From the NCBI RefSeq assembly GCF_028389875.1, contig NC_084676.1, forward strand, positions 1,364,001-1,428,000: DNA of 64,000 nucleotides. The letters run 5' to 3'. The stretch is from Rhea pennata (taxonomy: Eukaryota; Chordata; Aves; Rheiformes; Rheidae). A model generated the notes under the pieces. The model did no database searches and was not told the origin of the DNA. It saw only the letters and a program-made list of their open reading frames with translations. Below, piece after piece: positions 1 through 64,000 of the stretch (position 1 is the first letter of the stretch; every line of letters starts with the position of its first letter). A program made the translations under genes and the position numbers.

Positions 1-330
1 TCTCAGTGTCTGCATTCATCTCGGAAAAATGTGGATGAGAATATCCATCACTGATGTAATTTGGAGAGGACTGGTGATGTGGAGAAACTATTACATGAGC
101 TTCTGTCACGGTGGGAATAGGCAAAATGGTGAAGAGCTCTGTGTATTCCCGCAGTCAGCTTGAGGGAGTGGGGGCCGTGGTAGTAGACACGGTCCAGAAG
201 GACGGGGAAAGAGGAACAGTCTTCCTGCTGAAGAAGAATCCAGGCCTGGACAGCCTGCATGCACTGCGGCTCTAAAATACCAATGAGTGTGAAAATTGGG
301 GCTCCAATAAACCCCACTCGGAGAATTGAG
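1..330 (+). other. Possible 3' end of an upstream gene (weak)
   Basis: Read on the + strand, a possible acceptor (CCCGCAG) ending near 152 is followed by an open frame with sense content (short run VVVDTVQKDGERG). The frame stops near 265, and an AATAAA polyadenylation signal lies at 306-311. This could be the last exon of a gene upstream of the protocadherin cluster. The peptide is not one I recognise. A minus-strand frame of about 89 codons covers the same DNA (48-317), so even the strand is uncertain. In mammals ZMAT2 lies next to PCDHA, but this peptide does not resemble what I recall of the ZMAT2 C terminus. Confidence 0.22.
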
Positions 331-1480
331 AGTGAGATTGAGGAGGCGGCTTGTGCTGCTGCTCTGTACTAAATGAAGGCGAGTTGAAGGCGAAACTTGC
401 AGCAATAGGAGAGAGTCCGAAAGGGACGAACGTAGTCGCTGCTTTGGCCGGGCTGGTGGTGCCCAGTCTGCAAAGTCATGCCCACACGGCGGTGGAGAGT
501 CGGGCATGGTCGGTGTCTGCCTCCTTTGAGGGGCACGAGCGAGAGCCCAGATTGCTCCGGCGCTCAGGAAAGCAGTCCCCGACACCGCTAGTTTCGCCAG
601 CTGCTGTCGCCTGCCCGCTGTCACCCGTTGGGAAAAGGCGAGACCTCCCCTTGACTTGTCCTGTGCCGCCCAGAGGGGGACGAGATGCCCCCCCCCTACA
701 CTCCCGCCCTCCCCCCGTGAGCAGCGGCACCCAACCGGCGCGCAGGAGCCCGATGGGGTGGTGGCGGGGGCGGCGCCTGAATCTGCCGCGGCCCCTGGCA
801 CCGAGCCGGGGGCGGCAGCGCGGCGGCACGAGCACTACCGGCCCCGGGGCTGTCGCGGCGGGACGAGGCCTGACCACCACGCCGGGGGCCGAGGGAGGTG
901 GCGGCGGCGCCGTCGCGGCGATCATCGCTCCGTGCTCACGATGTCGCTGTTGCCCGCTGCAAGCCGGCACCGGCGCGTTGCCTACCCAGAGCGCTGCGGC
1001 GGGAGCAAACGCTGCCGGGATATTTCCTGTGCTGGAGGAAGAGAAAATAGGAAGCAAACAGCGGATTTTCGCCTGCTCCTTAGAGAGCCCCTGCTAACAC
1101 TGCGGAACCCAACGAGTATCAAGAAGCGGCTCTGTGCAAACCCGGCGCGAGAGAAAGCGCTGGCTTGGGGGTGGTTTGGAAGTGGCTGATTTTTCACGCC
1201 TTCTCCGTGCGCGACCTTCCCGGGGCTGGCGGCTTGGGAGCCTGACGCGAGGCGGCGATGGGGGCTGTCACCCCCATCGCCGTGCGAGCGGCACCAGGCG
1301 CGGGCAGGGGCTCGCACGACGGAGCTCGGCTGGTCGGGGGAAGCCACGCGGGCCACCAGCAGGAGCCCTGAGAAAGGTGTCTGTGTGACCCTGCAAAGGA
1401 TCTTGTCATCGTCCTAGTGACAGCAACGGGGACAGGTCACGGCGGTCACCCTTGGGGCATAGGCTGGGTGCCGGTAACAC
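331..1480. promoter_or_regulatory. CpG-rich region, possible CpG island
   Basis: This stretch is much richer in G+C and CpG than the DNA on either side, most strongly at about 480-1360. Overlapping open frames on both strands are Arg/Gly/Pro/Ala-rich, as expected from base composition, and none resembles a known domain. It looks like a promoter-type CpG island, perhaps of a neighbouring gene or a non-coding transcript. No TATA box, start codon or transcript direction can be fixed from sequence alone. It is not similar to the promoter/leader modules of exons B-E. Confidence 0.4.
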
Positions 1481-4400
1481 CCATCTAGCGGTAGGTACAA
1501 AGCAATGGACATCGCCGAGCACTTCCCAAGAAAACCCAGGAAAGTTACAGCTCTGCCAGCGTCCTGAAGGCCGGTGTGTGTGTATGTGTGTGGAGGAATG
1601 GACGGATCTGGTCTCCGTCCCTGCTCTCTAATCTTGCCTATGTTATATTCGGTGACTGCTGAAGGTGAAATGCAAAAGCGAAGACTAAACCCCGCGGAGG
1701 CTTTAGCTGCTAAGCGACCAAGTGATCGTCCGTCCCCGGGCTCTCCTCCGGCATTAGCTGTTGCAGAGAGCCCTGCAGAAGGGCTGGTGTGGCCCCATAC
1801 GGACGGTCTCCTTTCCAGAGGTTACGGGTAGTTGAATGCTTGAATGGTGGGAGAGGCGATTTTAAAGCTTTCCCGCCTCGGGAAGGCTTTGAAACCTGAT
1901 CTGCCCCTTTTCTGGGCCGTGCTGTAACCACTCGGCTGTATGAAGAGACGATAGGGACCGAGTTTGTAGGAGGACGAATCCGATAGTGCAAGCCTGGAGC
2001 TCTCCTGCCCCTCAGGAGAGGACACTCTTCCTTCCGGATCCTTGTCGACTGCCCTGAGCTGGCTGATCTGGAGCTGCTGGTCAGCGCTTTTCTGTCTCAG
2101 TGATGAGAAAGCTGGAAATGTTCCGTATCTCCTGCAGATTCTGCCGAAGCCGCTACTTTTCTCTCTCTTGCTAATTCTCCGTCTCTCTTCGCCGTATAAT
2201 TAAAGTCATACTCGAGTTCAGTGGAGGAATTAGACTTCTCCAAATATCCCCGGGAAGTGTGTCTGTTTGTCTCTTTGCACTGCCTAAAGAAGGGCAGAAG
2301 ACGAATCTCTTCGCTGGTCTGAGCTTCTGTAAGTACTTTGCATTAGGTAGTGTGAAAACCTCCTACAACGGCTTTTCTAAGAACCCAGCGTTCAATTAGT
2401 GATCTCCGATGACAGATAAACTGAACTCAGGATGCCAAGAAACACCATTATTTTGCAGTAGTTTATTTTCAACTACCCGGTCACCTCTTCTGCCTATTCA
2501 GGAGGCTAACAGAGTAACGCACGAGTACTTGGTGGGCCGTCCGGGCCTCCGGCAAGGACTTTTAACTGATGGATCACCTGTCTGCACCTCTTGCTGCTCG
2601 ATCAGAGGCACAGGGCATACACTGAGACTGACCGAAATCGGGGGAACTAAGCTAAGTGCTTTTATCAACAGAAAATCCACCAGCTCAGGTGCTTTTTGCA
2701 GTATAAGAGTATGATCTTCTCAGCTTCTCAGTACAGATGAATGTAGTATAAAAGGTAATTTAGTTATACATCTTTGTTAGCAGTGCAATTCTTCTGTGCT
2801 TCAGGATTTACAGTGTATGCTGTTCTCTACACCTGGCAGAGGATAGAAATAGCTGAATTTCATCAGAACTTAGCATGAAGGGAATCTCCTGCATGAAAAC
2901 CTCACGTGGACTGGATCTGGGTAAGCAAAAAACAGCTCTTCCAATGGATAGGTTTTTTTCGGATTATTTAACTGCTTCTTTGTGTACAGAAATAGCTTTA
3001 CATCCAGCTAAAATCAGATCTCTGGTGTTATGGAACCGTTTATTGGATTTGCAGCCCGATGGATATGGAAATGATTCAGGGAACTATTCAAAGCATAGGA
3101 AAAGGGACATAGTGTATTGACATCAGTGTTTGTTTTCTCATTAAACAACTGTTTTGTTGATCAAAATGTCCCAGTTCTACAGCAAGCTCGATGTGGACCT
3201 TTAAGAATCCTTTCATCCCTTTGAATATGTTGTGGAATGTTTCCTCCAGAGAAGATACACTTATTCCAGGTAAGTGGATGAACTTTGTAACAAGGAAAGT
3301 AGAGGAAAAAATCTGTTCAAACACCTTTCTTCCTGGATATGCATGATGGCTATACACATAGAAGACCTAACGCAGCACCCCTTCACATCCACGAATCAAA
3401 GCAGTGGTCTCCATTCATTCCTTTTGCTGCATGGGTAAGTTGTCAAGAAACTGCGTACGGATCATATTCTCCGAGAAATCTAGAGGTCAGGAGCGAGGCT
3501 CTAGATTAATTTTGCAAGATCATCGCCTGTCAAATCTTACTCGTAGAATCCCTCTTCTTGATAACAGATATAAAGGATGAAGTGGAAAACAAATCCTGTT
3601 TTGAATGTAACAGGAATGTGCTAATGGGCTTAGTAAGTCCTGGTCATCGGTAGCAGCAGAGTCTGGCCAGAGGTGCGGCTGGACACAGTGGTCCCTTTAG
3701 CCATCTCCTGCGGGCCTGTTCACTGGGAAGCAGCGCTGGAGGGAAATTATCTCCATGCTTCATTTTCAAAGACTCTACTTTCACTATACTCTGTGTTGAA
3801 AGGTTTGAGATAGAAAACGTGATCTATTTGAACGCCTTTGTCGGGGAGATGAGTCTCTCCCTGTCTGGAACAAGGAAAAGCAAGTAAGATTGCAAAGATG
3901 AAGTAGGCAAAAGAGTTCACTCGGTTTACCCGTGGTAAACTGACTACACAGGCTATACAAAACTGGCGGCAGTGGCCAGATCCGGAGCCAGACTCGCGAC
4001 ATTGCTGCTGTCCCTAGAAAGGTTGGCTACCTTCAGCATCAGCTTTCCGTAACAGAGGTGGCGAGAATGAAGCAGCAGCTCTGTGGAGGTAAGTCGGAAT
4101 GCAAAAAGGGACGTAACCCGGATCAGTAATACACGATGGTGCTTTGGCATTCTTCTGACCTCAGCAGAGTAAAGACGAGCTGCAGAGGTGAGGACTGAAG
4201 GTGCTCTACGCCTTAGAGCAGGGTACGAGCAGAAGAGAAGGGCAGTGTGGGACAGTGAATGCGAAGGTGGACAGAGAAGAGCTGTGTAGGCAAGAGGTGG
4301 GCTGTGCCCTCATTGTATCCTGAAGCTGGAGAATGTGTCCAAACTCTTCCCACAGCCCCGCACCGGCTTTTCGGGGCGAGTAGGTGGGGAGGATGGTGGC

Positions 4401-5279
4401 ATTTAGCTGTAGATATGGGCTTCACGCGAAATCAATGTGCAAATGCCCCTGCGTGACTCGGCAGATGGTGAACACGAATGGAGAACAGAGACACTATCAA
4501 AGCGTAGGTCTCAGTCCTGTCTTTTATAAAGGAAAGATCTTGCCGAGGACCTGACTTTTTCCTTCTTACTCCCACGGAACCCGAGATACCACGCGTGTTG
4601 AATACATCTCCTCTCATCGCTGGCCTCTGCGCCCTCCTCTCCCTCCCATCGCGCTGAATAGGAGGGAGTGTGGCTTAATTTGCGTTTCTGAGAGTGTGCA
4701 CTAACTTCGTGTCCTGATGGGTAGCAGGGAATCATCATCTGTGAAGAAGTTATCGTCTGAACCGTTCGACCCTCGGAGGGAATTTGGGGGAGGGGGCACA
4801 ATCCATCAACGGTGAAAGGGACAATTAGTAGTATAAAATGAAGCATGCTCTACGAGGAAGATGAAAAAATAAAAGCAGGACGAGGTGAGATCTCGTTACA
4901 AAAACTATATGCACGTTTCTTAAATTAGTACAGCGAAAATGATGGTGAAAAATACTAAGCACCAAATTGAAGCAGAAGTGAAGAGTATAGAATGAAAAAT
5001 CACAGGGATAGAGCCAATCTGGTGAGAAATGAGGAGAAGAGGCAATTCGTACAGAATGCCACATGATGCCGCTCTGACCTAAAAAACAAGAATGATAAAG
5101 AGGGGTGGGGGTGGGGGAACGGTTTCCAGTACCGACCTCCTCCCCGCAGATTAGAAAAAAAGCTGCAGGGAAACGGATGTTCATCAACCGAGAAACGATT
5201 GTTATTCAACAGTCATCCAGATTCGTTCTCCTGCAAATGTCAGTATAAACGGTGGCAGAAGAAGAAAACACTGGTTGCG
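1481..5279. other. Single-copy 5' flank of exon A, no gene recognised
   Basis: This is ordinary, fairly A+T-rich DNA with only short unrelated open frames. It has no CR1 and no visible similarity to the promoter modules of exons B-E. TATA-like strings occur (for example TATAAAA at 4832-4838, about 440 bp before the exon A start codon), but nothing shows that they are used. The segment should contain the exon A promoter, because protocadherin variable exons carry their own promoter directly upstream. I cannot pick out a convincing conserved protocadherin promoter element by eye. Confidence 0.4.
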
Positions 5280-7754
5280 ATGGGCTTTTGGGAGCCACCC
5301 GGGCTGCTCGGGAGAGCAGTGCTGCGGGTGCTGGTGCTGCAGGCGGCCTGGGCTCTGGGCGGCAGCCAGCTGCGCTACTCGGTGCCGGAGGAGGCCGAGG
5401 GCGGCACGGTGGTGGGTCGCCTGGCGCAGGACCTGGGCCTGGAGGCGGGCGAGCTGGAGGCGCGTCGGCTGCGGCTGGTGGCGAAGGGCCGGCGGGCGAG
5501 CGTGGAGGTGAGCGGGGCGAGCGGGGCGCTGGTGGTGAGCTCGCGGCTGGACCGGGAGGAGCTGTGCGGGAAGAGCGCGCCGTGCGCCCTGCGCCTGGAG
5601 GTGCTGCTGGAGCGGCCGCTGCGCGTCTTTCACGTGGAGCTGGAGGTCACCGACATCAACGACAACGCGCCGCTCTTCCCCGCCGCCCGCAAAAACCTCA
5701 GTGTCGCGGAGTCCTTAACGCTGCCGGGCTCGCGCTTCCCGCTGGAGGGCGCGTCGGACGCAGATATCGGAGCCAACGCGCAGCTCTCCTACAAACTCAG
5801 CCCGAGCGAGCATTTCGCTCTAGAGAGGCAGCAGAGTGAAGACTACCGAGAATCGTTATTTCTGGTGCTGTCGAAGGCTCTAGACCGGGAGGCGATGCCT
5901 GTGCACCGGCTGCTGCTGACGGCGAGTGACGGGGGCAGACCGTCGCTGTCGGGCACCATGGAGCTGGTGATCTCGGTGCTGGATGTGAACGACAATGCAC
6001 CCGAGTTCAACCAGTCGGTCTATAAAGTGCAGGTGGCAGAGAACGCTGCAGAGGGAACACTGGTTTTGCGCATCAGCGCCACGGATCCGGACGAAGGAAT
6101 GAACAGCGAAGTTATGTTCACTGCAAGCAACGGCTTTCCTGCCAGTGCAATGGACCTGTTCGTGCTAGATCCAAGCACAGGGCAGATGAGGCTCGCGGGT
6201 CCCCTGGATTTTGAGGACGTTCGTCTATACGAGATACAAGTGGAAGCGAAAGACAAGGGTTCGCCTCCGTTGTCGGGACACTGCAAGGTGGTGGTGGAGG
6301 TGCTGGACGTGAACGACAACGCGCCGGAGGTGTGGGTGACGTCGCTGTCGGTGCCGGTGCCGGAGGACGCGGCGCTGGGCACGGTGGTGGCGCTGCTGAG
6401 CGTGTCGGACCGGGACTCGGGGGCGAACGGGCGCGTGCGGTGCGCGGTGTGGCCGGCGGCGCCGTTCGGGCTGGTGGCGACGTTCGAGGGCTCGTACTCG
6501 CTGGTGCTGCGGGAGGCGCTGGACCGAGAGCGGGTGGCGGAGTACGAGGTGGAGGTGCGGGCGGAGGACGGCGGGGCGCCGCCGCTGCGCGCCAGGCGCG
6601 GGCTGCGGGTGCCGGTGTCGGACGTGAACGACAACGCGCCGGCGTTCGCGCAGGCCGTGTACACGGTGCTGGCGCGGGAGAACAACGCGGCGGGCGCGGA
6701 GCTGGCGCGGCTGTGGGCGCGGGACCCGGACGAGGCGGGCAACGGGCGCGTGAGCTACTCGCTGGCGGAGGGCGTGGCGGGGGGGGCGTCGCGCTCGGCG
6801 TCGAGCTACGTGTCGGTGGAGGCGGAGAGCGGGCGTCTGTGGGCGCTGCAGCCCTTGGACTACGAGGAGGTGCAGGTGCTGCAGTTCGAGGTGCGCGCGG
6901 TGGACGCGGGGGAGCCGGCGCTGTGCGGCAACGCCACGGTGCAGCTCTTCGTCGTGGACGAGAACGACAACGCGCCGGCGCTGCTGCCGCCGGCGGGCGG
7001 CGGCGCGGGGCCCTGGGCGGGCGGCGCGTCGGGGTCGGCGTCGGCGGGGCCGTCGGCGTCGGCGTCGCTGTGGGCGTGGGCGGCGTGGGGGTGGCCGGCG
7101 GGGCAGGTGGTGGCGAAGATCCGCGCGGTGGACGCGGACTCGGGCTACAACGCGTGGCTGCGCTACGAGCTGCGGGAGCCGCGGGGCAAGGGCGCGTTCC
7201 GCGTGGGGCTGTACAGCGGCGAGGTGAGCACGGCGCGGGCGCTGGAGGAGGCGGACGGCCCGGGGCAGACGCTGCTCATCGTGGTGCGGGACCACGGCGA
7301 GCCGGCGCGCTCGGCCACGGCCACGCTGAGCGTGTCGCTGGGCGAGGGCGGCGAGGCGGCGCTGGCGGCGGCGGGCGCGGGCTCGGCGTCGCTGGGGCTG
7401 CGGCCGGCGGCGGGCGCCGAGGGCGGCGGGGGCGGCGCGGCGGCGACGGCGACGAACGTGTGGCTGGTGGTGGCCATCTGCGCGGTGTCGAGCCTCTTCC
7501 TGCTGGCGCTGGTGCTGTACGGGGCGTGGCGGTGGGCGCCGCGGGCGGCCGTGCTCTCGGGGCCCGGGCCGGCGACGCTGGTGTGCGCCAGCGAAGTGGG
7601 CAGCTGGTCGTACTCGCAGCGGCAGAGCCGGAGCCTGTGCGTGGCGGACGGCGCGGGCAAGAGCGACCTCATGGTTTTCAGCCCCAACTTCCCGCCGCCC
7701 GCCGGCGGCGCGGCGAAGGAGACGCCGCAGGATCCGCCCGCTCTGCTGGACACG
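5280..7754 (+). CDS. PCDHA: Protocadherin-alpha variable exon A (825 codons, open at splice donor)
   Basis: This first exon encodes a cell-surface homophilic adhesion protein of the clustered protocadherin-alpha type. ATG 5280 is the first ATG in frame. A hydrophobic signal peptide covers residues 1-29, and mature EC1 starts at Gln30. Six cadherin repeats follow, marked by DxNDNAP linkers (EC1 to about 132, EC2 to 242, EC3 to 349, EC4 to 453, EC5 to 566, EC6 to about 690). The membrane segment is about 726-749. The tail has VGSWSYSQ and DLMVFSP, which are hallmarks of alpha. The frame is open at the donor ACG|GTCAGT (7754/7755, phase 0); a stop at 7803 lies in the intron. Unlike B-E, the N terminus is MGFWEPPGLLGRAV and the upstream DNA is unrelated; similarity starts at about 5318. 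The EC2 window (ERQQSEDYRESLF) and the EC3 window (TASNGFPASAMDLF) are unique to A. Sequons: NLS, NQS, NAT. It is probably the most upstream alpha exon. Confidence 0.94.
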
Positions 7755-8886
7755 GTCAGTGGCACTTTCTTTTCTCCTCCCCTCCCACCCTTCCGCCTGC
7801 CCTGACGCTCCTTACCCGCTTTTGCCTCTGCCTTTCGGCCGGTACTTGGCAGCTCTTTGGTCTGTGCCTCTTGGCACTGCAATGCCCGCTGTGTCTCCCT
7901 TCGCTTGCAAACGCTCTCGGCGTTCAGAGCCGGTGCGTGCTTGGAGAAGGAGTCCGCGCTCTGGAGCGTGGGGCTTGGTGGGATCCCTTCTGCAGAGGTC
8001 TTCCCGAGGGTTCTCCCCGGAACGCTTTCTCCTGAGCGTTTCCCGTTTCGTTCCTGGGAACGGTGCTGCGGGAGGGTGTTCTCGTGGCGTGCGGCGCCGG
8101 GAGCTTGCCTCGGCCTCCGGAGGTGTTGGGGCTGTGATGCTGGGGCCTTATCCTTCTCAGAGATGGTTTCCAGCGAGGCATGAGGAGGAGGGTGCCCCTC
8201 GGCTCTTTGAAAGCCGGCAGACCAAATCTGCTGCCAGGTAGCTGTCGCTCGCTCTTCCCGAGTTGGGCAGTCGTCTCAGAGAATGAAATGAGAGCCGCTT
8301 GTGGTTGGAGCTGTCTCGGCAGCACCTTCACAAATGTTATTGCCTCCAGTGTGTGGAGTTCCCAGCAACCGTTTGCTGCTTCGATGCCCGTCGTGTAGGT
8401 TCTGGCTGAGACGCTCTGCCAGAAGCTGCCTATTTGGCACAATCCGTATATTCCTTTATTAATACTGTGGCTGTTAGGGTAAGGATCTGCATTAGGCCGC
8501 ATCATGCTGGGAGTGGAACGCAGAACTGTGGGAGCTGCTTGGTGTTCAGCAATTTCCTGGCACCGTGGCACTGGCGCCGAGTGAGCCTTGCCTGAGGGAC
8601 GTGGAGATGAGGGTGGTGGTGGGGGACATAGAATGTGTCATAACCAAGAAGCGCTCTTCTTGGGAGAAAGGCTACTTGCGTCAAAGCTTATGTGCCCGGG
8701 GTGAGGTGTCGAGGATGCCCAGAGAAGTGCCTAAGTCAAGAGAGCTGCTTAGTGATGCTTGCCCAGGACCGTTTTGCAGGCTGCACGAGCCTGGAGTGGC
8801 AGCCTGAAAAGGATGCCTGACCTTCATCCTTCCGCTGCAAGTGGAGAACGAGATACAACGGAAGTTCTCTTTGACGGGATTGGGGC

Positions 8887-8902
8887 GGGGGGGGGGGGGG
8901 GG
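8887..8902 (+). repeat. Poly-G run (16 G) in the intron after exon A
   Basis: This is an uninterrupted run of G preceded by GGGGC. The equivalent run is 13 G after exon B (22580-22592), 14 G after C (33866-33879), and broken by C in E (about 60560-60575). The D copy lies inside a deletion. Such runs can form G-quadruplexes and are prone to length change and sequencing error. Confidence 0.85.
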
Positions 8903-9270
8903 AAGAGAGATCACTGGAGAGCTGTGTCTCCCCTATTGAAGTCCATCTTTCGCTGGGCGTTTTCTTGCTGGGCTTTGTTCAGTGGGACTCGCCATCGAAA
9001 GCGTGCCTGGAGTTGTCAGGTGTCTCTGGAGTCTGTCCACACTGACCGTATCTTCGGCTGGTCTCGTATGTCGGGAGGTGGAGTACCCTGTCACGGCGTA
9101 ACAGAGGTGTTGTTTGTAAAAGGATTACCCTGCTCTATTATCCGCTCTTCGGTAAGGAAGGAGAGCGCCTGAAACCGCTGAGCTACATCAGTGTCTCAAA
9201 GGCAGCCTTGCAAAAGGGAAGAGTCTGCGCCTGTGCCTGTTGATCATGGTGAATCAGGAGCCGTGAGTCG

Positions 9271-9302
9271 TTCCCACGCAAACAGCTTCCCACGCAAACA
9301 GC
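9271..9302 (+). repeat. 16-bp tandem duplication after exon A
   Basis: TTCCCACGCAAACAGC occurs twice head to tail. The same duplication follows exon B (22960-22991) and C (34248-34279). D (about 46856) and E (about 60944) have one copy followed by TTCGTTGTGG. It is a lineage marker separating A/B/C from D/E. Confidence 0.9.
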
Positions 9303-9600
9303 TGTGGAAGCCTCGGCCTTTGCGAAGGTTCGGTGGGAATCAGGAAGGCAGAGGCCTGAGGGCTTTTTCCTGAAGTGCTGCGCGTACTTGGTGCAGGAGT
9401 GGAGTCGACATATAAAAAGCACTACAGTGGAAAAGGCGGGATTGGAGACGAGGAAGCGAGAAGAGGGTGTTGTGGACGGGAATGTAACGGAAGGGGATGC
9501 TGCGACCAAAGAGGGCAAAGGAAGGAAAGGGAAGGGTGGAAAAAACACTCAGGAGATTGCCGTCGTTAACCGACATCACCTCCACGTAGTGCCTGCAGTC

Positions 9601-11302
9601 AGTGCCTAACGAGCTTAGCCTTCATTAGGTGTGAATGGACAATGCCAGGCAGCTGGTGGCCGTAATTAGCGCTGATGGCTCCGTCTTTGACGGCCTGAGG
9701 GGGCGGGGAGTGGGGGTGAGGCCCCTGAAGGGCTCCTCGCGGAGGAAAGGTGAGAAGGGGGCGGGTGACTTCTCTCCCTCATTTTCTTTCTTCTTTGCCT
9801 TTGCTCGTTCTTCCTTCTGGATTTGTGTTCCCCACCTTCTTAGTCCCCGTCCGCGAGAAGCGGGAGAGAACGAGAACCTCAGCTGTGCCCCACCCAGTGT
9901 CTTGTTGCAGCAGACGTGGTTCCCGTTCGCTCCGCATCCCTGGTTGTCATCTTGATGGTTTCATTCCTTGTGTGTTTTTTCCTGTGTGCCGTTTGCGCGG
10001 TTGTAGTGCAGGTTTCCCCCCTGTGGGGTTCCATGTTGTTACATACTCATGCGTAGCTCTGCCAGAAAGTGTAGTTCTACCGCAGCTGGCACTCGTGTTC
10101 GGCTGTGACTCAGTGCTGCAGAATACTTGCACAGTGTCTCGGGACGGACTGCTTTCGACTGCCTGTGTCTGAGTGCCAGGCAAAGCGGAAGTAATTGCGT
10201 GCTGCGGCATGCTGCGTTGCTTCGACTCTGCAGGCGCACGAAGCCACTCTGCTGTCTACAGAAGGAGTAACAGCTTGAGTTCTATCCTGGGAGGTGAATC
10301 TTGTCGTTGAAAAAGCCTCGATCCAAGGACGTTGTTAACATGCTTAGTACTTCAAAGGGTGCAGGTGGAAGAGCAAAACTCGAGGTAGATGGAAGACACA
10401 GGGAAAATGTGTTGCTCAATAAGCAGGGAGTACTGGTTGAGGAGCTGCCTTTGGTCACCAGGAGCCCTGGTGAAAGCTTGTCACTCATGGTTGCTGAGTG
10501 GGCCAGTTCCATGTGTCCCGTGGTGGTGGGCCGTGCTTGTTTTGTGAGAGTGCTGTGGTGGTGCCACGGTGCCTGGTGGTGAGCATGTGGGTTCCAGCTG
10601 GGACACATTTTTCCCTCTCCAGATCCGGCTCCTTTCCCGTCGCCAGCGTGACTTGGGAGATATCTCAGTATTGTGTGCAAGATGCAGACCGCTTCATTCT
10701 GATGTCTGTGGGATATCCAAACTGGGGCCGTGTGCCATCGGTGTGGGCACTTCTTTTCTCCTGTACGGAGGCGCATTTGACCTCGAGGGAATGACATCAG
10801 ATGACAAACTTCCTTTCTGCTGCTACCCTTCTCATGGAAGTGGACATAGTGCATACATTTATCGCAGCTCATGAAGTGGGAGCGTGTGGTATGTTCTGCG
10901 GGAAAATGCAGGAGTGTAACTGTCCTTACTTCTGTTAACATCATCACACACCTGTCACAGAAGTGAACGGGTGTGAGGCAATGTGTGGGGTCTCATTACT
11001 GTGTGTACTGAACCTCTGTCTCTGTCGTTCTGCAAGTGCTTGCCTGTCCGGAGAGATAAGCAGGAACTGGACATGCATCATGCAGCCGCAATTGGAAAAT
11101 GAGGAAGAGGAACACGTCTTGCCTGACGGAGATAGACCACTAAAGAGCTGTGGCTGTCCTAATTTTTCACCCTTCTCTGAGCATTTGCATGTCAGTTTGC
11201 CCAATATCTCCAAGGATGGCAATTTGACACCCTCTCTGGGCCCCTGCTCAGCTACCTAGCCACTCTCACCTCAGAGGTTAGTTTCTGTTTACCCAGTCTT
11301 TT
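9601..11302. repeat. Exon-less promoter-type module 1, left part (A-B spacer)
   Basis: The beginning (about 9601-10030) is a diverged copy of the DNA just upstream of exons B-E: AATGCCAGGCAGCTGGTGGC matches GTGCCAGGGAAGTGATGCCC, and TGTCTTGTTGCAGCAGACGT matches the leader near 18260. Where a leader and exon would be expected there is instead about 1 kb without a coding frame. A tail segment related to 17000-17180 follows and is cut by the CR1. The piece is nearly identical to the C-D spacer (for example 10282-10947 against 35258-35923). It reads as a relic promoter unit without an exon. I see no gene in it. Confidence 0.65.
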
Positions 11303-14262
11303 ATCCAATGCTCCATCACTCTCACAGTAAAGAAGTTCATCCCTATATGCAGGCAGAACTTCGTCTGGTTCAGTTTGTGACCGTTCCCTCCTGTCCTGTT
11401 GAATGTCTCCACTGAGAACAGCTTGGCCCCCATCCACTTGACACCCTCCCTTAAGGTATTTGTAGACATTGATAAGATCCCCTCTCAGTCTTCTCTTCTG
11501 CAGGCTAAACAGCCCCAGCTCTTGCAGCCTTTCCTCATAGGGAACATCCTCCACTCCTCTGATCATCTTTGTAGCCCTATGCTGGGCACTCCCCAGTAGC
11601 ACAGTGTCTCTCTTGCTCTGGGGAGCCCAGAACTGGACACAGGACTCGAGATGAGGCCTCACCAAGTCTGAGTAGAGTAGCAGGATCCCCTCCCTCAACC
11701 TGCTGGCAACACTCTTCATCGTACACCCCAGGATCCCATTGGCCTTCCTGGCCACAAGGGCACATTACTGGCTCATAGTCAATTTGTTGTCCACCAGGAC
11801 TCCCAGGTGCTTCTCTGCAAAGCTGCTTTCCAGCAGGTAAGCCCCCAGCTTGTACTGGTGAATAACTGAAAGGGTTATTCCTCCCTAGCTGCAAAGCCCT
11901 GCACTTGCCCTTGTTGAACTTCCTGAGGGTCTTTTCTGCCTAACTGTCCAGATCTGTCTCTGAATGGCTGCACTGCCTTCTGGTGTATCAGCCACTCCTC
12001 CCAGCTTGGTATCCTCAGCAAACTTGCTGAGGAGGCCCTGTGTCCCTTTGTCCAGGTCATTGATGAATAAGCTAAAGAAGACTGGCCCCAGTACTGAGCC
12101 CTGGGGAACTCCATTAACTACAGGCCTCCAGCTAGACTGTGTGCCAGTGATGACAACCCTCTGAGCTCTACCTTTCAGCCAGTCCTCAATCCACCTCACT
12201 GTCCACTCATCTGACCTGCACTTCTTGAGTTTACCTAAGAGGATGTTATGGGAGACAACGTAAAAAGGCTTGCTGAAGTCGAGGTAGACAATTTCCACTG
12301 CTCTACCATCATCTATGCAGCCAGTCATTCCATCATGGAAGGCTGTCAGATTGGTTAAGTGTGGTTTGCCCTTGGTGAATCCATGCTGATTCCTCCCAAT
12401 CACCTTCTTTACCTCCCTCTGCTTGGAGATGATGTCCAGAACGAGCTGTTCCATCACTGTTGCAGGGATGGAGGTGAGGCTGACCAGCCGTTTTTTCGTG
12501 GGTTCTCCTTCTTGCCCTTTTTGAAGATGGGAGTAACACTGGCTTTCTTCCAGTCCTCGGGCACCTCTCCAGTTCTCCACGACCTTTCAAGGATGATGGA
12601 GAGTGGCCTAGCAACAACATCCACCAGCTCCCTCAGTACTCGTGGGTGCATCCCATCAGGGCCCATGGATCTGCAGATGTCAAGTTTGCCCAAAAGATCT
12701 CTAACCCTATCCTCCTTGAGCAGAGGAAAGTCTTCCTTTCTCCAGACTTTCTCTCTCCTCTCGCGGCTCTGGGATTGGTGAGGGCTGCCCTTAGCAGTGA
12801 AGACTGAAGCAAAGAGGGCATTGAGTAACTCTGCCTTCTCTGTATCGTTCATCACCAGGGCTCCCACCCCACTCAGGAGCAGGCCCACATTTTCCCCAGT
12901 CTTCCTCTTGCTACTGATGTGTCTGAGGAAGCCCTTCTTGTTGTCCTTGACATGCCTTGCCAGGCTTAATTCCAAATGGGCCTTAGCCTTCCTCATTTCA
13001 TCTCTGCATAGCCTGACAGCATTCTCAGAATCCTCCCAAGTGGCCTGTCCCCTCTTCCACATTCTGTGTACTTTCCTCTTCTGTTGGAGTTTTGGCAGGA
13101 GCTCCTTGCTCATCCATGCAGGTCTCCTACCTCCTTTGCTGGACTTCTGTCTCCTTGGGATGCACGCTCTTGATCTTGGAGGAAGTGATGCTTGAATACT
13201 CGCCAGCTCTCCCGGACCCCCCTTCCTCCTGGGGCCTTAAGCCATGGGACTCCTCCCAGTAGGCCTCTGAAGAGGCCAAAGTTGGATCTGCTGAAGTCCA
13301 GGGTTGCGATCCTGCTTATTGGCTTGCTTCCTCCATGCAGGATCCTGAATTCCACCATCTCATGGTCACTGCAGCCAAGGCTGCCCCCAACCTTCACATC
13401 TCCAACCAGTCCTTCTTTGTGGGTTAGGACAATGTCCACCAGGACACCCCTCCTTGTGGCTCCTCCACCACCTGTGTCAAAAAGTCCTAATTGATGCTCT
13501 GCAGGAGCCTGCGGGACTGTCTGTGCCTAGCTGTGTAGTCCTTCCAGCAGATATCGGGGTGGTTGAAGTCCCCCATGAGAAGCAGGGCCTGTGATTGTGA
13601 GGCTACTTCCAGCTGTCTGTAGAAGGCCTCCTCGACTTCCTCTTCCTGATCAGGTGGCCTGTAGTAGGCACCCACAACAGTGTCCCCCATGTTAGCCTGC
13701 CCTTTAATCCTTACCCATAAGCTCTCTGCTCCCTCTTCATCCACCCCTGGGCAGAGCTCGATTCATTCCAGTTGCTCTCTCACATGAAGAGCCACTCCAC
13801 CACCTCACCTGCCTGGCCTGTCTTTCCTAAAAAGCACGTAGCCATCCATGACAAAATTCCCATCATGCGAGCTATCCCACCATGTCTCTGGAACCGCAAT
13901 GAGATTGTGGCCCTGTGACTGCACACAGATCTCCAGTTCCTCCTGTTTATTCCCCATGCTGCATTCATTGGTGTACAGGCATTTCAGAGAGGTAGTTGTG
14001 GACACAGGTTTCCCAGGAGGGGTGCAAGGGGATCCCCCATAGCCATGTCTCATATGCCCATCCCCAGCTGCACAGACCCTCTGGAGGCCTCCTGACTTGA
14101 GCTCTGTTTTGTTGACTACCCTGTCTTTATAACTGTCCCATTCCCCTGTCCCACCTAGTTTAAAGCCCTCTTTACCAGGCAGGCCAACCTGTTGGCCAAG
14201 ACATGTATGCCCCACTAAGTGAGGCAGATCCCATCTCTCCCCATCAGCTGTTGATCTTCATC
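11303..14262 (-). mobile_element. CR1 LINE, 5'-truncated and lacking its 3' end (A-B spacer)
   Basis: This is a chicken-repeat-1 non-LTR retrotransposon on the minus strand. Broken open stretches carry the ORF2 endonuclease (ETWWDSSHD and SMGNKQEELE at 13805-14215; GDFNHPDICW at 13487-13744) and reverse transcriptase ([31 protein letters not shown] within 11885-12580). ORF1 is absent (5' truncation). The right border meets TTCTGA (14263-14268). On the left the element's last ~170 bp (3' UTR), together with ~560 bp of flank, is missing compared with the B-C copy, so no left duplication survives. Motif C reads FAED instead of the usual FADD, and the frame is interrupted several times, so it is dead. 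Confidence 0.93.
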
Positions 14263-14892
14263 TTCTGAAGAAGAAGGGGAGTGCATGAAGCCACGGAGCC
14301 ACATGTGTTTTTGTCTCAAGCCCAGCCTTGGGAGAGGGACTAATCTGTGCCTGCTGTTAGCAGTGATCATTCAGAAATCAGTCCCATGTGATGACAGTTG
14401 TTATGCAAGCCTCAGTAGTTGCAATGGATGGAGGTCTTCTCCCCAAAAGGGAGCAGAAGTACAGGGGGAGATTGCCTGCTGTGCCCAGTCTGCAAGTAGC
14501 CAAGAGACCTGTATTGCCTGGTGAGCAGAGAGAAGTGAGGAGAAGCCCAGGAGGGGAGAGGCGGGGGCAGGGTCCTGTTGTGAATGGCCTTCCCAGGTGT
14601 GCTCTGTGGCTCCGAGTCCACAGGCACATGGTGGGGGAGTGGGGGGATTGCCCCGAAAAGCAGTTTCTGAGAGTCCTCCAGAATCCTCAGTACTCAGGCA
14701 CCTCGTGCAAGACATGATGGGAAGGAGTCAGGAAGAGGCAGGGAGTGGAGGAGTTGCCTCAAGTTATGTGTGAGCCTTATGTGAGGAGTGGCGCAGATGA
14801 AAGAAAGAGGAGGAGGAATGGAGGGAAGAGGAGAATGTGGAGGGGTGGAAAGCATTTGGAAGAGGTTAGAAGGGAAAGAATAGGAAGGTGAG
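14263..14892. repeat. Exon-less module 1, right part beyond the CR1
   Basis: It starts with TTCTGAAGAAGAAGGGGAGT, which matches TTTCTGGTGAAGACGGAGAG in the uninterrupted module 2 at about 17300. It continues parallel to 17310-17930, including AATCCTCAGTACTCAGG and a purine-rich stretch (about 14790-14890). This shows that the CR1 split a pre-existing repeat unit. No gene is seen. Confidence 0.7.
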
Positions 14893-17800
14893 GGAAAGGG
14901 GAAAAGAGTTCACCCACATGCACAAACATGATAGCTCATTTGGGACTAGAGCAAGCCTACCCTTCATCACATGCGAGTGTGCCATGCCAGGGAGCTGATC
15001 CCCCATAGTAAGTGGTGATGGTTCTGCCTGTGATGGTGTCAGCCATTGAGGTGGAGGCAATCTGAGAGCTCCTCACAGAGGGTAGGTGAGTCTGAAGTGA
15101 GCTATTTCTCATGGGCTCTGCTATGCTCCTGCATCCCTTCTGGTTTTTGGCTCATGCCCCCTCCTCACCATAGGAAGCAGGTGAAGCACATCTGTTCACT
15201 GCAAAATCCAGTGTATCATTCAGGAGCAGAAGGTAACCTCCTGTGCCTGTTTCCCATAGTGGAGCATTAGCAATGAATCCTTCCCATGCAAACATCCTAG
15301 TTGTGGAAGCATCAGTCATTGCCAAGTCTCAATGGATTTTAAAGAGGAAGAGTCCTGGGAGCTTTTCCCTGAAGTCCTGCTCATACTTCTTAGTCCTCAT
15401 CCACGAGAACTGGGAGAGAACCTCAGGTCTTCCCTCCAGAGTCTGTTGTTCCAGCAGACATTGTTCACATTTGTGCTACATGCTTGGTTGTTCTCTTGAT
15501 GGTTTTATTTCTTGCGTGTGTTTTCCTCTGTGCTGTTTGTGTGACTGTGCCAGAAGTTTCCCTCTCGAATTGCGTACTGCTATATACTCATGCTTAGCTG
15601 TGTCACAAGATGTAGTTCTGCTGCAGCTGGCACTCATGTTCAGCTATATTTTAGTGGTAAAGGACACTGTCTCGAGACATACTGTTTCCAGTGCCTCTGT
15701 GTGGGTTCCAGGCAAAGCAGAAGTAATCGCATGCTGTTACATACTGCCTTACCTTGACTCTGCAGGTGCAAGATGTCACTCCTCCATCTGCATAAAGAGC
15801 AACAGATTGACTTTTATCTTGGGAGGTGAATCTTGTCTTTGAAAAAACCCCGATTCAAGGATGCTGTTAGCATCCTTGCAGGTGGAAGAGCCAATCTCAA
15901 GGTAGGTGGAAGGCACAGGGAAAGTATGTTGATCTATTAGCTGGGATGTACTGGTTGAGGAGCTGCCTTTGGTCACCAGGAGCCCTGCTGAAAGCTTGTC
16001 ACTCATGGTTGCTGAGTGGGCCAGTTCCATGTGTCCTGTGGTGTTGGGCCATGCTTGTTTTGTGAGAGTGCAGATAAACATGCTGTGATGGTGCCACGGT
16101 GCCTGGTGGTGAGCGTGTGGGTACCAGCTGGGACAGAATTTTGCCCACCAGAACCAGCTCCTTTCCCTGTCACCAGCGTGACTTGGGAGATATCTCAGTA
16201 ATTGTGTGCAAGATGCAGACTGCTTCATTCTGATGTCTGTGGGATGTACAAACTGAGGCCGCGTGCCATCGGTTGGGCACTTCTTTTCTCCTGTACATAG
16301 ATGACCTCGAGAGAATGGCATGCATGCTCAGTTTTCTGTTCTGTTTCTGAATTGCACAGAAGTGGCTATAGCGACGAGTCAGTGATGCAGTGATTTCAGA
16401 GCTTTGAGAAGACATGCACAGTTTGTGCAAATCCCACTTCCACGGAAGTTATCCTTGTTATTGATCACTGGAGAATTCCCTTAGAATGCCTTCTGGAGGA
16501 ATAATCTGATTTATTTTTCTGAAGAGGCAGGCACTGGCAGAACGTCCAGGTGCCTTCAACTACAAGGGAGGAAGATATGTCTGACAGGGAGATGTCTCTG
16601 TGTTCCCGTTCAGTCATGATATGATTGTTAGGATTGATGTAATGTTGCCCGGGTCATGGCTATAAGCTTATCCCAGCCGGCAGAACTTGTGAGTGACCTC
16701 GTGCCTTCCACGTTGCTTCCTGGCAGTGTGTGAGGGGGTGGTAGGAAGCCCGTGTGATTTAGTGTGGGAGGCTGCCTGGTGTGTTAATCTCAGTGGATGT
16801 GGGGGGATTGTGTGTGGATGTTTTGCATGAAAATGCAGGCATGTAACCTTCACGGCTTCTGTTTTGTTGCTTAACAGATGGCTGGTACAAATGGGTGTGA
16901 GGCAATGTGTGGGGACACATTACTGTGGGCAGAAAAATTTCTATTTTGTTGTTGTGGGAGTACTTGCCTTCTTGGAATGATAAGGAGAAGCTGGACAAGC
17001 AAAATGCACCTGCAAATGAAAAACGAGGCACAGGAAAAAACACCTTCCTTCGGGGTGGGGGGAGAGAGAGACCACCAAAAAGAGCCGTGTTTCTCCTCTA
17101 TGTTTTCACCCTTCTCTGAAGGTCAGCATGCCAAGATATGCTCACATTGTCCTGCTGAAGTAAGTAGTTGTCAGATCTCTTTGGAGTGTCTGTGTGCTCA
17201 CCCTGTCTCAGGGATGGCTTGCATTTGAAAGGGTGGACAATGCTGTCATGGTCCAGTGGAGACGTTCTTTGTAACATGATCTCCTTGCTCTGTGCTGTGC
17301 TTTCTGGTGAAGACGGAGAGTACGTGAAACCGTGGAGCCACATGTGTGTGTCAAATGCAACCTTGCAAGAAGAAGAATTGGTGCCTGCTGCTAGCAGTGA
17401 TCTTTCAGAAATCAGGCCCATGTGGCTACAGTTGTGGTATAAGCCTCGGTCTGTGCAGTGGATGGAAGTCTTCTCCCAGAGAGGGGGAGTGCCTGGAAGC
17501 AGGCGGGAGCCCTTTTATTCCTGCTGAGCACAGAGAAGTGAGGACGGGTCAAAGAGGACAGAGCTGAGGGCAGTGTGGTGTCACTGAAGGCCTTCCCAGG
17601 CATGCTCCGTGGCTCTGAATCCAGTGGCAGATGGGGAGAGATTGAGGAGACCGAGGGACTTCCCTAGAAAAGCAGTTTCCCGAGAGCCCTTCGGAATCCT
17701 CAGTACTCAGGGACCTCGTGCAAGCCAAGATGGGAAAGAGTTAAGAAGAGGCAGGAGAGGTTTTGCCCCAAGTCATGCATGAGCCTCATGTCGAGAGTGG

Positions 17801-17940
17801 CACAGACATTCAGAAAACGCTTTGGAAAAGGGAAGAAAGGAGAAGAGAGATGGGGAGAAGAAGAGAACACAAAGAGGTGGAAAGCGTTTTGAAGAGGCTA
17901 GAAGAGAAGGAGTAGGAAGCAGAGGGAAAGGCAGGAGAGG
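14893..17940. repeat. Exon-less promoter-type module 2 (A-B spacer)
   Basis: About 15000-15530 aligns with the promoter/leader DNA of exons B-E (CTCCTGCATCCCTTCTGG is shared with 18141-18158) and with module 1. The middle (about 15440-16310) matches module 1 at 9880-10790 but is richer in A+T and more diverged. The tail (16320-17930) carries the uninterrupted version of the DNA that CR1 split in module 1. About 16550-16905 is missing from the C-D and E-F copies. There is no protocadherin exon and no other recognisable gene; the frames differ between copies. Confidence 0.65.
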
Positions 17941-18089
17941 GAAGGAGGAAAAAAGAATTCGCCAACATTAGCGAGCATGATGGCTCTCTGCTGAATACCG
18001 CTAGTCACGAAGGAGCTTACCCACCATTCAGAGCAATCGCACCGTGCCAGGGAAGTGATGCCCCGTGGTAAGCGGTGATCCAGAGTTCC

Positions 18090-18104
18090 CCCGCAGAGGG
18101 AAGC
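18090..18104 (+). promoter_or_regulatory. Candidate CTCF-like motif upstream of exon B
   Basis: CCCGCAGAGGGAAGC fits the core CTCF pattern CCASYAGRKGGCRSY at 13 of 15 positions by hand comparison. It is unchanged upstream of C (29521), D (42743) and E (56040), and decayed in the exon-less modules (for example CTCACAGAGGGTAGG near 15072). Promoter CTCF sites are known to drive protocadherin-alpha promoter choice. The distance to the ATG (909 bp) is larger than for mammalian promoter elements, so this is only a candidate. Confidence 0.3.
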
Positions 18105-18629
18105 AAGACGGAAGTGGGCGATTTCTCACGAGCTCCGTTTTCCTCCTGCATCCCTTCTGGATTTCGCCTCATGGCCCCCTCCTCGCCAAAGGAAGCGGGG
18201 GGAGCTCATCAGTCCGCTACAGAGCCTATCACACCATTTAGCAGAAGAACGTTGTTCCGGTGCAGCAGAGCTCGTTGCCGTTCCCTTTGCATCCTCTGCT
18301 GTTTTGTTGCAGATCCTGCCCCTTGCCCACGTTTTCCTGCACCGCGTTTGTGCAGCTCCCGCGGGTCTCCGCTTACCGGGATATGCGGGACTCATGCAGG
18401 GTGTACGCCACTGCCGAGCGCTCCTGGCCGGGCTCGAGGCAAAAGGAGCAGGACGCCCGTGGCGCTCGCTGTGCTTCGACTGCATGGGTGCAACGGGCCA
18501 GCGCTCGGCCTACGGCGGGGGCGGCAGCACGGAGTGCGCTGTGGGAGGCGAAGGCTGCGGTTAAGGAAGCCTCGCTGGGCGGGAGGCGGCTCAGCGAAGG
18601 AAGAGGTGCGCGGGCGGCGGTGGCGTGTC

Positions 18630-18647
18630 CGCGCCTGGGCAGGCGCG
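18630..18647. repeat. Perfect inverted repeat in the exon B leader
   Basis: CGCGCCTG-GG-CAGGCGCG has 8-bp arms and a 2-nt loop. It is repeated exactly before exon D (43283-43300) and exon E (56580-56597) and lies in the 149 bp missing before exon C. A strong hairpin in the 5' leader or a dyad protein site is possible; no function is known to me. Confidence 0.8.
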
Positions 18648-18998
18648 TGGAGCGTCGGGCAGCGGAAGCGGCGGCGCCTGAGCGGAGAGGGGAGGCGGAG
18701 GTGCGGTGTGGGGCGTGTGCGGGAGAGGCCGCGGGTGCCGGGGCGCGAGTCGGCGGTGTGGGGCGTGAGGGCCGCAGGCGGCGGCTTTGCCGGCGCGCGT
18801 TTGGCGTCGGGGCACACGGTGTCGCTGCAGGCTCAGGAACGGCGGCGGCGGCGCGGCGGCTCCGCCCCGGCGCGGCGGAAAGCCCGGCTGTGAGCACGGG
18901 GGGAGCGGCAGGGCGCGGGCGGCGGTGCCGGGGAGCCGCGGCGAGCGGCGGCGGTGCCGGGGAGCCGCGCGGGGCCCGTGCGAGTGCCGGCGCCGGCC

Positions 18999-21452
18999 AT
19001 GGGCGTGTGCGTGCGTGCTGTGCTGCGGGTGCTGGTGCTGCAGGCGGCCTGGGCTCTGGGCGGCGGCCAGCTGCGCTACTCGGTGCCGGAGGAGGCCGAG
19101 GGCGGCACGGTGGTGGGTCGCCTGGCGCAGGACCTGGGCCTGGAGGCGGGCGAGCTGGAGGCGCGTCGGCTGCGGCTGGTGGCGAAGGGCCGGCGGGCGA
19201 GCGTGGAGGTGAGCGGGGCGAGCGGGGCGCTGGTGGTGAGCTCGCGGCTGGACCGGGAGGAGCTGTGCGGGAAGAGCGCGCCGTGCGCCCTGCGCCTGGA
19301 GGTGCTGCTGGAGCGGCCGCTGCGCGTCTTTCACGTGGAGCTGGAGGTCACCGACATCAACGACAACGCGCCGCTCTTCCCCGCCGCCCGCAAAAACCTC
19401 AGTGTCGCGGAATCCTTAACGCTGCCGGGCTCGCGCTTCCCGCTGGAGGGCGCGTCGGACGCAGATATCGGAGCCAACGCGCAGCTCTCCTACAAACTCA
19501 GCCCGAGCGAGCATTTCGCTCTAGAAGTGATATCTAAAGACGTAAAGAAAACATCCGTAGCACTCGTGGTAACGAAGGCTCTGGACCGGGAGGCGATGCC
19601 TGTGCACCGGCTGCTGCTGACGGCGAGTGACGGGGGCAGACCGTCGCTGTCGGGCACCATGGAGCTGGTGGTCTCGGTGCTGGATGTGAACGACAACGCG
19701 CCCGAGTTCAACCAGTCGGTCTATAAAGTGCAGTTACCCGAGAATTCACCTCCGGCAATGGTGATTCTTCACCTAAGAGCGGCAGACAAGGACGAGGGAA
19801 TTAATCAAGAGGTTTCTTATGCCTTTAGCGACACTACTGCTGCCAAAGTGAAGGATCTGTTCAGAATAGACGCGAAATCAGGGGAACTAAGTACTGTAGG
19901 GAAACTGGACTTTGAGGACGTAGAATCGTATGACCTGGAGATCGAAGCGAGAGACAAGGGTTCTCCTTCGTTGTCGGGACACTGCAGAGTGGAGCTGGAG
20001 GTGCTGGACGTGAACGACAACGCGCCGGAGGTGTGGGTGACGTCGCTGTCGGTGCCGGTGCCGGAGGACGCGGCGCTGGGCACGGTGGTGGCGCTGCTGA
20101 GCGTGTCGGACCGGGACTCGGGGGCGAACGGGCGCGTGCGGTGCGCGGTGTGGCCGGCGGCGCCGTTCGGGCTGGTGGCGACGTTCGAGGGCTCGTACTC
20201 GCTGGTGCTGCGGGAGGCGCTGGACCGAGAGCGGGTGGCGGAGTACGAGGTGGAGGTGCGGGCGGAGGACGGCGGGGCGCCGCCGCTGCGCGCCAGGCGC
20301 GGGCTGCGGGTGCCGGTGTCGGACGTGAACGACAACGCGCCGGCGTTCGCGCAGGCCGTGTACACGGTGCTGGCGCGGGAGAACAACGCGGCGGGCGCGG
20401 AGCTGGCGCGGCTGTGGGCGCGGGACCCGGACGAGGCGGACAACGGGCGCGTGAGCTACTCGCTGGCGGAGGGCGTGGCGGGGGGGGCGTCGCGCTCGGC
20501 GTCGAGCTACGTGTCGGTGGAGGCGGAGAGCGGGCGTCTGTGGGCGCTGCAGCCCTTGGACTACGAGGAGGTGCAGGTGCTGCAGTTCGAGGTGCGCGCG
20601 GTGGACGCGGGGGAGCCGGCGCTGTGCGGCAACGCCACGGTGCAGCTCTTCGTCGTGGACGAGAACGACAACGCGCCGGCGCTGCTGCCGCCGGCGGGCG
20701 GCGGCGCGGGGCCCTGGGCGGGCGGCGCGTCGGGGTCGGCGTCGGCGGGGCCGTCGGCGTCGGCGTCGCTGTGGGCGTGGGCGGCGTGGGGGTGGCCGGC
20801 GGGGCAGGTGGTGGCGAAGATCCGCGCGGTGGACGCGGACTCGGGCTACAACGCGTGGCTGCGCTACGAGCTGCGGGAGCCGCGGGGCAAGGGCGCGTTC
20901 CGCGTGGGGCTGTACAGCGGCGAGGTGAGCACGGCGCGGGCGCTGGAGGAGGCGGACGGCCCGGGGCAGACGCTGCTCATCGTGGTGCGGGACCACGGCG
21001 AGCCGGCGCGCTCGGCCACGGCCACGCTGAGCGTGTCGCTGGGCGAGGGCGGCGAGGCGGCGCTGGCGGCCGGCGCGGGCTCGCCGTCGCTGGGGCTGCG
21101 GCCGGCGGCGGGCGCCGAGGGCGGCGGCGGTGGGGCGGCGGCGACGGCGACGAACGTGTGGCTGGTGGTGGCCATCTGCGCGGTGTCGAGCCTCTTCCTG
21201 CTGGCGCTGGTGCTGTACGGGGCGTGGCGGTGGGCGCCGCGGGCGGCCGTGCTCTCGGGGCCCGGGCCGGCGACGCTGGTGTGCGCCAGCGAAGTGGGCA
21301 GCTGGTCGTACTCGCAGCGGCAGAGCCGGAGCCTGTGCGTGGCGGACGGCGCGGGCAAGAGCGACCTCATGGTTTTCAGCCCCAACTTCCCGCCGCCCGC
21401 CGGCGGCGCGGCGAAGGAGACGCCGCAGGATCCGCCCGCTCTGCTGGACACG
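18999..21452 (+). CDS. PCDHA: Protocadherin-alpha variable exon B (818 codons, open at splice donor)
   Basis: ATG 18999 lies in a good Kozak context. The frame is also open upstream, but without an ATG. The signal peptide is residues 1-23 (MGVCVRAVLRVLVLQ...). EC1 spans about 24-126, with the alpha C-x5-C loop at C90-C96. EC2 runs to about 236, EC3 to 343, EC4 to 447 and EC5 to 560. A Gly/Ala/Ser/Trp-rich insert (564-602) precedes EC6 (to about 680). The membrane segment is about 720-742 and the tail contains VGSWSYSQ and DLMVFSP. The donor ACG|GTCAGT is at 21452/21453, phase 0. Sequons: N133, N238, N545. The EC2 window (EVISKDVKKTSVALVV) and EC3 window (AFSDTTAAKVKDLF) are the same as in exon D. 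The site that is usually RGD in mammalian alpha EC1 reads RRA (KGRRASVEV). It would be joined to constant exons outside the window. Confidence 0.95.
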
Positions 21453-23290
21453 GTCAGTGGCACTTTCTTTTCTCCTCCCCTCCCACCCTTCCGCCTGCCC
21501 TGACGCTCCTTACCCGCTTTTGCCTCTGCCTTTCGGCCGGTACTTGGCAGCTCTTTGGTCTGTGCCTCTTGGCACTGCAATGCCCGCTGTGTCTCCCTTC
21601 GCTTGCAAACGCTCTCGGCGTTCAGAGCCGGTGCGTGCTTGGAGAAGGAGTCCGCGCTCTGGAGCGTGGGGCTTGGTGGGATCCCTTCTGCAGAGGTCTT
21701 CCCGAGGGTTCTCCCCGGAACGCTTTCTCCTGAGCGTTTCCCGTTTTGTTCCTGGGAACGGTGCTGCGGGAGGGTGTTCTCGTGGCGTGCGGCGCCGGGA
21801 GCTTGCCTCGGCCTCCGGAGGTGTTGGGGCTGTGATGCTGGGGCCTTATCCTTCTCAGAGATGGTTTCCAGCGAGGCATGAGGAGGAGGGTGCCCCTCGG
21901 CTCTTTGAAAGCCGGCAGACCAAATCTGCTGCCAGGTAGCTGTCGCTCGCTCTTCCCGAGTTGGGTAGTCGTCTCAGAGAATGAAATGAGAGCCGCTTGT
22001 GGTTGGAGCTGTCTCGGCAGCACCTTCACAAATGTTATTGCCTCCAGTGTGTGGAGTTCCCAGCAACCGTTTGCTGCTTCGATGCCCGTCGTGTAGGTTC
22101 TGGCTGAGACGCTCTGCCAGAAGCTGCCTATTTGGCACAATCCGTATATTCCTTTATTAATACTGTGGCTGTTAGGGTAAGGATCTGCATTAGGCCGCAT
22201 CATGCTGGGAGTGGAACGCAGAACTGTGGGAGCTGCTTGGTGTTCAGCAATTTCCTGGCACCGTGGCACTGGCGCCGAGTGAGCCTTGCCTGAGGGACGT
22301 GGAGATGAGGGTGGTGGTGGGGGACATAGAATGTGTCATAACCAAGAAGCGCTCTTCTTGGGAGAAAGGCTACTTGCGTCAAAGCTTATGTGCCCGGGGT
22401 GAGGTGTCGAGGATGCCCAGAGAAGTGCCTAAGTCAAGAGAGCTGCTTAGTGATGCTTGCCCAGGACCGTTTTGCAGGCTGCACGAGCCTGGAGTGGCAG
22501 CCTGAAAAGGATGCCTGACCTTCATCCTTCCGCTGCAAGTGGAGAACGAGATACAACGGAAGTTCTCTTTGACGGGATTGGGGGGGGGGGGGAGAGAGAT
22601 CACTGGAGAGCTGTGTCTCCCCTATTGAAGTCCATCTTTCGCTGGGCGTTTTCTTGCTGGGCTTTGTTCAGTGGGACTCGCCATCGAAAGCGTGCCTGGA
22701 GTTGTCAGGTGTCTCTGGAGTCTGTCCACACTGACCGTATCTTCGGCTGGTCTCGTATGTCGGGAGGTGGAGTACCCTGTCACGGCGTAACAGAGGTGTT
22801 GTTTGTAAAAGGATTACCCTGCTCTATTATCCGCTCTTCGGTAAGGAAGGAGAGCGCCTGAAACCGCTGAGCTACATCAGTGTCTCAAAGGCAGCCTTGC
22901 AAAAGGGAAGAGTCTGCGCCTGTGCCTGTTGATCATGGTGAATCAGGAGCCGTGAGTCGTTCCCACGCAAACAGCTTCCCACGCAAACAGCTGTGGAAGC
23001 CTCGGCCTTTGCGATGGCTCGGTGGGAATCAGGAAGGCAGAGGCCTGAGGGCTTTTTCCTGAAGTGCTGCGCGTACTTGGTGCAGGAGTGGAGTCGACAT
23101 ATAAAAAGCACTACAGTGGAAAAGGCGGGATTGGAGACGAGGAAGCGAGAAGAGGGTGTTGTGGACGGGAATGTAACGGAAGGGGATGCTGCGACCAAAG
23201 AGGGGAAAGGAAGGAAAGGGAAGGGTGGAAAAAACACTCAGGAGATTGCCGTCATTAACCGACATCACCTCCACGTAGTGCCTGCAGTCA
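21453..23290. repeat. Post-exon intronic repeat module, copy B
   Basis: It is nearly identical to the DNA after exon A over its whole length, with 13 G at 22580-22592 and the 16-bp duplication at 22960-22991. It shares A/B/C-type bases such as CTCCTTACCCGC right after the exon. No gene is seen. Confidence 0.75.
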
Positions 23291-25562
23291 GTGCCTAACG
23301 AGCTTAGCCTTCATTAGGTGTGAATGGAGAATGCCAGGCAGCTGGTGGCCGTAATTAGCGTTGATGGCTCTGTCTTTGACGGCCTGAGGGGGCGGGGAGT
23401 GGGGGTGAGGCCCCTGAAGGGCTCCTCGCGGAGGAAAGGTGAGAAGGGGGCGGGTGACTTCTCTCCCTCATTTTCTTTCTTCTTTGCCTTTGCTCGTTCT
23501 TCCTTCTGGATTTGTGTTCCCCACCTTCTTAGTCCCCGCCCGCGAGAAGCGGGAGAGAACGAGAACCTCAGCTGTGCCCCACCCAGTGTCTTGTTGCAGC
23601 AGACGTGGTTCCCGTTCGCTCCGCATCCTTGGTTGTCATCTTGATGGTTTCATTCCTTGTGTGTTTTTTCCTGTGTGCCGTTTGCGCGGCTGTAGTAGAG
23701 GTTCCCCCCTGTGGGGTTCCATGTTGTTACATACTCATGCGTAGCTCTGCCAGAAAGTGTAGTTCTACCGCAGCTGGCACTCGTGTTCGGCTGTGACTCA
23801 GTGCTGCAGAATACTTGCACAGTGTCTCGGGACAGACTGCTTTCGATTGCCTGTGTCTGATCCCAGGCAAAGCAGAAGTAATTGCATGCTTCCACATGCT
23901 ACATTTCTTTGACTCTGCAGGTGCGCGAAGCAACTCTGCTGTCTACAGAAGGAGTAACAGCTTGAGTTCTATCCTGGGAGGTGAATCTTGTCGTTGAAAA
24001 AGCCTCGATTCAAGGACGTTGTTAACATACTTAGTACTTCAAAGGGCGCAGGTGGAAGCGCAAATCCCGACGTAGGTGGAAGACATGAAAAAGTGTGTTG
24101 CTCAGTAAGCCAGGGCGTATAAGTCGAGGAGCTGCCTTTGGTCACCAGGAGCCCTGGTGAAAGCTTGTCACTCATGGTTGCTGAGTGGGCCAGTTCCATG
24201 TGTCCCGTGGTGGTGGGCCATGCTTGTTTTGTGCGCGTGGAGATAAATATGCTGTGATGGTGCCACGGTGCCTGGTGGTGAGCATGTGGGTTCCAGCTGC
24301 GACAGCATTTCCCCCCACTGGAACCGGCTCCCTTCCCCGTCGCCAGCGTGACTTGGGAGATATCTCAGTATTGTGTGCAAGATGCAGACCGCTTCATTCT
24401 GATGTCTGTGGGATATCCAAACTGGGGCCGTGTGCCATCGGTGTGGGCACTTCTTTTCTCCTGTACGGAGGCGCATTTGACCTCGAGGGAATGACATCAG
24501 ATGACAAACTTCCTTTCTGCTGCTACCCTTCTCATGGAAGTGGACATAGTGCATACATTTATCGCAGCTCATGAAGTGGGAGCGTGTGGTTATGTTCTGC
24601 GGGAAAATGCAGGAGTGTAACTGTCATGACTTCTGTTAACATCATCACACACCTGTCATGTAAGTGAACGGGTGTGAGGCAATGTGTGGGGTCTCATTAC
24701 TGTGCGTACGAAACCTCTGTCTCTGTTGCTCTGCAAGTGCTTGCCTGTCTGCAGAGATAAGCAGGAACTAGACATGCATCATGCAGCCGCAATCGGAAAA
24801 TGAGGAAGAGGAACACGTCTTGCCTGACGGAGATAGACCACCAAAGAGCTGTGGGTGTCCTAATTTTTCAGCCTTCTCTGAGCATTTGCATGTCAATTAC
24901 CAAATATCTCCAAGGATGGCAATTTGACACCCTCTCTGGGCCCCTGCTCAGCTACCTAGCCACTCTCACCTCAGAGGTTAGTTTCTGTTTACCCAGTCCC
25001 TTATCCTTGGTCTCACTGTTGCACACTGTAGCCCTAGTTTTGAAGAGAGCTGCCATGCGGCCCTGCAGTCCTCTCTTGCTGAGTATGGGGAGCTGCTGCT
25101 CCAACAGAAGCTGTTTCAGACTCTGATCATGCTGCGAGCTTGAAACAAACCTCTCCCAATTCTTCTCCCTGCAATTTGATTTTTTTTTAACTGAGGGAAG
25201 AGAAGTGTCCTCACCATTCAGGCTGTTGGTGAGCCTTGCATTCAGATAATGCAAAACCATTCCTTATCTTTTTTTCTCTTTTCCTCCCCTCTCAATATTC
25301 TTGGAATCTGTAGGACTTTGGTTACCCATGAACCCTAAGGGGATGTATGCATGGAGCTATCTGACTTAGGCCAGATGGTGTTTCAGAATGACAACTGTGT
25401 AGCTGAGAGACTATGCTTTCCTAGGCAAACCTCATGTTTGTTTCTGTCCACACTCACCGTGTCTCAGGCTGGGCTTGTCTTTCAAAGGGTGGACCAGTCT
25501 GTTATGGCCTAGTAGGGATGTTCTTTGCAGTGTGACTTCCTTGCCTTGTGCTAAACTTTCTG
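23291..25562. repeat. Exon-less module 1, left part (B-C spacer)
   Basis: It parallels 9601-11295 and then keeps about 560 bp (about 25003-25562) that the A-B and C-D copies have lost. The preserved end CTTGCCTTGTGCTAAACTTT leads straight to the intact CR1 3' terminus, so the insertion site can be read here. Short A+T-rich runs occur at about 25180-25275. No gene is seen. Confidence 0.65.
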
Positions 25563-28500
25563 ATCACAGAATCACAGGATGGCAGAGGTTGGAAGGGACC
25601 TCTGGAGATCACCTAGTCCTACCTGCTTGCTCAAGCAGGGTCACCGAGAGAACATTAGACAGGATTGCATCCAGGCGGCTTTTGAATATCTCCAGAGAAG
25701 GAGGCTCCACAACCTCTCCGGGCATCCTGTTCCAGTGCTCCAGCACTCTCATGGTAAAGAAGTTCTTCCTCATGGTCAGGCAGAACTCCCTGTGGTTCAG
25801 TTTGTGCCCGTTGCCTCTTGTCCTGTCACATGTCTCCACTGAAAAGAGTTTGGCCCCCATCCCCTTGACACCCTCCCTTGAGGTATTTGTAGACATTGAT
25901 AAGATCCCCTCTCAGTCTTCTCTTCTGCACTCTAAACAGCCCCAGCTCTTGCAGCCTTTCCTCATAGGGAACATCCTCCACTCCTCTGATCATCTTTGTA
26001 GCCCTATGCTGGGCACTCCCCAGTAGCACAGTGTCTCTCTTGCTCTGGGGAGCCCAGAACTGGACACAGGACTCGAGGTGAGGCCTCACCAAGGCTGAGT
26101 GGAGCGGCAGGATCCCTTCCCTCAACCTGCTGGTAACACTTTTCCTAATGTACCCCAGGATCCCATTGGCCCTCCTGGCCACAAGGGCACACTGCCGGCT
26201 CATAGTCAATTTGTTGTCCACCAGGCCTCCCAGGTGCTTCTCTGCAGAGCTGCTTTCCAGCACGTCAGCCCCCAGCCTGTACTGGTGAATAACTGAAAGG
26301 GTTATTCCTCCCTAGCTGCAAAGCCCTGCACTTGCCCTTGTTGAACCTCATGAACTTTCCCTCTGCCCGACTGTTCAGACTGTCCAGCCTGTCCAGATCT
26401 CTCGGAATGGCTGCACTGCCTTCTGGTGTATCAGCCACTCCTCCCAGCTTGGTATCCTCAGCAAACTTGCTGAGGAGGCCCTGTGTCCCTTTGTCCAGGT
26501 CATTGACGAGTAAGTTGAAGAAGACTGGCCCCAGTACTGAGCCCTGGGGAACTCCATTAACTACAGGCCTCCAGCTAGACTGTGTGCCAGTGATGACAAC
26601 CCTCTCAGCTCTACCTTTCAGCCAGTCCTCAATCCACCTCACTGTCCACTCATCTGACCTGCACTTCTTGAGTTTACCTAAGAGGATGTTATGGGAGACA
26701 ACGTAAAAAGGCTTGCTGAAGTCGAGGTAGACAATTTCCACTGCTCTACCATCATCTATGCAGCCAGTCATTCCATCATGGAAGGCTGTCAGATTGGTTA
26801 AGTGTGGTTTGCCCTTGGTGAATCCATGCTGATTCCTCCCAATCACCTTCTTTACCTCCCTCTGCTTGGAGATGATGTCCAGAACGAGCTGTTCCATCAC
26901 CTTTGCAGGGATGGAGGTGAGGCTGACCAGCCGTTTTTTCGTGGGTTCTCCTTCTTGCCCTTTTTGAAGATGGGAGTAACACTGGCTTTCTTCCAGTCCT
27001 TGGGCACCTCTCCAGTTCTCCACGACCTTTCAAGGATGATGGAGAGTGGCCTAGCAACAACATCCACCAGCTCCCTCAGTACTCGTGGGTGCATCCCATC
27101 AGGGCCCATGGATCAGCAGATGTCAAGTTTGCCCAAAAGATCTCTAACCCTATCCTCCTTGAGCAGAGGAAAGTCTTCCTTTCTCCAGACTTTCTCTCTC
27201 CTCTCATGGCTCTGGGATTGGTGAGGGCTGCCCTTAGCAGTGAAGACTGAAGCAAAGAGGGCATTGAGTAACTCTGCCTTCTCTGTATCGTTCATCACCA
27301 GGGCTCCCACCCCACTCAGGAGCAGGCCCACATTTTCCCTAGTCTTCCTCTTGCTACTGATGTGTCTGAGGAAGCCCTTCTTGTTGTCCTTGACATGCCT
27401 TGCCAGGCTTAATTCCAAATGGGCCTTAGCCTTCCTCATTTCATCTCTGCATACCCTGACAACATACTTAGAATCCTCCCAAGTGGCCTGTCCCCTCTTC
27501 CACATTCTGTGTACTTTCCTCTTCCATTGGAGTTTTGGCAGGAGCTCCTTGCTCATCCATGCAGGTCTCCTACCTCCTTTGCTGGACTTCTGTCTCCTTG
27601 GGATGCACGCTCTTGATCTTGGAGGAAGTGATGCTTGAATACTCGCCAGCTCTCCCGGACCCCCCTTCCTCCTGGGGCCTTAAGCCATGGGACTCCTCCC
27701 AGTAGGCCTCTGAAGAGGCCAAAGTTGGATCTGCTGAAGTCCAGGGTTGCGATCCTGCTTATTGGCTTGCTTCCTCCATGCAGGATCCTGAATTCCACCA
27801 TCTCATGGTCACTGCAGCCAAGGCTGCCCCCAACCTTCACATCTCCAACCAGTCCTTCTTTGCGGGTTAGGAAAATGTCCACCAGGACACCCCTCCTTGT
27901 TGGCTCCTCCACCACCTGTGTCAGAAAGTCCTAACTGATGCTCTGCAGGAGCCTGCGGGACTGTCTGTGCCTAGCTGTGTAGTCCTTCCAGCAGATATCG
28001 GGGTGGTTGAAGTCCCCCATGAGAAGCAGGGCCTGTGATTGTGAGGCTACTTCCAGCTGTGTGTAGAAGGCCTCCTCGACTTCCTCTTCCTGATCAGGTG
28101 GCCTGTAGTAGGCACCCACAACAGTGTCCCCCATGTTAGCCTGCCCTTTAATCCTTACCCATAAGCTCTCTGCTCCCTCTTCATCCACCCCTGGGCAGAG
28201 CTCAACTCATTCCAGTTGCTCTCTCACATGAAGAGCCACTCCACCACCTCAACTGCCTGGCCTGTCTTTCCTAAAAAGCACGTAGCCATCCATGACAAAA
28301 TTCCCATCATGCGAGCTATCCCACCATGTCTCTGGAACCGCAATGAGATTGTGGCCCTGTGACTGCACACAGATCTCCAGTTCCTCCTGTTTATTCCCCA
28401 TGCTGCGTTCCTTGGTGTACAGGCATTTCAGAGAGGTAGTTGTGGACACAGGTTTCCCAGGAGGGGTGCAAGGGGATCCCCCATAGCCATGTCTCATATG

Positions 28501-28706
28501 CCCATCCCCGGCTGCACAGACCCTCTGGAGGCCTCCTGACTTGAACTCTGTTTTGTTGACTACCCTGTCTTTATAACTGTCCCGTTCCCCTGTCCCACCT
28601 AGTTTAAAGCCCTCTTTACCAGGCAGGCCAACCTGTTGGCCAAGACATGTATGCCCCACTAAGTGAGGTAGATCCCATCTCTCCCCATCAGCTGTTGATC
28701 TTCATC
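25563..28706 (-). mobile_element. CR1 LINE, 5'-truncated with intact 3' end (B-C spacer)
   Basis: This minus-strand CR1 has its 3' end intact at the left (CACAGAATCACAGGATGGCA, then TGGAAGGGACCTCTGGAGAT). The pieces are endonuclease at 28249-28659 (ETWWDSSHD) and 27931-28188 (GDFNHPDICW), reverse transcriptase at 26265-27113 ([31 protein letters not shown]), and the C-terminal part at 25826-26263. TTCTGA at 25558-25563 and again at 28707-28712 is a plausible 6-bp target duplication; it is longer than CR1 normally shows, so part may be chance. Shared breaks and the FAED motif show it descends from the same insertion as the other three. Confidence 0.95.
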
Positions 28707-29371
28707 TTCTGAAGAAGAAGGGGAGTGCATGAAGCCACGGAGCCACATGTGTTTTTGTCTCAAGCCCAGCCTTGGGAGAGGGACTAATCTGTGCCTGCTG
28801 TTAGCAGTGATCATTCAGAAATCAGTCCCATGTGATGACAGTTGTTATGCAAGCCTTAGTAGTTGCAATGGATGGAGGTCTTCTCCCCAAAAGGGAGCAG
28901 AAGTACAGGGGGAGATTGCCTGCTGTGCCCAGTCTGTAAGTAGCCAAGAGACCTATATTGCCTGGTGAGCAGAGAGAAGTGAGGAGAAGCCCAGGAGGGG
29001 AGAGGCGGGGGCAGGGTCCTGTTGTGAATGGCCTTCCCAGGTGTGCTCTGTGGCTCCAAGTCCACAGGCACATGGTGGGGGAGTGGGGGGATTGCCCCGA
29101 AAAGCAGTTTCTGAGAGTCCTCCAGAATCCTCAGTACTCACGCACCTCGTGCAAGACACGATGGGAAGCAGTCAGGAAGTGATAGAGTAGGCTGTGCCTG
29201 AAATCTTGCCGAAGCCTCATATCAAGAATGGCACAGACATTCAGAAAACGCTTTGGAAAATTGAAGAGAGGAGAAGAGAAATGGAGGGAAGAAGAGAACA
29301 CAAAGAGGTGGAAAGCGTTTTGAAGAGGCTAGGAGAGAAGGAGTAGGAAGCAGAGGGGAAGGCAGGAGAGG
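28707..29371. repeat. Exon-less module 1, right part, joined directly to the exon C promoter module
   Basis: It parallels 14263-14730. At about 29150-29240 it switches to a sequence like the end of module 2 (ACAGACATTCAGAAAACGCT, as at 17801), so module 2 is absent from this spacer. This is the footprint expected of unequal recombination between the tails of modules 1 and 2. No gene is seen. Confidence 0.65.
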
Positions 29372-30280
29372 GAAGGAGGAAAAAAGAATTCGCCAACATT
29401 AGCGAGCATGATGGCTCTCTGCTGAATACCGCTAGTCACGAAGGAGCTTACCCGCCATTCAGAGCAATCGCACTGTGCCAGGGAAGTGATGCCCCGTGGT
29501 AAGCGGTGATCCGGAGTTCCCCCGCAGAGGGAAGCAAGACGGAAGTGGGCGATTTTTCACGAGCTCCGTTTTCCTCCTGCATCCCTTCTGGATTTCGCCT
29601 CATGGCCCCCTCCTCGCCAAAGGAAGCGGGGGGAGCTCATCAGTCCGCTACAGAGCCTATCACACCATTTAGCAGAAGAACGTTGTTCCGGTGCAGCAGA
29701 GCTCGTTGCCGTTCCCTTTGCATCCTCTGCTGTTTTGTTGCAGATCCTGCCCCTTGCCCACGTTTTCCTGCACCGCGTTTGTGCAGCTCCCGCGGGTCTC
29801 CGCTTACCGGGAAACGCGGGACTCATGCAGGGTGTACGCCACTGCCGAGCGCTCCTGGCCGGGCTCGAGGCAAAAGGAGCAGGACGCCCGTGGCGCTCGC
29901 TGTGCTTCGACTGCATGGGTGCAACGGACCAGCGCTCGGCCTACGGCGGGGGCGGCAGCACGGAGTGCGCTGTGGGAGGCGAAGGCTGCGGTTAAGGAAG
30001 CCTCGCTGGGCGGGAGGCGGCTCAGCGCGTGTCGGCGGTGTGGGGCGTTAGGGCCGCAGGCGGCGGCTTTGCCGGCGCGCGTTTGGCGTCGGGGCACACG
30101 GTGTCGCTGCAGGCTCAGGAACGGCGGCGGCGGCGCGGCGGCTCCGCCCCGGCGCGGCGGAAAGCCCGGCTGTGAGCGCGGGGGGAGCGGCAAGGCGCGG
30201 GCGGCGGTGCCGGGGAGCCGCGGCGAGCGGCGGCGGTGCCGGGGAGCCGCGCGGGGCCCGTGCGAGTGCCGGCGCCGGCC
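29372..30280 (+). promoter_or_regulatory. Promoter/leader module of exon C, shortened
   Basis: It is the same module as before exon B, with the CTCF-like string at 29521-29535. About 149 bp of the CpG-rich leader are missing at about 30028, where CAGCGCG runs directly into TGTCGGCGGTG. The lost part includes the perfect inverted repeat and a cluster of CpG/GC-box-like strings. The leader from the CTCF-like string to the ATG is therefore 760 bp rather than 909. Confidence 0.6.
29521..29535 (+). promoter_or_regulatory. Candidate CTCF-like motif upstream of exon C
   Basis: The string CCCGCAGAGGGAAGC is the same as before exons B, D and E, here 760 bp from the ATG because of the leader deletion. 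It is a hand match to the CTCF core only. Confidence 0.3.
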
Positions 30281-32731
30281 ATGGGCGTGTGCATGCGTGC
30301 TGTGCTGCGGGTGCTGGTGCTGCAGGCGGCCTGGGCTCTGGGCGGCGGCCAGCTGCGCTACTCGGTGCCGGAGGAGGCCGAGGGCGGCACGGTGGTGGGT
30401 CGCCTGGCGCAGGACCTGGGCCTGGAGGCGGGCGAGCTGGAGGCGCGTCGGCTGCGGCTGGTGGCGAAGGGCCGGCGGGCGAGCGTGGAGGTGAGCGGGG
30501 CGAGCGGGGCGCTGGTGGTGAGCTCGCGGCTGGACCGGGAGGAGCTGTGCGGGAAGAGCGCGCCGTGCGCCCTGCGCCTGGAGGTGCTGCTGGAGCGGCC
30601 GCTGCGCGTCTTTCACGTGGAGCTGGAGGTCACCGACATCAACGACAACGCGCCGCTCTTCCCCGCCGCCCGCAAAAACCTCAGCGTATCGGAGAGTTCC
30701 CCTCCCGGCTCGCGCTTCCCGCTGGAGGGCGCGTCGGACGCAGATATCGGAGCCAACGCGCAGCTCTCCTACAAACTCAGCCCGAGCGAGCATTTCGCTC
30801 TGGATTTACATAAAATGAATGAACGAAATATGCTACCCGAACTCGTGTTAACGAAGGCTCTGGACCGGGAGGCGATGCCTGTGCACCGGCTGCTGCTGAC
30901 GGCGAGTGACGGGGGCAGACCGTCGCTGTCGGGCACCATGGAGCTGGTGGTCTCGGTGCTGGATGTGAACGACAACGCACCCGAGTTCAACCAGTCGGTC
31001 TATAAAGTGCAGCTGGCGGAGAACGCTGCAGAGGGGACGCTGGTTTTGCGCTTGAGCGCCACGGATCCTGACGAGGGATCGAACCGCGCAGTGACCTACA
31101 CAGCCACCCACTTCCTGCCACTCCTCGGGAAAGATGTCATTAGCGTGAATCCAAACACGGGAGAGATCAGACTGACGGCGCCCCTGGATTTTGAAGAAGA
31201 CAAAGTATTTGACTTCCGCATAGAGGCGAGAGACAAGGGTTCGCCTCCGTTGTCGGGACACTGCAGCGTGGAGCTGGAGGTGCTGGACGTGAACGACAAC
31301 GCGCCGGAGGTGTGGGTGACGTCGCTGTCGGTGCCGGTGCCGGAGGACGCGGCGCTGGGCACGGTGGTGGCGCTGCTGAGCGTGTCGGACCGGGACTCGG
31401 GGGCGAACGGGCGCGTGCGGTGCGCGGTGTGGCCGGCGGCGCCGTTCGGGCTGGTGGCGACGTTCGAGGGCTCGTACTCGCTGGTGCTGCGGGAGGCGCT
31501 GGACCGTGAGCGGGTGGCGGAGTACGAGGTGGAGGTGCGGGCGGAGGACGGCGGGGCGCCGCCGCTGCGCGCCAGGCGCGGGCTGCGGGTGCCGGTGTCG
31601 GACGTGAACGACAACGCGCCGGCGTTCGCGCAGGCCGTGTACACGGTGCTGGCGCGGGAGAACAACGCGGCGGGCGCGGAGCTGGCGCGGCTGTGGGCGC
31701 GGGACCCGGACGAGGCGGACAACGGGCGCGTGAGCTACTCGCTGGCGGAGGGCGTGGCGGGGGGGGCGTCGCGCTCGGCGTCGAGCTACGTGTCGGTGGA
31801 GGCGGAGAGCGGGCGTCTGTGGGCGCTGCAGCCCTTGGACTACGAGGAGGTGCAGGTGCTGCAGTTCGAGGTGCGCGCGGTGGACGCGGGGGAGCCGGCG
31901 CTGTGCGGCAACGCCACGGTGCAGCTCTTCGTCGTGGACGAGAACGACAACGCGCCGGCGCTGCTGCCGCCGGCGGGCGGCGGCGCGGGGCCCTGGGCGG
32001 GCGGCGCGTCGGGGTCGGCGTCGGCGGGGCCGTCGGCGTCGGCGTCGCTGTGGGCGTGGGCGGCGTGGGGGTGGCCGGCGGGGCAGGTGGTGGCGAAGAT
32101 CCGCGCGGTGGACGCGGACTCGGGCTACAACGCGTGGCTGCGCTACGAGCTGCGGGAGCCGCGGGGCAAGGGCGCGTTCCGCGTGGGGCTGTACAGCGGC
32201 GAGGTGAGCACGGCGCGGGCGCTGGAGGAGGCGGACGGCCCGGGGCAGACGCTGCTCATCGTGGTGCGGGACCACGGCGAGCCGGCGCGCTCGGCCACGG
32301 CCACGCTGAGCGTGTCGCTGGGCGAGGGCGGCGAGGCGGCGCTGGCGGCGGGCACGGGCTCGCCGTCGCTGGGGCTGCGGCCGGCGGCGGGCGCCGAGGG
32401 CGGCGGCGGTGGGGCGGCGGCGACGGCGACGAACGTGTGGCTGGTGGTGGCCATCTGCGCGGTGTCGAGCCTCTTCCTGCTGGCGCTGGTGCTGTACGGG
32501 GCGTGGCGGTGTGCGCCGCGGGCGGCCGTGCTCTCGGGGCCCGGGCCGGCGACGCTGGTGTGCGCCAGCGAAGTGGGCAGCTGGTCGTACTCGCAGCGGC
32601 AGAGCCGGAGCCTGTGCGTGGCGGACGGCGCGGGCAAGAGCGATCTCATGGTTTTCAGCCCCAACTTCCCGCCGCCCGCCGGCGGCGCGGCGAAGGAGAC
32701 GCCGCAGGATCCGCCCGCTCTGCTGGACACG
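30281..32731 (+). CDS. PCDHA: Protocadherin-alpha variable exon C (817 codons, open at splice donor)
   Basis: ATG 30281 sits in GCCGGCCATGG, and the signal peptide is MGVCMRAVLRVLVLQ.... The order of EC1-EC6, low-complexity insert, membrane segment and tail is as in exon B. The EC1/EC2 junction reads SESSPPGSR, the EC2 window DLHKMNERNMLPELVL, and the EC3 window carries TATHFLPLLGKDV; this is the type shared with exon E. EC5 has DPDEADNG as in B. After the membrane segment it reads GAWRCAPR (as in D) instead of GAWRWAPR. The donor ACG|GTCAGT is at 32731/32732, phase 0, and a read-through stop ends at 32782. No break is seen; it looks functional. RRA replaces RGD in EC1 as in all copies. Confidence 0.95.
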
Positions 32732-34580
32732 GTCAGTGGCACTTTCTTTTCTCCTCCCCTCCCACCCTTCCGCCTGCCCTGACGCTCCTTACCCGCTTTT
32801 GCCTCTGCCTTTCGGCCGGTACTTGGCAGCTCTTTGGTCTGCGCCTCTTGGCACTGCGATGCCCGCTGTGTCTCCCTTCGCTTGCAAACGCTCTCGGCGT
32901 TCAGAGCCGGTGCGTGCTTGGAGAAGGAGTCCGCGCTCTGGAGCGTGGGGCTTGGTGGGATCCCTTCTGCAGAGGTCTTCCCGAGGGTTCTCCCCAGAAC
33001 GCTTTCTCCTGAGCGTTTCCCATTTCCCGTTCCTGGGAACGGTGCTACGGGAGGGTGTTCTCGTCGTGTATGGCGCCGGGAGCTTGCCTCGGCCTCCGGA
33101 GGTGTTGGGGCTGTGATGCTGGGGCCTTATCCTTCTCAGAGATGGTTTCCAGCGAGGCATGAGGAGGAGGGTGCCCCTCGGCTCTTTGAAAGCCGGCAGA
33201 CCAAATCTGCTGCCAGGTAGCTGTCGCTTGCTCTTCCCGAGTTGGGCAGTCGTCTCGGAGAATGAAATGAGAGCCGCTTGTGGTTGGAGCTGTCTCGGCA
33301 GCACCTTCACAAATGTTATTGCCTCCAGTGTGTGGAGTTCCCAGCAACCGTTTGCTGCTTCGATGCCCGTCGTGTAGGTTCTGGCTGAGACGCTCTGCCA
33401 GAAGCTGCCTATTTGGCACAATCCGTATATTCCTTTATTAATACTGTGGCTGTTAGGGTAAGGATCTGCATTAGGCCGCATCATGCTGGGAGTGGAACGC
33501 AGAACTGTGGGAGCTGCTTGGTGTTCAGTAATTTCCTGGCACCGTGGCACTGGCGCCGAGTGAGCCTTGCCTGAGGGACGTGGAGATGAGGGTGGTGGTG
33601 GGGGACATAGAATGTGTCATAACCAAGAAGCGCTCTTCTTGGGAGAAAGGCTACTTGCGTCAAAGCTTATGTGCCCGGGGTGAGGTGTCGAGGATGCCCA
33701 GAGAAGTGCCTAAGTCAAGAGAGCTGCTTAGTGATGCTTGCCCAGGACCGTTTTGCAGGCTGCACGAGCCTGGAGTGGCAGCCTGAAAAGGATGCCTGAC
33801 CTTCATCCTTCCGCTGCAAGTGGAGAACGAGATACAACGGAAGTTCTCTTTGACGGGATTGGGGCGGGGGGGGGGGGGGAAGAGAGATCACTGGAGAGCT
33901 GTATCTCCCCTATTGAAGTCCATCTTTCGCTGGGCGTTTTCTTGCTGGGCTTTGTTCAGTGGGACTCGCCATCGAAAGCGTGCCTGGAGTTATCAGGTGT
34001 CTCTGGAGTCTGTCCACACTGACCATATCTTCGGCTGGTCTCGTATGTCGGGAGGTGGAGTACCCTGTCACGGCGTAACAGAGGTGTTGTTTGTAAAAGG
34101 ATTACCCTGCTCTATTATCCGCTCTTCGGTAAGGAAGGAGAGCGCCTGAAACCGCTGAGCTACATCAGTGTCTCAAAGGCAGCCTTGCAAAAGCGAAGAG
34201 TCTGCGCCTGTGCCTGTTGATCATGGTGAATCAGGAGCCGTGAGTCGTTCCCACGCAAACAGCTTCCCACGCAAACAGCTGTGGAAGCCTCGGCCTTTGC
34301 GAAGGTTCGGTGGGAATCAGGAAGACAGAGGCCTGAGGGCTTTTTCCTGAAGTGCTGCGCGTACTTGGTGCAGGAGTGGAGTCGACATATAAAAAGCACT
34401 ACAGTGGAAAAGGCGGGATTGGAGACGAGGAAGCGAGAAGAGGGTGTTGTGGACGGGAATGTAACGGAAGGGGATGCTGCGACCAAAGAGGGGAAAGGAA
34501 GGAAAGGGAAGGGTGGAAAAAACACTCAGGAGATTGCCGTCATTAACCGACATCACCTCCATGTAGTGCCTGCAGTCAGT
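32732..34580. repeat. Post-exon intronic repeat module, copy C
   Basis: It is nearly identical to the A and B copies, but also carries bases found in D and E (CCCCAGAACGC with D, TTTCCCATTTCCCGTTCC with E), so it is a mosaic. There are 14 G at 33866-33879 and the 16-bp duplication at 34248-34279. No gene is seen. Confidence 0.75.
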
Positions 34581-36278
34581 GCCTAACGAGCTTAGCCTTC
34601 ATTAGGTGTGAATGGACAATGCCAGGCAGCTGGTGGCCGTAATTAGCGCTGATGGCTCCGTCTTTGACGGCCTGAGGGGGCGGGGAGTGGGGGTGAGGCC
34701 CCTGAAGGGCTCCTCGCGGAGGAAAGTTGAGAAGGGGGCGGGTGACTTCTCTCCCTCATTTTCTTTCTTCTTTGCCTTTGCTCGTTCTTCCTTCTGGATT
34801 TGTGTTCCCCACCTTCTTAGTCCCCGCCCGCGAGAAGCGGGAGAGAACGAGAACCTCAGCTGTGCCCCACCCAGTGTCTTGTTGCAGCAGACGTGGTTCC
34901 CGTTCGCTCCGCATCCTTGGTTGTCATCTTGATGGTTTCATTCCTTGTGTGTTTTTTCCTGTGTGCCGTTTGCGCGGCTGTAGTAGAGGTTCCCCCCTGT
35001 GGGGTTCCATGTTGTTACATACTCATGCGTAGCTCTGCCAGAAAGTGTAGTTCTACAGCAGCTTGCACTCGTGTTCGGCTGTGACTCAGTGCTGCAGAAT
35101 ACTTGCACAGTGTCTCGGGACGGACTGCTTTCGATTGCCTGTGTCTGAGTGCCAGGCAAAGCGGAAGCAATTGCGTGCTGCGGCATGCTGCGTTGCTTCG
35201 ACTCTGCAGGCACGCGAAGCCACTCTGCTGTCTACAGAAGGAGTAACAGCTTGAGTTCTATCCTGGGAGGTGAATCTTGTCGTTGAAAAAGCCTCGATCC
35301 AAGGACGTTGTTAACATGCTTAGTACTTCAAAGGGTGCAGGTGGAAGAGCAAAACTCGAGGTAGATGGAAGACACAGGGAAAATGTGTTGCTCAATAAGC
35401 AGGGAGTACTGGTTGAGGAGCTGCCTTTGGTCACCAGGAGCCCTGGTGAAAGCTTGTCACTCATGGTTGCTGAGTGGGCCAGTTCCATGTGTCCCGTGGT
35501 GGTGGGCCGTGCTTGTTTTGTGAGAGTGCTGTGGTGGTGCCACGGTGCCTGGTGGTGAGCATGTGGGTTCCAGCTGGGACACATTTTTCCCTCTCCAGAT
35601 CCGGCTCCTTTCCCGTCGCCAGCGTGACTTGGGAGATATCTCAGTATTGTGTGCAAGATGCAGACCGCTTCATTCTGATGTCTGTGGGATATCCAAACTG
35701 GGGCCGTGTGCCATCGGTGTGGGCACTTCTTTTCTCCTGTACGGAGGCGCATTTGACCTCGAGGGAATGACATCAGATGACAAACTTCCTTTCTGCTGCT
35801 ACCCTTCTCATGGAAGTGGACATAGTGCATACATTTATCGCAGCTCATGAAGTGGGAGCGTGTGGTATGTTCTGCGGGAAAATGCAGGAGTGTAACTGTC
35901 CTTACTTCTGTTAACATCATCACACACCTGTCACATAAGTCAATGGGTGTGAGGCAATGTGTGGGGTCTCATTACTGTGTGTACTGAACCTCTGTCTCTG
36001 TCGTTCTGCAAGTGCTTGCCTGTCTGGAGAGATAAGCAGGAACTGGACATGCATCATGCAGCCGCAATCAGAAAATGAGGAAGAGGAACACGTCTTGCCT
36101 GACGGAGATAGACCACTAAAGAGCTGTGGCTGTCCTAATTTTTCACCCTTCTCTGAGCATTTGCATGTCAGTTTGCCCAATATCTCCAAGGATGGCAATT
36201 TGACACCCTCTCTGGGCCCCTGCTCAGCTACCTAGCCACTCTCACCTCAGAGGTTAGTTTCTGTTTACCCAGTCTTTT
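34581..36278. repeat. Exon-less module 1, left part (C-D spacer)
   Basis: It is almost the same as the A-B copy about 24,976 bp upstream, including long identical stretches (35258-35923 against 10282-10947) and the same deletion joining CCCAGTCTTTTATCC to the truncated CR1. No gene is seen. Confidence 0.7.
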
Positions 36279-39255
36279 ATCCAATGCTCCATCACTCTCA
36301 CAGTAAAGAAGTTCATCCCTATGTGCAGGCAGAACTTCGTCTGGTTCAGTTTGTGACCGTTCCCTCCTGTCCTGTTGAATGTCTCCACTGAGAACAGCTT
36401 GGCCCCCATCCACTTGACACCCTCCCTTAAGGTATTTGTAGACATTGATAAGATCCCCTCTCAGTCTTCTCTTCTGCAGGCTAAACAGCCCCAGCTCTTG
36501 CAGCCTTTCCTCATAGGGAACATCCTCCACTCCTCTGATCATCTTTGTCGCCCTATGCTGGGCACTCCCCAGTAGCACAGTGTCTCTCTTGCTCTGGGGA
36601 GCCCAGAACTGGACACAGGACTCGAGGTGAGGCCTCACCAAGGCTGAGTGGAGCGGCAGGATCCCCTCCCTCAACCTGCTGGCAACACTCTTCATCGTAC
36701 ACCCCAGGATCCCATTGGCCTTCCTGGCCACAAGGGCACATTACTGGCTCATAGTCAATTTGTTGTCCACCAGGACTCCCAGGTGCTTCTCTGCAAAGCT
36801 GTTTTCCAGCAGGTAAGCCCCCAGCCTGTACTGGTGAATAACTGAAAGGGTTATTCCTCCCTAGCTGCAAAGCCCTGCACTTGCCCTTGTTGAACCTCAT
36901 GAACTTTCCCTCTGCCCGACTGTTCAGACTGTCCAGCCTGTCCAGATCTCTCGGAATGGCTGCACTGCCTTCTGGTGTATCAGCCACTCCTCCCAGCTTG
37001 GTATCCTCAGCAAACTTGCTGAGGAGGCCCTGTGTCCCTTTGTCCAGGTCATTGACGAGTAAGTTGAAGAAGACTGGCCCCAGTACTGAGCCCTGGGGAA
37101 CTCCATTAACTACAGGCCTCCAGCTAGACTGTGTGCCAGTGATGACAACCCTCTGAGCTCTACCTTTCAGCCAGTTCTCAATCCACCTCACTGTCCACTC
37201 ATCTGACCTGCACTTCTTGAGTTTACCTAAGAGGATGTTATGGGAGACAACGTAAAAAGGCTTGCTGAAGTCGAGGTAGACAATTTCCACTGCTCTACCA
37301 TCATCTATGCAGCCAGTCATTCCATCATGGAAGGCTGTCAGATTGGTTAAGTGTGGTTTGCCCTTGGTGAATCCATGCTGATTCCTCCCAATCACCTTCT
37401 TTACCTCCCTCTGCTTGGAGATGATGTCCAGAACGAGCTGTTCCATCACTGTTGCAGGGATGGAGGTGAGGCTGACCAGCCGTTTTTTCGTGGGTTCTCC
37501 TTCTTGCGCTTTTTGAAGACAGGAGTAACACTGGCTTTCTTCCAGTCCTCGGGCACCTCTCCAGTTCTCCACGACCTTTCAAGGATGATGGAGAGTGGCC
37601 TAGCAACAACATCCACCAGCTCCCTCAGTACTCGTGGGTGCATCCCATCAGGGCCCATGGATCTGCAGATGTCAAGTTTGCCCAAAAGATCTCTAACCCG
37701 ATCCTCCTTGAGCAGAGGAAAGTCTTCCTTTCTCCAGACTTTCTCTCTCCTCTCGCGGCTCTGGGATTGGTGAGGGCTGCCCTTAGCAGTGAAGACTGAA
37801 GCAAAGAGGGCATTGAGTAACTCTGCCTTCTCTGTATCGTTCATCACCAGGGCTCCCACCCCACTCAGGAGCAGGCCCACATTTTCCCCAGTCTTCCTCT
37901 TGCTACTGATGTGTCTGAGGAAGCCCTTCATGTTGTCCTTGACATGCCTTGCCAGGCTTAATTCCGAATGGGCCTTAGCCTTCCTCATTTCATCTCTGCA
38001 TAGCCTGACAGCATTCTCAGAATCCTCCCAAGTGGCCTGTTCCCTCTTCCACATTCTGTGTACTTTCCTCTTCCATTGGAGTTTTGGCAGGATCTCCTTG
38101 CTCATCCATGCAGGTCTCCTACCTCCTTTGCTGGACTTCTATCTCCTTGGGATGCACGCTCTTGATCTTGGAGGAAGTGATGCTTGAATACTCGCCAGCT
38201 CTCCCGGACCCCCCTTTCTCCTGGGGACGTAAGCTGTGGGACTCCTCCCGGTAGGCCTCTGAAGAGGCCAAAGTTGGATCTGCTGAAGTCCAGGGTTGCG
38301 ATCCTGCTTATTGGCTTGCTTCCTCCATGCAGGATCCTGAATTCCACCATCTCATGGTCACTGCAGCCAAGGCTGCCCCCAACCTTCGCATCTCCAACCA
38401 GTCCTTCTTTGTGGGTTAGGACAACGTCCACCAGGACACCCCTCCTTGTTGGCTCCTCCACCACCTGTGTCAGAAAGTCCTAATTGATGCTCTGCAGGAG
38501 CCTGCGGGACTGTCTGTGCCTAGCTGTGTAGTCCTTCCAGCAGATATCGGGGTGGTTGAAGTCCCCCATGAGAAGCAGGGCCTGTGATTATGAGGCTACT
38601 TCCAGCTGTGTGTAGAAGGCCTCCTCGACTTCCTCTTCCTGATCAGGTGGCCTGTAGTAGGCACCCACAACAGTGTCCCCCATGTTAGCCTGCCCTTTAA
38701 TCCTTACCCATAAGCTCTCTGCTCATTTTTCATCCACCCCTGGGCAGAGCTCGACTCATTCCAGTTGCTCTCTCACATGAAGAGCCACTCCACCACCTCA
38801 CCTGCCTGGCCTGTCTTTCCTAAAAAGCACGTAGCCATCCATGACAAAATTCCCATCATGCGAGCTATCCCACCATGTCTCTGGAACCGCAATGAGATTG
38901 TGGCCCTGTGACTGCACACAGATCTCCAGTTCCTCCTGTTTATTCCCCATGCTGCGTTCCTTGGTGTACAGGCATTTCAGAGAGGTAGTTGTGGACACAG
39001 GTTTCCCAGGAGGGGTGCAAGGGGATCCCCCATAGCCATGTCTCATATGCCCATCCCCGGCTGCACAGACCCTCTGGAGGCCTCCTGACTTGAACTCTGT
39101 TTTGTTGACTACCCTGTCTTTATAACTGTCCCGTTCCCCTGTCCCACCTAGTTTAAAGCCCTCTTTACCAGGCAGGCCAACCTGTTGGCCAAGACATGTA
39201 TGCCCCACTAAGTGAGGTAGATCCCATCTCTCCCCATCAGCTGTTGATCTTCATC
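36279..39255 (-). mobile_element. CR1 LINE, 5'-truncated and lacking its 3' end (C-D spacer)
   Basis: This is the partner of the A-B copy, with the same 3' loss and the same right border (TTCTGA at 39256-39261). Endonuclease pieces are at 38798-39208 and 38102-38750. Reverse transcriptase motifs [22 protein letters not shown] and FAEDTKLGG lie in a 339-codon open stretch (36553-37572), the longest open piece among the four copies. It keeps its dead motif C and is interrupted elsewhere. Confidence 0.94.
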
Positions 39256-39891
39256 TTCTGAAGAAGAAGGGGAGTGCATGAAGCCACGGAGCCACATGTG
39301 TCTCAAGCCCAGCCTTGGGAGAGGGACTAATCTGTGCCTGCTGTTAGCAGTGATCATTCAGAAGTCAGTCCCATGTGATGACAGTTGTTATGCAAGCCTC
39401 AGTAGTTGCAATGGATGGAGGTCTTCTCCCCAAAAGGGAGCAGAAGTACTGGGGGAGATTGCCTGCTGTGCCCAGTCTGTAAGTAGCCAAGAGACCTGTA
39501 TTGCCTGGTGAGCAGAGAGAAGTGAGGAGAAGCCCAGGAGGGGAGAGGCGGGGGCAGGGTCCTGTTGTGAATGGCCTTCCCAGGTGTGCTCTGTGGCTCC
39601 GAGTCCACAGGCACATGGTGGGGGAGTGGGGAGATTGCCCCGAAAAGCAGTTTCTGAGAGTCCTCCAGAATCCTCAGTACTCAGGCACCTCGTGCAAGAC
39701 ATGATGGGAAGGAGTCAGGAAGAGGCAGGGAGTGGAGGAGTTGCCTCAAGTTATGTGTGAGCCTTATGTGAGGAGTGGCGCAGACGAAAGAAAGAGGAGG
39801 AGGAATGGAGGGAAGAGGAGAATGTGGAGGGGTGGAAAGCATTTGGAAGAGGGTTAGAAGGGAAAGAATAGGAAGGTGTGGGAAAGAGGAA
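39256..39891. repeat. Exon-less module 1, right part (C-D spacer)
   Basis: It parallels 14263-14892 closely; a short deletion near 39300 removes TTTTTG before TCTCAAGCCC. No gene is seen. Confidence 0.65.
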
Positions 39892-42593
39892 AAGAGTTCA
39901 CCCACATGCACAAACACGATGGCTTGCTCTAGTCCCAAATGAGCTTACCCTTCATCACATGTGAGTGTGCCATGCCAGGGAGCTGATCCCCCATAGTAAG
40001 TGGTGATGGTTCTGCCTGTGATGGTGTCAGCCATTGAGGTGGAGGCAATCTGAGAGCTCCTCACAGAGGGTAGGTGAGTCTGAAGTGAGCTATTTCTCAT
40101 GGGCTCCGCTATGCTCCTGCATCCCTTCTAGTTTTTGACTCATGCCCCCTCCTCACCAAAGGAAGCAGGTGAAGCACATCTGTTCACTGCAAAATCCAGT
40201 GTATCATTCAGGAGCAGAAGGTAACCTCCTGTGCCTGTTTCCCATGGTGGAGCATTAGCAATGAATCCTTCCCATGCAAACATCCTAGTTGTGGAAGCAT
40301 CAGTCATTGCCAAGGCTCAATGGATTTTAAAGAGGAAGAGTCCTGGGAGCTTTTCCCTGAAGTCCTGCTCATACTTCTTAGTCCCCATCCACGAGAACTG
40401 GGAGAGAACCTCAGGTCTTCCCTCCAGAGTCTGTTGTTCCAGCAGACATTGTTCACATTTGTGCTACATGCTTGGTTGTTCTCTTGATGGTTTTATTTCT
40501 TGCGTGTGTTTTCCTCTGTGCTGTTTGTGTGACTGTGCCAGAAGTTTCCCTCTCTTGAATTGCGTACTGCTATATACTCATGCTTAGCTGTGTCACAAGA
40601 TGTAGTTCTGCTGCAGCTGGCACTCGTGTTCACCTATATTTTAGTGGTAAAGGACACTGTCTCGAGACATACTGTTTCCAGTGCCTCTGTGTGGGTTCCA
40701 GGCAAAGCAGAAGTAATCGCATGCTGTTACATACTGCCTTACCTTGACTCTGCAGGTGCAAGATGTCACTCCTCCGTCTGTATAAAGAGCAACAGCTTGA
40801 CTTTTATCTTGAGAGGTGAATCTTGTCATTGAAAAAAGCCCCAACTCAAGGATGCTGTTAGCATACTTAGTAGTTTACAGTGTACAGGTGGAAGAGCCAA
40901 TCTCAAGGTAGGTGGAAGGCACAGGGAAAGTATGTTGATCTATTAGCTGGGATGTATTCGTTGAGGACCTGCCTTCAGTCACCAGGAGCCCTGCTGAAAG
41001 CTTGTCACTCATGGTTGCTGAGTGGGCCAGTTCCATGTGTCCCGTGGTGTTGGGCCGTGCTTGTTTTGTGAGAGTGCAGATAAATATGCTGTGATGGTGC
41101 CACGGTGCCTGATGGTGAGCATGTGGGTACCAGCTGCGACAGCATTTCCCCCCAGTGGAACCAGCCCCTTTCCCCATCACCAGCGTGACTTGGGAGATAT
41201 CTCAGTAACTGTGTGCACGATGCAGACTGCTTCATTCTGGTGTCCGTGTGATGTGCAAACTGGGGCCGCGTGCCATCGTTGTGGGCACTTTTCTCCTGTA
41301 CTGAAATGCATTTCACCTTGAGAGAATGGCATGCATGCTCAGCTTTCTGTTCTGTTTCTGAATTGCACAGAAGTGGCTATGGGAACAAGTCAGTGATGCA
41401 GTGATTTCAGAGCTTTGAGAAGACATGCACAGTTTGTGCAAATCCCACTTCCACGGAAGTTATCCTTGTTACTGATCACTGGAGAATTCGCTTAGAATGC
41501 CTTCTGGAGGAATAATCTGATTTATTTTTCTGAAGAGGCAGGCACTGGCAGAACATCCAGGGGCACATTGCTGTGTGTACAGAAATTCCTATTTTGTTGT
41601 TTTGGGAGTACTTGCCTTCTTGGAACGATAAGGAGAAGCTGGACAAGCAAAATGCACCTGCAAATGAAAAACGAAGCACAGGGAAAAGCACCTTCCTTGG
41701 GGGAGAGAGAGACCACCAAAAAGAGCTGTGCTTCTCCTCTATGTTTTCACCCTTCTCTGAAGGTCAGCATGCCAAGATATGCTCACATTGTCCTCCTGAA
41801 GTAAGCAGTTGTCAGATCTCTTTGGAGTGTCTGTGTGCTCACCTTGTCTCAGGGATGGCTTGCATTTGAAAGGGTGGACAATGCTGTCATGGTCCAGTAG
41901 AGACGTCCTTTTAACATGATCTCCTTGCTCTGTGCTGTGCTTTCTGGTGAAGACGGAGAGTACGTGAAACCGTGGAGCCACATGTGTGTGTCAAATGCAA
42001 CCTTGCAAGAAGAAGAATTGGTGCCTGCTGCTAGCAGTGATCTTTCAGAAATCAGGCCCATGTGGCTACAGTTGTGGTATAAGCCTCGGTCTGTGCAGTG
42101 GATGGAAGTCTTCTCCCAGAGAGGGGGGGAGTGCCTGCTTTGTGCAGCCTGGAAGCAGGCGGGAGCCCTTTTATTCCTGCTGAGCACAGAGAAGTGAGGA
42201 CGAGTCAAAGAGGACAGAGCTGAGGGCAGTGTGGTGTCACTGAAGGCCTTCCCAGGCATGCTCCGTGGCTCTGAATCCAGTGGCAGATGGGGAGAGATTG
42301 AGGAGACCGAGGGACTTCCCTAGAAAAGCAGTTTCCCGAGAGCCTTTTGGAATCCTCAGTACTCAGGGACCTCGTGCAAGCCAAGATGGGAAAGAGTTAA
42401 GAAGAGGCAGGAGAGGTTTTGCCCCAAGTCATGCATGAGCCTCATGTCGAGAGTGGCACAGACATTCAGAAAACGCTTTGGAAAAGGGAAGAAAGGAGAA
42501 GAGAAATGGAGGGAAGAAGAGAACACAAAGAGGTGGAAAGCGTTTTGAAGAGGCTAGAAGAGGAGTAGGAAGCAGAGGGAAAGGCAGGAGAGG
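39892..42593. repeat. Exon-less promoter-type module 2 (C-D spacer), with a shared deletion
   Basis: It parallels 14893-17940 but lacks about 360 bp: GCAGAACATCCAGGGG runs straight into CACATTGCTGTG near 41563. The E-F module has the same junction (about 63092), while A-B (16550-16905) and D-E (about 54480-54850) are intact. No gene is seen. Confidence 0.65.
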
Positions 42594-42742
42594 GAAGGAG
42601 GAAAAAAGAATTCGCCAACATTAGCGAGCATGATGGCTCTCTGCTGAATACCGCTAGTCACGAAGGAGCTTACCCACCATTCAGAGCAATCGCACCGTGC
42701 CAGGGAAGTGATGCCCCGTGGTAAGCGGTGATCCAGAGTTCC

Positions 42743-42757
42743 CCCGCAGAGGGAAGC
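42743..42757 (+). promoter_or_regulatory. Candidate CTCF-like motif upstream of exon D
   Basis: CCCGCAGAGGGAAGC is the same as before exons B, C and E. It lies 909 bp before the ATG. Hand match only. Confidence 0.3.
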
Positions 42758-43282
42758 AAGACGGAAGTGGGCGATTTTTCACGAGCTCCGTTTTCCTCCT
42801 GCATCCCTTCTGGATTTCGCCTCATGGCCCCCTCCTCGCCAAAGGAAGCGGGGGGAGCTCATCAGTCCGCTACAGAGCCTATCACACCATTTAGCAGAAG
42901 AACGTTGTTCCGGTGCAGCAGAGCTCGTTGCCGTTCCCTTTGCATCCTCTGCTGTTTTGTTGCAGATCCTGCCCCTTGCCCACGTTTTCCTGCACCGCGT
43001 TTGTGCAGCTCCCGCAGGTCTCCGCTTACCGGGATATGCGGGACTCATGCAGGGTGTACGCCACTGCCGAGGGCTCCTGGCCGGGCTCGAGGCAAAAGGA
43101 GCAGGACGCCCGTGGCGCTCGCTGTGCTTCGACTGCATGGGTGCAACGGGCCAGCGCTCGGCCTACGGCGGGGGCGGCAGCACGGAGTGCGCTGTGGGAG
43201 GCGAAGGTTGCGGTTAAGGAAGCCTCGCTGGGCGGGAGGCGGCTCAGCGCGGGAAGAGGTGCGCGGGCGGCGGTGGCGTGTC

Positions 43283-43300
43283 CGCGCCTGGGCAGGCGCG
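43283..43300. repeat. Perfect inverted repeat in the exon D leader
   Basis: This is the same 8-bp-arm, 2-nt-loop dyad as before exons B and E. Confidence 0.8.
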
Positions 43301-43651
43301 TGGAGCGTCGGGCAGCGGAAGCGGCGGCGCCTGAGCGGAGAGGGGAGGCGGAGGTGCGGTGTGGGGCGTGTGCGGGAGAGGCCGCGGGTGCCGGGGCGCG
43401 AGTCGGCGGTGTGGGGCGTGAGGGCCGCAGGCGGCGGCTTTGCCGGCGCGCGTTTGGCGTCGGGGCACACGGTGTCGCTGCAGGCTCAGGAACGGCGGCG
43501 GCGGCGCGGCGGCTCCGCCCCGGCGCGGCGGAAAGCCCGGCTGTGAGCGCGGGGGGAGCGGCAAGGCGCGGGCGGCGGTGCCGGGGAGCCGCGGCGAGCG
43601 GCGGCGGTGCCGGGGAGCCGCGCGGGGCCCGTGCGAGTGCCGGCGCCGGCC

Positions 43652-46099
43652 ATGGGCGTGTGCGTGCGTGCTGTGCTGCGGGTGCTGGTGCTGCAGGCGG
43701 CCTGGGCTCTTGGCGGCGGCCAGCTGCGCTACTCGGTGCCGGAAGAGGCCGAGGGCGGCACGGTGGTGGGTCGCCTGGCGCAGGACCTGGGCCTGGAGGC
43801 GGGCGAGCTGGAGGCGCGTCGGCTGCGGCTGGTGGCGAAGGGCCGGCGGGCGAGCGTGGAGGTGAGCAGGGCGAGCGGGGCGCTGGTGGTGAGCTCGCGG
43901 CTGGACCGGGAGGAGCTGTGCGGGAAGAGCGCGCCGTGCGCCCTGCGCCTGGAGGTGCTGCTGGAGCGGCCGCTGCGCGTCTTTCACGTGGAGCTGGAGG
44001 TCACCGACATCAACGACAACGCGCCGCTCTTCCCCGCCGCCCGCAAAAACCTCAGCGTATCGGAGAATTCCCCTCCCGGCTCGCGCTTCCCGCTGGAGGG
44101 CGCGTCGGACGCAGATATCGGAGCCAACGCGCAGCTCTCCTACAAACTCAGCCCGAGCGAGCATTTCGCTCTAGAAGTGATATCTAAAGACGTAAAGAAA
44201 ACATCCGTAGCACTCGTGGTAACGAAGGCTCTGGACCGGGAGGCGATGCCTGTGCACCGGCTGCTGCTGACGGCGAGTGACGGGGGCAGACCGTCGCTGT
44301 CGGGCACCATGGAGCTGGTGGTCTCGGTGCTGGATGTGAACGACAACGCGCCCGAGTTCAACCAGTCGGTCTATAAAGTGCAGTTACCCGAGAATTCACC
44401 TCCGGCAATGGTGATTCTTCACCTAAGAGCGGCAGACAAGGACGAGGGAATTAATCAAGAGGTTTCTTATGCCTTTAGCGACACTACTGCTGCCAAAGTG
44501 AAGGATCTGTTCAGAATAGACGCGAAATCAGGGGAACTAAGTACTGTAGGGAAACTGGACTTTGAGGACGTAGAATCGTATGACCTGGAGATCGAAGCGA
44601 GAGACAAGGGTTCTCCTTCGTTGTCGGGACACTGCAGAGTGGAGCTGGAGGTGCTGGACGTGAACGACAACGCGCCGGAGGTGTGGGTGACGTCGCTGTC
44701 GGTGCCGGTGCCGGAGGACGCGGCGCTGGGCACGGTGGTGGCGCTGCTGAGCGTGTCGGACCGGGACTCGGGGGCGAACGGGCGCGTGCGGTGCGCGGTG
44801 TGGCCGGCGGCGCCGTTCGGGCTGGTGGCGACGTTCGAGGGCTCGTACTCGCTGGTGCTGCGGGAGGCGCTGGACCGCGAGCGGGTGGCGGAGTACGAGG
44901 TGGAGGTGCGGGCGGAGGACGGCGGGGCGCCGCCGCTGCGCGCCAGGCGCGGGCTGCGGGTGCCGGTGTCGGACGTGAACGACAACGCGCCGGCATTCGC
45001 GCAGGCCGTGTACACGGTGCTGGCGCGGGAGAACAACGCGGCGGGCGCGGAGCTGGCGCGGCTGTGGGCGCGGGACCCGGACGAGGCGGGCAACGGGCGC
45101 GTGAGCTACTCGCTGGCGGAGGGCGTGGCGGGGGGGCCGTCGCGCTCGGCGTCGAGCTACGTGTCGGTGGAGGCGGAGAGCGGGCGTCTGTGGGCGCTGC
45201 AGCCCTTGGACTACGAGGAGGTGCAGGTGCTGCAGTTCGAGGTGCGCGCGGTGGACGCGGGGGAGCCGGCGCTGTGCGGCAACGCCACGGTGCAGCTCTT
45301 CGTCGTGGACGAGAACGACAACGCGCCGGCGCTGCTGCCGCCGGCGGGCGGCGGCGCGGGGCCCTGGGCGGGCGGCGCGTCGGGGTCGGCGTCGGCGGGG
45401 CCGTCGGCGTCGGCGTCGCTGTGGGCGTGGGCGGCGTGGGGGTGGCCGGCGGGGCAGGTGGTGGCGAAGATCCGCGCGGTGGACGCGGACTCGGGCTACA
45501 ACGCGTGGCTGCGCTACGAGCTGCGGGAGCCGCGGGGCAAGGGCGCGTTCCGCGTGGGGCTGTACAGCGGCGAGGTGAGCACGGCGCGGGCGCTGGAGGA
45601 GGCGGACGGCCCGGGGCAGACGCTGCTCATCGTGGTGCGGGACCACGGCGAGCCGGCGCGCTCGGCCACGGCCACGCTGAGCGTGTCGCTGGGCGAGGGC
45701 GGCGAGGCGGCGCTGGCGGCGGCGGGCTCGCCGTCGCTGGGGCTGCGGCCGGCGGCGGGCGCCGAGGGCGGCGGCGGTGGGGCGGCGGCGGCGGCGACGA
45801 ACGTGTGGCTGGTGGTGGCCATCTGCGCGGTGTCGAGCCTCTTCCTGCTGGCGCTGGTGCTGTACGGGGCGTGGCGGTGTGCGCCGCGGGCGGCCGTGCT
45901 CTCGGGGCCCGGGCCGGCGACGCTGGTGTGCGCCAGCGAAGTGGGCAGCTGGTCGTACTCGCAGCGGCAGAGCCGGAGCCTGTGCGTGGCGGACGGCGCG
46001 GGCAAGAGCGACCTCATGGTTTTCAGCCCCAACTTCCCGCCGCCCGCCGGCGGCGCGGCGAAGGAGACGCCGCAGGATCCGCCCGCTCTGCTGGACACG
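43652..46099 (+). CDS. PCDHA: Protocadherin-alpha variable exon D (816 codons, open at splice donor)
   Basis: ATG 43652 is followed by the signal peptide MGVCVRAVLRVLVLQ.... The domain order is as in exon B. The EC2 (EVISKDVKKTSVALVV) and EC3 (AFSDTTAAKVKDLF) windows match exon B, but the EC1/EC2 junction is SENSPPGSR, like exon C. Other differences from B are single residues: SRASG in EC1, DPDEAGNG and AGGPSRS in EC5, one Ala/Gly repeat change before the membrane (AALAAAGSPS), and GAWRCAPR after it. The donor ACG|GTCAGT is at 46099/46100, phase 0. It appears intact. Its adhesive identity should be close or equal to that of B, since EC2-EC3 are the same. Confidence 0.95.
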
Positions 46100-47174
46100 G
46101 TCAGTGGCACTTTCTTTTCTCCTCCCCTCCCACCCTTCCGCCTGCCCTGACGCTCCTTGCCCGCTTTTGCCTCTGCCTTTCGGCCGGTACTTGGCAGCCT
46201 TTTGGTCTGCGCCTCTTGGCACTGCGATGCCCGCTGTGTCTCCCTTTACTTGCAAACGCTCTCGGCGTTCAGAGCCGGTGCGTGCTTGGAGAAGGAGTCC
46301 GCGCTCTGGAGCGTGGGGCTTGGTGGGATCCCTTCTGCAGAGGTCTTCCCGAGGGTTCTCCCCAGAACGCTTTCTCCTGAGCGTTTCCCGTTTCGTTCTT
46401 GGGAACAGTGCTGCGGAGGGGTGTTCTCGTGGCGTGCGGCGCCGGGAGCTTGCCTCGGGCTCCGGAGGTGTTGGGGCTGTGATGCTGGGGCCTTATCCTT
46501 CTCAGAGATGGTTTCCAGCGAGGCATGAGGAGGAGGGTGCCCCTCGGCTCTTTGAAAGCCAGCAGACCAAATCTGCTGCCTGGTAGCTGTCGCTCGCTCT
46601 TCCCGAGTTGGGTAGTCGTCTCAGAGAATGAAGTGAGAGCCGCTTGTGGTTGGAGCTGTCTCGGCAGCACCTTCACAAATGTTATTGCCTCCAGTGTGTG
46701 GAGTTCCCAGCAACCGTTTGCTGCTTCGATGCCCGTCGTGTAGGTTCTGGCTGAGACGCTCTGCCAGAAGCTGCCTATTTGGCACAATCCGTATATTCCT
46801 TTAGTAATAGTGTGGCTGCTAGTGTAAGGATCTGCATTAGGCCGACTATGAGTCGTTCCCACGCAAACAGCTTCGTTGTGGAAGCCTCGGCCTTTGCGAA
46901 GGTTCGGTGGGAATGAGGAAGGCAGAGGCCTGAGGACTTTTTCCTGAAGTGCTGCGCGTCCTTAGTGCAGGAGTGGAGTCGACATGTAGAAAGCGCTACA
47001 GTGGAAAAGGCGGGATTGGAGACGAGGAAGCGAGAAGAGGGTGTTGTGGACGGGAATGTAACGGCAGGGGATGTTGCGACAAAGAAGGGAAAGGGAGGAA
47101 AGGGAAGGGTAGAAAAAAAACTCAGGAGATTGCCGTCATTAACCGATATCACCTCCATGTAGTGCCTGCAGTCA
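46100..47174. repeat. Post-exon intronic repeat module, copy D, with a ~764-bp deletion
   Basis: It follows the A/B/C/E pattern to GGATCTGCATTAGGCCG (about 46843), then jumps to ATGAGTCGTTCCCACG, which lies about 764 bp further on in copy A (8500 to 9264). The lost part includes the poly-G run. It shares CTCCTTGCCCGC and the single TTCCCACGCAAACAGC with E. No gene is seen. Confidence 0.75.
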
Positions 47175-49048
47175 GTGCCTAACGAGCTTAGCCTTCATTA
47201 GGTGTGAATGGACAATGCCAGGCAGCTGGTGGCCGTAATTAGCGCTGATGGCTCCGTCTTTGATGGTCTGAGGGGGCGGGGAGTGGGGGTGAGGCCCCTG
47301 AAGGGCTCCTCGCGGAGGAAAGGTGAGAAGGGGGCGGGTGACTTCTCTCCCTCATTTTCTTTCTTCTTTGCCTTTGCTCGTTCTTCCTTCTGGATTTGTG
47401 TTCCCCACCTTCTTAGTCCCCGCCCGCGAGAAGCGGGAGAGAACGAGAACCTCAGCTGTGCCCCACCCAGTGTCTTGTTGCAGCAGACGTGGTTCCCGTT
47501 CGCTCCGCATCCCTGGTTGTCATCTTGATGGTTTCATTCCTTGTGTGTGTTTTCCTGTGTGCCGTTTGCGCGGCTGTAGTGCAGGTTTCCCCCCTGTGGG
47601 GTTCCATGTTGTTACATACTCATGCGTAGCTCTGCCAGAAAGTGTAGTTCTACCGCAGCTGGCACTCGTGTTCGGCTGTGACTCAGTGTTGCAGAATACT
47701 TGCACAGTGTCTCGGGACGGACTGCTTTCGATTGCCTGTGTCTGAGTGCCAGGCAAAGCGGAAGTAATTGCGTGCTGCGGCATGCTGCGTTGCTTCGACT
47801 CTGCAGGCACGCGAAGCCACTCTGCTGTCTACAGAAGGAGTAACAGCTTGAGTGCTATCCTGGGAGGTGAATCTTGTCGTTGAAAAAGCCTCGATTCAAG
47901 GACGTTGTTAACATGCTTAGTACTTCAAAGGGCGCAGGTGCAAGAGCAAATCTCGAGGTAGGTGGAAGACATGAAAAAGTGTGTTGCTCAGTAAGCCAGG
48001 GCGTATAAGTCGAGGAGCTGCCTTTGGTCACCAGGAGCCCTGGTGAAAGCTTGTCACTCATGGTTGCTGAGTGGGCCAGTTCCATGTGTCCCGTGGTGGT
48101 GGGCGGTGCTTGTTTTGTGCGCGTGGAGATAAATATGCTGTGATGGTGCCACGGTGCCTGGTGGTGAGCATGTGGGTTCCAGCTGCGACAGCATTTCCCC
48201 CCACTGGAACTGGCTCCCTTCCCCGTCGCCAGCATGACTTGGGAGATATCTCAGTAACTGTGTGCAAGATGCAGACCGCTTCATTCTGATGTCTGTGGGA
48301 TATCCAAACTGGGGCCGTGTGCCATCGGTGTGGGCACTTCTTTTCTCCTGTACGGAGGTGCGTTTGACCTCGAGGGAATGACATCAGATGACAAACTTCC
48401 TTTCTGCTGCTACCCTTCTCATGGAAGTGGACATAGTGCATACATTTATCGCAGCTCATGAAGTGGGAGTGTGTGGTTATGTTCTGCGGGAAAATGCAGG
48501 AGTGTAACTGTCACGACTTCTGTTAACATCATCACACACCTGTCATGTAAGTGAACGGGTGTGAGGCAATGTGTGGGATCTCATTACTGTGCGTACTGAA
48601 CCTCTGTCTCTGTTGCTCTGCAAGTGCTTGCCTGTCTGGAGAGATAAGCAGGAACTGGACATGCATCATGCAGCCGCAATCAGAAAATGAGGAAGAGGAA
48701 CATGTCTTGCACTAAGGAGCTGTGGCTGTCCATTCTTTTTCTTTTCTGTTCTGTTCTGTTTTGTTCTTTTCCTCCTCTCAGTATTCTTGGAATCTGTAGC
48801 ACTTTGGTGGCCTCTGAACCCTAAGGGGATGTATGCATGGAGCTATCTGACTTAGGCCAGATGGTGTTTCAGAATGACAACTGTGTAGCTGAGAGACTAT
48901 GCTTTCCTAGGCAAACCTCATGTTTGTTTCTGTCCACACTCACCGTGTCTCAGGCTGGGCTTGTCTTTCAAAGGGTGGACCAGTCTGTTATGGCCTAGTA
49001 GGGATGTTCTTTGCAGTGTGACTTCCTTGCCTTGTGCTAAACTTTCTG
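47175..49048. repeat. Exon-less module 1, left part (D-E spacer)
   Basis: It parallels 23291-25562 but lacks about 400 bp (the B-C interval about 24860-25270), replaced near 48735-48780 by a T-rich stretch with TTCTG/TTTTG units. It ends with CTTGCCTTGTGCTAAACTTT next to the CR1 3' end. No gene is seen. Confidence 0.65.
48735..48780 (+). repeat. T-rich TTCTG-type microsatellite
   Basis: A short degenerate run of TTCTG, TTTTG and TTCTTTT units marks where the D-E module differs from the B-C module. Confidence 0.6.
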
Positions 49049-52000
49049 ATCACAGAATCATAGGATGGCAGAGGTTGGAAGGGACCTCTGGAGATCACCT
49101 AGTCCTACCTGCTTGCTCAAGCAGGGTCACCGAGAGAACGTTAGACAGGATTGCATCCAGGCGGCTTTTGAATATCTCCAGAGAAGGAGGCCCCACAACC
49201 TCTCCGGGCATCCTGTTCCAGTGCTCCAGCACTCTCATGGTAAAGAAGTTCTTCCTCATGGCCAGGCAGAACTCCCTGTGGTTCAGTTTGTGCCTGTTGC
49301 CTCTTGTCCTGTTGAATGTCTCCACTGAAAAGAGTTTGGCCCCCATCCCCTTGACACCCTCCCTTGAGGTATTTGTAGACATTGATAAGATCCCCTCTCA
49401 GTCTTCTCTTCTGCAGGCTAAACAGACCCAGCTCTTGCAGCCTTTCCTCATAGGAAAGATGCTCCAGTCGTCTGATCATCTTTGTAGCCCTATGCTGGAC
49501 ACTCTCCAGTAGCACAGTGTCTCTCTTGCTCTGGAGAGCCCAGAACTGGACACAGGACTCGAGGTGAGGCCTCACCAAGGCTGAGTGGAGCGGCAGGATC
49601 CCTTCCCTCAACCTGCTGGTAACACTTTTCCTAATGTACCCCAGGATCCCATTGGCCTTCCTGGCCACAAGGGCACATTACTGGCTCATGGTCAACTTGT
49701 CCACCAGGCCTCCCAGGTGCTTCTCTGCAAAGCTGCTTTCCAGCACGTCAGCCCCCAGCCTGTACTGGTGAATAACTGAAAGAGTTATTCCTCCCTAGCT
49801 GCAAAGCCCTGCACTTGCCCTTGTTGAACCTCATGAACCTCCCCTCTGCGCGACTGTCCAGGCTGTCCAGCCTGTCCAGATCTCTCAGAATGGCAGCACT
49901 GCCTTCTGGTGTATCAGCCACTCCTCCCAGCTTGGTATCCTCAGCAAACTTGCTGAGGAGGCCCTGTGTCCCTTTGTCCAGGTCATTGACGAGTAAGTTG
50001 AAGAAGACTGGCCCCAGTACTGAGCTCTGGGGAACTCCATTAACTACAGGCCTCCAGCTAGACTGTGTGCCAGTGATGACAACCCTCTGAGCTCTACCTT
50101 TCAGCCAGTTCTCAATCCACCCCGCTGTCCACTCATGTAACCTGCACTTCTTGAGCTTGCCTAGGAGGATGTTATGGGAGACAATGTCAAAAGGCTTGCT
50201 GAAATCAAGGTAGACAACATCCACTGCTCTCCCTTCACCTACGCAGCCAGTCATTCCATCGTGGAAGGCTGTCAGATTGGTTAAGTGTGGTTTGCCCTTG
50301 GCGAATCCATGCTGATTCCTCCCGATCACCTTCTTTACCTCCGTCTGCTTGGAGATGATGTCCAGAACGAGCTGTTCCATCACCTTTGCAGGGATGGAGG
50401 TGAGGCTGACCAGCCGTTTTTTCGTGGGTTCTCCTTCTTGCCCTTTTTGAAGACAGGAGTAACACTGGCTTTCTTCCAGTCCTCGGGCACCTCTCCAGTT
50501 CTCCACGACCTTTCAAGGATGATGGAGAGTGGCCTAGCAACAACATCCACCAGCTCCCTCAGTACTCGTGGGTGCATCCCATCAGGGCCCATGGATCAGC
50601 AGATGTCAAGTTTGCCCAAAAGATCTCTAACCCTATCCTCCTTGAGCAGAGGAAAGTCTTCCTTTCTCCAGACTTTCTCTCTCCTCTCGCGGCTCTGGGA
50701 TTGGTGAGGGCTGCCCTTAGCAGTGAAGACTGAAGCAAAGAGGGCACTGAGTAACTCTGCCTTCTCTGTATCGTTCATCACCAGGGCTCCCACCCCATTC
50801 AGGAGCAGGCCCACATTTTCCCTAGTCTTCCTCTTGCTACTGATGTGTCTGAGGAAGCCCTTCTTGTTGTCCTTGACATGCCTTGCCAGGCTTAATTCCA
50901 AATGGGCCTTAGCCTTCCTCGTTGAATCTCTGCATACTCTGACAGCATTCTCAGAATCCTCCTAAGTAGCCTGTCCTTCTTCTACGTTCTGTGTACTTTC
51001 CTCTTCCATTGGAGTTTTGGCAGGAGCTCCTTGCTCATCCATGCAGGTCTCCTGCCCCCTTTGCTGGACTTCTTTCTCCTTGGGATGCATGCTCTTGATC
51101 TTGGAGGAAGTGATGCTTGAATACTCGCCAGCTCTCCTGGACCCCCCTTCCTCCTGGGGCCTTAAGCCGTGGGACTCCTCCCGGTAGGCCTCTGAAGAGG
51201 CCAAAGTTGGATCTGCTGAAGTCCAGGGTTGCGATCCTGCTTATTGGCTTGCTTCCTCCATGCATGATCCTGAATTCCACCATCTCATGGTCACTGCAGC
51301 CAAGGCTGCCCCCAACCTTCACATCTCCAACCAGTCCTTCTTTGCGGGTTAGGACAATGTCCACCAGGACACCCCTCCTTGTTGGCTCCTCCACCACCTG
51401 TGTCAAAAAGTCCTAATTGATGCTCTGCAGGAGCCTGCGGGACTGTCTGTGCCTAGCTGTGTAGTCCTTCCAGCAGATATCGGGGTGGTTGAAGTCCCCC
51501 ATGAGAAGCAGGGCCTGTGATTGTGAGGCTACTTCCAGCTGTGTGTAGAAGGCCTCCTCGACTTCCTCTTCCTGATCAGGTGGCCTGTAGTAGGCACCCA
51601 CAACAGTGTCCCCCATGTTAGCCTGCCCTTTAATCCTTACCCCTAAGCTCTCTGCTCCCTGTTCATCCACCCCTGGGCAGAGCTCGATTCATTCCAGTTG
51701 CTCTCTCACATGAAGAGCCACTCCACCACCTCACCTGCCTGGCCTGTCTTTCCTAAAAAGCACGTAGCCATCCATGACAAAATTCCCATCATGCGAGCTA
51801 TCCCACCATGTCTCTGGAACCGCAATGAGATTGTGGCCCTGTGACTGCACACAGATCTCCAGTTCCTCCTGTTTATTCCCCATGCTGCGTTCCTTGGTGT
51901 ACAGGCATTTCAGAGAGGTAGTTGTGGACACAGGTTTCCCAGGAGGGGTGCAAGGGGATCCCCCATAGCCATGTCTCATATGCCCATCCCCGGCTGCACA

Positions 52001-52188
52001 GACCCTCTGGAGGCCTCCTGACTTGAACTCTGTTTTGTTGACTACCCTGTCTTTATAACTGTCCCGTTCCCCTGTCCCACCTAGTTTAAAGCCCTCTTTA
52101 CCAGGCAGGCCAACCTGTTGGCCAAGACATGTATGCCCCACTAAGTGAGGTAGATCCCATCTCTCCCCATCAGCTGTTGATCTTCATC
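49049..52188 (-). mobile_element. CR1 LINE, 5'-truncated with intact 3' end, least derived copy (D-E spacer)
   Basis: It is structured like the B-C copy: 3' end GATCACAGAATCATAGGATG at the left, TTCTGA at 49044-49049 and 52189-52194. Endonuclease pieces are at 51731-52141 and 51413-51670; reverse transcriptase is at 49748-50592. In part of the RT it keeps codons closer to typical CR1 ([37 protein letters not shown]), where the other three share changed forms (FYVVSH; GGGCACTCCCCAGTAG). Motif C is still FAED, so the element was probably inactive before the spacers multiplied. Confidence 0.95.
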
Positions 52189-52818
52189 TTCTGAAGAAGA
52201 AGGGGAGTGCATGAAGCCACGGAGCCACATGTGTTTTTGTCTCAAGCCCAGCCTTGGGAGGGGGACTAATCTGTGCCTGCTGTTAGCAGTGATCATTCAG
52301 AAATCAGTCCCATGTGATGACAGTTGTTATGCAAGCCTCAGTAGTTGCAATGGATGGAGGTCTTCTCCCCAAAAGGGAGCAGAAGTACAGGGGGAGATTG
52401 CCTGCTGTGCCCAGTCTGCAAGTAGCCAAGAGACCTGTATTGCCTGGTGAGCAGAGAGAAGTGAGGACAAGCCCAGGGGGAGAGAGGCGGGGGCAGGGTC
52501 CTGTTGTGAATGGCCTTCCCAGGTGTGCTCTGTGGCTCCGAGTCCACAGGCACATGGTGGGGGAGTGGGGAGATTGCCCCGAAAAGCAGTTTCTGAGAGT
52601 CCTCCAGAATCCTCAGTACTCACGCACCTCGTGCAAGACATGATGGGAAGGAGTCAGGAAGAGGTTGGGGTTGAAGGGTTGCCTCAAGTCATGTGTGAGC
52701 CTTATGTGAGGAGTGGTGCAGACGAAAGAAAGAGGAGGAGGAATGGAGGGAAGAGGAGAATGTGGAGGGGTGAAAAGCATTTGGAAGAGTTTAGAAGGGA
52801 AAGAATAGAAAGATGAGG
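52189..52818. repeat. Exon-less module 1, right part (D-E spacer)
   Basis: It parallels 14263-14892 with small differences (GGTTGGGGTTGAAGGGTTG near 52662). No gene is seen. Confidence 0.65.
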
Positions 52819-55800
52819 GAAAGGGGAAAAGAGTTCACCCACATGCACAAACATGATGGCTTGCTCTAGTCCCAAATGAGCTTACCCTTCATCACATGCG
52901 AGTGTGCCATGCCAGGGAGCTGATCCCCCATAGTAAGTGGTGATGGTTCTGCCTGTGATGGTGTCAGCCATTGAGGTGGAGGCAATCTGAGAGCTCCTCA
53001 CAAAGGGTAGGTGAGTCTGAAGTGAGCTGTTTCTCATGGGCTCCGCTGTTCTCCTGCATCCCTTCTGGTTTTTGACTCATGCCCCCTCCTCACCAAAGGA
53101 AGCAGGTGAAGCACGTTTGTTCACTGCAGGATCCATTGTATCATCCAGGAGCAGAAGGTAATCTCCTGTGCCTGTTGCTCATGGTGGAGCATGAGCTATG
53201 AACCCTTCCCATGCAGACATCCTAGTTGTGGAAGCATCAGTCATTGCCAAGACTCAATGGATTTCAAAGAGGAAGATTCCTGGGAGCTTTTTCCTGAAGT
53301 CCTGCTCATACTTCTTAGTCCCCATCCACGAGAACTGGGAGAGAACCTCAGGTCTTCCCTCCAGAGTCTGTTGTTCCAGCAGACATTGTTCACATTTGTG
53401 CTACATGCTTGGTTGTTCTCTTGACGGTTTTATTTCTTGCGTGTGTTTTCCTGTGTGCTGTTTGTGTGACTGTGCCAGAAGTTTCCTTCTCTCAAGTTAT
53501 ATACTGCTATATACTCATGCTTAGCTGTGTCATAAGATGTAGTTGTACTGCAGCTGGCACTCGTGTTCAGCTATATTTTAGTGGTAAAGGACACTGTCTC
53601 GAGACATACTGTTTCCAGTGCCTCTGTGTGGGTTCCAGGCAAAGCAGAAGTAATCGCATGCTGTTACATACTGCCTTACCTTGACTCTGCAGGTGCAAGA
53701 TGTCACTCCTCCATCTGCATAAAGAGCAACAGCTTGACTTTTATCTTGAGAGGTGAATCTTATCATTTAAAAAAGCCCCAACTCAAGGATGCTGTTAGCA
53801 TACTTAGTAGTTTATAGGGTACAGGTGGAAGAGCCAATCTCAAGGTAGGTGGAAGGCACAGGGAAAGTATGTTGATCTATTAGCTGGGATGTATTGGTTG
53901 AGGACCTGCCTTCAGTCACCAGGAGCCCTGCTGAAAGCTTGTCGCTCATGGTTGCTGAGTGGGCCGGTTCCATGTGTCCCATGGTGGTGGGCCATGCTTG
54001 TTTTGTGAGCGTGCAGATAAACATGCTGTGATGGTGCCACGGTGCCTGATGGTGAGCACGTGGGTTCCAGCTGGGACAGCATTTCCCCCCAGTGGAACCA
54101 GCCCCTTTCCCCATCACCAGCGTGACTTGGGAGATATCTCAGTATTGTGTGCAAGATGCAGACTGCTTCATTCTGATGTCTGTGGGATGCGCAAACCGGG
54201 GATGCGTGCCGTCCGTTGGGCACTTCTTTTCTTCTTTATGGAGATGATCTCGAGAGAATGGCGTGCATGTCCAGCTTTCTGTTCTGCTTCTGAATTGCAC
54301 AGAAGTGGCTATAGGGACGAGTCATTGATTTCAGAGCTTTGAGAAGACATGCACAGTTTGTGCAAATCCCACTTCCACGGAAGTTATCCTTGTTATTGAT
54401 CACTGGAGAATTCCCTTAGAATGCCTTCTGGAGGAATAATCTGATTTATTTTTCTGAAGAGGCAGCCACTGGCAGAATGTCCAGGTGCCTCCAACTACAA
54501 GGGAGGAAGATGTGCCTGACAGGCAGATGTCTCTGTGTTCCCCTTCAGTCATGATATGATTGTTAGGATCGATGTAATGTTGCCCAGGTCATGGCTGTAA
54601 GCTTATCCCAGCCGGCAGCACTTGTGAGTGACCTCGTGCCTTCCACGTTGCTTCCTGGCAGTGTGTGAGGGGGTGGTAGGAAGCCCGTGTGATTTAGTGT
54701 GGGAGGCTGCCTGGTGTGTTAATCTCAGTGGATGTGGGGGGATTGTGTGTGGATGTTTTGCATGAAAATGCAGATGTGTAACCTTCACGGCTTCTGTTTT
54801 GTTGCTTAACAGATGGCTGGTACTAATGGGTGTGAGGCAATGTGTGGGGACACATTGCTGTGGGCAGAGAAATTCCTATTTTGTTGTTGTGGGAGTACTT
54901 GCCTTCTTGGAACGATAAGGAGAAGCTGGACAAGCAAAATGCACCTGCAAATGGAAAACGAGGCAAAGGGAAATACCACCTTCCTTGGGGGTGGGGGGAG
55001 AGAGAGACCACCAAAAAGAGCTGTGCTTCTCCTCTATGTTTTCACCCTTCTCTGAAGGTCAGCATGCCAAGATATGCTCACATTGTCCTCCTGAAGTAAG
55101 CAGTTGTCAGATCTCTTTGGAGTGTCTGTGTGCTCACCCTGTCTCAGGGATGGCTTGCATTTGAAAGGGTGGACAATGCTGTCATGGTCCAGTGGAGACG
55201 TTCTTTGTAACATGATCTCCTTGCTCTGTGCTGTGCTTTCTGGTGAAGACGGAGAGTACGTGAAACCGTGGAGCCACATGTGTGTGTCAAATGCAACCTT
55301 GCAAGAAGAAGAATTGGTGCCTGCTGCTAGCAGTGATCTTTCAGAAATCAGTCCCATGTGGCTACAGTTGTGGTATAAGCCTCGGTCTGTGCAGTGGATG
55401 GAAGTCTTCTCCCAGAGAGGGGGAGTGCCTGCTTTGTGCAGCCTGGAAGCAGGCGGGAGCCCTTTTATTCCTGCTGAGCACAGAGAAGTGAGGACGGGTC
55501 AAAGAGGACAGAGCTGAGGGCAGTGTGGTGTCACTGAAGGCCTTCCCAGGCGTGCTCCGTGGTTCTGAATCCAGTGGCAGATGGGGAGAGATTGAGGAGA
55601 CCGAGGGTCTTCCCTAGAAAAGCAGTTTCCCAAGAGCCCTTTGGAATCCTCAGTACTCAGGGACCTCGTGCAAGCCAAGGTGGGAAAGAGTTAAGAAGAG
55701 GCAGGAGAGGTTTTGCCCCAAGTCATGCATGAGCCTCATGTCGAGAATGGCACAGACATTCAGAAAACGCTTTGGAAAAGGGAAGAAAAGAGAAGAGAAA

Positions 55801-55890
55801 TGGAGGGAAGAAGAGAACACAAAGAGGTCGAAAGCGTTTTGAAGAGGCTAGAAGAGAAGGAGTTTTAAGCAGAGGGAAAGGCAGGAGAGG
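52819..55890. repeat. Exon-less promoter-type module 2 (D-E spacer)
   Basis: It parallels the A-B module 2 and keeps the ~360 bp lost in C-D and E-F. It contains the promoter-like stretch (CTCCTGCATCCCTTCTGG at about 53052) without any exon. No gene is seen. Confidence 0.65.
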
Positions 55891-56039
55891 GAAGGAGGAA
55901 AAAAGAATTCGCCAACATTAGCGAGCATGATGGCTCTCTGCTGAATACCGCTAGTCACGAAGGAGCTTACCCACCATTCAGAGCAATCGCACTGTGCCAG
56001 GGAAGTGATGCCCCGTGGTAAGCGGTGACCCGGAGTTCC

Positions 56040-56054
56040 CCCGCAGAGGGAAGC
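56040..56054 (+). promoter_or_regulatory. Candidate CTCF-like motif upstream of exon E
   Basis: CCCGCAGAGGGAAGC is unchanged from the B, C and D modules, 912 bp before the ATG. Hand match only. Confidence 0.3.
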
Positions 56055-56579
56055 AAGACGGAAGTGGGCGATTTCTCACGAGCTCCGTTTTCCTCCTGCA
56101 TCCCTTCTGGATTTCGCCTCATGGCCCCCTCCTCGCCAAAGGAAGCGGGGGGAGCTCATCGGTCCTCCACAGAGCCTATCACACCATTTAGCAGAAGAAC
56201 GTTGTTCCGGTGCAGCAGAGCTCGTTGCCGTTCCCTTTGCATCCTCTGCTGTTTTGTTGCAGATCCTGCCCCTTGCCCACGTTTTCCTGCACCGCGTTTG
56301 TGCAGCTCCCGCAGGTCTCCGCTTACCGGGAAACGCGGGACTCATGCAGGGTGTACGCCACTGCCGAGCGCTCCTGGCCGGGCTCGAGGCAAAAGGAGCA
56401 GGACGCCCGTGGCGCTCGCTGTGCTTCGACTGCATGGGTGCAACGGGCCAGCGCTCGGCCTACGGCGGGGGCGGCAGCACGGAGTGCGCTGTGGGAGGCG
56501 AAGGCTGCGGTTAAGGAAGCCTCGCTGGGCGGGAGGCGGCTCAGCGCGGGAAGAGGTGCGCGGGCGGCGGTGGCGTGTC

Positions 56580-56597
56580 CGCGCCTGGGCAGGCGCG
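56580..56597. repeat. Perfect inverted repeat in the exon E leader
   Basis: This is the same dyad CGCGCCTG-GG-CAGGCGCG as before exons B and D. Confidence 0.8.
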
Positions 56598-56951
56598 TGG
56601 AGCGTCGGGCAGCGGAAGCGGCGGCGCCTGAGCGGAGAGGGGAGGCGGAGGTGCGGTGTGGGGCGTGTGCGGGAGAGGCCGCGGGTGCCGGGGCGCGAGT
56701 CGGCGGTGTGGGGCGTTAGGGCCGCAGGCGGTGGCTTTGCCGGCGCACGTTTGGCGTCGGGGCACACGGTGTCGCTGCAGGCTCAGGAACGGCGGCGGCG
56801 GCGGCGCGGCGGCTCCGCCCCGGCGCGGCGGAAAGCCCGGCTGTGAGCACGGGGGGAGCGGCAGGGCGCGGGCGGCGGTGCCGGGGAGCCGCGGCGAGCG
56901 GCGGCGGTGCCGGGGAGCCGCGCGGGGCCCGTGCGAGTGCCGGCGCCGGCC

Positions 56952-59402
56952 ATGGGCGTGTGCATGCGTGCTGTGCTGCGGGTGCTGGTGCTGCAGGCGG
57001 CCTGGGCTCTGGGCGGCGGCCAGCTGCGCTACTCGGTGCCGGAGGAGGCCGAGGGCGGCACGGTGGTGGGTCGCCTGGCGCAGGACCTGGGCCTGGAGGC
57101 GGGCGAGCTGGAGGCGCGTCGGCTGCGGCTGGCGGCGAAGGGCCGGCGGGCGAGCGTGGAGGTGAGCGGGGCGAGCGGGGCGCTGGTGGTGAGCTCGCGG
57201 CTGGACCGGGAGGAGCTGTGCGGGAAGAGCGCGCCGTGCGCCCTGCGCCTGGAGGTGCTGCTGGAGCGGCCGCTGCGCGTCTTTCACGTGGAGCTGGAGG
57301 TCACCGACATCAACGACAACGCGCCGCTCTTCCCCGCCGCCCGCAAAAACCTCAGTGTCGCGGAATTAACAACGCTGCCGGGCTCGCGCTTCCCGCTGGA
57401 GGGCGCGTCGGACGCAGATATCGGAGCCAACGCGCAGCTCTCCTACAAACTCAGCCCGAGCGAGCATTTCGCTCTGGATTTACAGAAAATGAATGACGGA
57501 AATATGCTACCCGAACTCGTGTTAACGAAAGCTCTGGACCGGGAGGCGATGCCTGTGCACCGGCTGCTGCTGACGGCGAGTGACGGGGGCAGACCGTCGC
57601 TGTCGGGCACCATGGAGCTGGTGGTCTCGGTGCTGGATGTGAACGACAACGCGCCCGAGTTCAACCAGTCGGTCTATAAAGTGCAGCTGGCAGAGAACGC
57701 TGCAGAGGGGACGCTGGTTTTGCGCTTGAGCGCCACGGATCCTGACGGGGGAACGAACAGCGCGATGACTTACACAGCCACCCACTTCCTGCCACTCCTT
57801 GGGAAAGATGTCATTAGCGTGAATCCAAACACGGGAGAGATCAGACTGACGGCGCCCCTGGATTTTGAAGAAGTCAAAGTATTTGACTTCCGCATAGAGG
57901 CGAGAGACAAGGGTTCGCCTCCGTTGTCGGGACACTGCAGAGTGGAGCTGGAGGTGCTGGACGTGAACGACAACGCGCCGGAGGTGTGGGTGACGTCGCT
58001 GTCGGTGCCGGTGCCGGAGGACGCGGCCCTAGGCACGGTGGTGGCGCTGCTGAGCGTGTCGGACCGGGACTCGGGGGCGAACGGGCGCGTGCGGTGCGCG
58101 GTGTGGCCGGCGGCGCCGTTCGGGCTGGTGGCGACGTTCGAGGGCTCGTACTCGCTGGTGCTGCGGGAGGCGCTGGACCGCGAGCGGGTGGCGGAGTACG
58201 AGGTGGAGGTGCGGGCGGAGGACGGCGGGGCGCCGCCGCTGCGCGCCAGGCGCGGGCTGCGGGTGCCGGTGTCGGACGTGAACGACAACGCGCCGGCGTT
58301 CGCGCAGGCCGTGTACACGGTGCTGGCGCGGGAGAACAACGCGGCGGGCGCGGAGCTGGCGCGGCTGTGGGCGCGGGACCCGGACGAGGCGGGCAACGGG
58401 CGCGTGAACTACTCGCTGGCGGAGGGCATGGCCGGGGGGGCGTCGCGCTCGGCGTCGAGCTACGTGTCGGTGGAGGCGGAGAGCGGGCGTCTGTGGGCGC
58501 TGCAGCCCTTGGACTACGAGGAGGTGCAGGTGCTGCAGTTCGAGGTGCGCGCGGTGGACGCGGGGGAGCCGGCGCTGTGCGGCAATGCCACGGTGCAGCT
58601 CTTCGTCGTGGACGAGAACGACAACGCGCCGGCGCTGCTGCCGCCGGCGGGCGGCGGCGCGGGGCCCTGGGCGGGCGGCGCGTCGGGGTCGGCGTCGGCG
58701 GGGCCGTCGGCGTCGGCGTCGCTATGGGCGTGGGCGGCGTCGGGGTGGCCGGCGGGGCAGGTGGTGGCGAAGATCCGCGCGGTGGACGCGGACTCGGGCT
58801 ACAACGCGTGGCTGCGCTACGAGCTGCGGGAGCCGCGGGGCAAGGGCGCGTTCCGCGTGGGGCTGTACAGCGGCGAGGTGAGCACGGCGCGGGCGCTGGA
58901 GGAGGCGGACGGCCCGGGGCAGACGCTGCTCATCGTGGTGCGGGACCACGGCGAGCCGGCGCGCTCGGCCACGGCCACGCTGAGCGTGTCGCTGGGCGAG
59001 GGCGGCGAGGCGGCGCTGGCGGCGGCGGGCTCGCCGTCGCCGGGGCTGCGGCCGGCGGCGGGCGCCGAGGGCGGCGGCGGTGGGGCGGCGGCGGCGGCGA
59101 CGAACGTGTGGCTGGTGGTGGCCATCTGCGCGGTGTCGAGCCTCTTCCTGCTGGCGCTGGTGCTGTACGGGGCGTGGCGGTGGGCGCCGCGGGCGGCCGT
59201 GCTCTCGGGGCCCGGGCCGGCGACGCGGGTGTGCGCCAGCGAAGTGGGCAGCTGGTCGTACTCGCAGCGGCAGAGCCGGAGCCTGTGCGTGGCGGACGGC
59301 GCGGGCAAGAGCGACCTCATGGTTTTCAGCCCCAACTTCCCGCCGCCCGCCGGCGGCGCGGCGAAGGAGACGCCGCAGGATCTGCCCGCTCTGCTGGACA
59401 CG
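56952..59402 (+). CDS. PCDHA: Protocadherin-alpha variable exon E (817 codons, open at splice donor)
   Basis: ATG 56952 is followed by the signal peptide MGVCMRAVLRVLVLQ.... The order of EC1-EC6, membrane segment and tail is as in the other copies. The EC2 window (DLQKMNDGNMLPELVL) and EC3 window (TATHFLPLLGKDV) are of the exon C type with several substitutions (DPDGGTNSAMTY against DPDEGSNRAVTY). The EC1/EC2 junction is AELTTLPGSR, a form of its own. Other private changes: LAAKGRR in EC1, VNYSLAEGM in EC5, WAASGWPAG before EC6, and ATRVCAS in the tail. DPDGG changes the acidic residue of a calcium-motif-like DPDEG in EC3, though both Asp remain. The donor ACG|GTCAGT is at 59402/59403, phase 0. 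It appears intact. Confidence 0.95.
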
Positions 59403-61260
59403 GTCAGTGGCACTTTCTTTTCTCCTCCCCTCCCACCCTTCCGCCTGCCCTGACGCTCCTTGCCCGCTTTTGCCTCTGCCTTTCGGCCGGTACTTGGCAG
59501 CCTTTTGGTCTGAGCCTCTTGGCACTGCGATGCCCGCTGTGTCTCCCTTCGCTTGCAAAAGCTCTCGGCGTTCAGAGCCGGTGCGTGCTTGGAGAAGGAG
59601 TCCGCGCTCTGGAGCGTGGGGCTTGGTGGGATCCCTTCTGCAGAGGTCTTCCCGAGGGTTCTCCCCGGAACGCTTTCTCCTGAGCGTTTCCCATTTCCCG
59701 TTCCTGGGAACGGTGCTGCGGGAGGGTGTTCTCGTGGCGTGCGGCGCCGGGAGCTTGCCTCGGCCTCCGGAGGTGTTGGGGTTGTGATGCTGGGGCCTTA
59801 TCCTTCTCAGAGATGGTTTCCAGCGAGGCATGAGGAGGAGTGTGCCCCTCGGCTCTTTGGTCTGCTGGCTTTCAAATCTGCTGCCTGGTAGCTGTCGCTC
59901 ACTCTTCCCGAGTTGGGTAGTCGTCTCAGAGAATGAAGTGAGAGCCGCTTGTGGTTGGAGCTGTCTCGGCAGCACCTTCACAAATGTTATTGCCTCCAGT
60001 GTGTGGAGTTCCCAGCAACCGTTTGCTGCTTCGATGCCCGTCGTGTAGGTTCTGGCTGAGATGCTCTGCCTATTTGGCACAATCCGTATATTCCTTCAGT
60101 AATAGTGTGGCTGTTAGGGTAAGGATCTGCATTAGGCCCAGTCGTGCTGGGAGTGGGAAGCAGAACTGTGGGAGCTGGTTGGTGTTCAGCAATTTCCTGG
60201 CACCGTGGCACTGGCGCCGAGTGAGGCCTGGCCATGTGCTGGTTTGAAGGTTGCTCTGAGCAGTGCAGAGCCTTGCCTGAGGGATGTGGAGATGAGTGTG
60301 TGTGCGGTAATGTTGGGGGGCAGAAGGTGTCATAACCCAAGAAGGACAGAAAGCCTACTTGTCGTGAGAACCTGTATCCCGGGGTGGGGTGTCGAGGATG
60401 CCCAGAGAAGGGCCTAACTCAAGAGAGCTGCTTAGTGATGCTTGCCCAAGACCGTTTTGCAGGCTGCACGAGCCTGGAGAGGCAGCCTGAAAAGGATGCC
60501 TGACCTTCATCCTTCAGCTGCAAGTGGGAGACACAACGGAAGTTTTCTTTGGCGGGATTGGCGGGGGGCGGGGGGAGAGAGATCATTGGAGAGCTGTGTC
60601 TCCCCTATTGAAGTCCATCTTTCGCTGGGCGTTTTCTTGCTGGGCTTTGTTCAGTGGGACTTGCCAACGAAAGCGTGCCTGGAGTTGTCAGGTGTCTCTG
60701 GAGTCTGTCCACACCGACCGTATCTTCGGCTGGTCTCGTATGTCGGGAGGTGGAGTACCCTGTCACGGCATAACAGGGGTGGTGTTTGTAAAAGGATTAC
60801 CTTGCTCTATTATCCGCTATTCGGTAAGGAAGGAGAGCGCCTGAAACCGCTGAGCTACATCAGTGTCTCAAAGGCAGCCTTACAAAAGGGAAGAGTCTGC
60901 GCCTGTGCCTTTTGATCATGGTGAATCAGGAGCCGTGAGTCGTTCCCACGCAAACAGCTTCGTTGTGGAGGCCTCGGCCTTTGCGAAGGTTCGGTGGGAA
61001 TCAAGAAGGCAGAGGCCTGAGGGCTTTTTCCTGAAGTGCTGCGCGTACTTGGTGCAGGAGTGGAGTCGACATGTAGAAAGCACTAGTAGAAAAGGCGGGA
61101 TTGGAGACGAGGAAGCGAGAAGTGGGTGTTGTGGACAGGAATGTAACGGCAGGGGATGTTGCGACAAAGAAGGGAAAGGGAGGAAAGGGAAGGGTGGAGA
61201 AGAAACTCAGGAGATTGACGTCGTTAACCGACATCACATCCACGTAGTGCCTGCAGTCAG
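59403..61260. repeat. Post-exon intronic repeat module, copy E
   Basis: It is like copy A but more diverged at about 59860-60420, with an insertion-like stretch GGCCATGTGCTGGTTTGAAG near 60227. The poly-G run is interrupted (about 60560-60575) and there is a single TTCCCACGCAAACAGC. No gene is seen. Confidence 0.7.
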
Positions 61261-64000
61261 TGCCTAACGAGCTTAGCCTTCATTAGGTGTGAATGGACAA
61301 TGCCAGGCAGCTGGTGGCCGTAATTAGCGCTGATGGCTCCGTCTTTGATGGTCTGAGGGGGCGGGGAGTGGGGGTGAGGCCCCTGAAGGGCTCCTCGCGG
61401 AGGAAAGTTGAGAAAGGGGCGGGTGACTTCTCTCCCTCATTTTCTTTCTTCTTTGCCTTTGCTCGTTCTTCCTTCTGGATTTGTGTTCCCCACCTTCTTA
61501 GTCCCCGTCCGCGAGAAGCGGGAGAGAACGAGAACCTCAGCTGTGCCCCACCCAGTGTCTTCTTGCAGCAGACGTGGTTCCCGTTCGCTCCGCATCCCTG
61601 GTTGTCATCTTGATGGTTTCATTCCTTGTGTGTGTTTTCCTGTGTGCCGTTTGCGCGGCTGTAGTGCAGGTTTCCCCCCTGTGGGGTTCCATGTTGTTAC
61701 ATACTCATGCGTAGCTCTGCCAGAAAGTGTAGTTCTACAGCAGCTTGCACTCGTGTTCGGCTGTGACTCAGTGCTGCAGAATACTTGCACAGTGTCTCGG
61801 GACGGACTGCTTTCGACTGCCTGTGTCTGAGTGCCAGGCAAAGCGGAAGTAATTGCGTGCTGCGGCATGCTGCATTGCTTCGACTCTGCAGGCGCACGAA
61901 GCCACTCTGCAGTCTACAGAAGGAGTAACAGCTTGAGTTCTATCCTGGGAGGTGAATCTTGTCGTTGAAAAAGCCTCGATTCAAGGACGTTGTTAACATA
62001 CTTAGTAGTTTATAGGGTGCAGGTGGAAGAGCAAATCTCGAGGTAGGTGGAAGACATGGAAAAGTGTGTTGCTCAATAAGCCAGGGCGTATATGTCAAGG
62101 AGCTGCTTTTGGTCAGCAGGAGCCCTGGTGAAAGCTTGTCACTCATGGTTGCTGAGTGGGCCAGTTCCATGTGTCCCATGGTGGTGGGCCGTGCTTGTTT
62201 TGTGAGAGTGCAGATAAACATGCTGTGATGGTGCCACGGTGCCTGATGGTGAGCATGTGGGTACCAGCTGGGACAGCATTTCCCCCCAGTGGAACCAGCC
62301 CCTTTCCCCATCGCCAGCGTGACTTGGGAGATATCTCAATATTTGAGTGCAAGATGCAGAGACTGCCTCATTCTGGTGTCCGTGTGATGTGCAAACTGGG
62401 GCCGTGTGCCATCGGTGTGGGCACTTCTTTTCTCCTGTACGGAGGCGCATTTGACCTCGAGGGAATGACATCAGATGACAAACTTCCTTTCTGCTGCTAC
62501 CCTTCTCATGGAAGTGGACATAGTGCATACATTTATCGCAGCTCATGAAGAGGGAGCGTGTGGGTATGTTCTGCGGGAAAACACAGGGAGTAACTGTCAC
62601 GTCTGTTCACATCATCACACACCTGTCACATAAGTCAATGGTTGTGAGGCAATGTGTGGGATCTCATTACTGTGCGTAATGAACTTCTGGCTCTGTTGTT
62701 CTGCAAGTGCTTGCCTGTCTGGAAAGACAAGCAGGAACTGGACATGCATCATGCAGCTGCTGTGCAAAAATGAGGAAGAGGAACATGTCTTGCTTGAGGG
62801 AGAGAGAGACCACCAAAGAGAGAGACCACTTTTCTTCTTTATGGAGATGACCTCGAGAGAATGGCGTGCATGTCCAGCTTTCTGTTCTGCTTCTGAATTG
62901 CACAGAAGTGGCTATAGGGATGAGTCAGTGATGCAGTGATTTCAGAGCTTTGAGAAGACATGCACAGTTTGTGCAAATCACACTTCCACGGAAGTTATCC
63001 TTGTTATTGGTCACTGGAGAATTCGCTTAGAATGCCTTCTGGAGGAATAATCTGATTTATTTTTCTGAAGAAGCAGGCAGTGGCAGAACATCCAGGGGCA
63101 CATTGCTGTGCATACAGAAATTCCTATTTTTTTATTGTGTGAGTACTTGCCTTCTTGGAACGATAAGGAGAAGCTGGACAAGCAAAATGCACCTGCAAAT
63201 GAAAAACGAGGCAAAGGGAAATACCACCTTCCTTGGGGGAGAGAGAGACCACCAAAAAGAGCCGTGCTTCTCCTCTATGTTTTCACTCTTCTCTGAAGGT
63301 CAGCATGCCAAGATATGCTCACATTGTCCTGCTGAAGTAAGTAGTTGTCAGATCTCTTTGGAGTGTCTGTGTGCTCACCCTGTCTCAGGGATGGCTTGCA
63401 TTTGAAAGGGTGGACAATGCTGTCATGGTCCAGTAGAGACGTTCTTTGTAACATGATCTCCTTGCTCTGTGCTGTGCTTTCTGGTGAAGACGGAGAGTAC
63501 GTGAAACCGTGGAGCCACATGTGTGTGTCAAATGCAACCTTGCAAGAAGAAGAATTGGTGCCTGCTGCTAGCAGTGATCTTTCAGAAATCAGTCCCATGT
63601 GGCTACAGTTGTGGTATAAGCCTCGGTCTGTGCAGTGGATGGAAGTCTTCTCCCAGAGAGGGGGAGTGCCTGCTTTGTGCAGCCTGGAAGCAGGCGGGAG
63701 CCCTTTTATTCCTGCTGAGCACAGAGAAGTGAGGGCGGGTCAAAGAGGACAGAGCTGAGGGCAGTGTGGTGTCACTGAAGGCCTTCCCAGGCGTGCTCCG
63801 TGGCTCTGAATCCAGTGGCAGATGGGGAGAGATTGAGGAGATCGAGGGACTTCCCTAGAAAAGCAGTTTCCCAAGAGCCCTTTGGAATCCTCAGTACTCA
63901 GGGACCTCGTGCAAGCCAAGATGGGAAAGAGTTAAGAAGAGGCAGGAGAGGTTTTGCCCCAAGTCATGCATGAGCCTCATGTCGAGAGCGGCACAGACAT
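61261..64000. repeat. Exon-less module after exon E, fused from module 1 and module 2, no CR1
   Basis: About 61261-62800 is module-1 type. Near 62800-62830 it passes into module-2-type tail DNA (CTTCTTTATGGAGATGACCT, as at about 54230), and the ~360-bp deletion seen in C-D is present at about 63092. No CR1 lies between, in contrast to the four complete spacers. The window ends in the tail, before the next promoter module, which would be expected just beyond 64000. No gene is seen. Confidence 0.65.

Follow-up and report, generated by a model that had tools for sequence, protein, structure and literature searches.

Protocadherin-alpha variable exons of Rhea pennata are nearly identical except in three windows at the start of EC2, in EC2 and in EC3

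The DNA analysed here belongs to the alternate part of a protocadherin-alpha cluster with nine variable exons. As the earlier note had claimed, these exons are homogenised outside three short windows: synonymous divergence (dS) across all nine was 0.018 outside the windows, and reached 0.78 at the EC1/EC2 junction, 1.13 in an EC2 stretch that we place in the beta4-beta5 loop and 0.90 in EC3. GC-biased conversion and unequal exchange probably keep the copies alike, and old EC2/EC3 variants persist and reassort among them.

Results

Five protocadherin-alpha variable exons lie within the analysed window (the whole stretch of 64,000 nucleotides) and four more downstream, giving nine tandem copies (a1 to a9), all with an intact open frame. 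On the forward strand, the five are a1 (5280..7805, including the stop), a2 (18999..21503), a3 (30281..32782), a4 (43652..46150) and a5 (56952..59453). Their open frames, starting at 5280, 18999, 30281, 43652 and 56952, encode 832-841 amino acids, and a3, a4 and a5 were also identified by alignment. The 5' flank and first 12 codons of a1 have no homology to the other alpha exons; its homology starts at 5316, and a GC-rich 5' flank is missing from a1. Each single large exon is predicted to encode six EC repeats, a membrane segment and a short tail. Among 52 solved sequences, the top match of a2 was Pcdha7 (5dzv; E = 1e-185; 622 bits, runner-up 521 bits), and Pfam Cadherin and Cadherin_2 also matched this exon; judged on a2, the array appears nearest to the alpha isoforms. 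A candidate alpha constant exon (C14:1519779-1519844; 22 residues, 77% against an alpha constant exon) lies 3' of the array on the same strand, the others being outside the DNA covered.

The exons are carried by repeat units of roughly 7-16 kb. The likeness extends beyond the exons, as the units are near-identical between them too: long unit-to-unit matches were ~88-98% identical, and the units also differ from each other by insertions. MAFFT aligned the 10 kb units poorly outside the range from about -1000 to about +5400, and intergenic values were therefore taken from BLAST (cut-offs 300 bases and 85%; 14 of 36 pairs, each a8 or a9 against a1-a7, had no passing segment). Intergenic divergence was 0.020-0.055 in the 21 pairs among a1-a7 and 0.0015 between a8 and a9. 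Fourfold divergence outside the windows was 0.016 among a1-a7, and in EC1 none of the 64 fourfold sites varied across the nine exons. Since the exons outside the windows are thus more alike than intergenic DNA, exchange would have gone on after the units arose.

Uniform synonymous divergence had been named beforehand as the outcome that would speak against this pattern. Instead, dS across the nine exons was strongly uneven by domain (EC1 0.003, EC2 0.152, EC3 0.679, EC4 0.030, EC5 0.019 and EC6 0.002), as in a regionally homogenised group of paralogues with EC2 and EC3 highest. Over EC1-EC6, 234 of 357 bases varied inside the windows, here drawn one or two codons wider, vs 30 of 1590 outside (Fisher p ~1e-172, sites being treated as independent). 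The homogenised part is raised in GC3, which was 0.96 outside the windows vs 0.52-0.74 inside.

Alignment located the windows, all on the forward strand, where they had been proposed at the junction, in EC2 and in EC3; only the end given earlier for EC3 had to be moved, the true extent being ~40-50 bases longer. The junction window comprises eight codons. Its type A occurs in a1 (5703..5726), a2 (19404..19427) and a5 (57357..57380, 4 of 24 bases changed relative to a2), and type B, one codon shorter, in a3 (30686..30706) and a4 (44057..44077). The EC2 window lies at 5823..5873 in a1; it is of type I in a2 (19524..19574) and a4 (44174..44224) and of type II in a3 (30803..30853) and a5 (57477..57527). 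The EC3 window, at 6030..6296 in a1, follows the same division, with type I in a2 (19731..19997) and a4 (44381..44647) and type II in a3 (31010..31276) and a5 (57684..57950). Window edges are sharp. All four combinations of junction A or B with EC2/EC3 I or II are present (in a2, a4, a3 and a5/a6), and the EC2 window of a7 is a hybrid. Exons a3, a5 and a6 are nearly alike. Exons a2 and a4 differ at the junction and are identical in both the EC2 and EC3 windows, which may give the pair a common specificity.

Inside the windows, dN/dS was 0.34-0.55. Between a3 and a5, nonsynonymous to synonymous changes numbered 14.75:11.25 in the windows and 11:8 outside, and recent pairs had no excess of amino-acid changes. 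Neither measure therefore showed positive selection in the windows, within the limit that saturation sets on the test.

With respect to the recognition surface, published descriptions and sequence alignment place the windows in EC2 and EC3, in agreement with the EC2:EC3 interface foreseen by the earlier note, but the EC2 face is only partly variable: gamma EC2 contact positions 111, 125 and 128 correspond to constant residues here (gammaB4 alignment, by eye). By strand order, and on our own assignment, the EC2 window appears to be the EC2 beta4-beta5 loop. In alpha isoforms this loop is named as the diversity element, and the EC2 loop and EC3 are named as specificity elements (PMC5001838). The expected near-constancy of EC1 and EC4 held for EC4: across the nine exons, amino acids vary at 95 columns from EC1 to EC4, of which 89 are inside the windows and none is in EC4. 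EC1, with two variable residues, is not fully constant: at position 38 six exons have V, whereas a5, a8 and a9 have A. The preference of alpha7 and alpha8 was swapped by EC1 36/38 together with EC4 322/324 (PMC5106212). EC2:EC3 may bear nearly all specificity in this array; as a general rule that view is disputed in a study which accepts that the EC1/EC4 faces of alpha isoforms are for the most part conserved (PMC5106212). Two groups are at odds over the role of the EC1:EC4 contact in binding choice (PMC5001838, PMC5106212).

As a natural experiment on these nerve-cell recognition genes, the array would allow a clean test of which parts encode recognition. In most clusters EC1 to EC4 are all variable, which makes the role of EC1:EC4 hard to isolate. 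Because EC4 is constant here and EC1 has just two variable residues, binding tests on these natural proteins would separate the two contacts. The pair a2/a4 and the set a5/a6/a3 are ready natural comparisons.

In three further exon families of this genome (gA, gB and gC), variation was likewise enriched in the windows defined on the alpha exons. Varying bases inside vs outside the windows numbered 19/348 vs 20/1533, 158/348 vs 264/1554 and 25/348 vs 28/1530 in the three families; gC was compared without the too divergent g13 and g25, and gB both with g18 included and with it left out. Each family uses a subset: gA the EC2 loop only, gB the junction, EC3 and an EC1 loop, and gC the junction and the EC2 loop. 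In gA, variation in EC1 comes down to three residues; these are the first three of g11, at the start of its frame as retrieved, and may be an artefact.

Three accounts were considered and rejected: donation by gamma-type exons, for want of a close match; hypermutation in the windows, whose types are common to non-adjacent exons; and the idea that uniform young duplication explains everything, which the window dS contradicts. No non-exon donor turned up in 180 kb, among the matches listed, which concerned 4 of 9 islands.

Discussion

The explanation that we favour, and regard as probable, combines two processes. Whole units would have been multiplied by unequal exchange, and repeated GC-biased conversion would have held the exons close to one another. 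The start of EC2, the EC2 beta4-beta5 loop and EC3 would have escaped, through selection or a mismatch barrier, and much older variants would persist in these three stretches, reassorted among exons. The GC3 contrast, the reassorted window types and the enrichment of variation at these windows in other exon families speak for this reading; that those families use only a subset of the windows speaks against it. Comparison of the window dS with the intergenic divergence of a1-a7 and of a8-a9 indicates that the variants in the windows long predate the units. Inside the windows a8 and a9 have 114 changed bases among 360, vs 7 among 2043 outside, although the likeness of their flanks is downstream only and the upstream flanks differ. 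A near-constant frame of EC1, EC4, the cis domains, membrane segment and tail would thereby present a surface varied mainly at EC2:EC3, because EC2 of one partner faces EC3 of the other when the trans dimer forms antiparallel; binding may be affected accordingly. The array also illustrates at a single locus how conversion could keep copies alike while diversity survives in windows some tens of bases long.

We suggest a further reading only tentatively. The array might be a germline cassette system, in which a conversion-uniform frame holds three exchangeable recognition cassettes of 8, 17 and 89 codons. Reshuffled between exons through identical flanks, these would create new homophilic specificities and leave EC1, EC4, cis contacts and signalling unchanged. 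The other exon families of the cluster would have adopted the same cassette positions in different subsets.

It is improbable, but the best of the alternatives, that short conversion tracts from distant paralogues replaced the windows after duplication, such that windows moved and the frame stayed. Reassorted types and sharp edges agree with such import, as do a8 and a9, which have the closest downstream flanks of all pairs (0.15%) yet unrelated EC3 windows. However, no close gamma donor was found for the EC3 windows, the best gamma match spanning 24-94 bases. Donors may be lost; import therefore shades into the persistence of old variants that we favour.

Recent tandem amplification alone, followed by fast divergence of the windows under strong diversifying selection, is unlikely. 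It would account for the near-identity of whole units, but synonymous divergence in the windows (0.8-1.1) is as extreme as protein change, dN/dS stays under 1, and the window types common to a2 and a4 are not accompanied by closer flanks (intergenic divergence 0.030 for a2-a4 and 0.026 for a2-a3).

We give still less credence to regulatory constraint, by an exonic CTCF site and antisense promoter, as what holds EC1 and early EC2 identical in place of conversion. In alpha exons, exonic CTCF sites are placed ~700 bp downstream of the promoter element (PMC7811963). We found a CTCF-like match (11/13 to the consensus) near +441 in all nine exons and none of at least 11/13 in the 600 bases upstream, and 0 of 64 EC1 fourfold sites varied. 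This constraint would leave EC4-EC6 and the tail unexplained, and by our reasoning the FPLEGA residues and GC-rich codons may be enough to produce the match.

Collapsed or mis-joined copies in the assembly are hardly credible. Tandem repeats this close to identity do pose difficulties for assembly, and among gamma-type exons g4 = g6 and g5 = g7 exactly over the exon, but the intergenic DNA of the alpha units differs by 2-5.5%, plus insertions, all nine exons are open and comparable windows are present in other parts of the cluster.

Comparison with known clusters

No description of this pattern in a bird alpha cluster was found in the literature, most subscription journals lying outside the search, which is no proof that it is unpublished. 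The chicken CNR/Pcdh-alpha cluster, reportedly described by Sugino in 2004, may show the same pattern.

Homogenisation of the whole of EC1 had seemed unusual, but mouse Pcdha1-12 speaks against this: there EC1 (dS 0.31) and EC5 (0.27) are already homogenised relative to EC2 (2.08) and EC3 (2.15) (PMC4978886, table 2). Mouse EC4 (1.71) and EC6 (1.35) are not homogenised, whereas those of the rhea are. In anole Pcdh alpha 1-15, dS is likewise lowest in EC1 (0.151) and highest in EC3 (0.513), but the ratio is only 3.4 and little conversion was inferred.

Zebrafish and fugu subclusters with regional gene conversion resemble the array in having tandem paralogues alike at synonymous sites, raised GC3 and spared EC2/EC3. 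The ratio of high to low dS in them is 79.5-1280 and 38.4 to >94.6; our EC3/EC6 values (~0.68/0.002) are another measure. In fugu, raised GC3 is the footprint used for conversion (PMC1852091), and a single boundary, in EC4 or EC5, marks the change from a diverse 5' part to a homogenised 3' part. In the rhea, homogenisation also takes in EC1, EC4 and most of EC2, so that only three islands remain. The array is an extreme case of a known pattern, and what sets it apart is that homogenisation reaches EC4, EC6 and the rest of EC2 around the loop.

Divergence of nine alpha-type exons is concentrated in three windows

The genome that holds the window comprises 1.27 Gb in 180 contigs, and the window itself corresponds to C14:1364001-1428000. 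Five alpha-type protocadherin variable exons are inside it, and a search of the same genome revealed four more within 45 kb downstream, giving a total of nine (a1-a9). Comparison with solved structures identified mouse Pcdha7 as the nearest to exon a2. A sequence comparison placed an alpha-type constant exon fragment at C14:1519779.

We computed dS on a codon alignment of the nine exons. It was 0.018 outside the windows (689 codons), 0.78 in the EC1/EC2 junction window (8 codons), 1.13 in the EC2 window (17 codons) and 0.90 in the EC3 window (89 codons). By domain, dS was 0.003 (EC1), 0.152 (EC2), 0.679 (EC3), 0.030 (EC4), 0.019 (EC5), 0.002 (EC6) and 0.008 (membrane segment plus tail). Outside the windows, 20 of 451 fourfold sites varied; in EC1, 0 of 64. 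EC1-EC4 contained 95 variable amino-acid columns, 89 of them inside windows that, drawn a codon or two wider for this count, covered 120 of 423 columns. The edges were sharp: 92 unchanged bases separate the junction from the EC2 window, and 87 follow the latter. GC3 was 0.96 outside the windows and 0.74, 0.52 and 0.60 in the junction, EC2 and EC3 windows, as expected if GC-biased conversion acts outside the windows and not inside.

Between the junction and EC2 windows, where the sequence is invariant, all nine exons carry a CTCF-like match near +441 (e.g. window 19440-19453; 11/13 to the consensus), at about the position given for the exonic CTCF site of alpha exons in PMC7811963. This match may be a chance product of shared residues encoded by GC-rich codons.

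Whole units multiplied and probably exchanged sequence later

The earlier note described the exons as homogenised. They are, but the picture was incomplete, as the intergenic DNA is near-identical too. Long matches between units (exon plus flanking DNA) were ≈ 88 to 98% identical, and intergenic divergence was 0.020-0.055 among the 21 a1-a7 pairs and 0.0015 for a8-a9 (1345 bases); therefore, whole units multiplied. Fourfold divergence of a1-a7 outside the windows (0.016) was below the divergence of the DNA between exons, which calls for exchange after duplication.

A stretch of ≈ 950 bases, probably a dispersed repeat, recurs with 78-81% identity at non-equivalent places of the units (window 9836-10770, 15386-16296, 23525-24470, 34813-35746, 40374-41332, 47409-48384, 53311-54243 and 61494-62444). 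The 5' flank of a1 (window 5280-5316 and upstream) is common to no other exon, homology starting at exon base 37. GC of the upstream 500 bases is 0.43 in a1 versus 0.64-0.81 in the other eight; a1 may lack the usual promoter. Upstream of the array is a lone divergent protocadherin exon (L009:5353-8148; C14:1345353-1348148), with a tail (≈ C14:1349863) 36% similar to an alpha constant region. This exon fits the delta protocadherin retained in birds and lost by mammals (PMC2764143).

Old variants persist and reassort in young copies

Outside the windows, exons a8 and a9 differed at 7 of 2043 bases; inside, they differed at 114 of 360. Downstream, the flanking DNA of the two exons is almost the same; upstream, it is different. 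Junction type A occurs in a1, a2, a5, a6, a8 and a9, type B in a3, a4 and a7. For EC2/EC3, a2 and a4 share type I, and a3, a5 and a6 share type II. All four combinations of junction and EC2/EC3 types are present, and the EC2 window of a7 is a hybrid, a2-like in front and a1-like at the back. Neighbour compatibility at 125 informative sites, mostly in windows, was 0.218 versus 0.306 in shuffles (0 of 2000 as low). The EC2 and EC3 windows of a2 (window 19524-19997) and a4 (44174-44647) are identical, and these exons may share one specificity.

The windows show retention of old variants. Positive selection is not supported, because dN/dS in the windows was 0.34-0.55 and amino-acid changes were not in excess there in recent exon pairs. 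Once the windows had diverged, a mismatch barrier to conversion could by itself hold variants apart; selection for distinct recognition and such a barrier are inseparable on present evidence.

The windows match the recognition surface imperfectly

By strand order, we assign the EC2 window to the EC2 beta4-beta5 loop, which PMC5001838 names with the EC3 beta3-beta4 loop as alpha diversity sites; the same paper sees little diversification in the alpha EC1/EC4 contacts. The junction window spans alpha7 positions 113-119. With numbering matched only by eye through gammaB4, this range takes in gammaC5 S116R, a change that abolishes trans binding, and S117 of beta6, which belongs to a set of five residues telling beta6 from beta8 (PMC8901172). 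The match is imperfect because gamma contact positions 111, 125 and 128, mapped by eye through gammaB4, are constant here. EC1:EC4 carries specificity too, through alpha7/alpha8 residues 36 and 38 (EC1) and 322 and 324 (EC4), according to PMC5106212. In a1-a9, R36, W322 and T324 are invariant; position 38 is A in a5, a8 and a9 and V in the others. Only two EC1 positions vary; the chance that one hits 36 or 38 is 0.04.

Other families of the genome

We examined 29 more exons (C14:1602953-1795211). Three families, gA, gB and gC (five, nine and nine members), account for 23; six are ungrouped. With the alpha-defined windows transferred to these families, variable bases were enriched 4.2-fold in gA (19/348 inside, 20/1533 outside), the EC2 loop being the sole contributor; 2.7-fold in gB (158/348, 264/1554), or 4.2-fold without exon g18; and 3.9-fold in seven of the nine gC members (25/348, 28/1530), in the junction and EC2 loop. 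Variation in gB sits in the junction, EC3 and an EC1 loop between two cysteines. The same window positions thus recur across families, and all three are used clearly by alpha only. In the gB EC1 loop, 10 of 11 residues vary, compared with none in alpha, a sequence pattern in line with the larger EC1 part in gamma specificity described in PMC5106212. Gamma-type exons g4 and g6, and likewise g5 and g7, are identical across the entire aligned exon (C14:1619542-1669996, L023-L028), either as very recent copies or by assembly duplication.

Comparison with known clusters

Homogenised protocadherin exons with EC2/EC3 spared are established in zebrafish and fugu (PMC1852091) and, less strongly, in mouse alpha (PMC4978886); the chicken alpha cluster (Sugino 2004) may already show the pattern. 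The present array stands apart by extent: homogenisation here reaches EC1, EC4, EC5, EC6 and most of EC2 together, and three islands remain.
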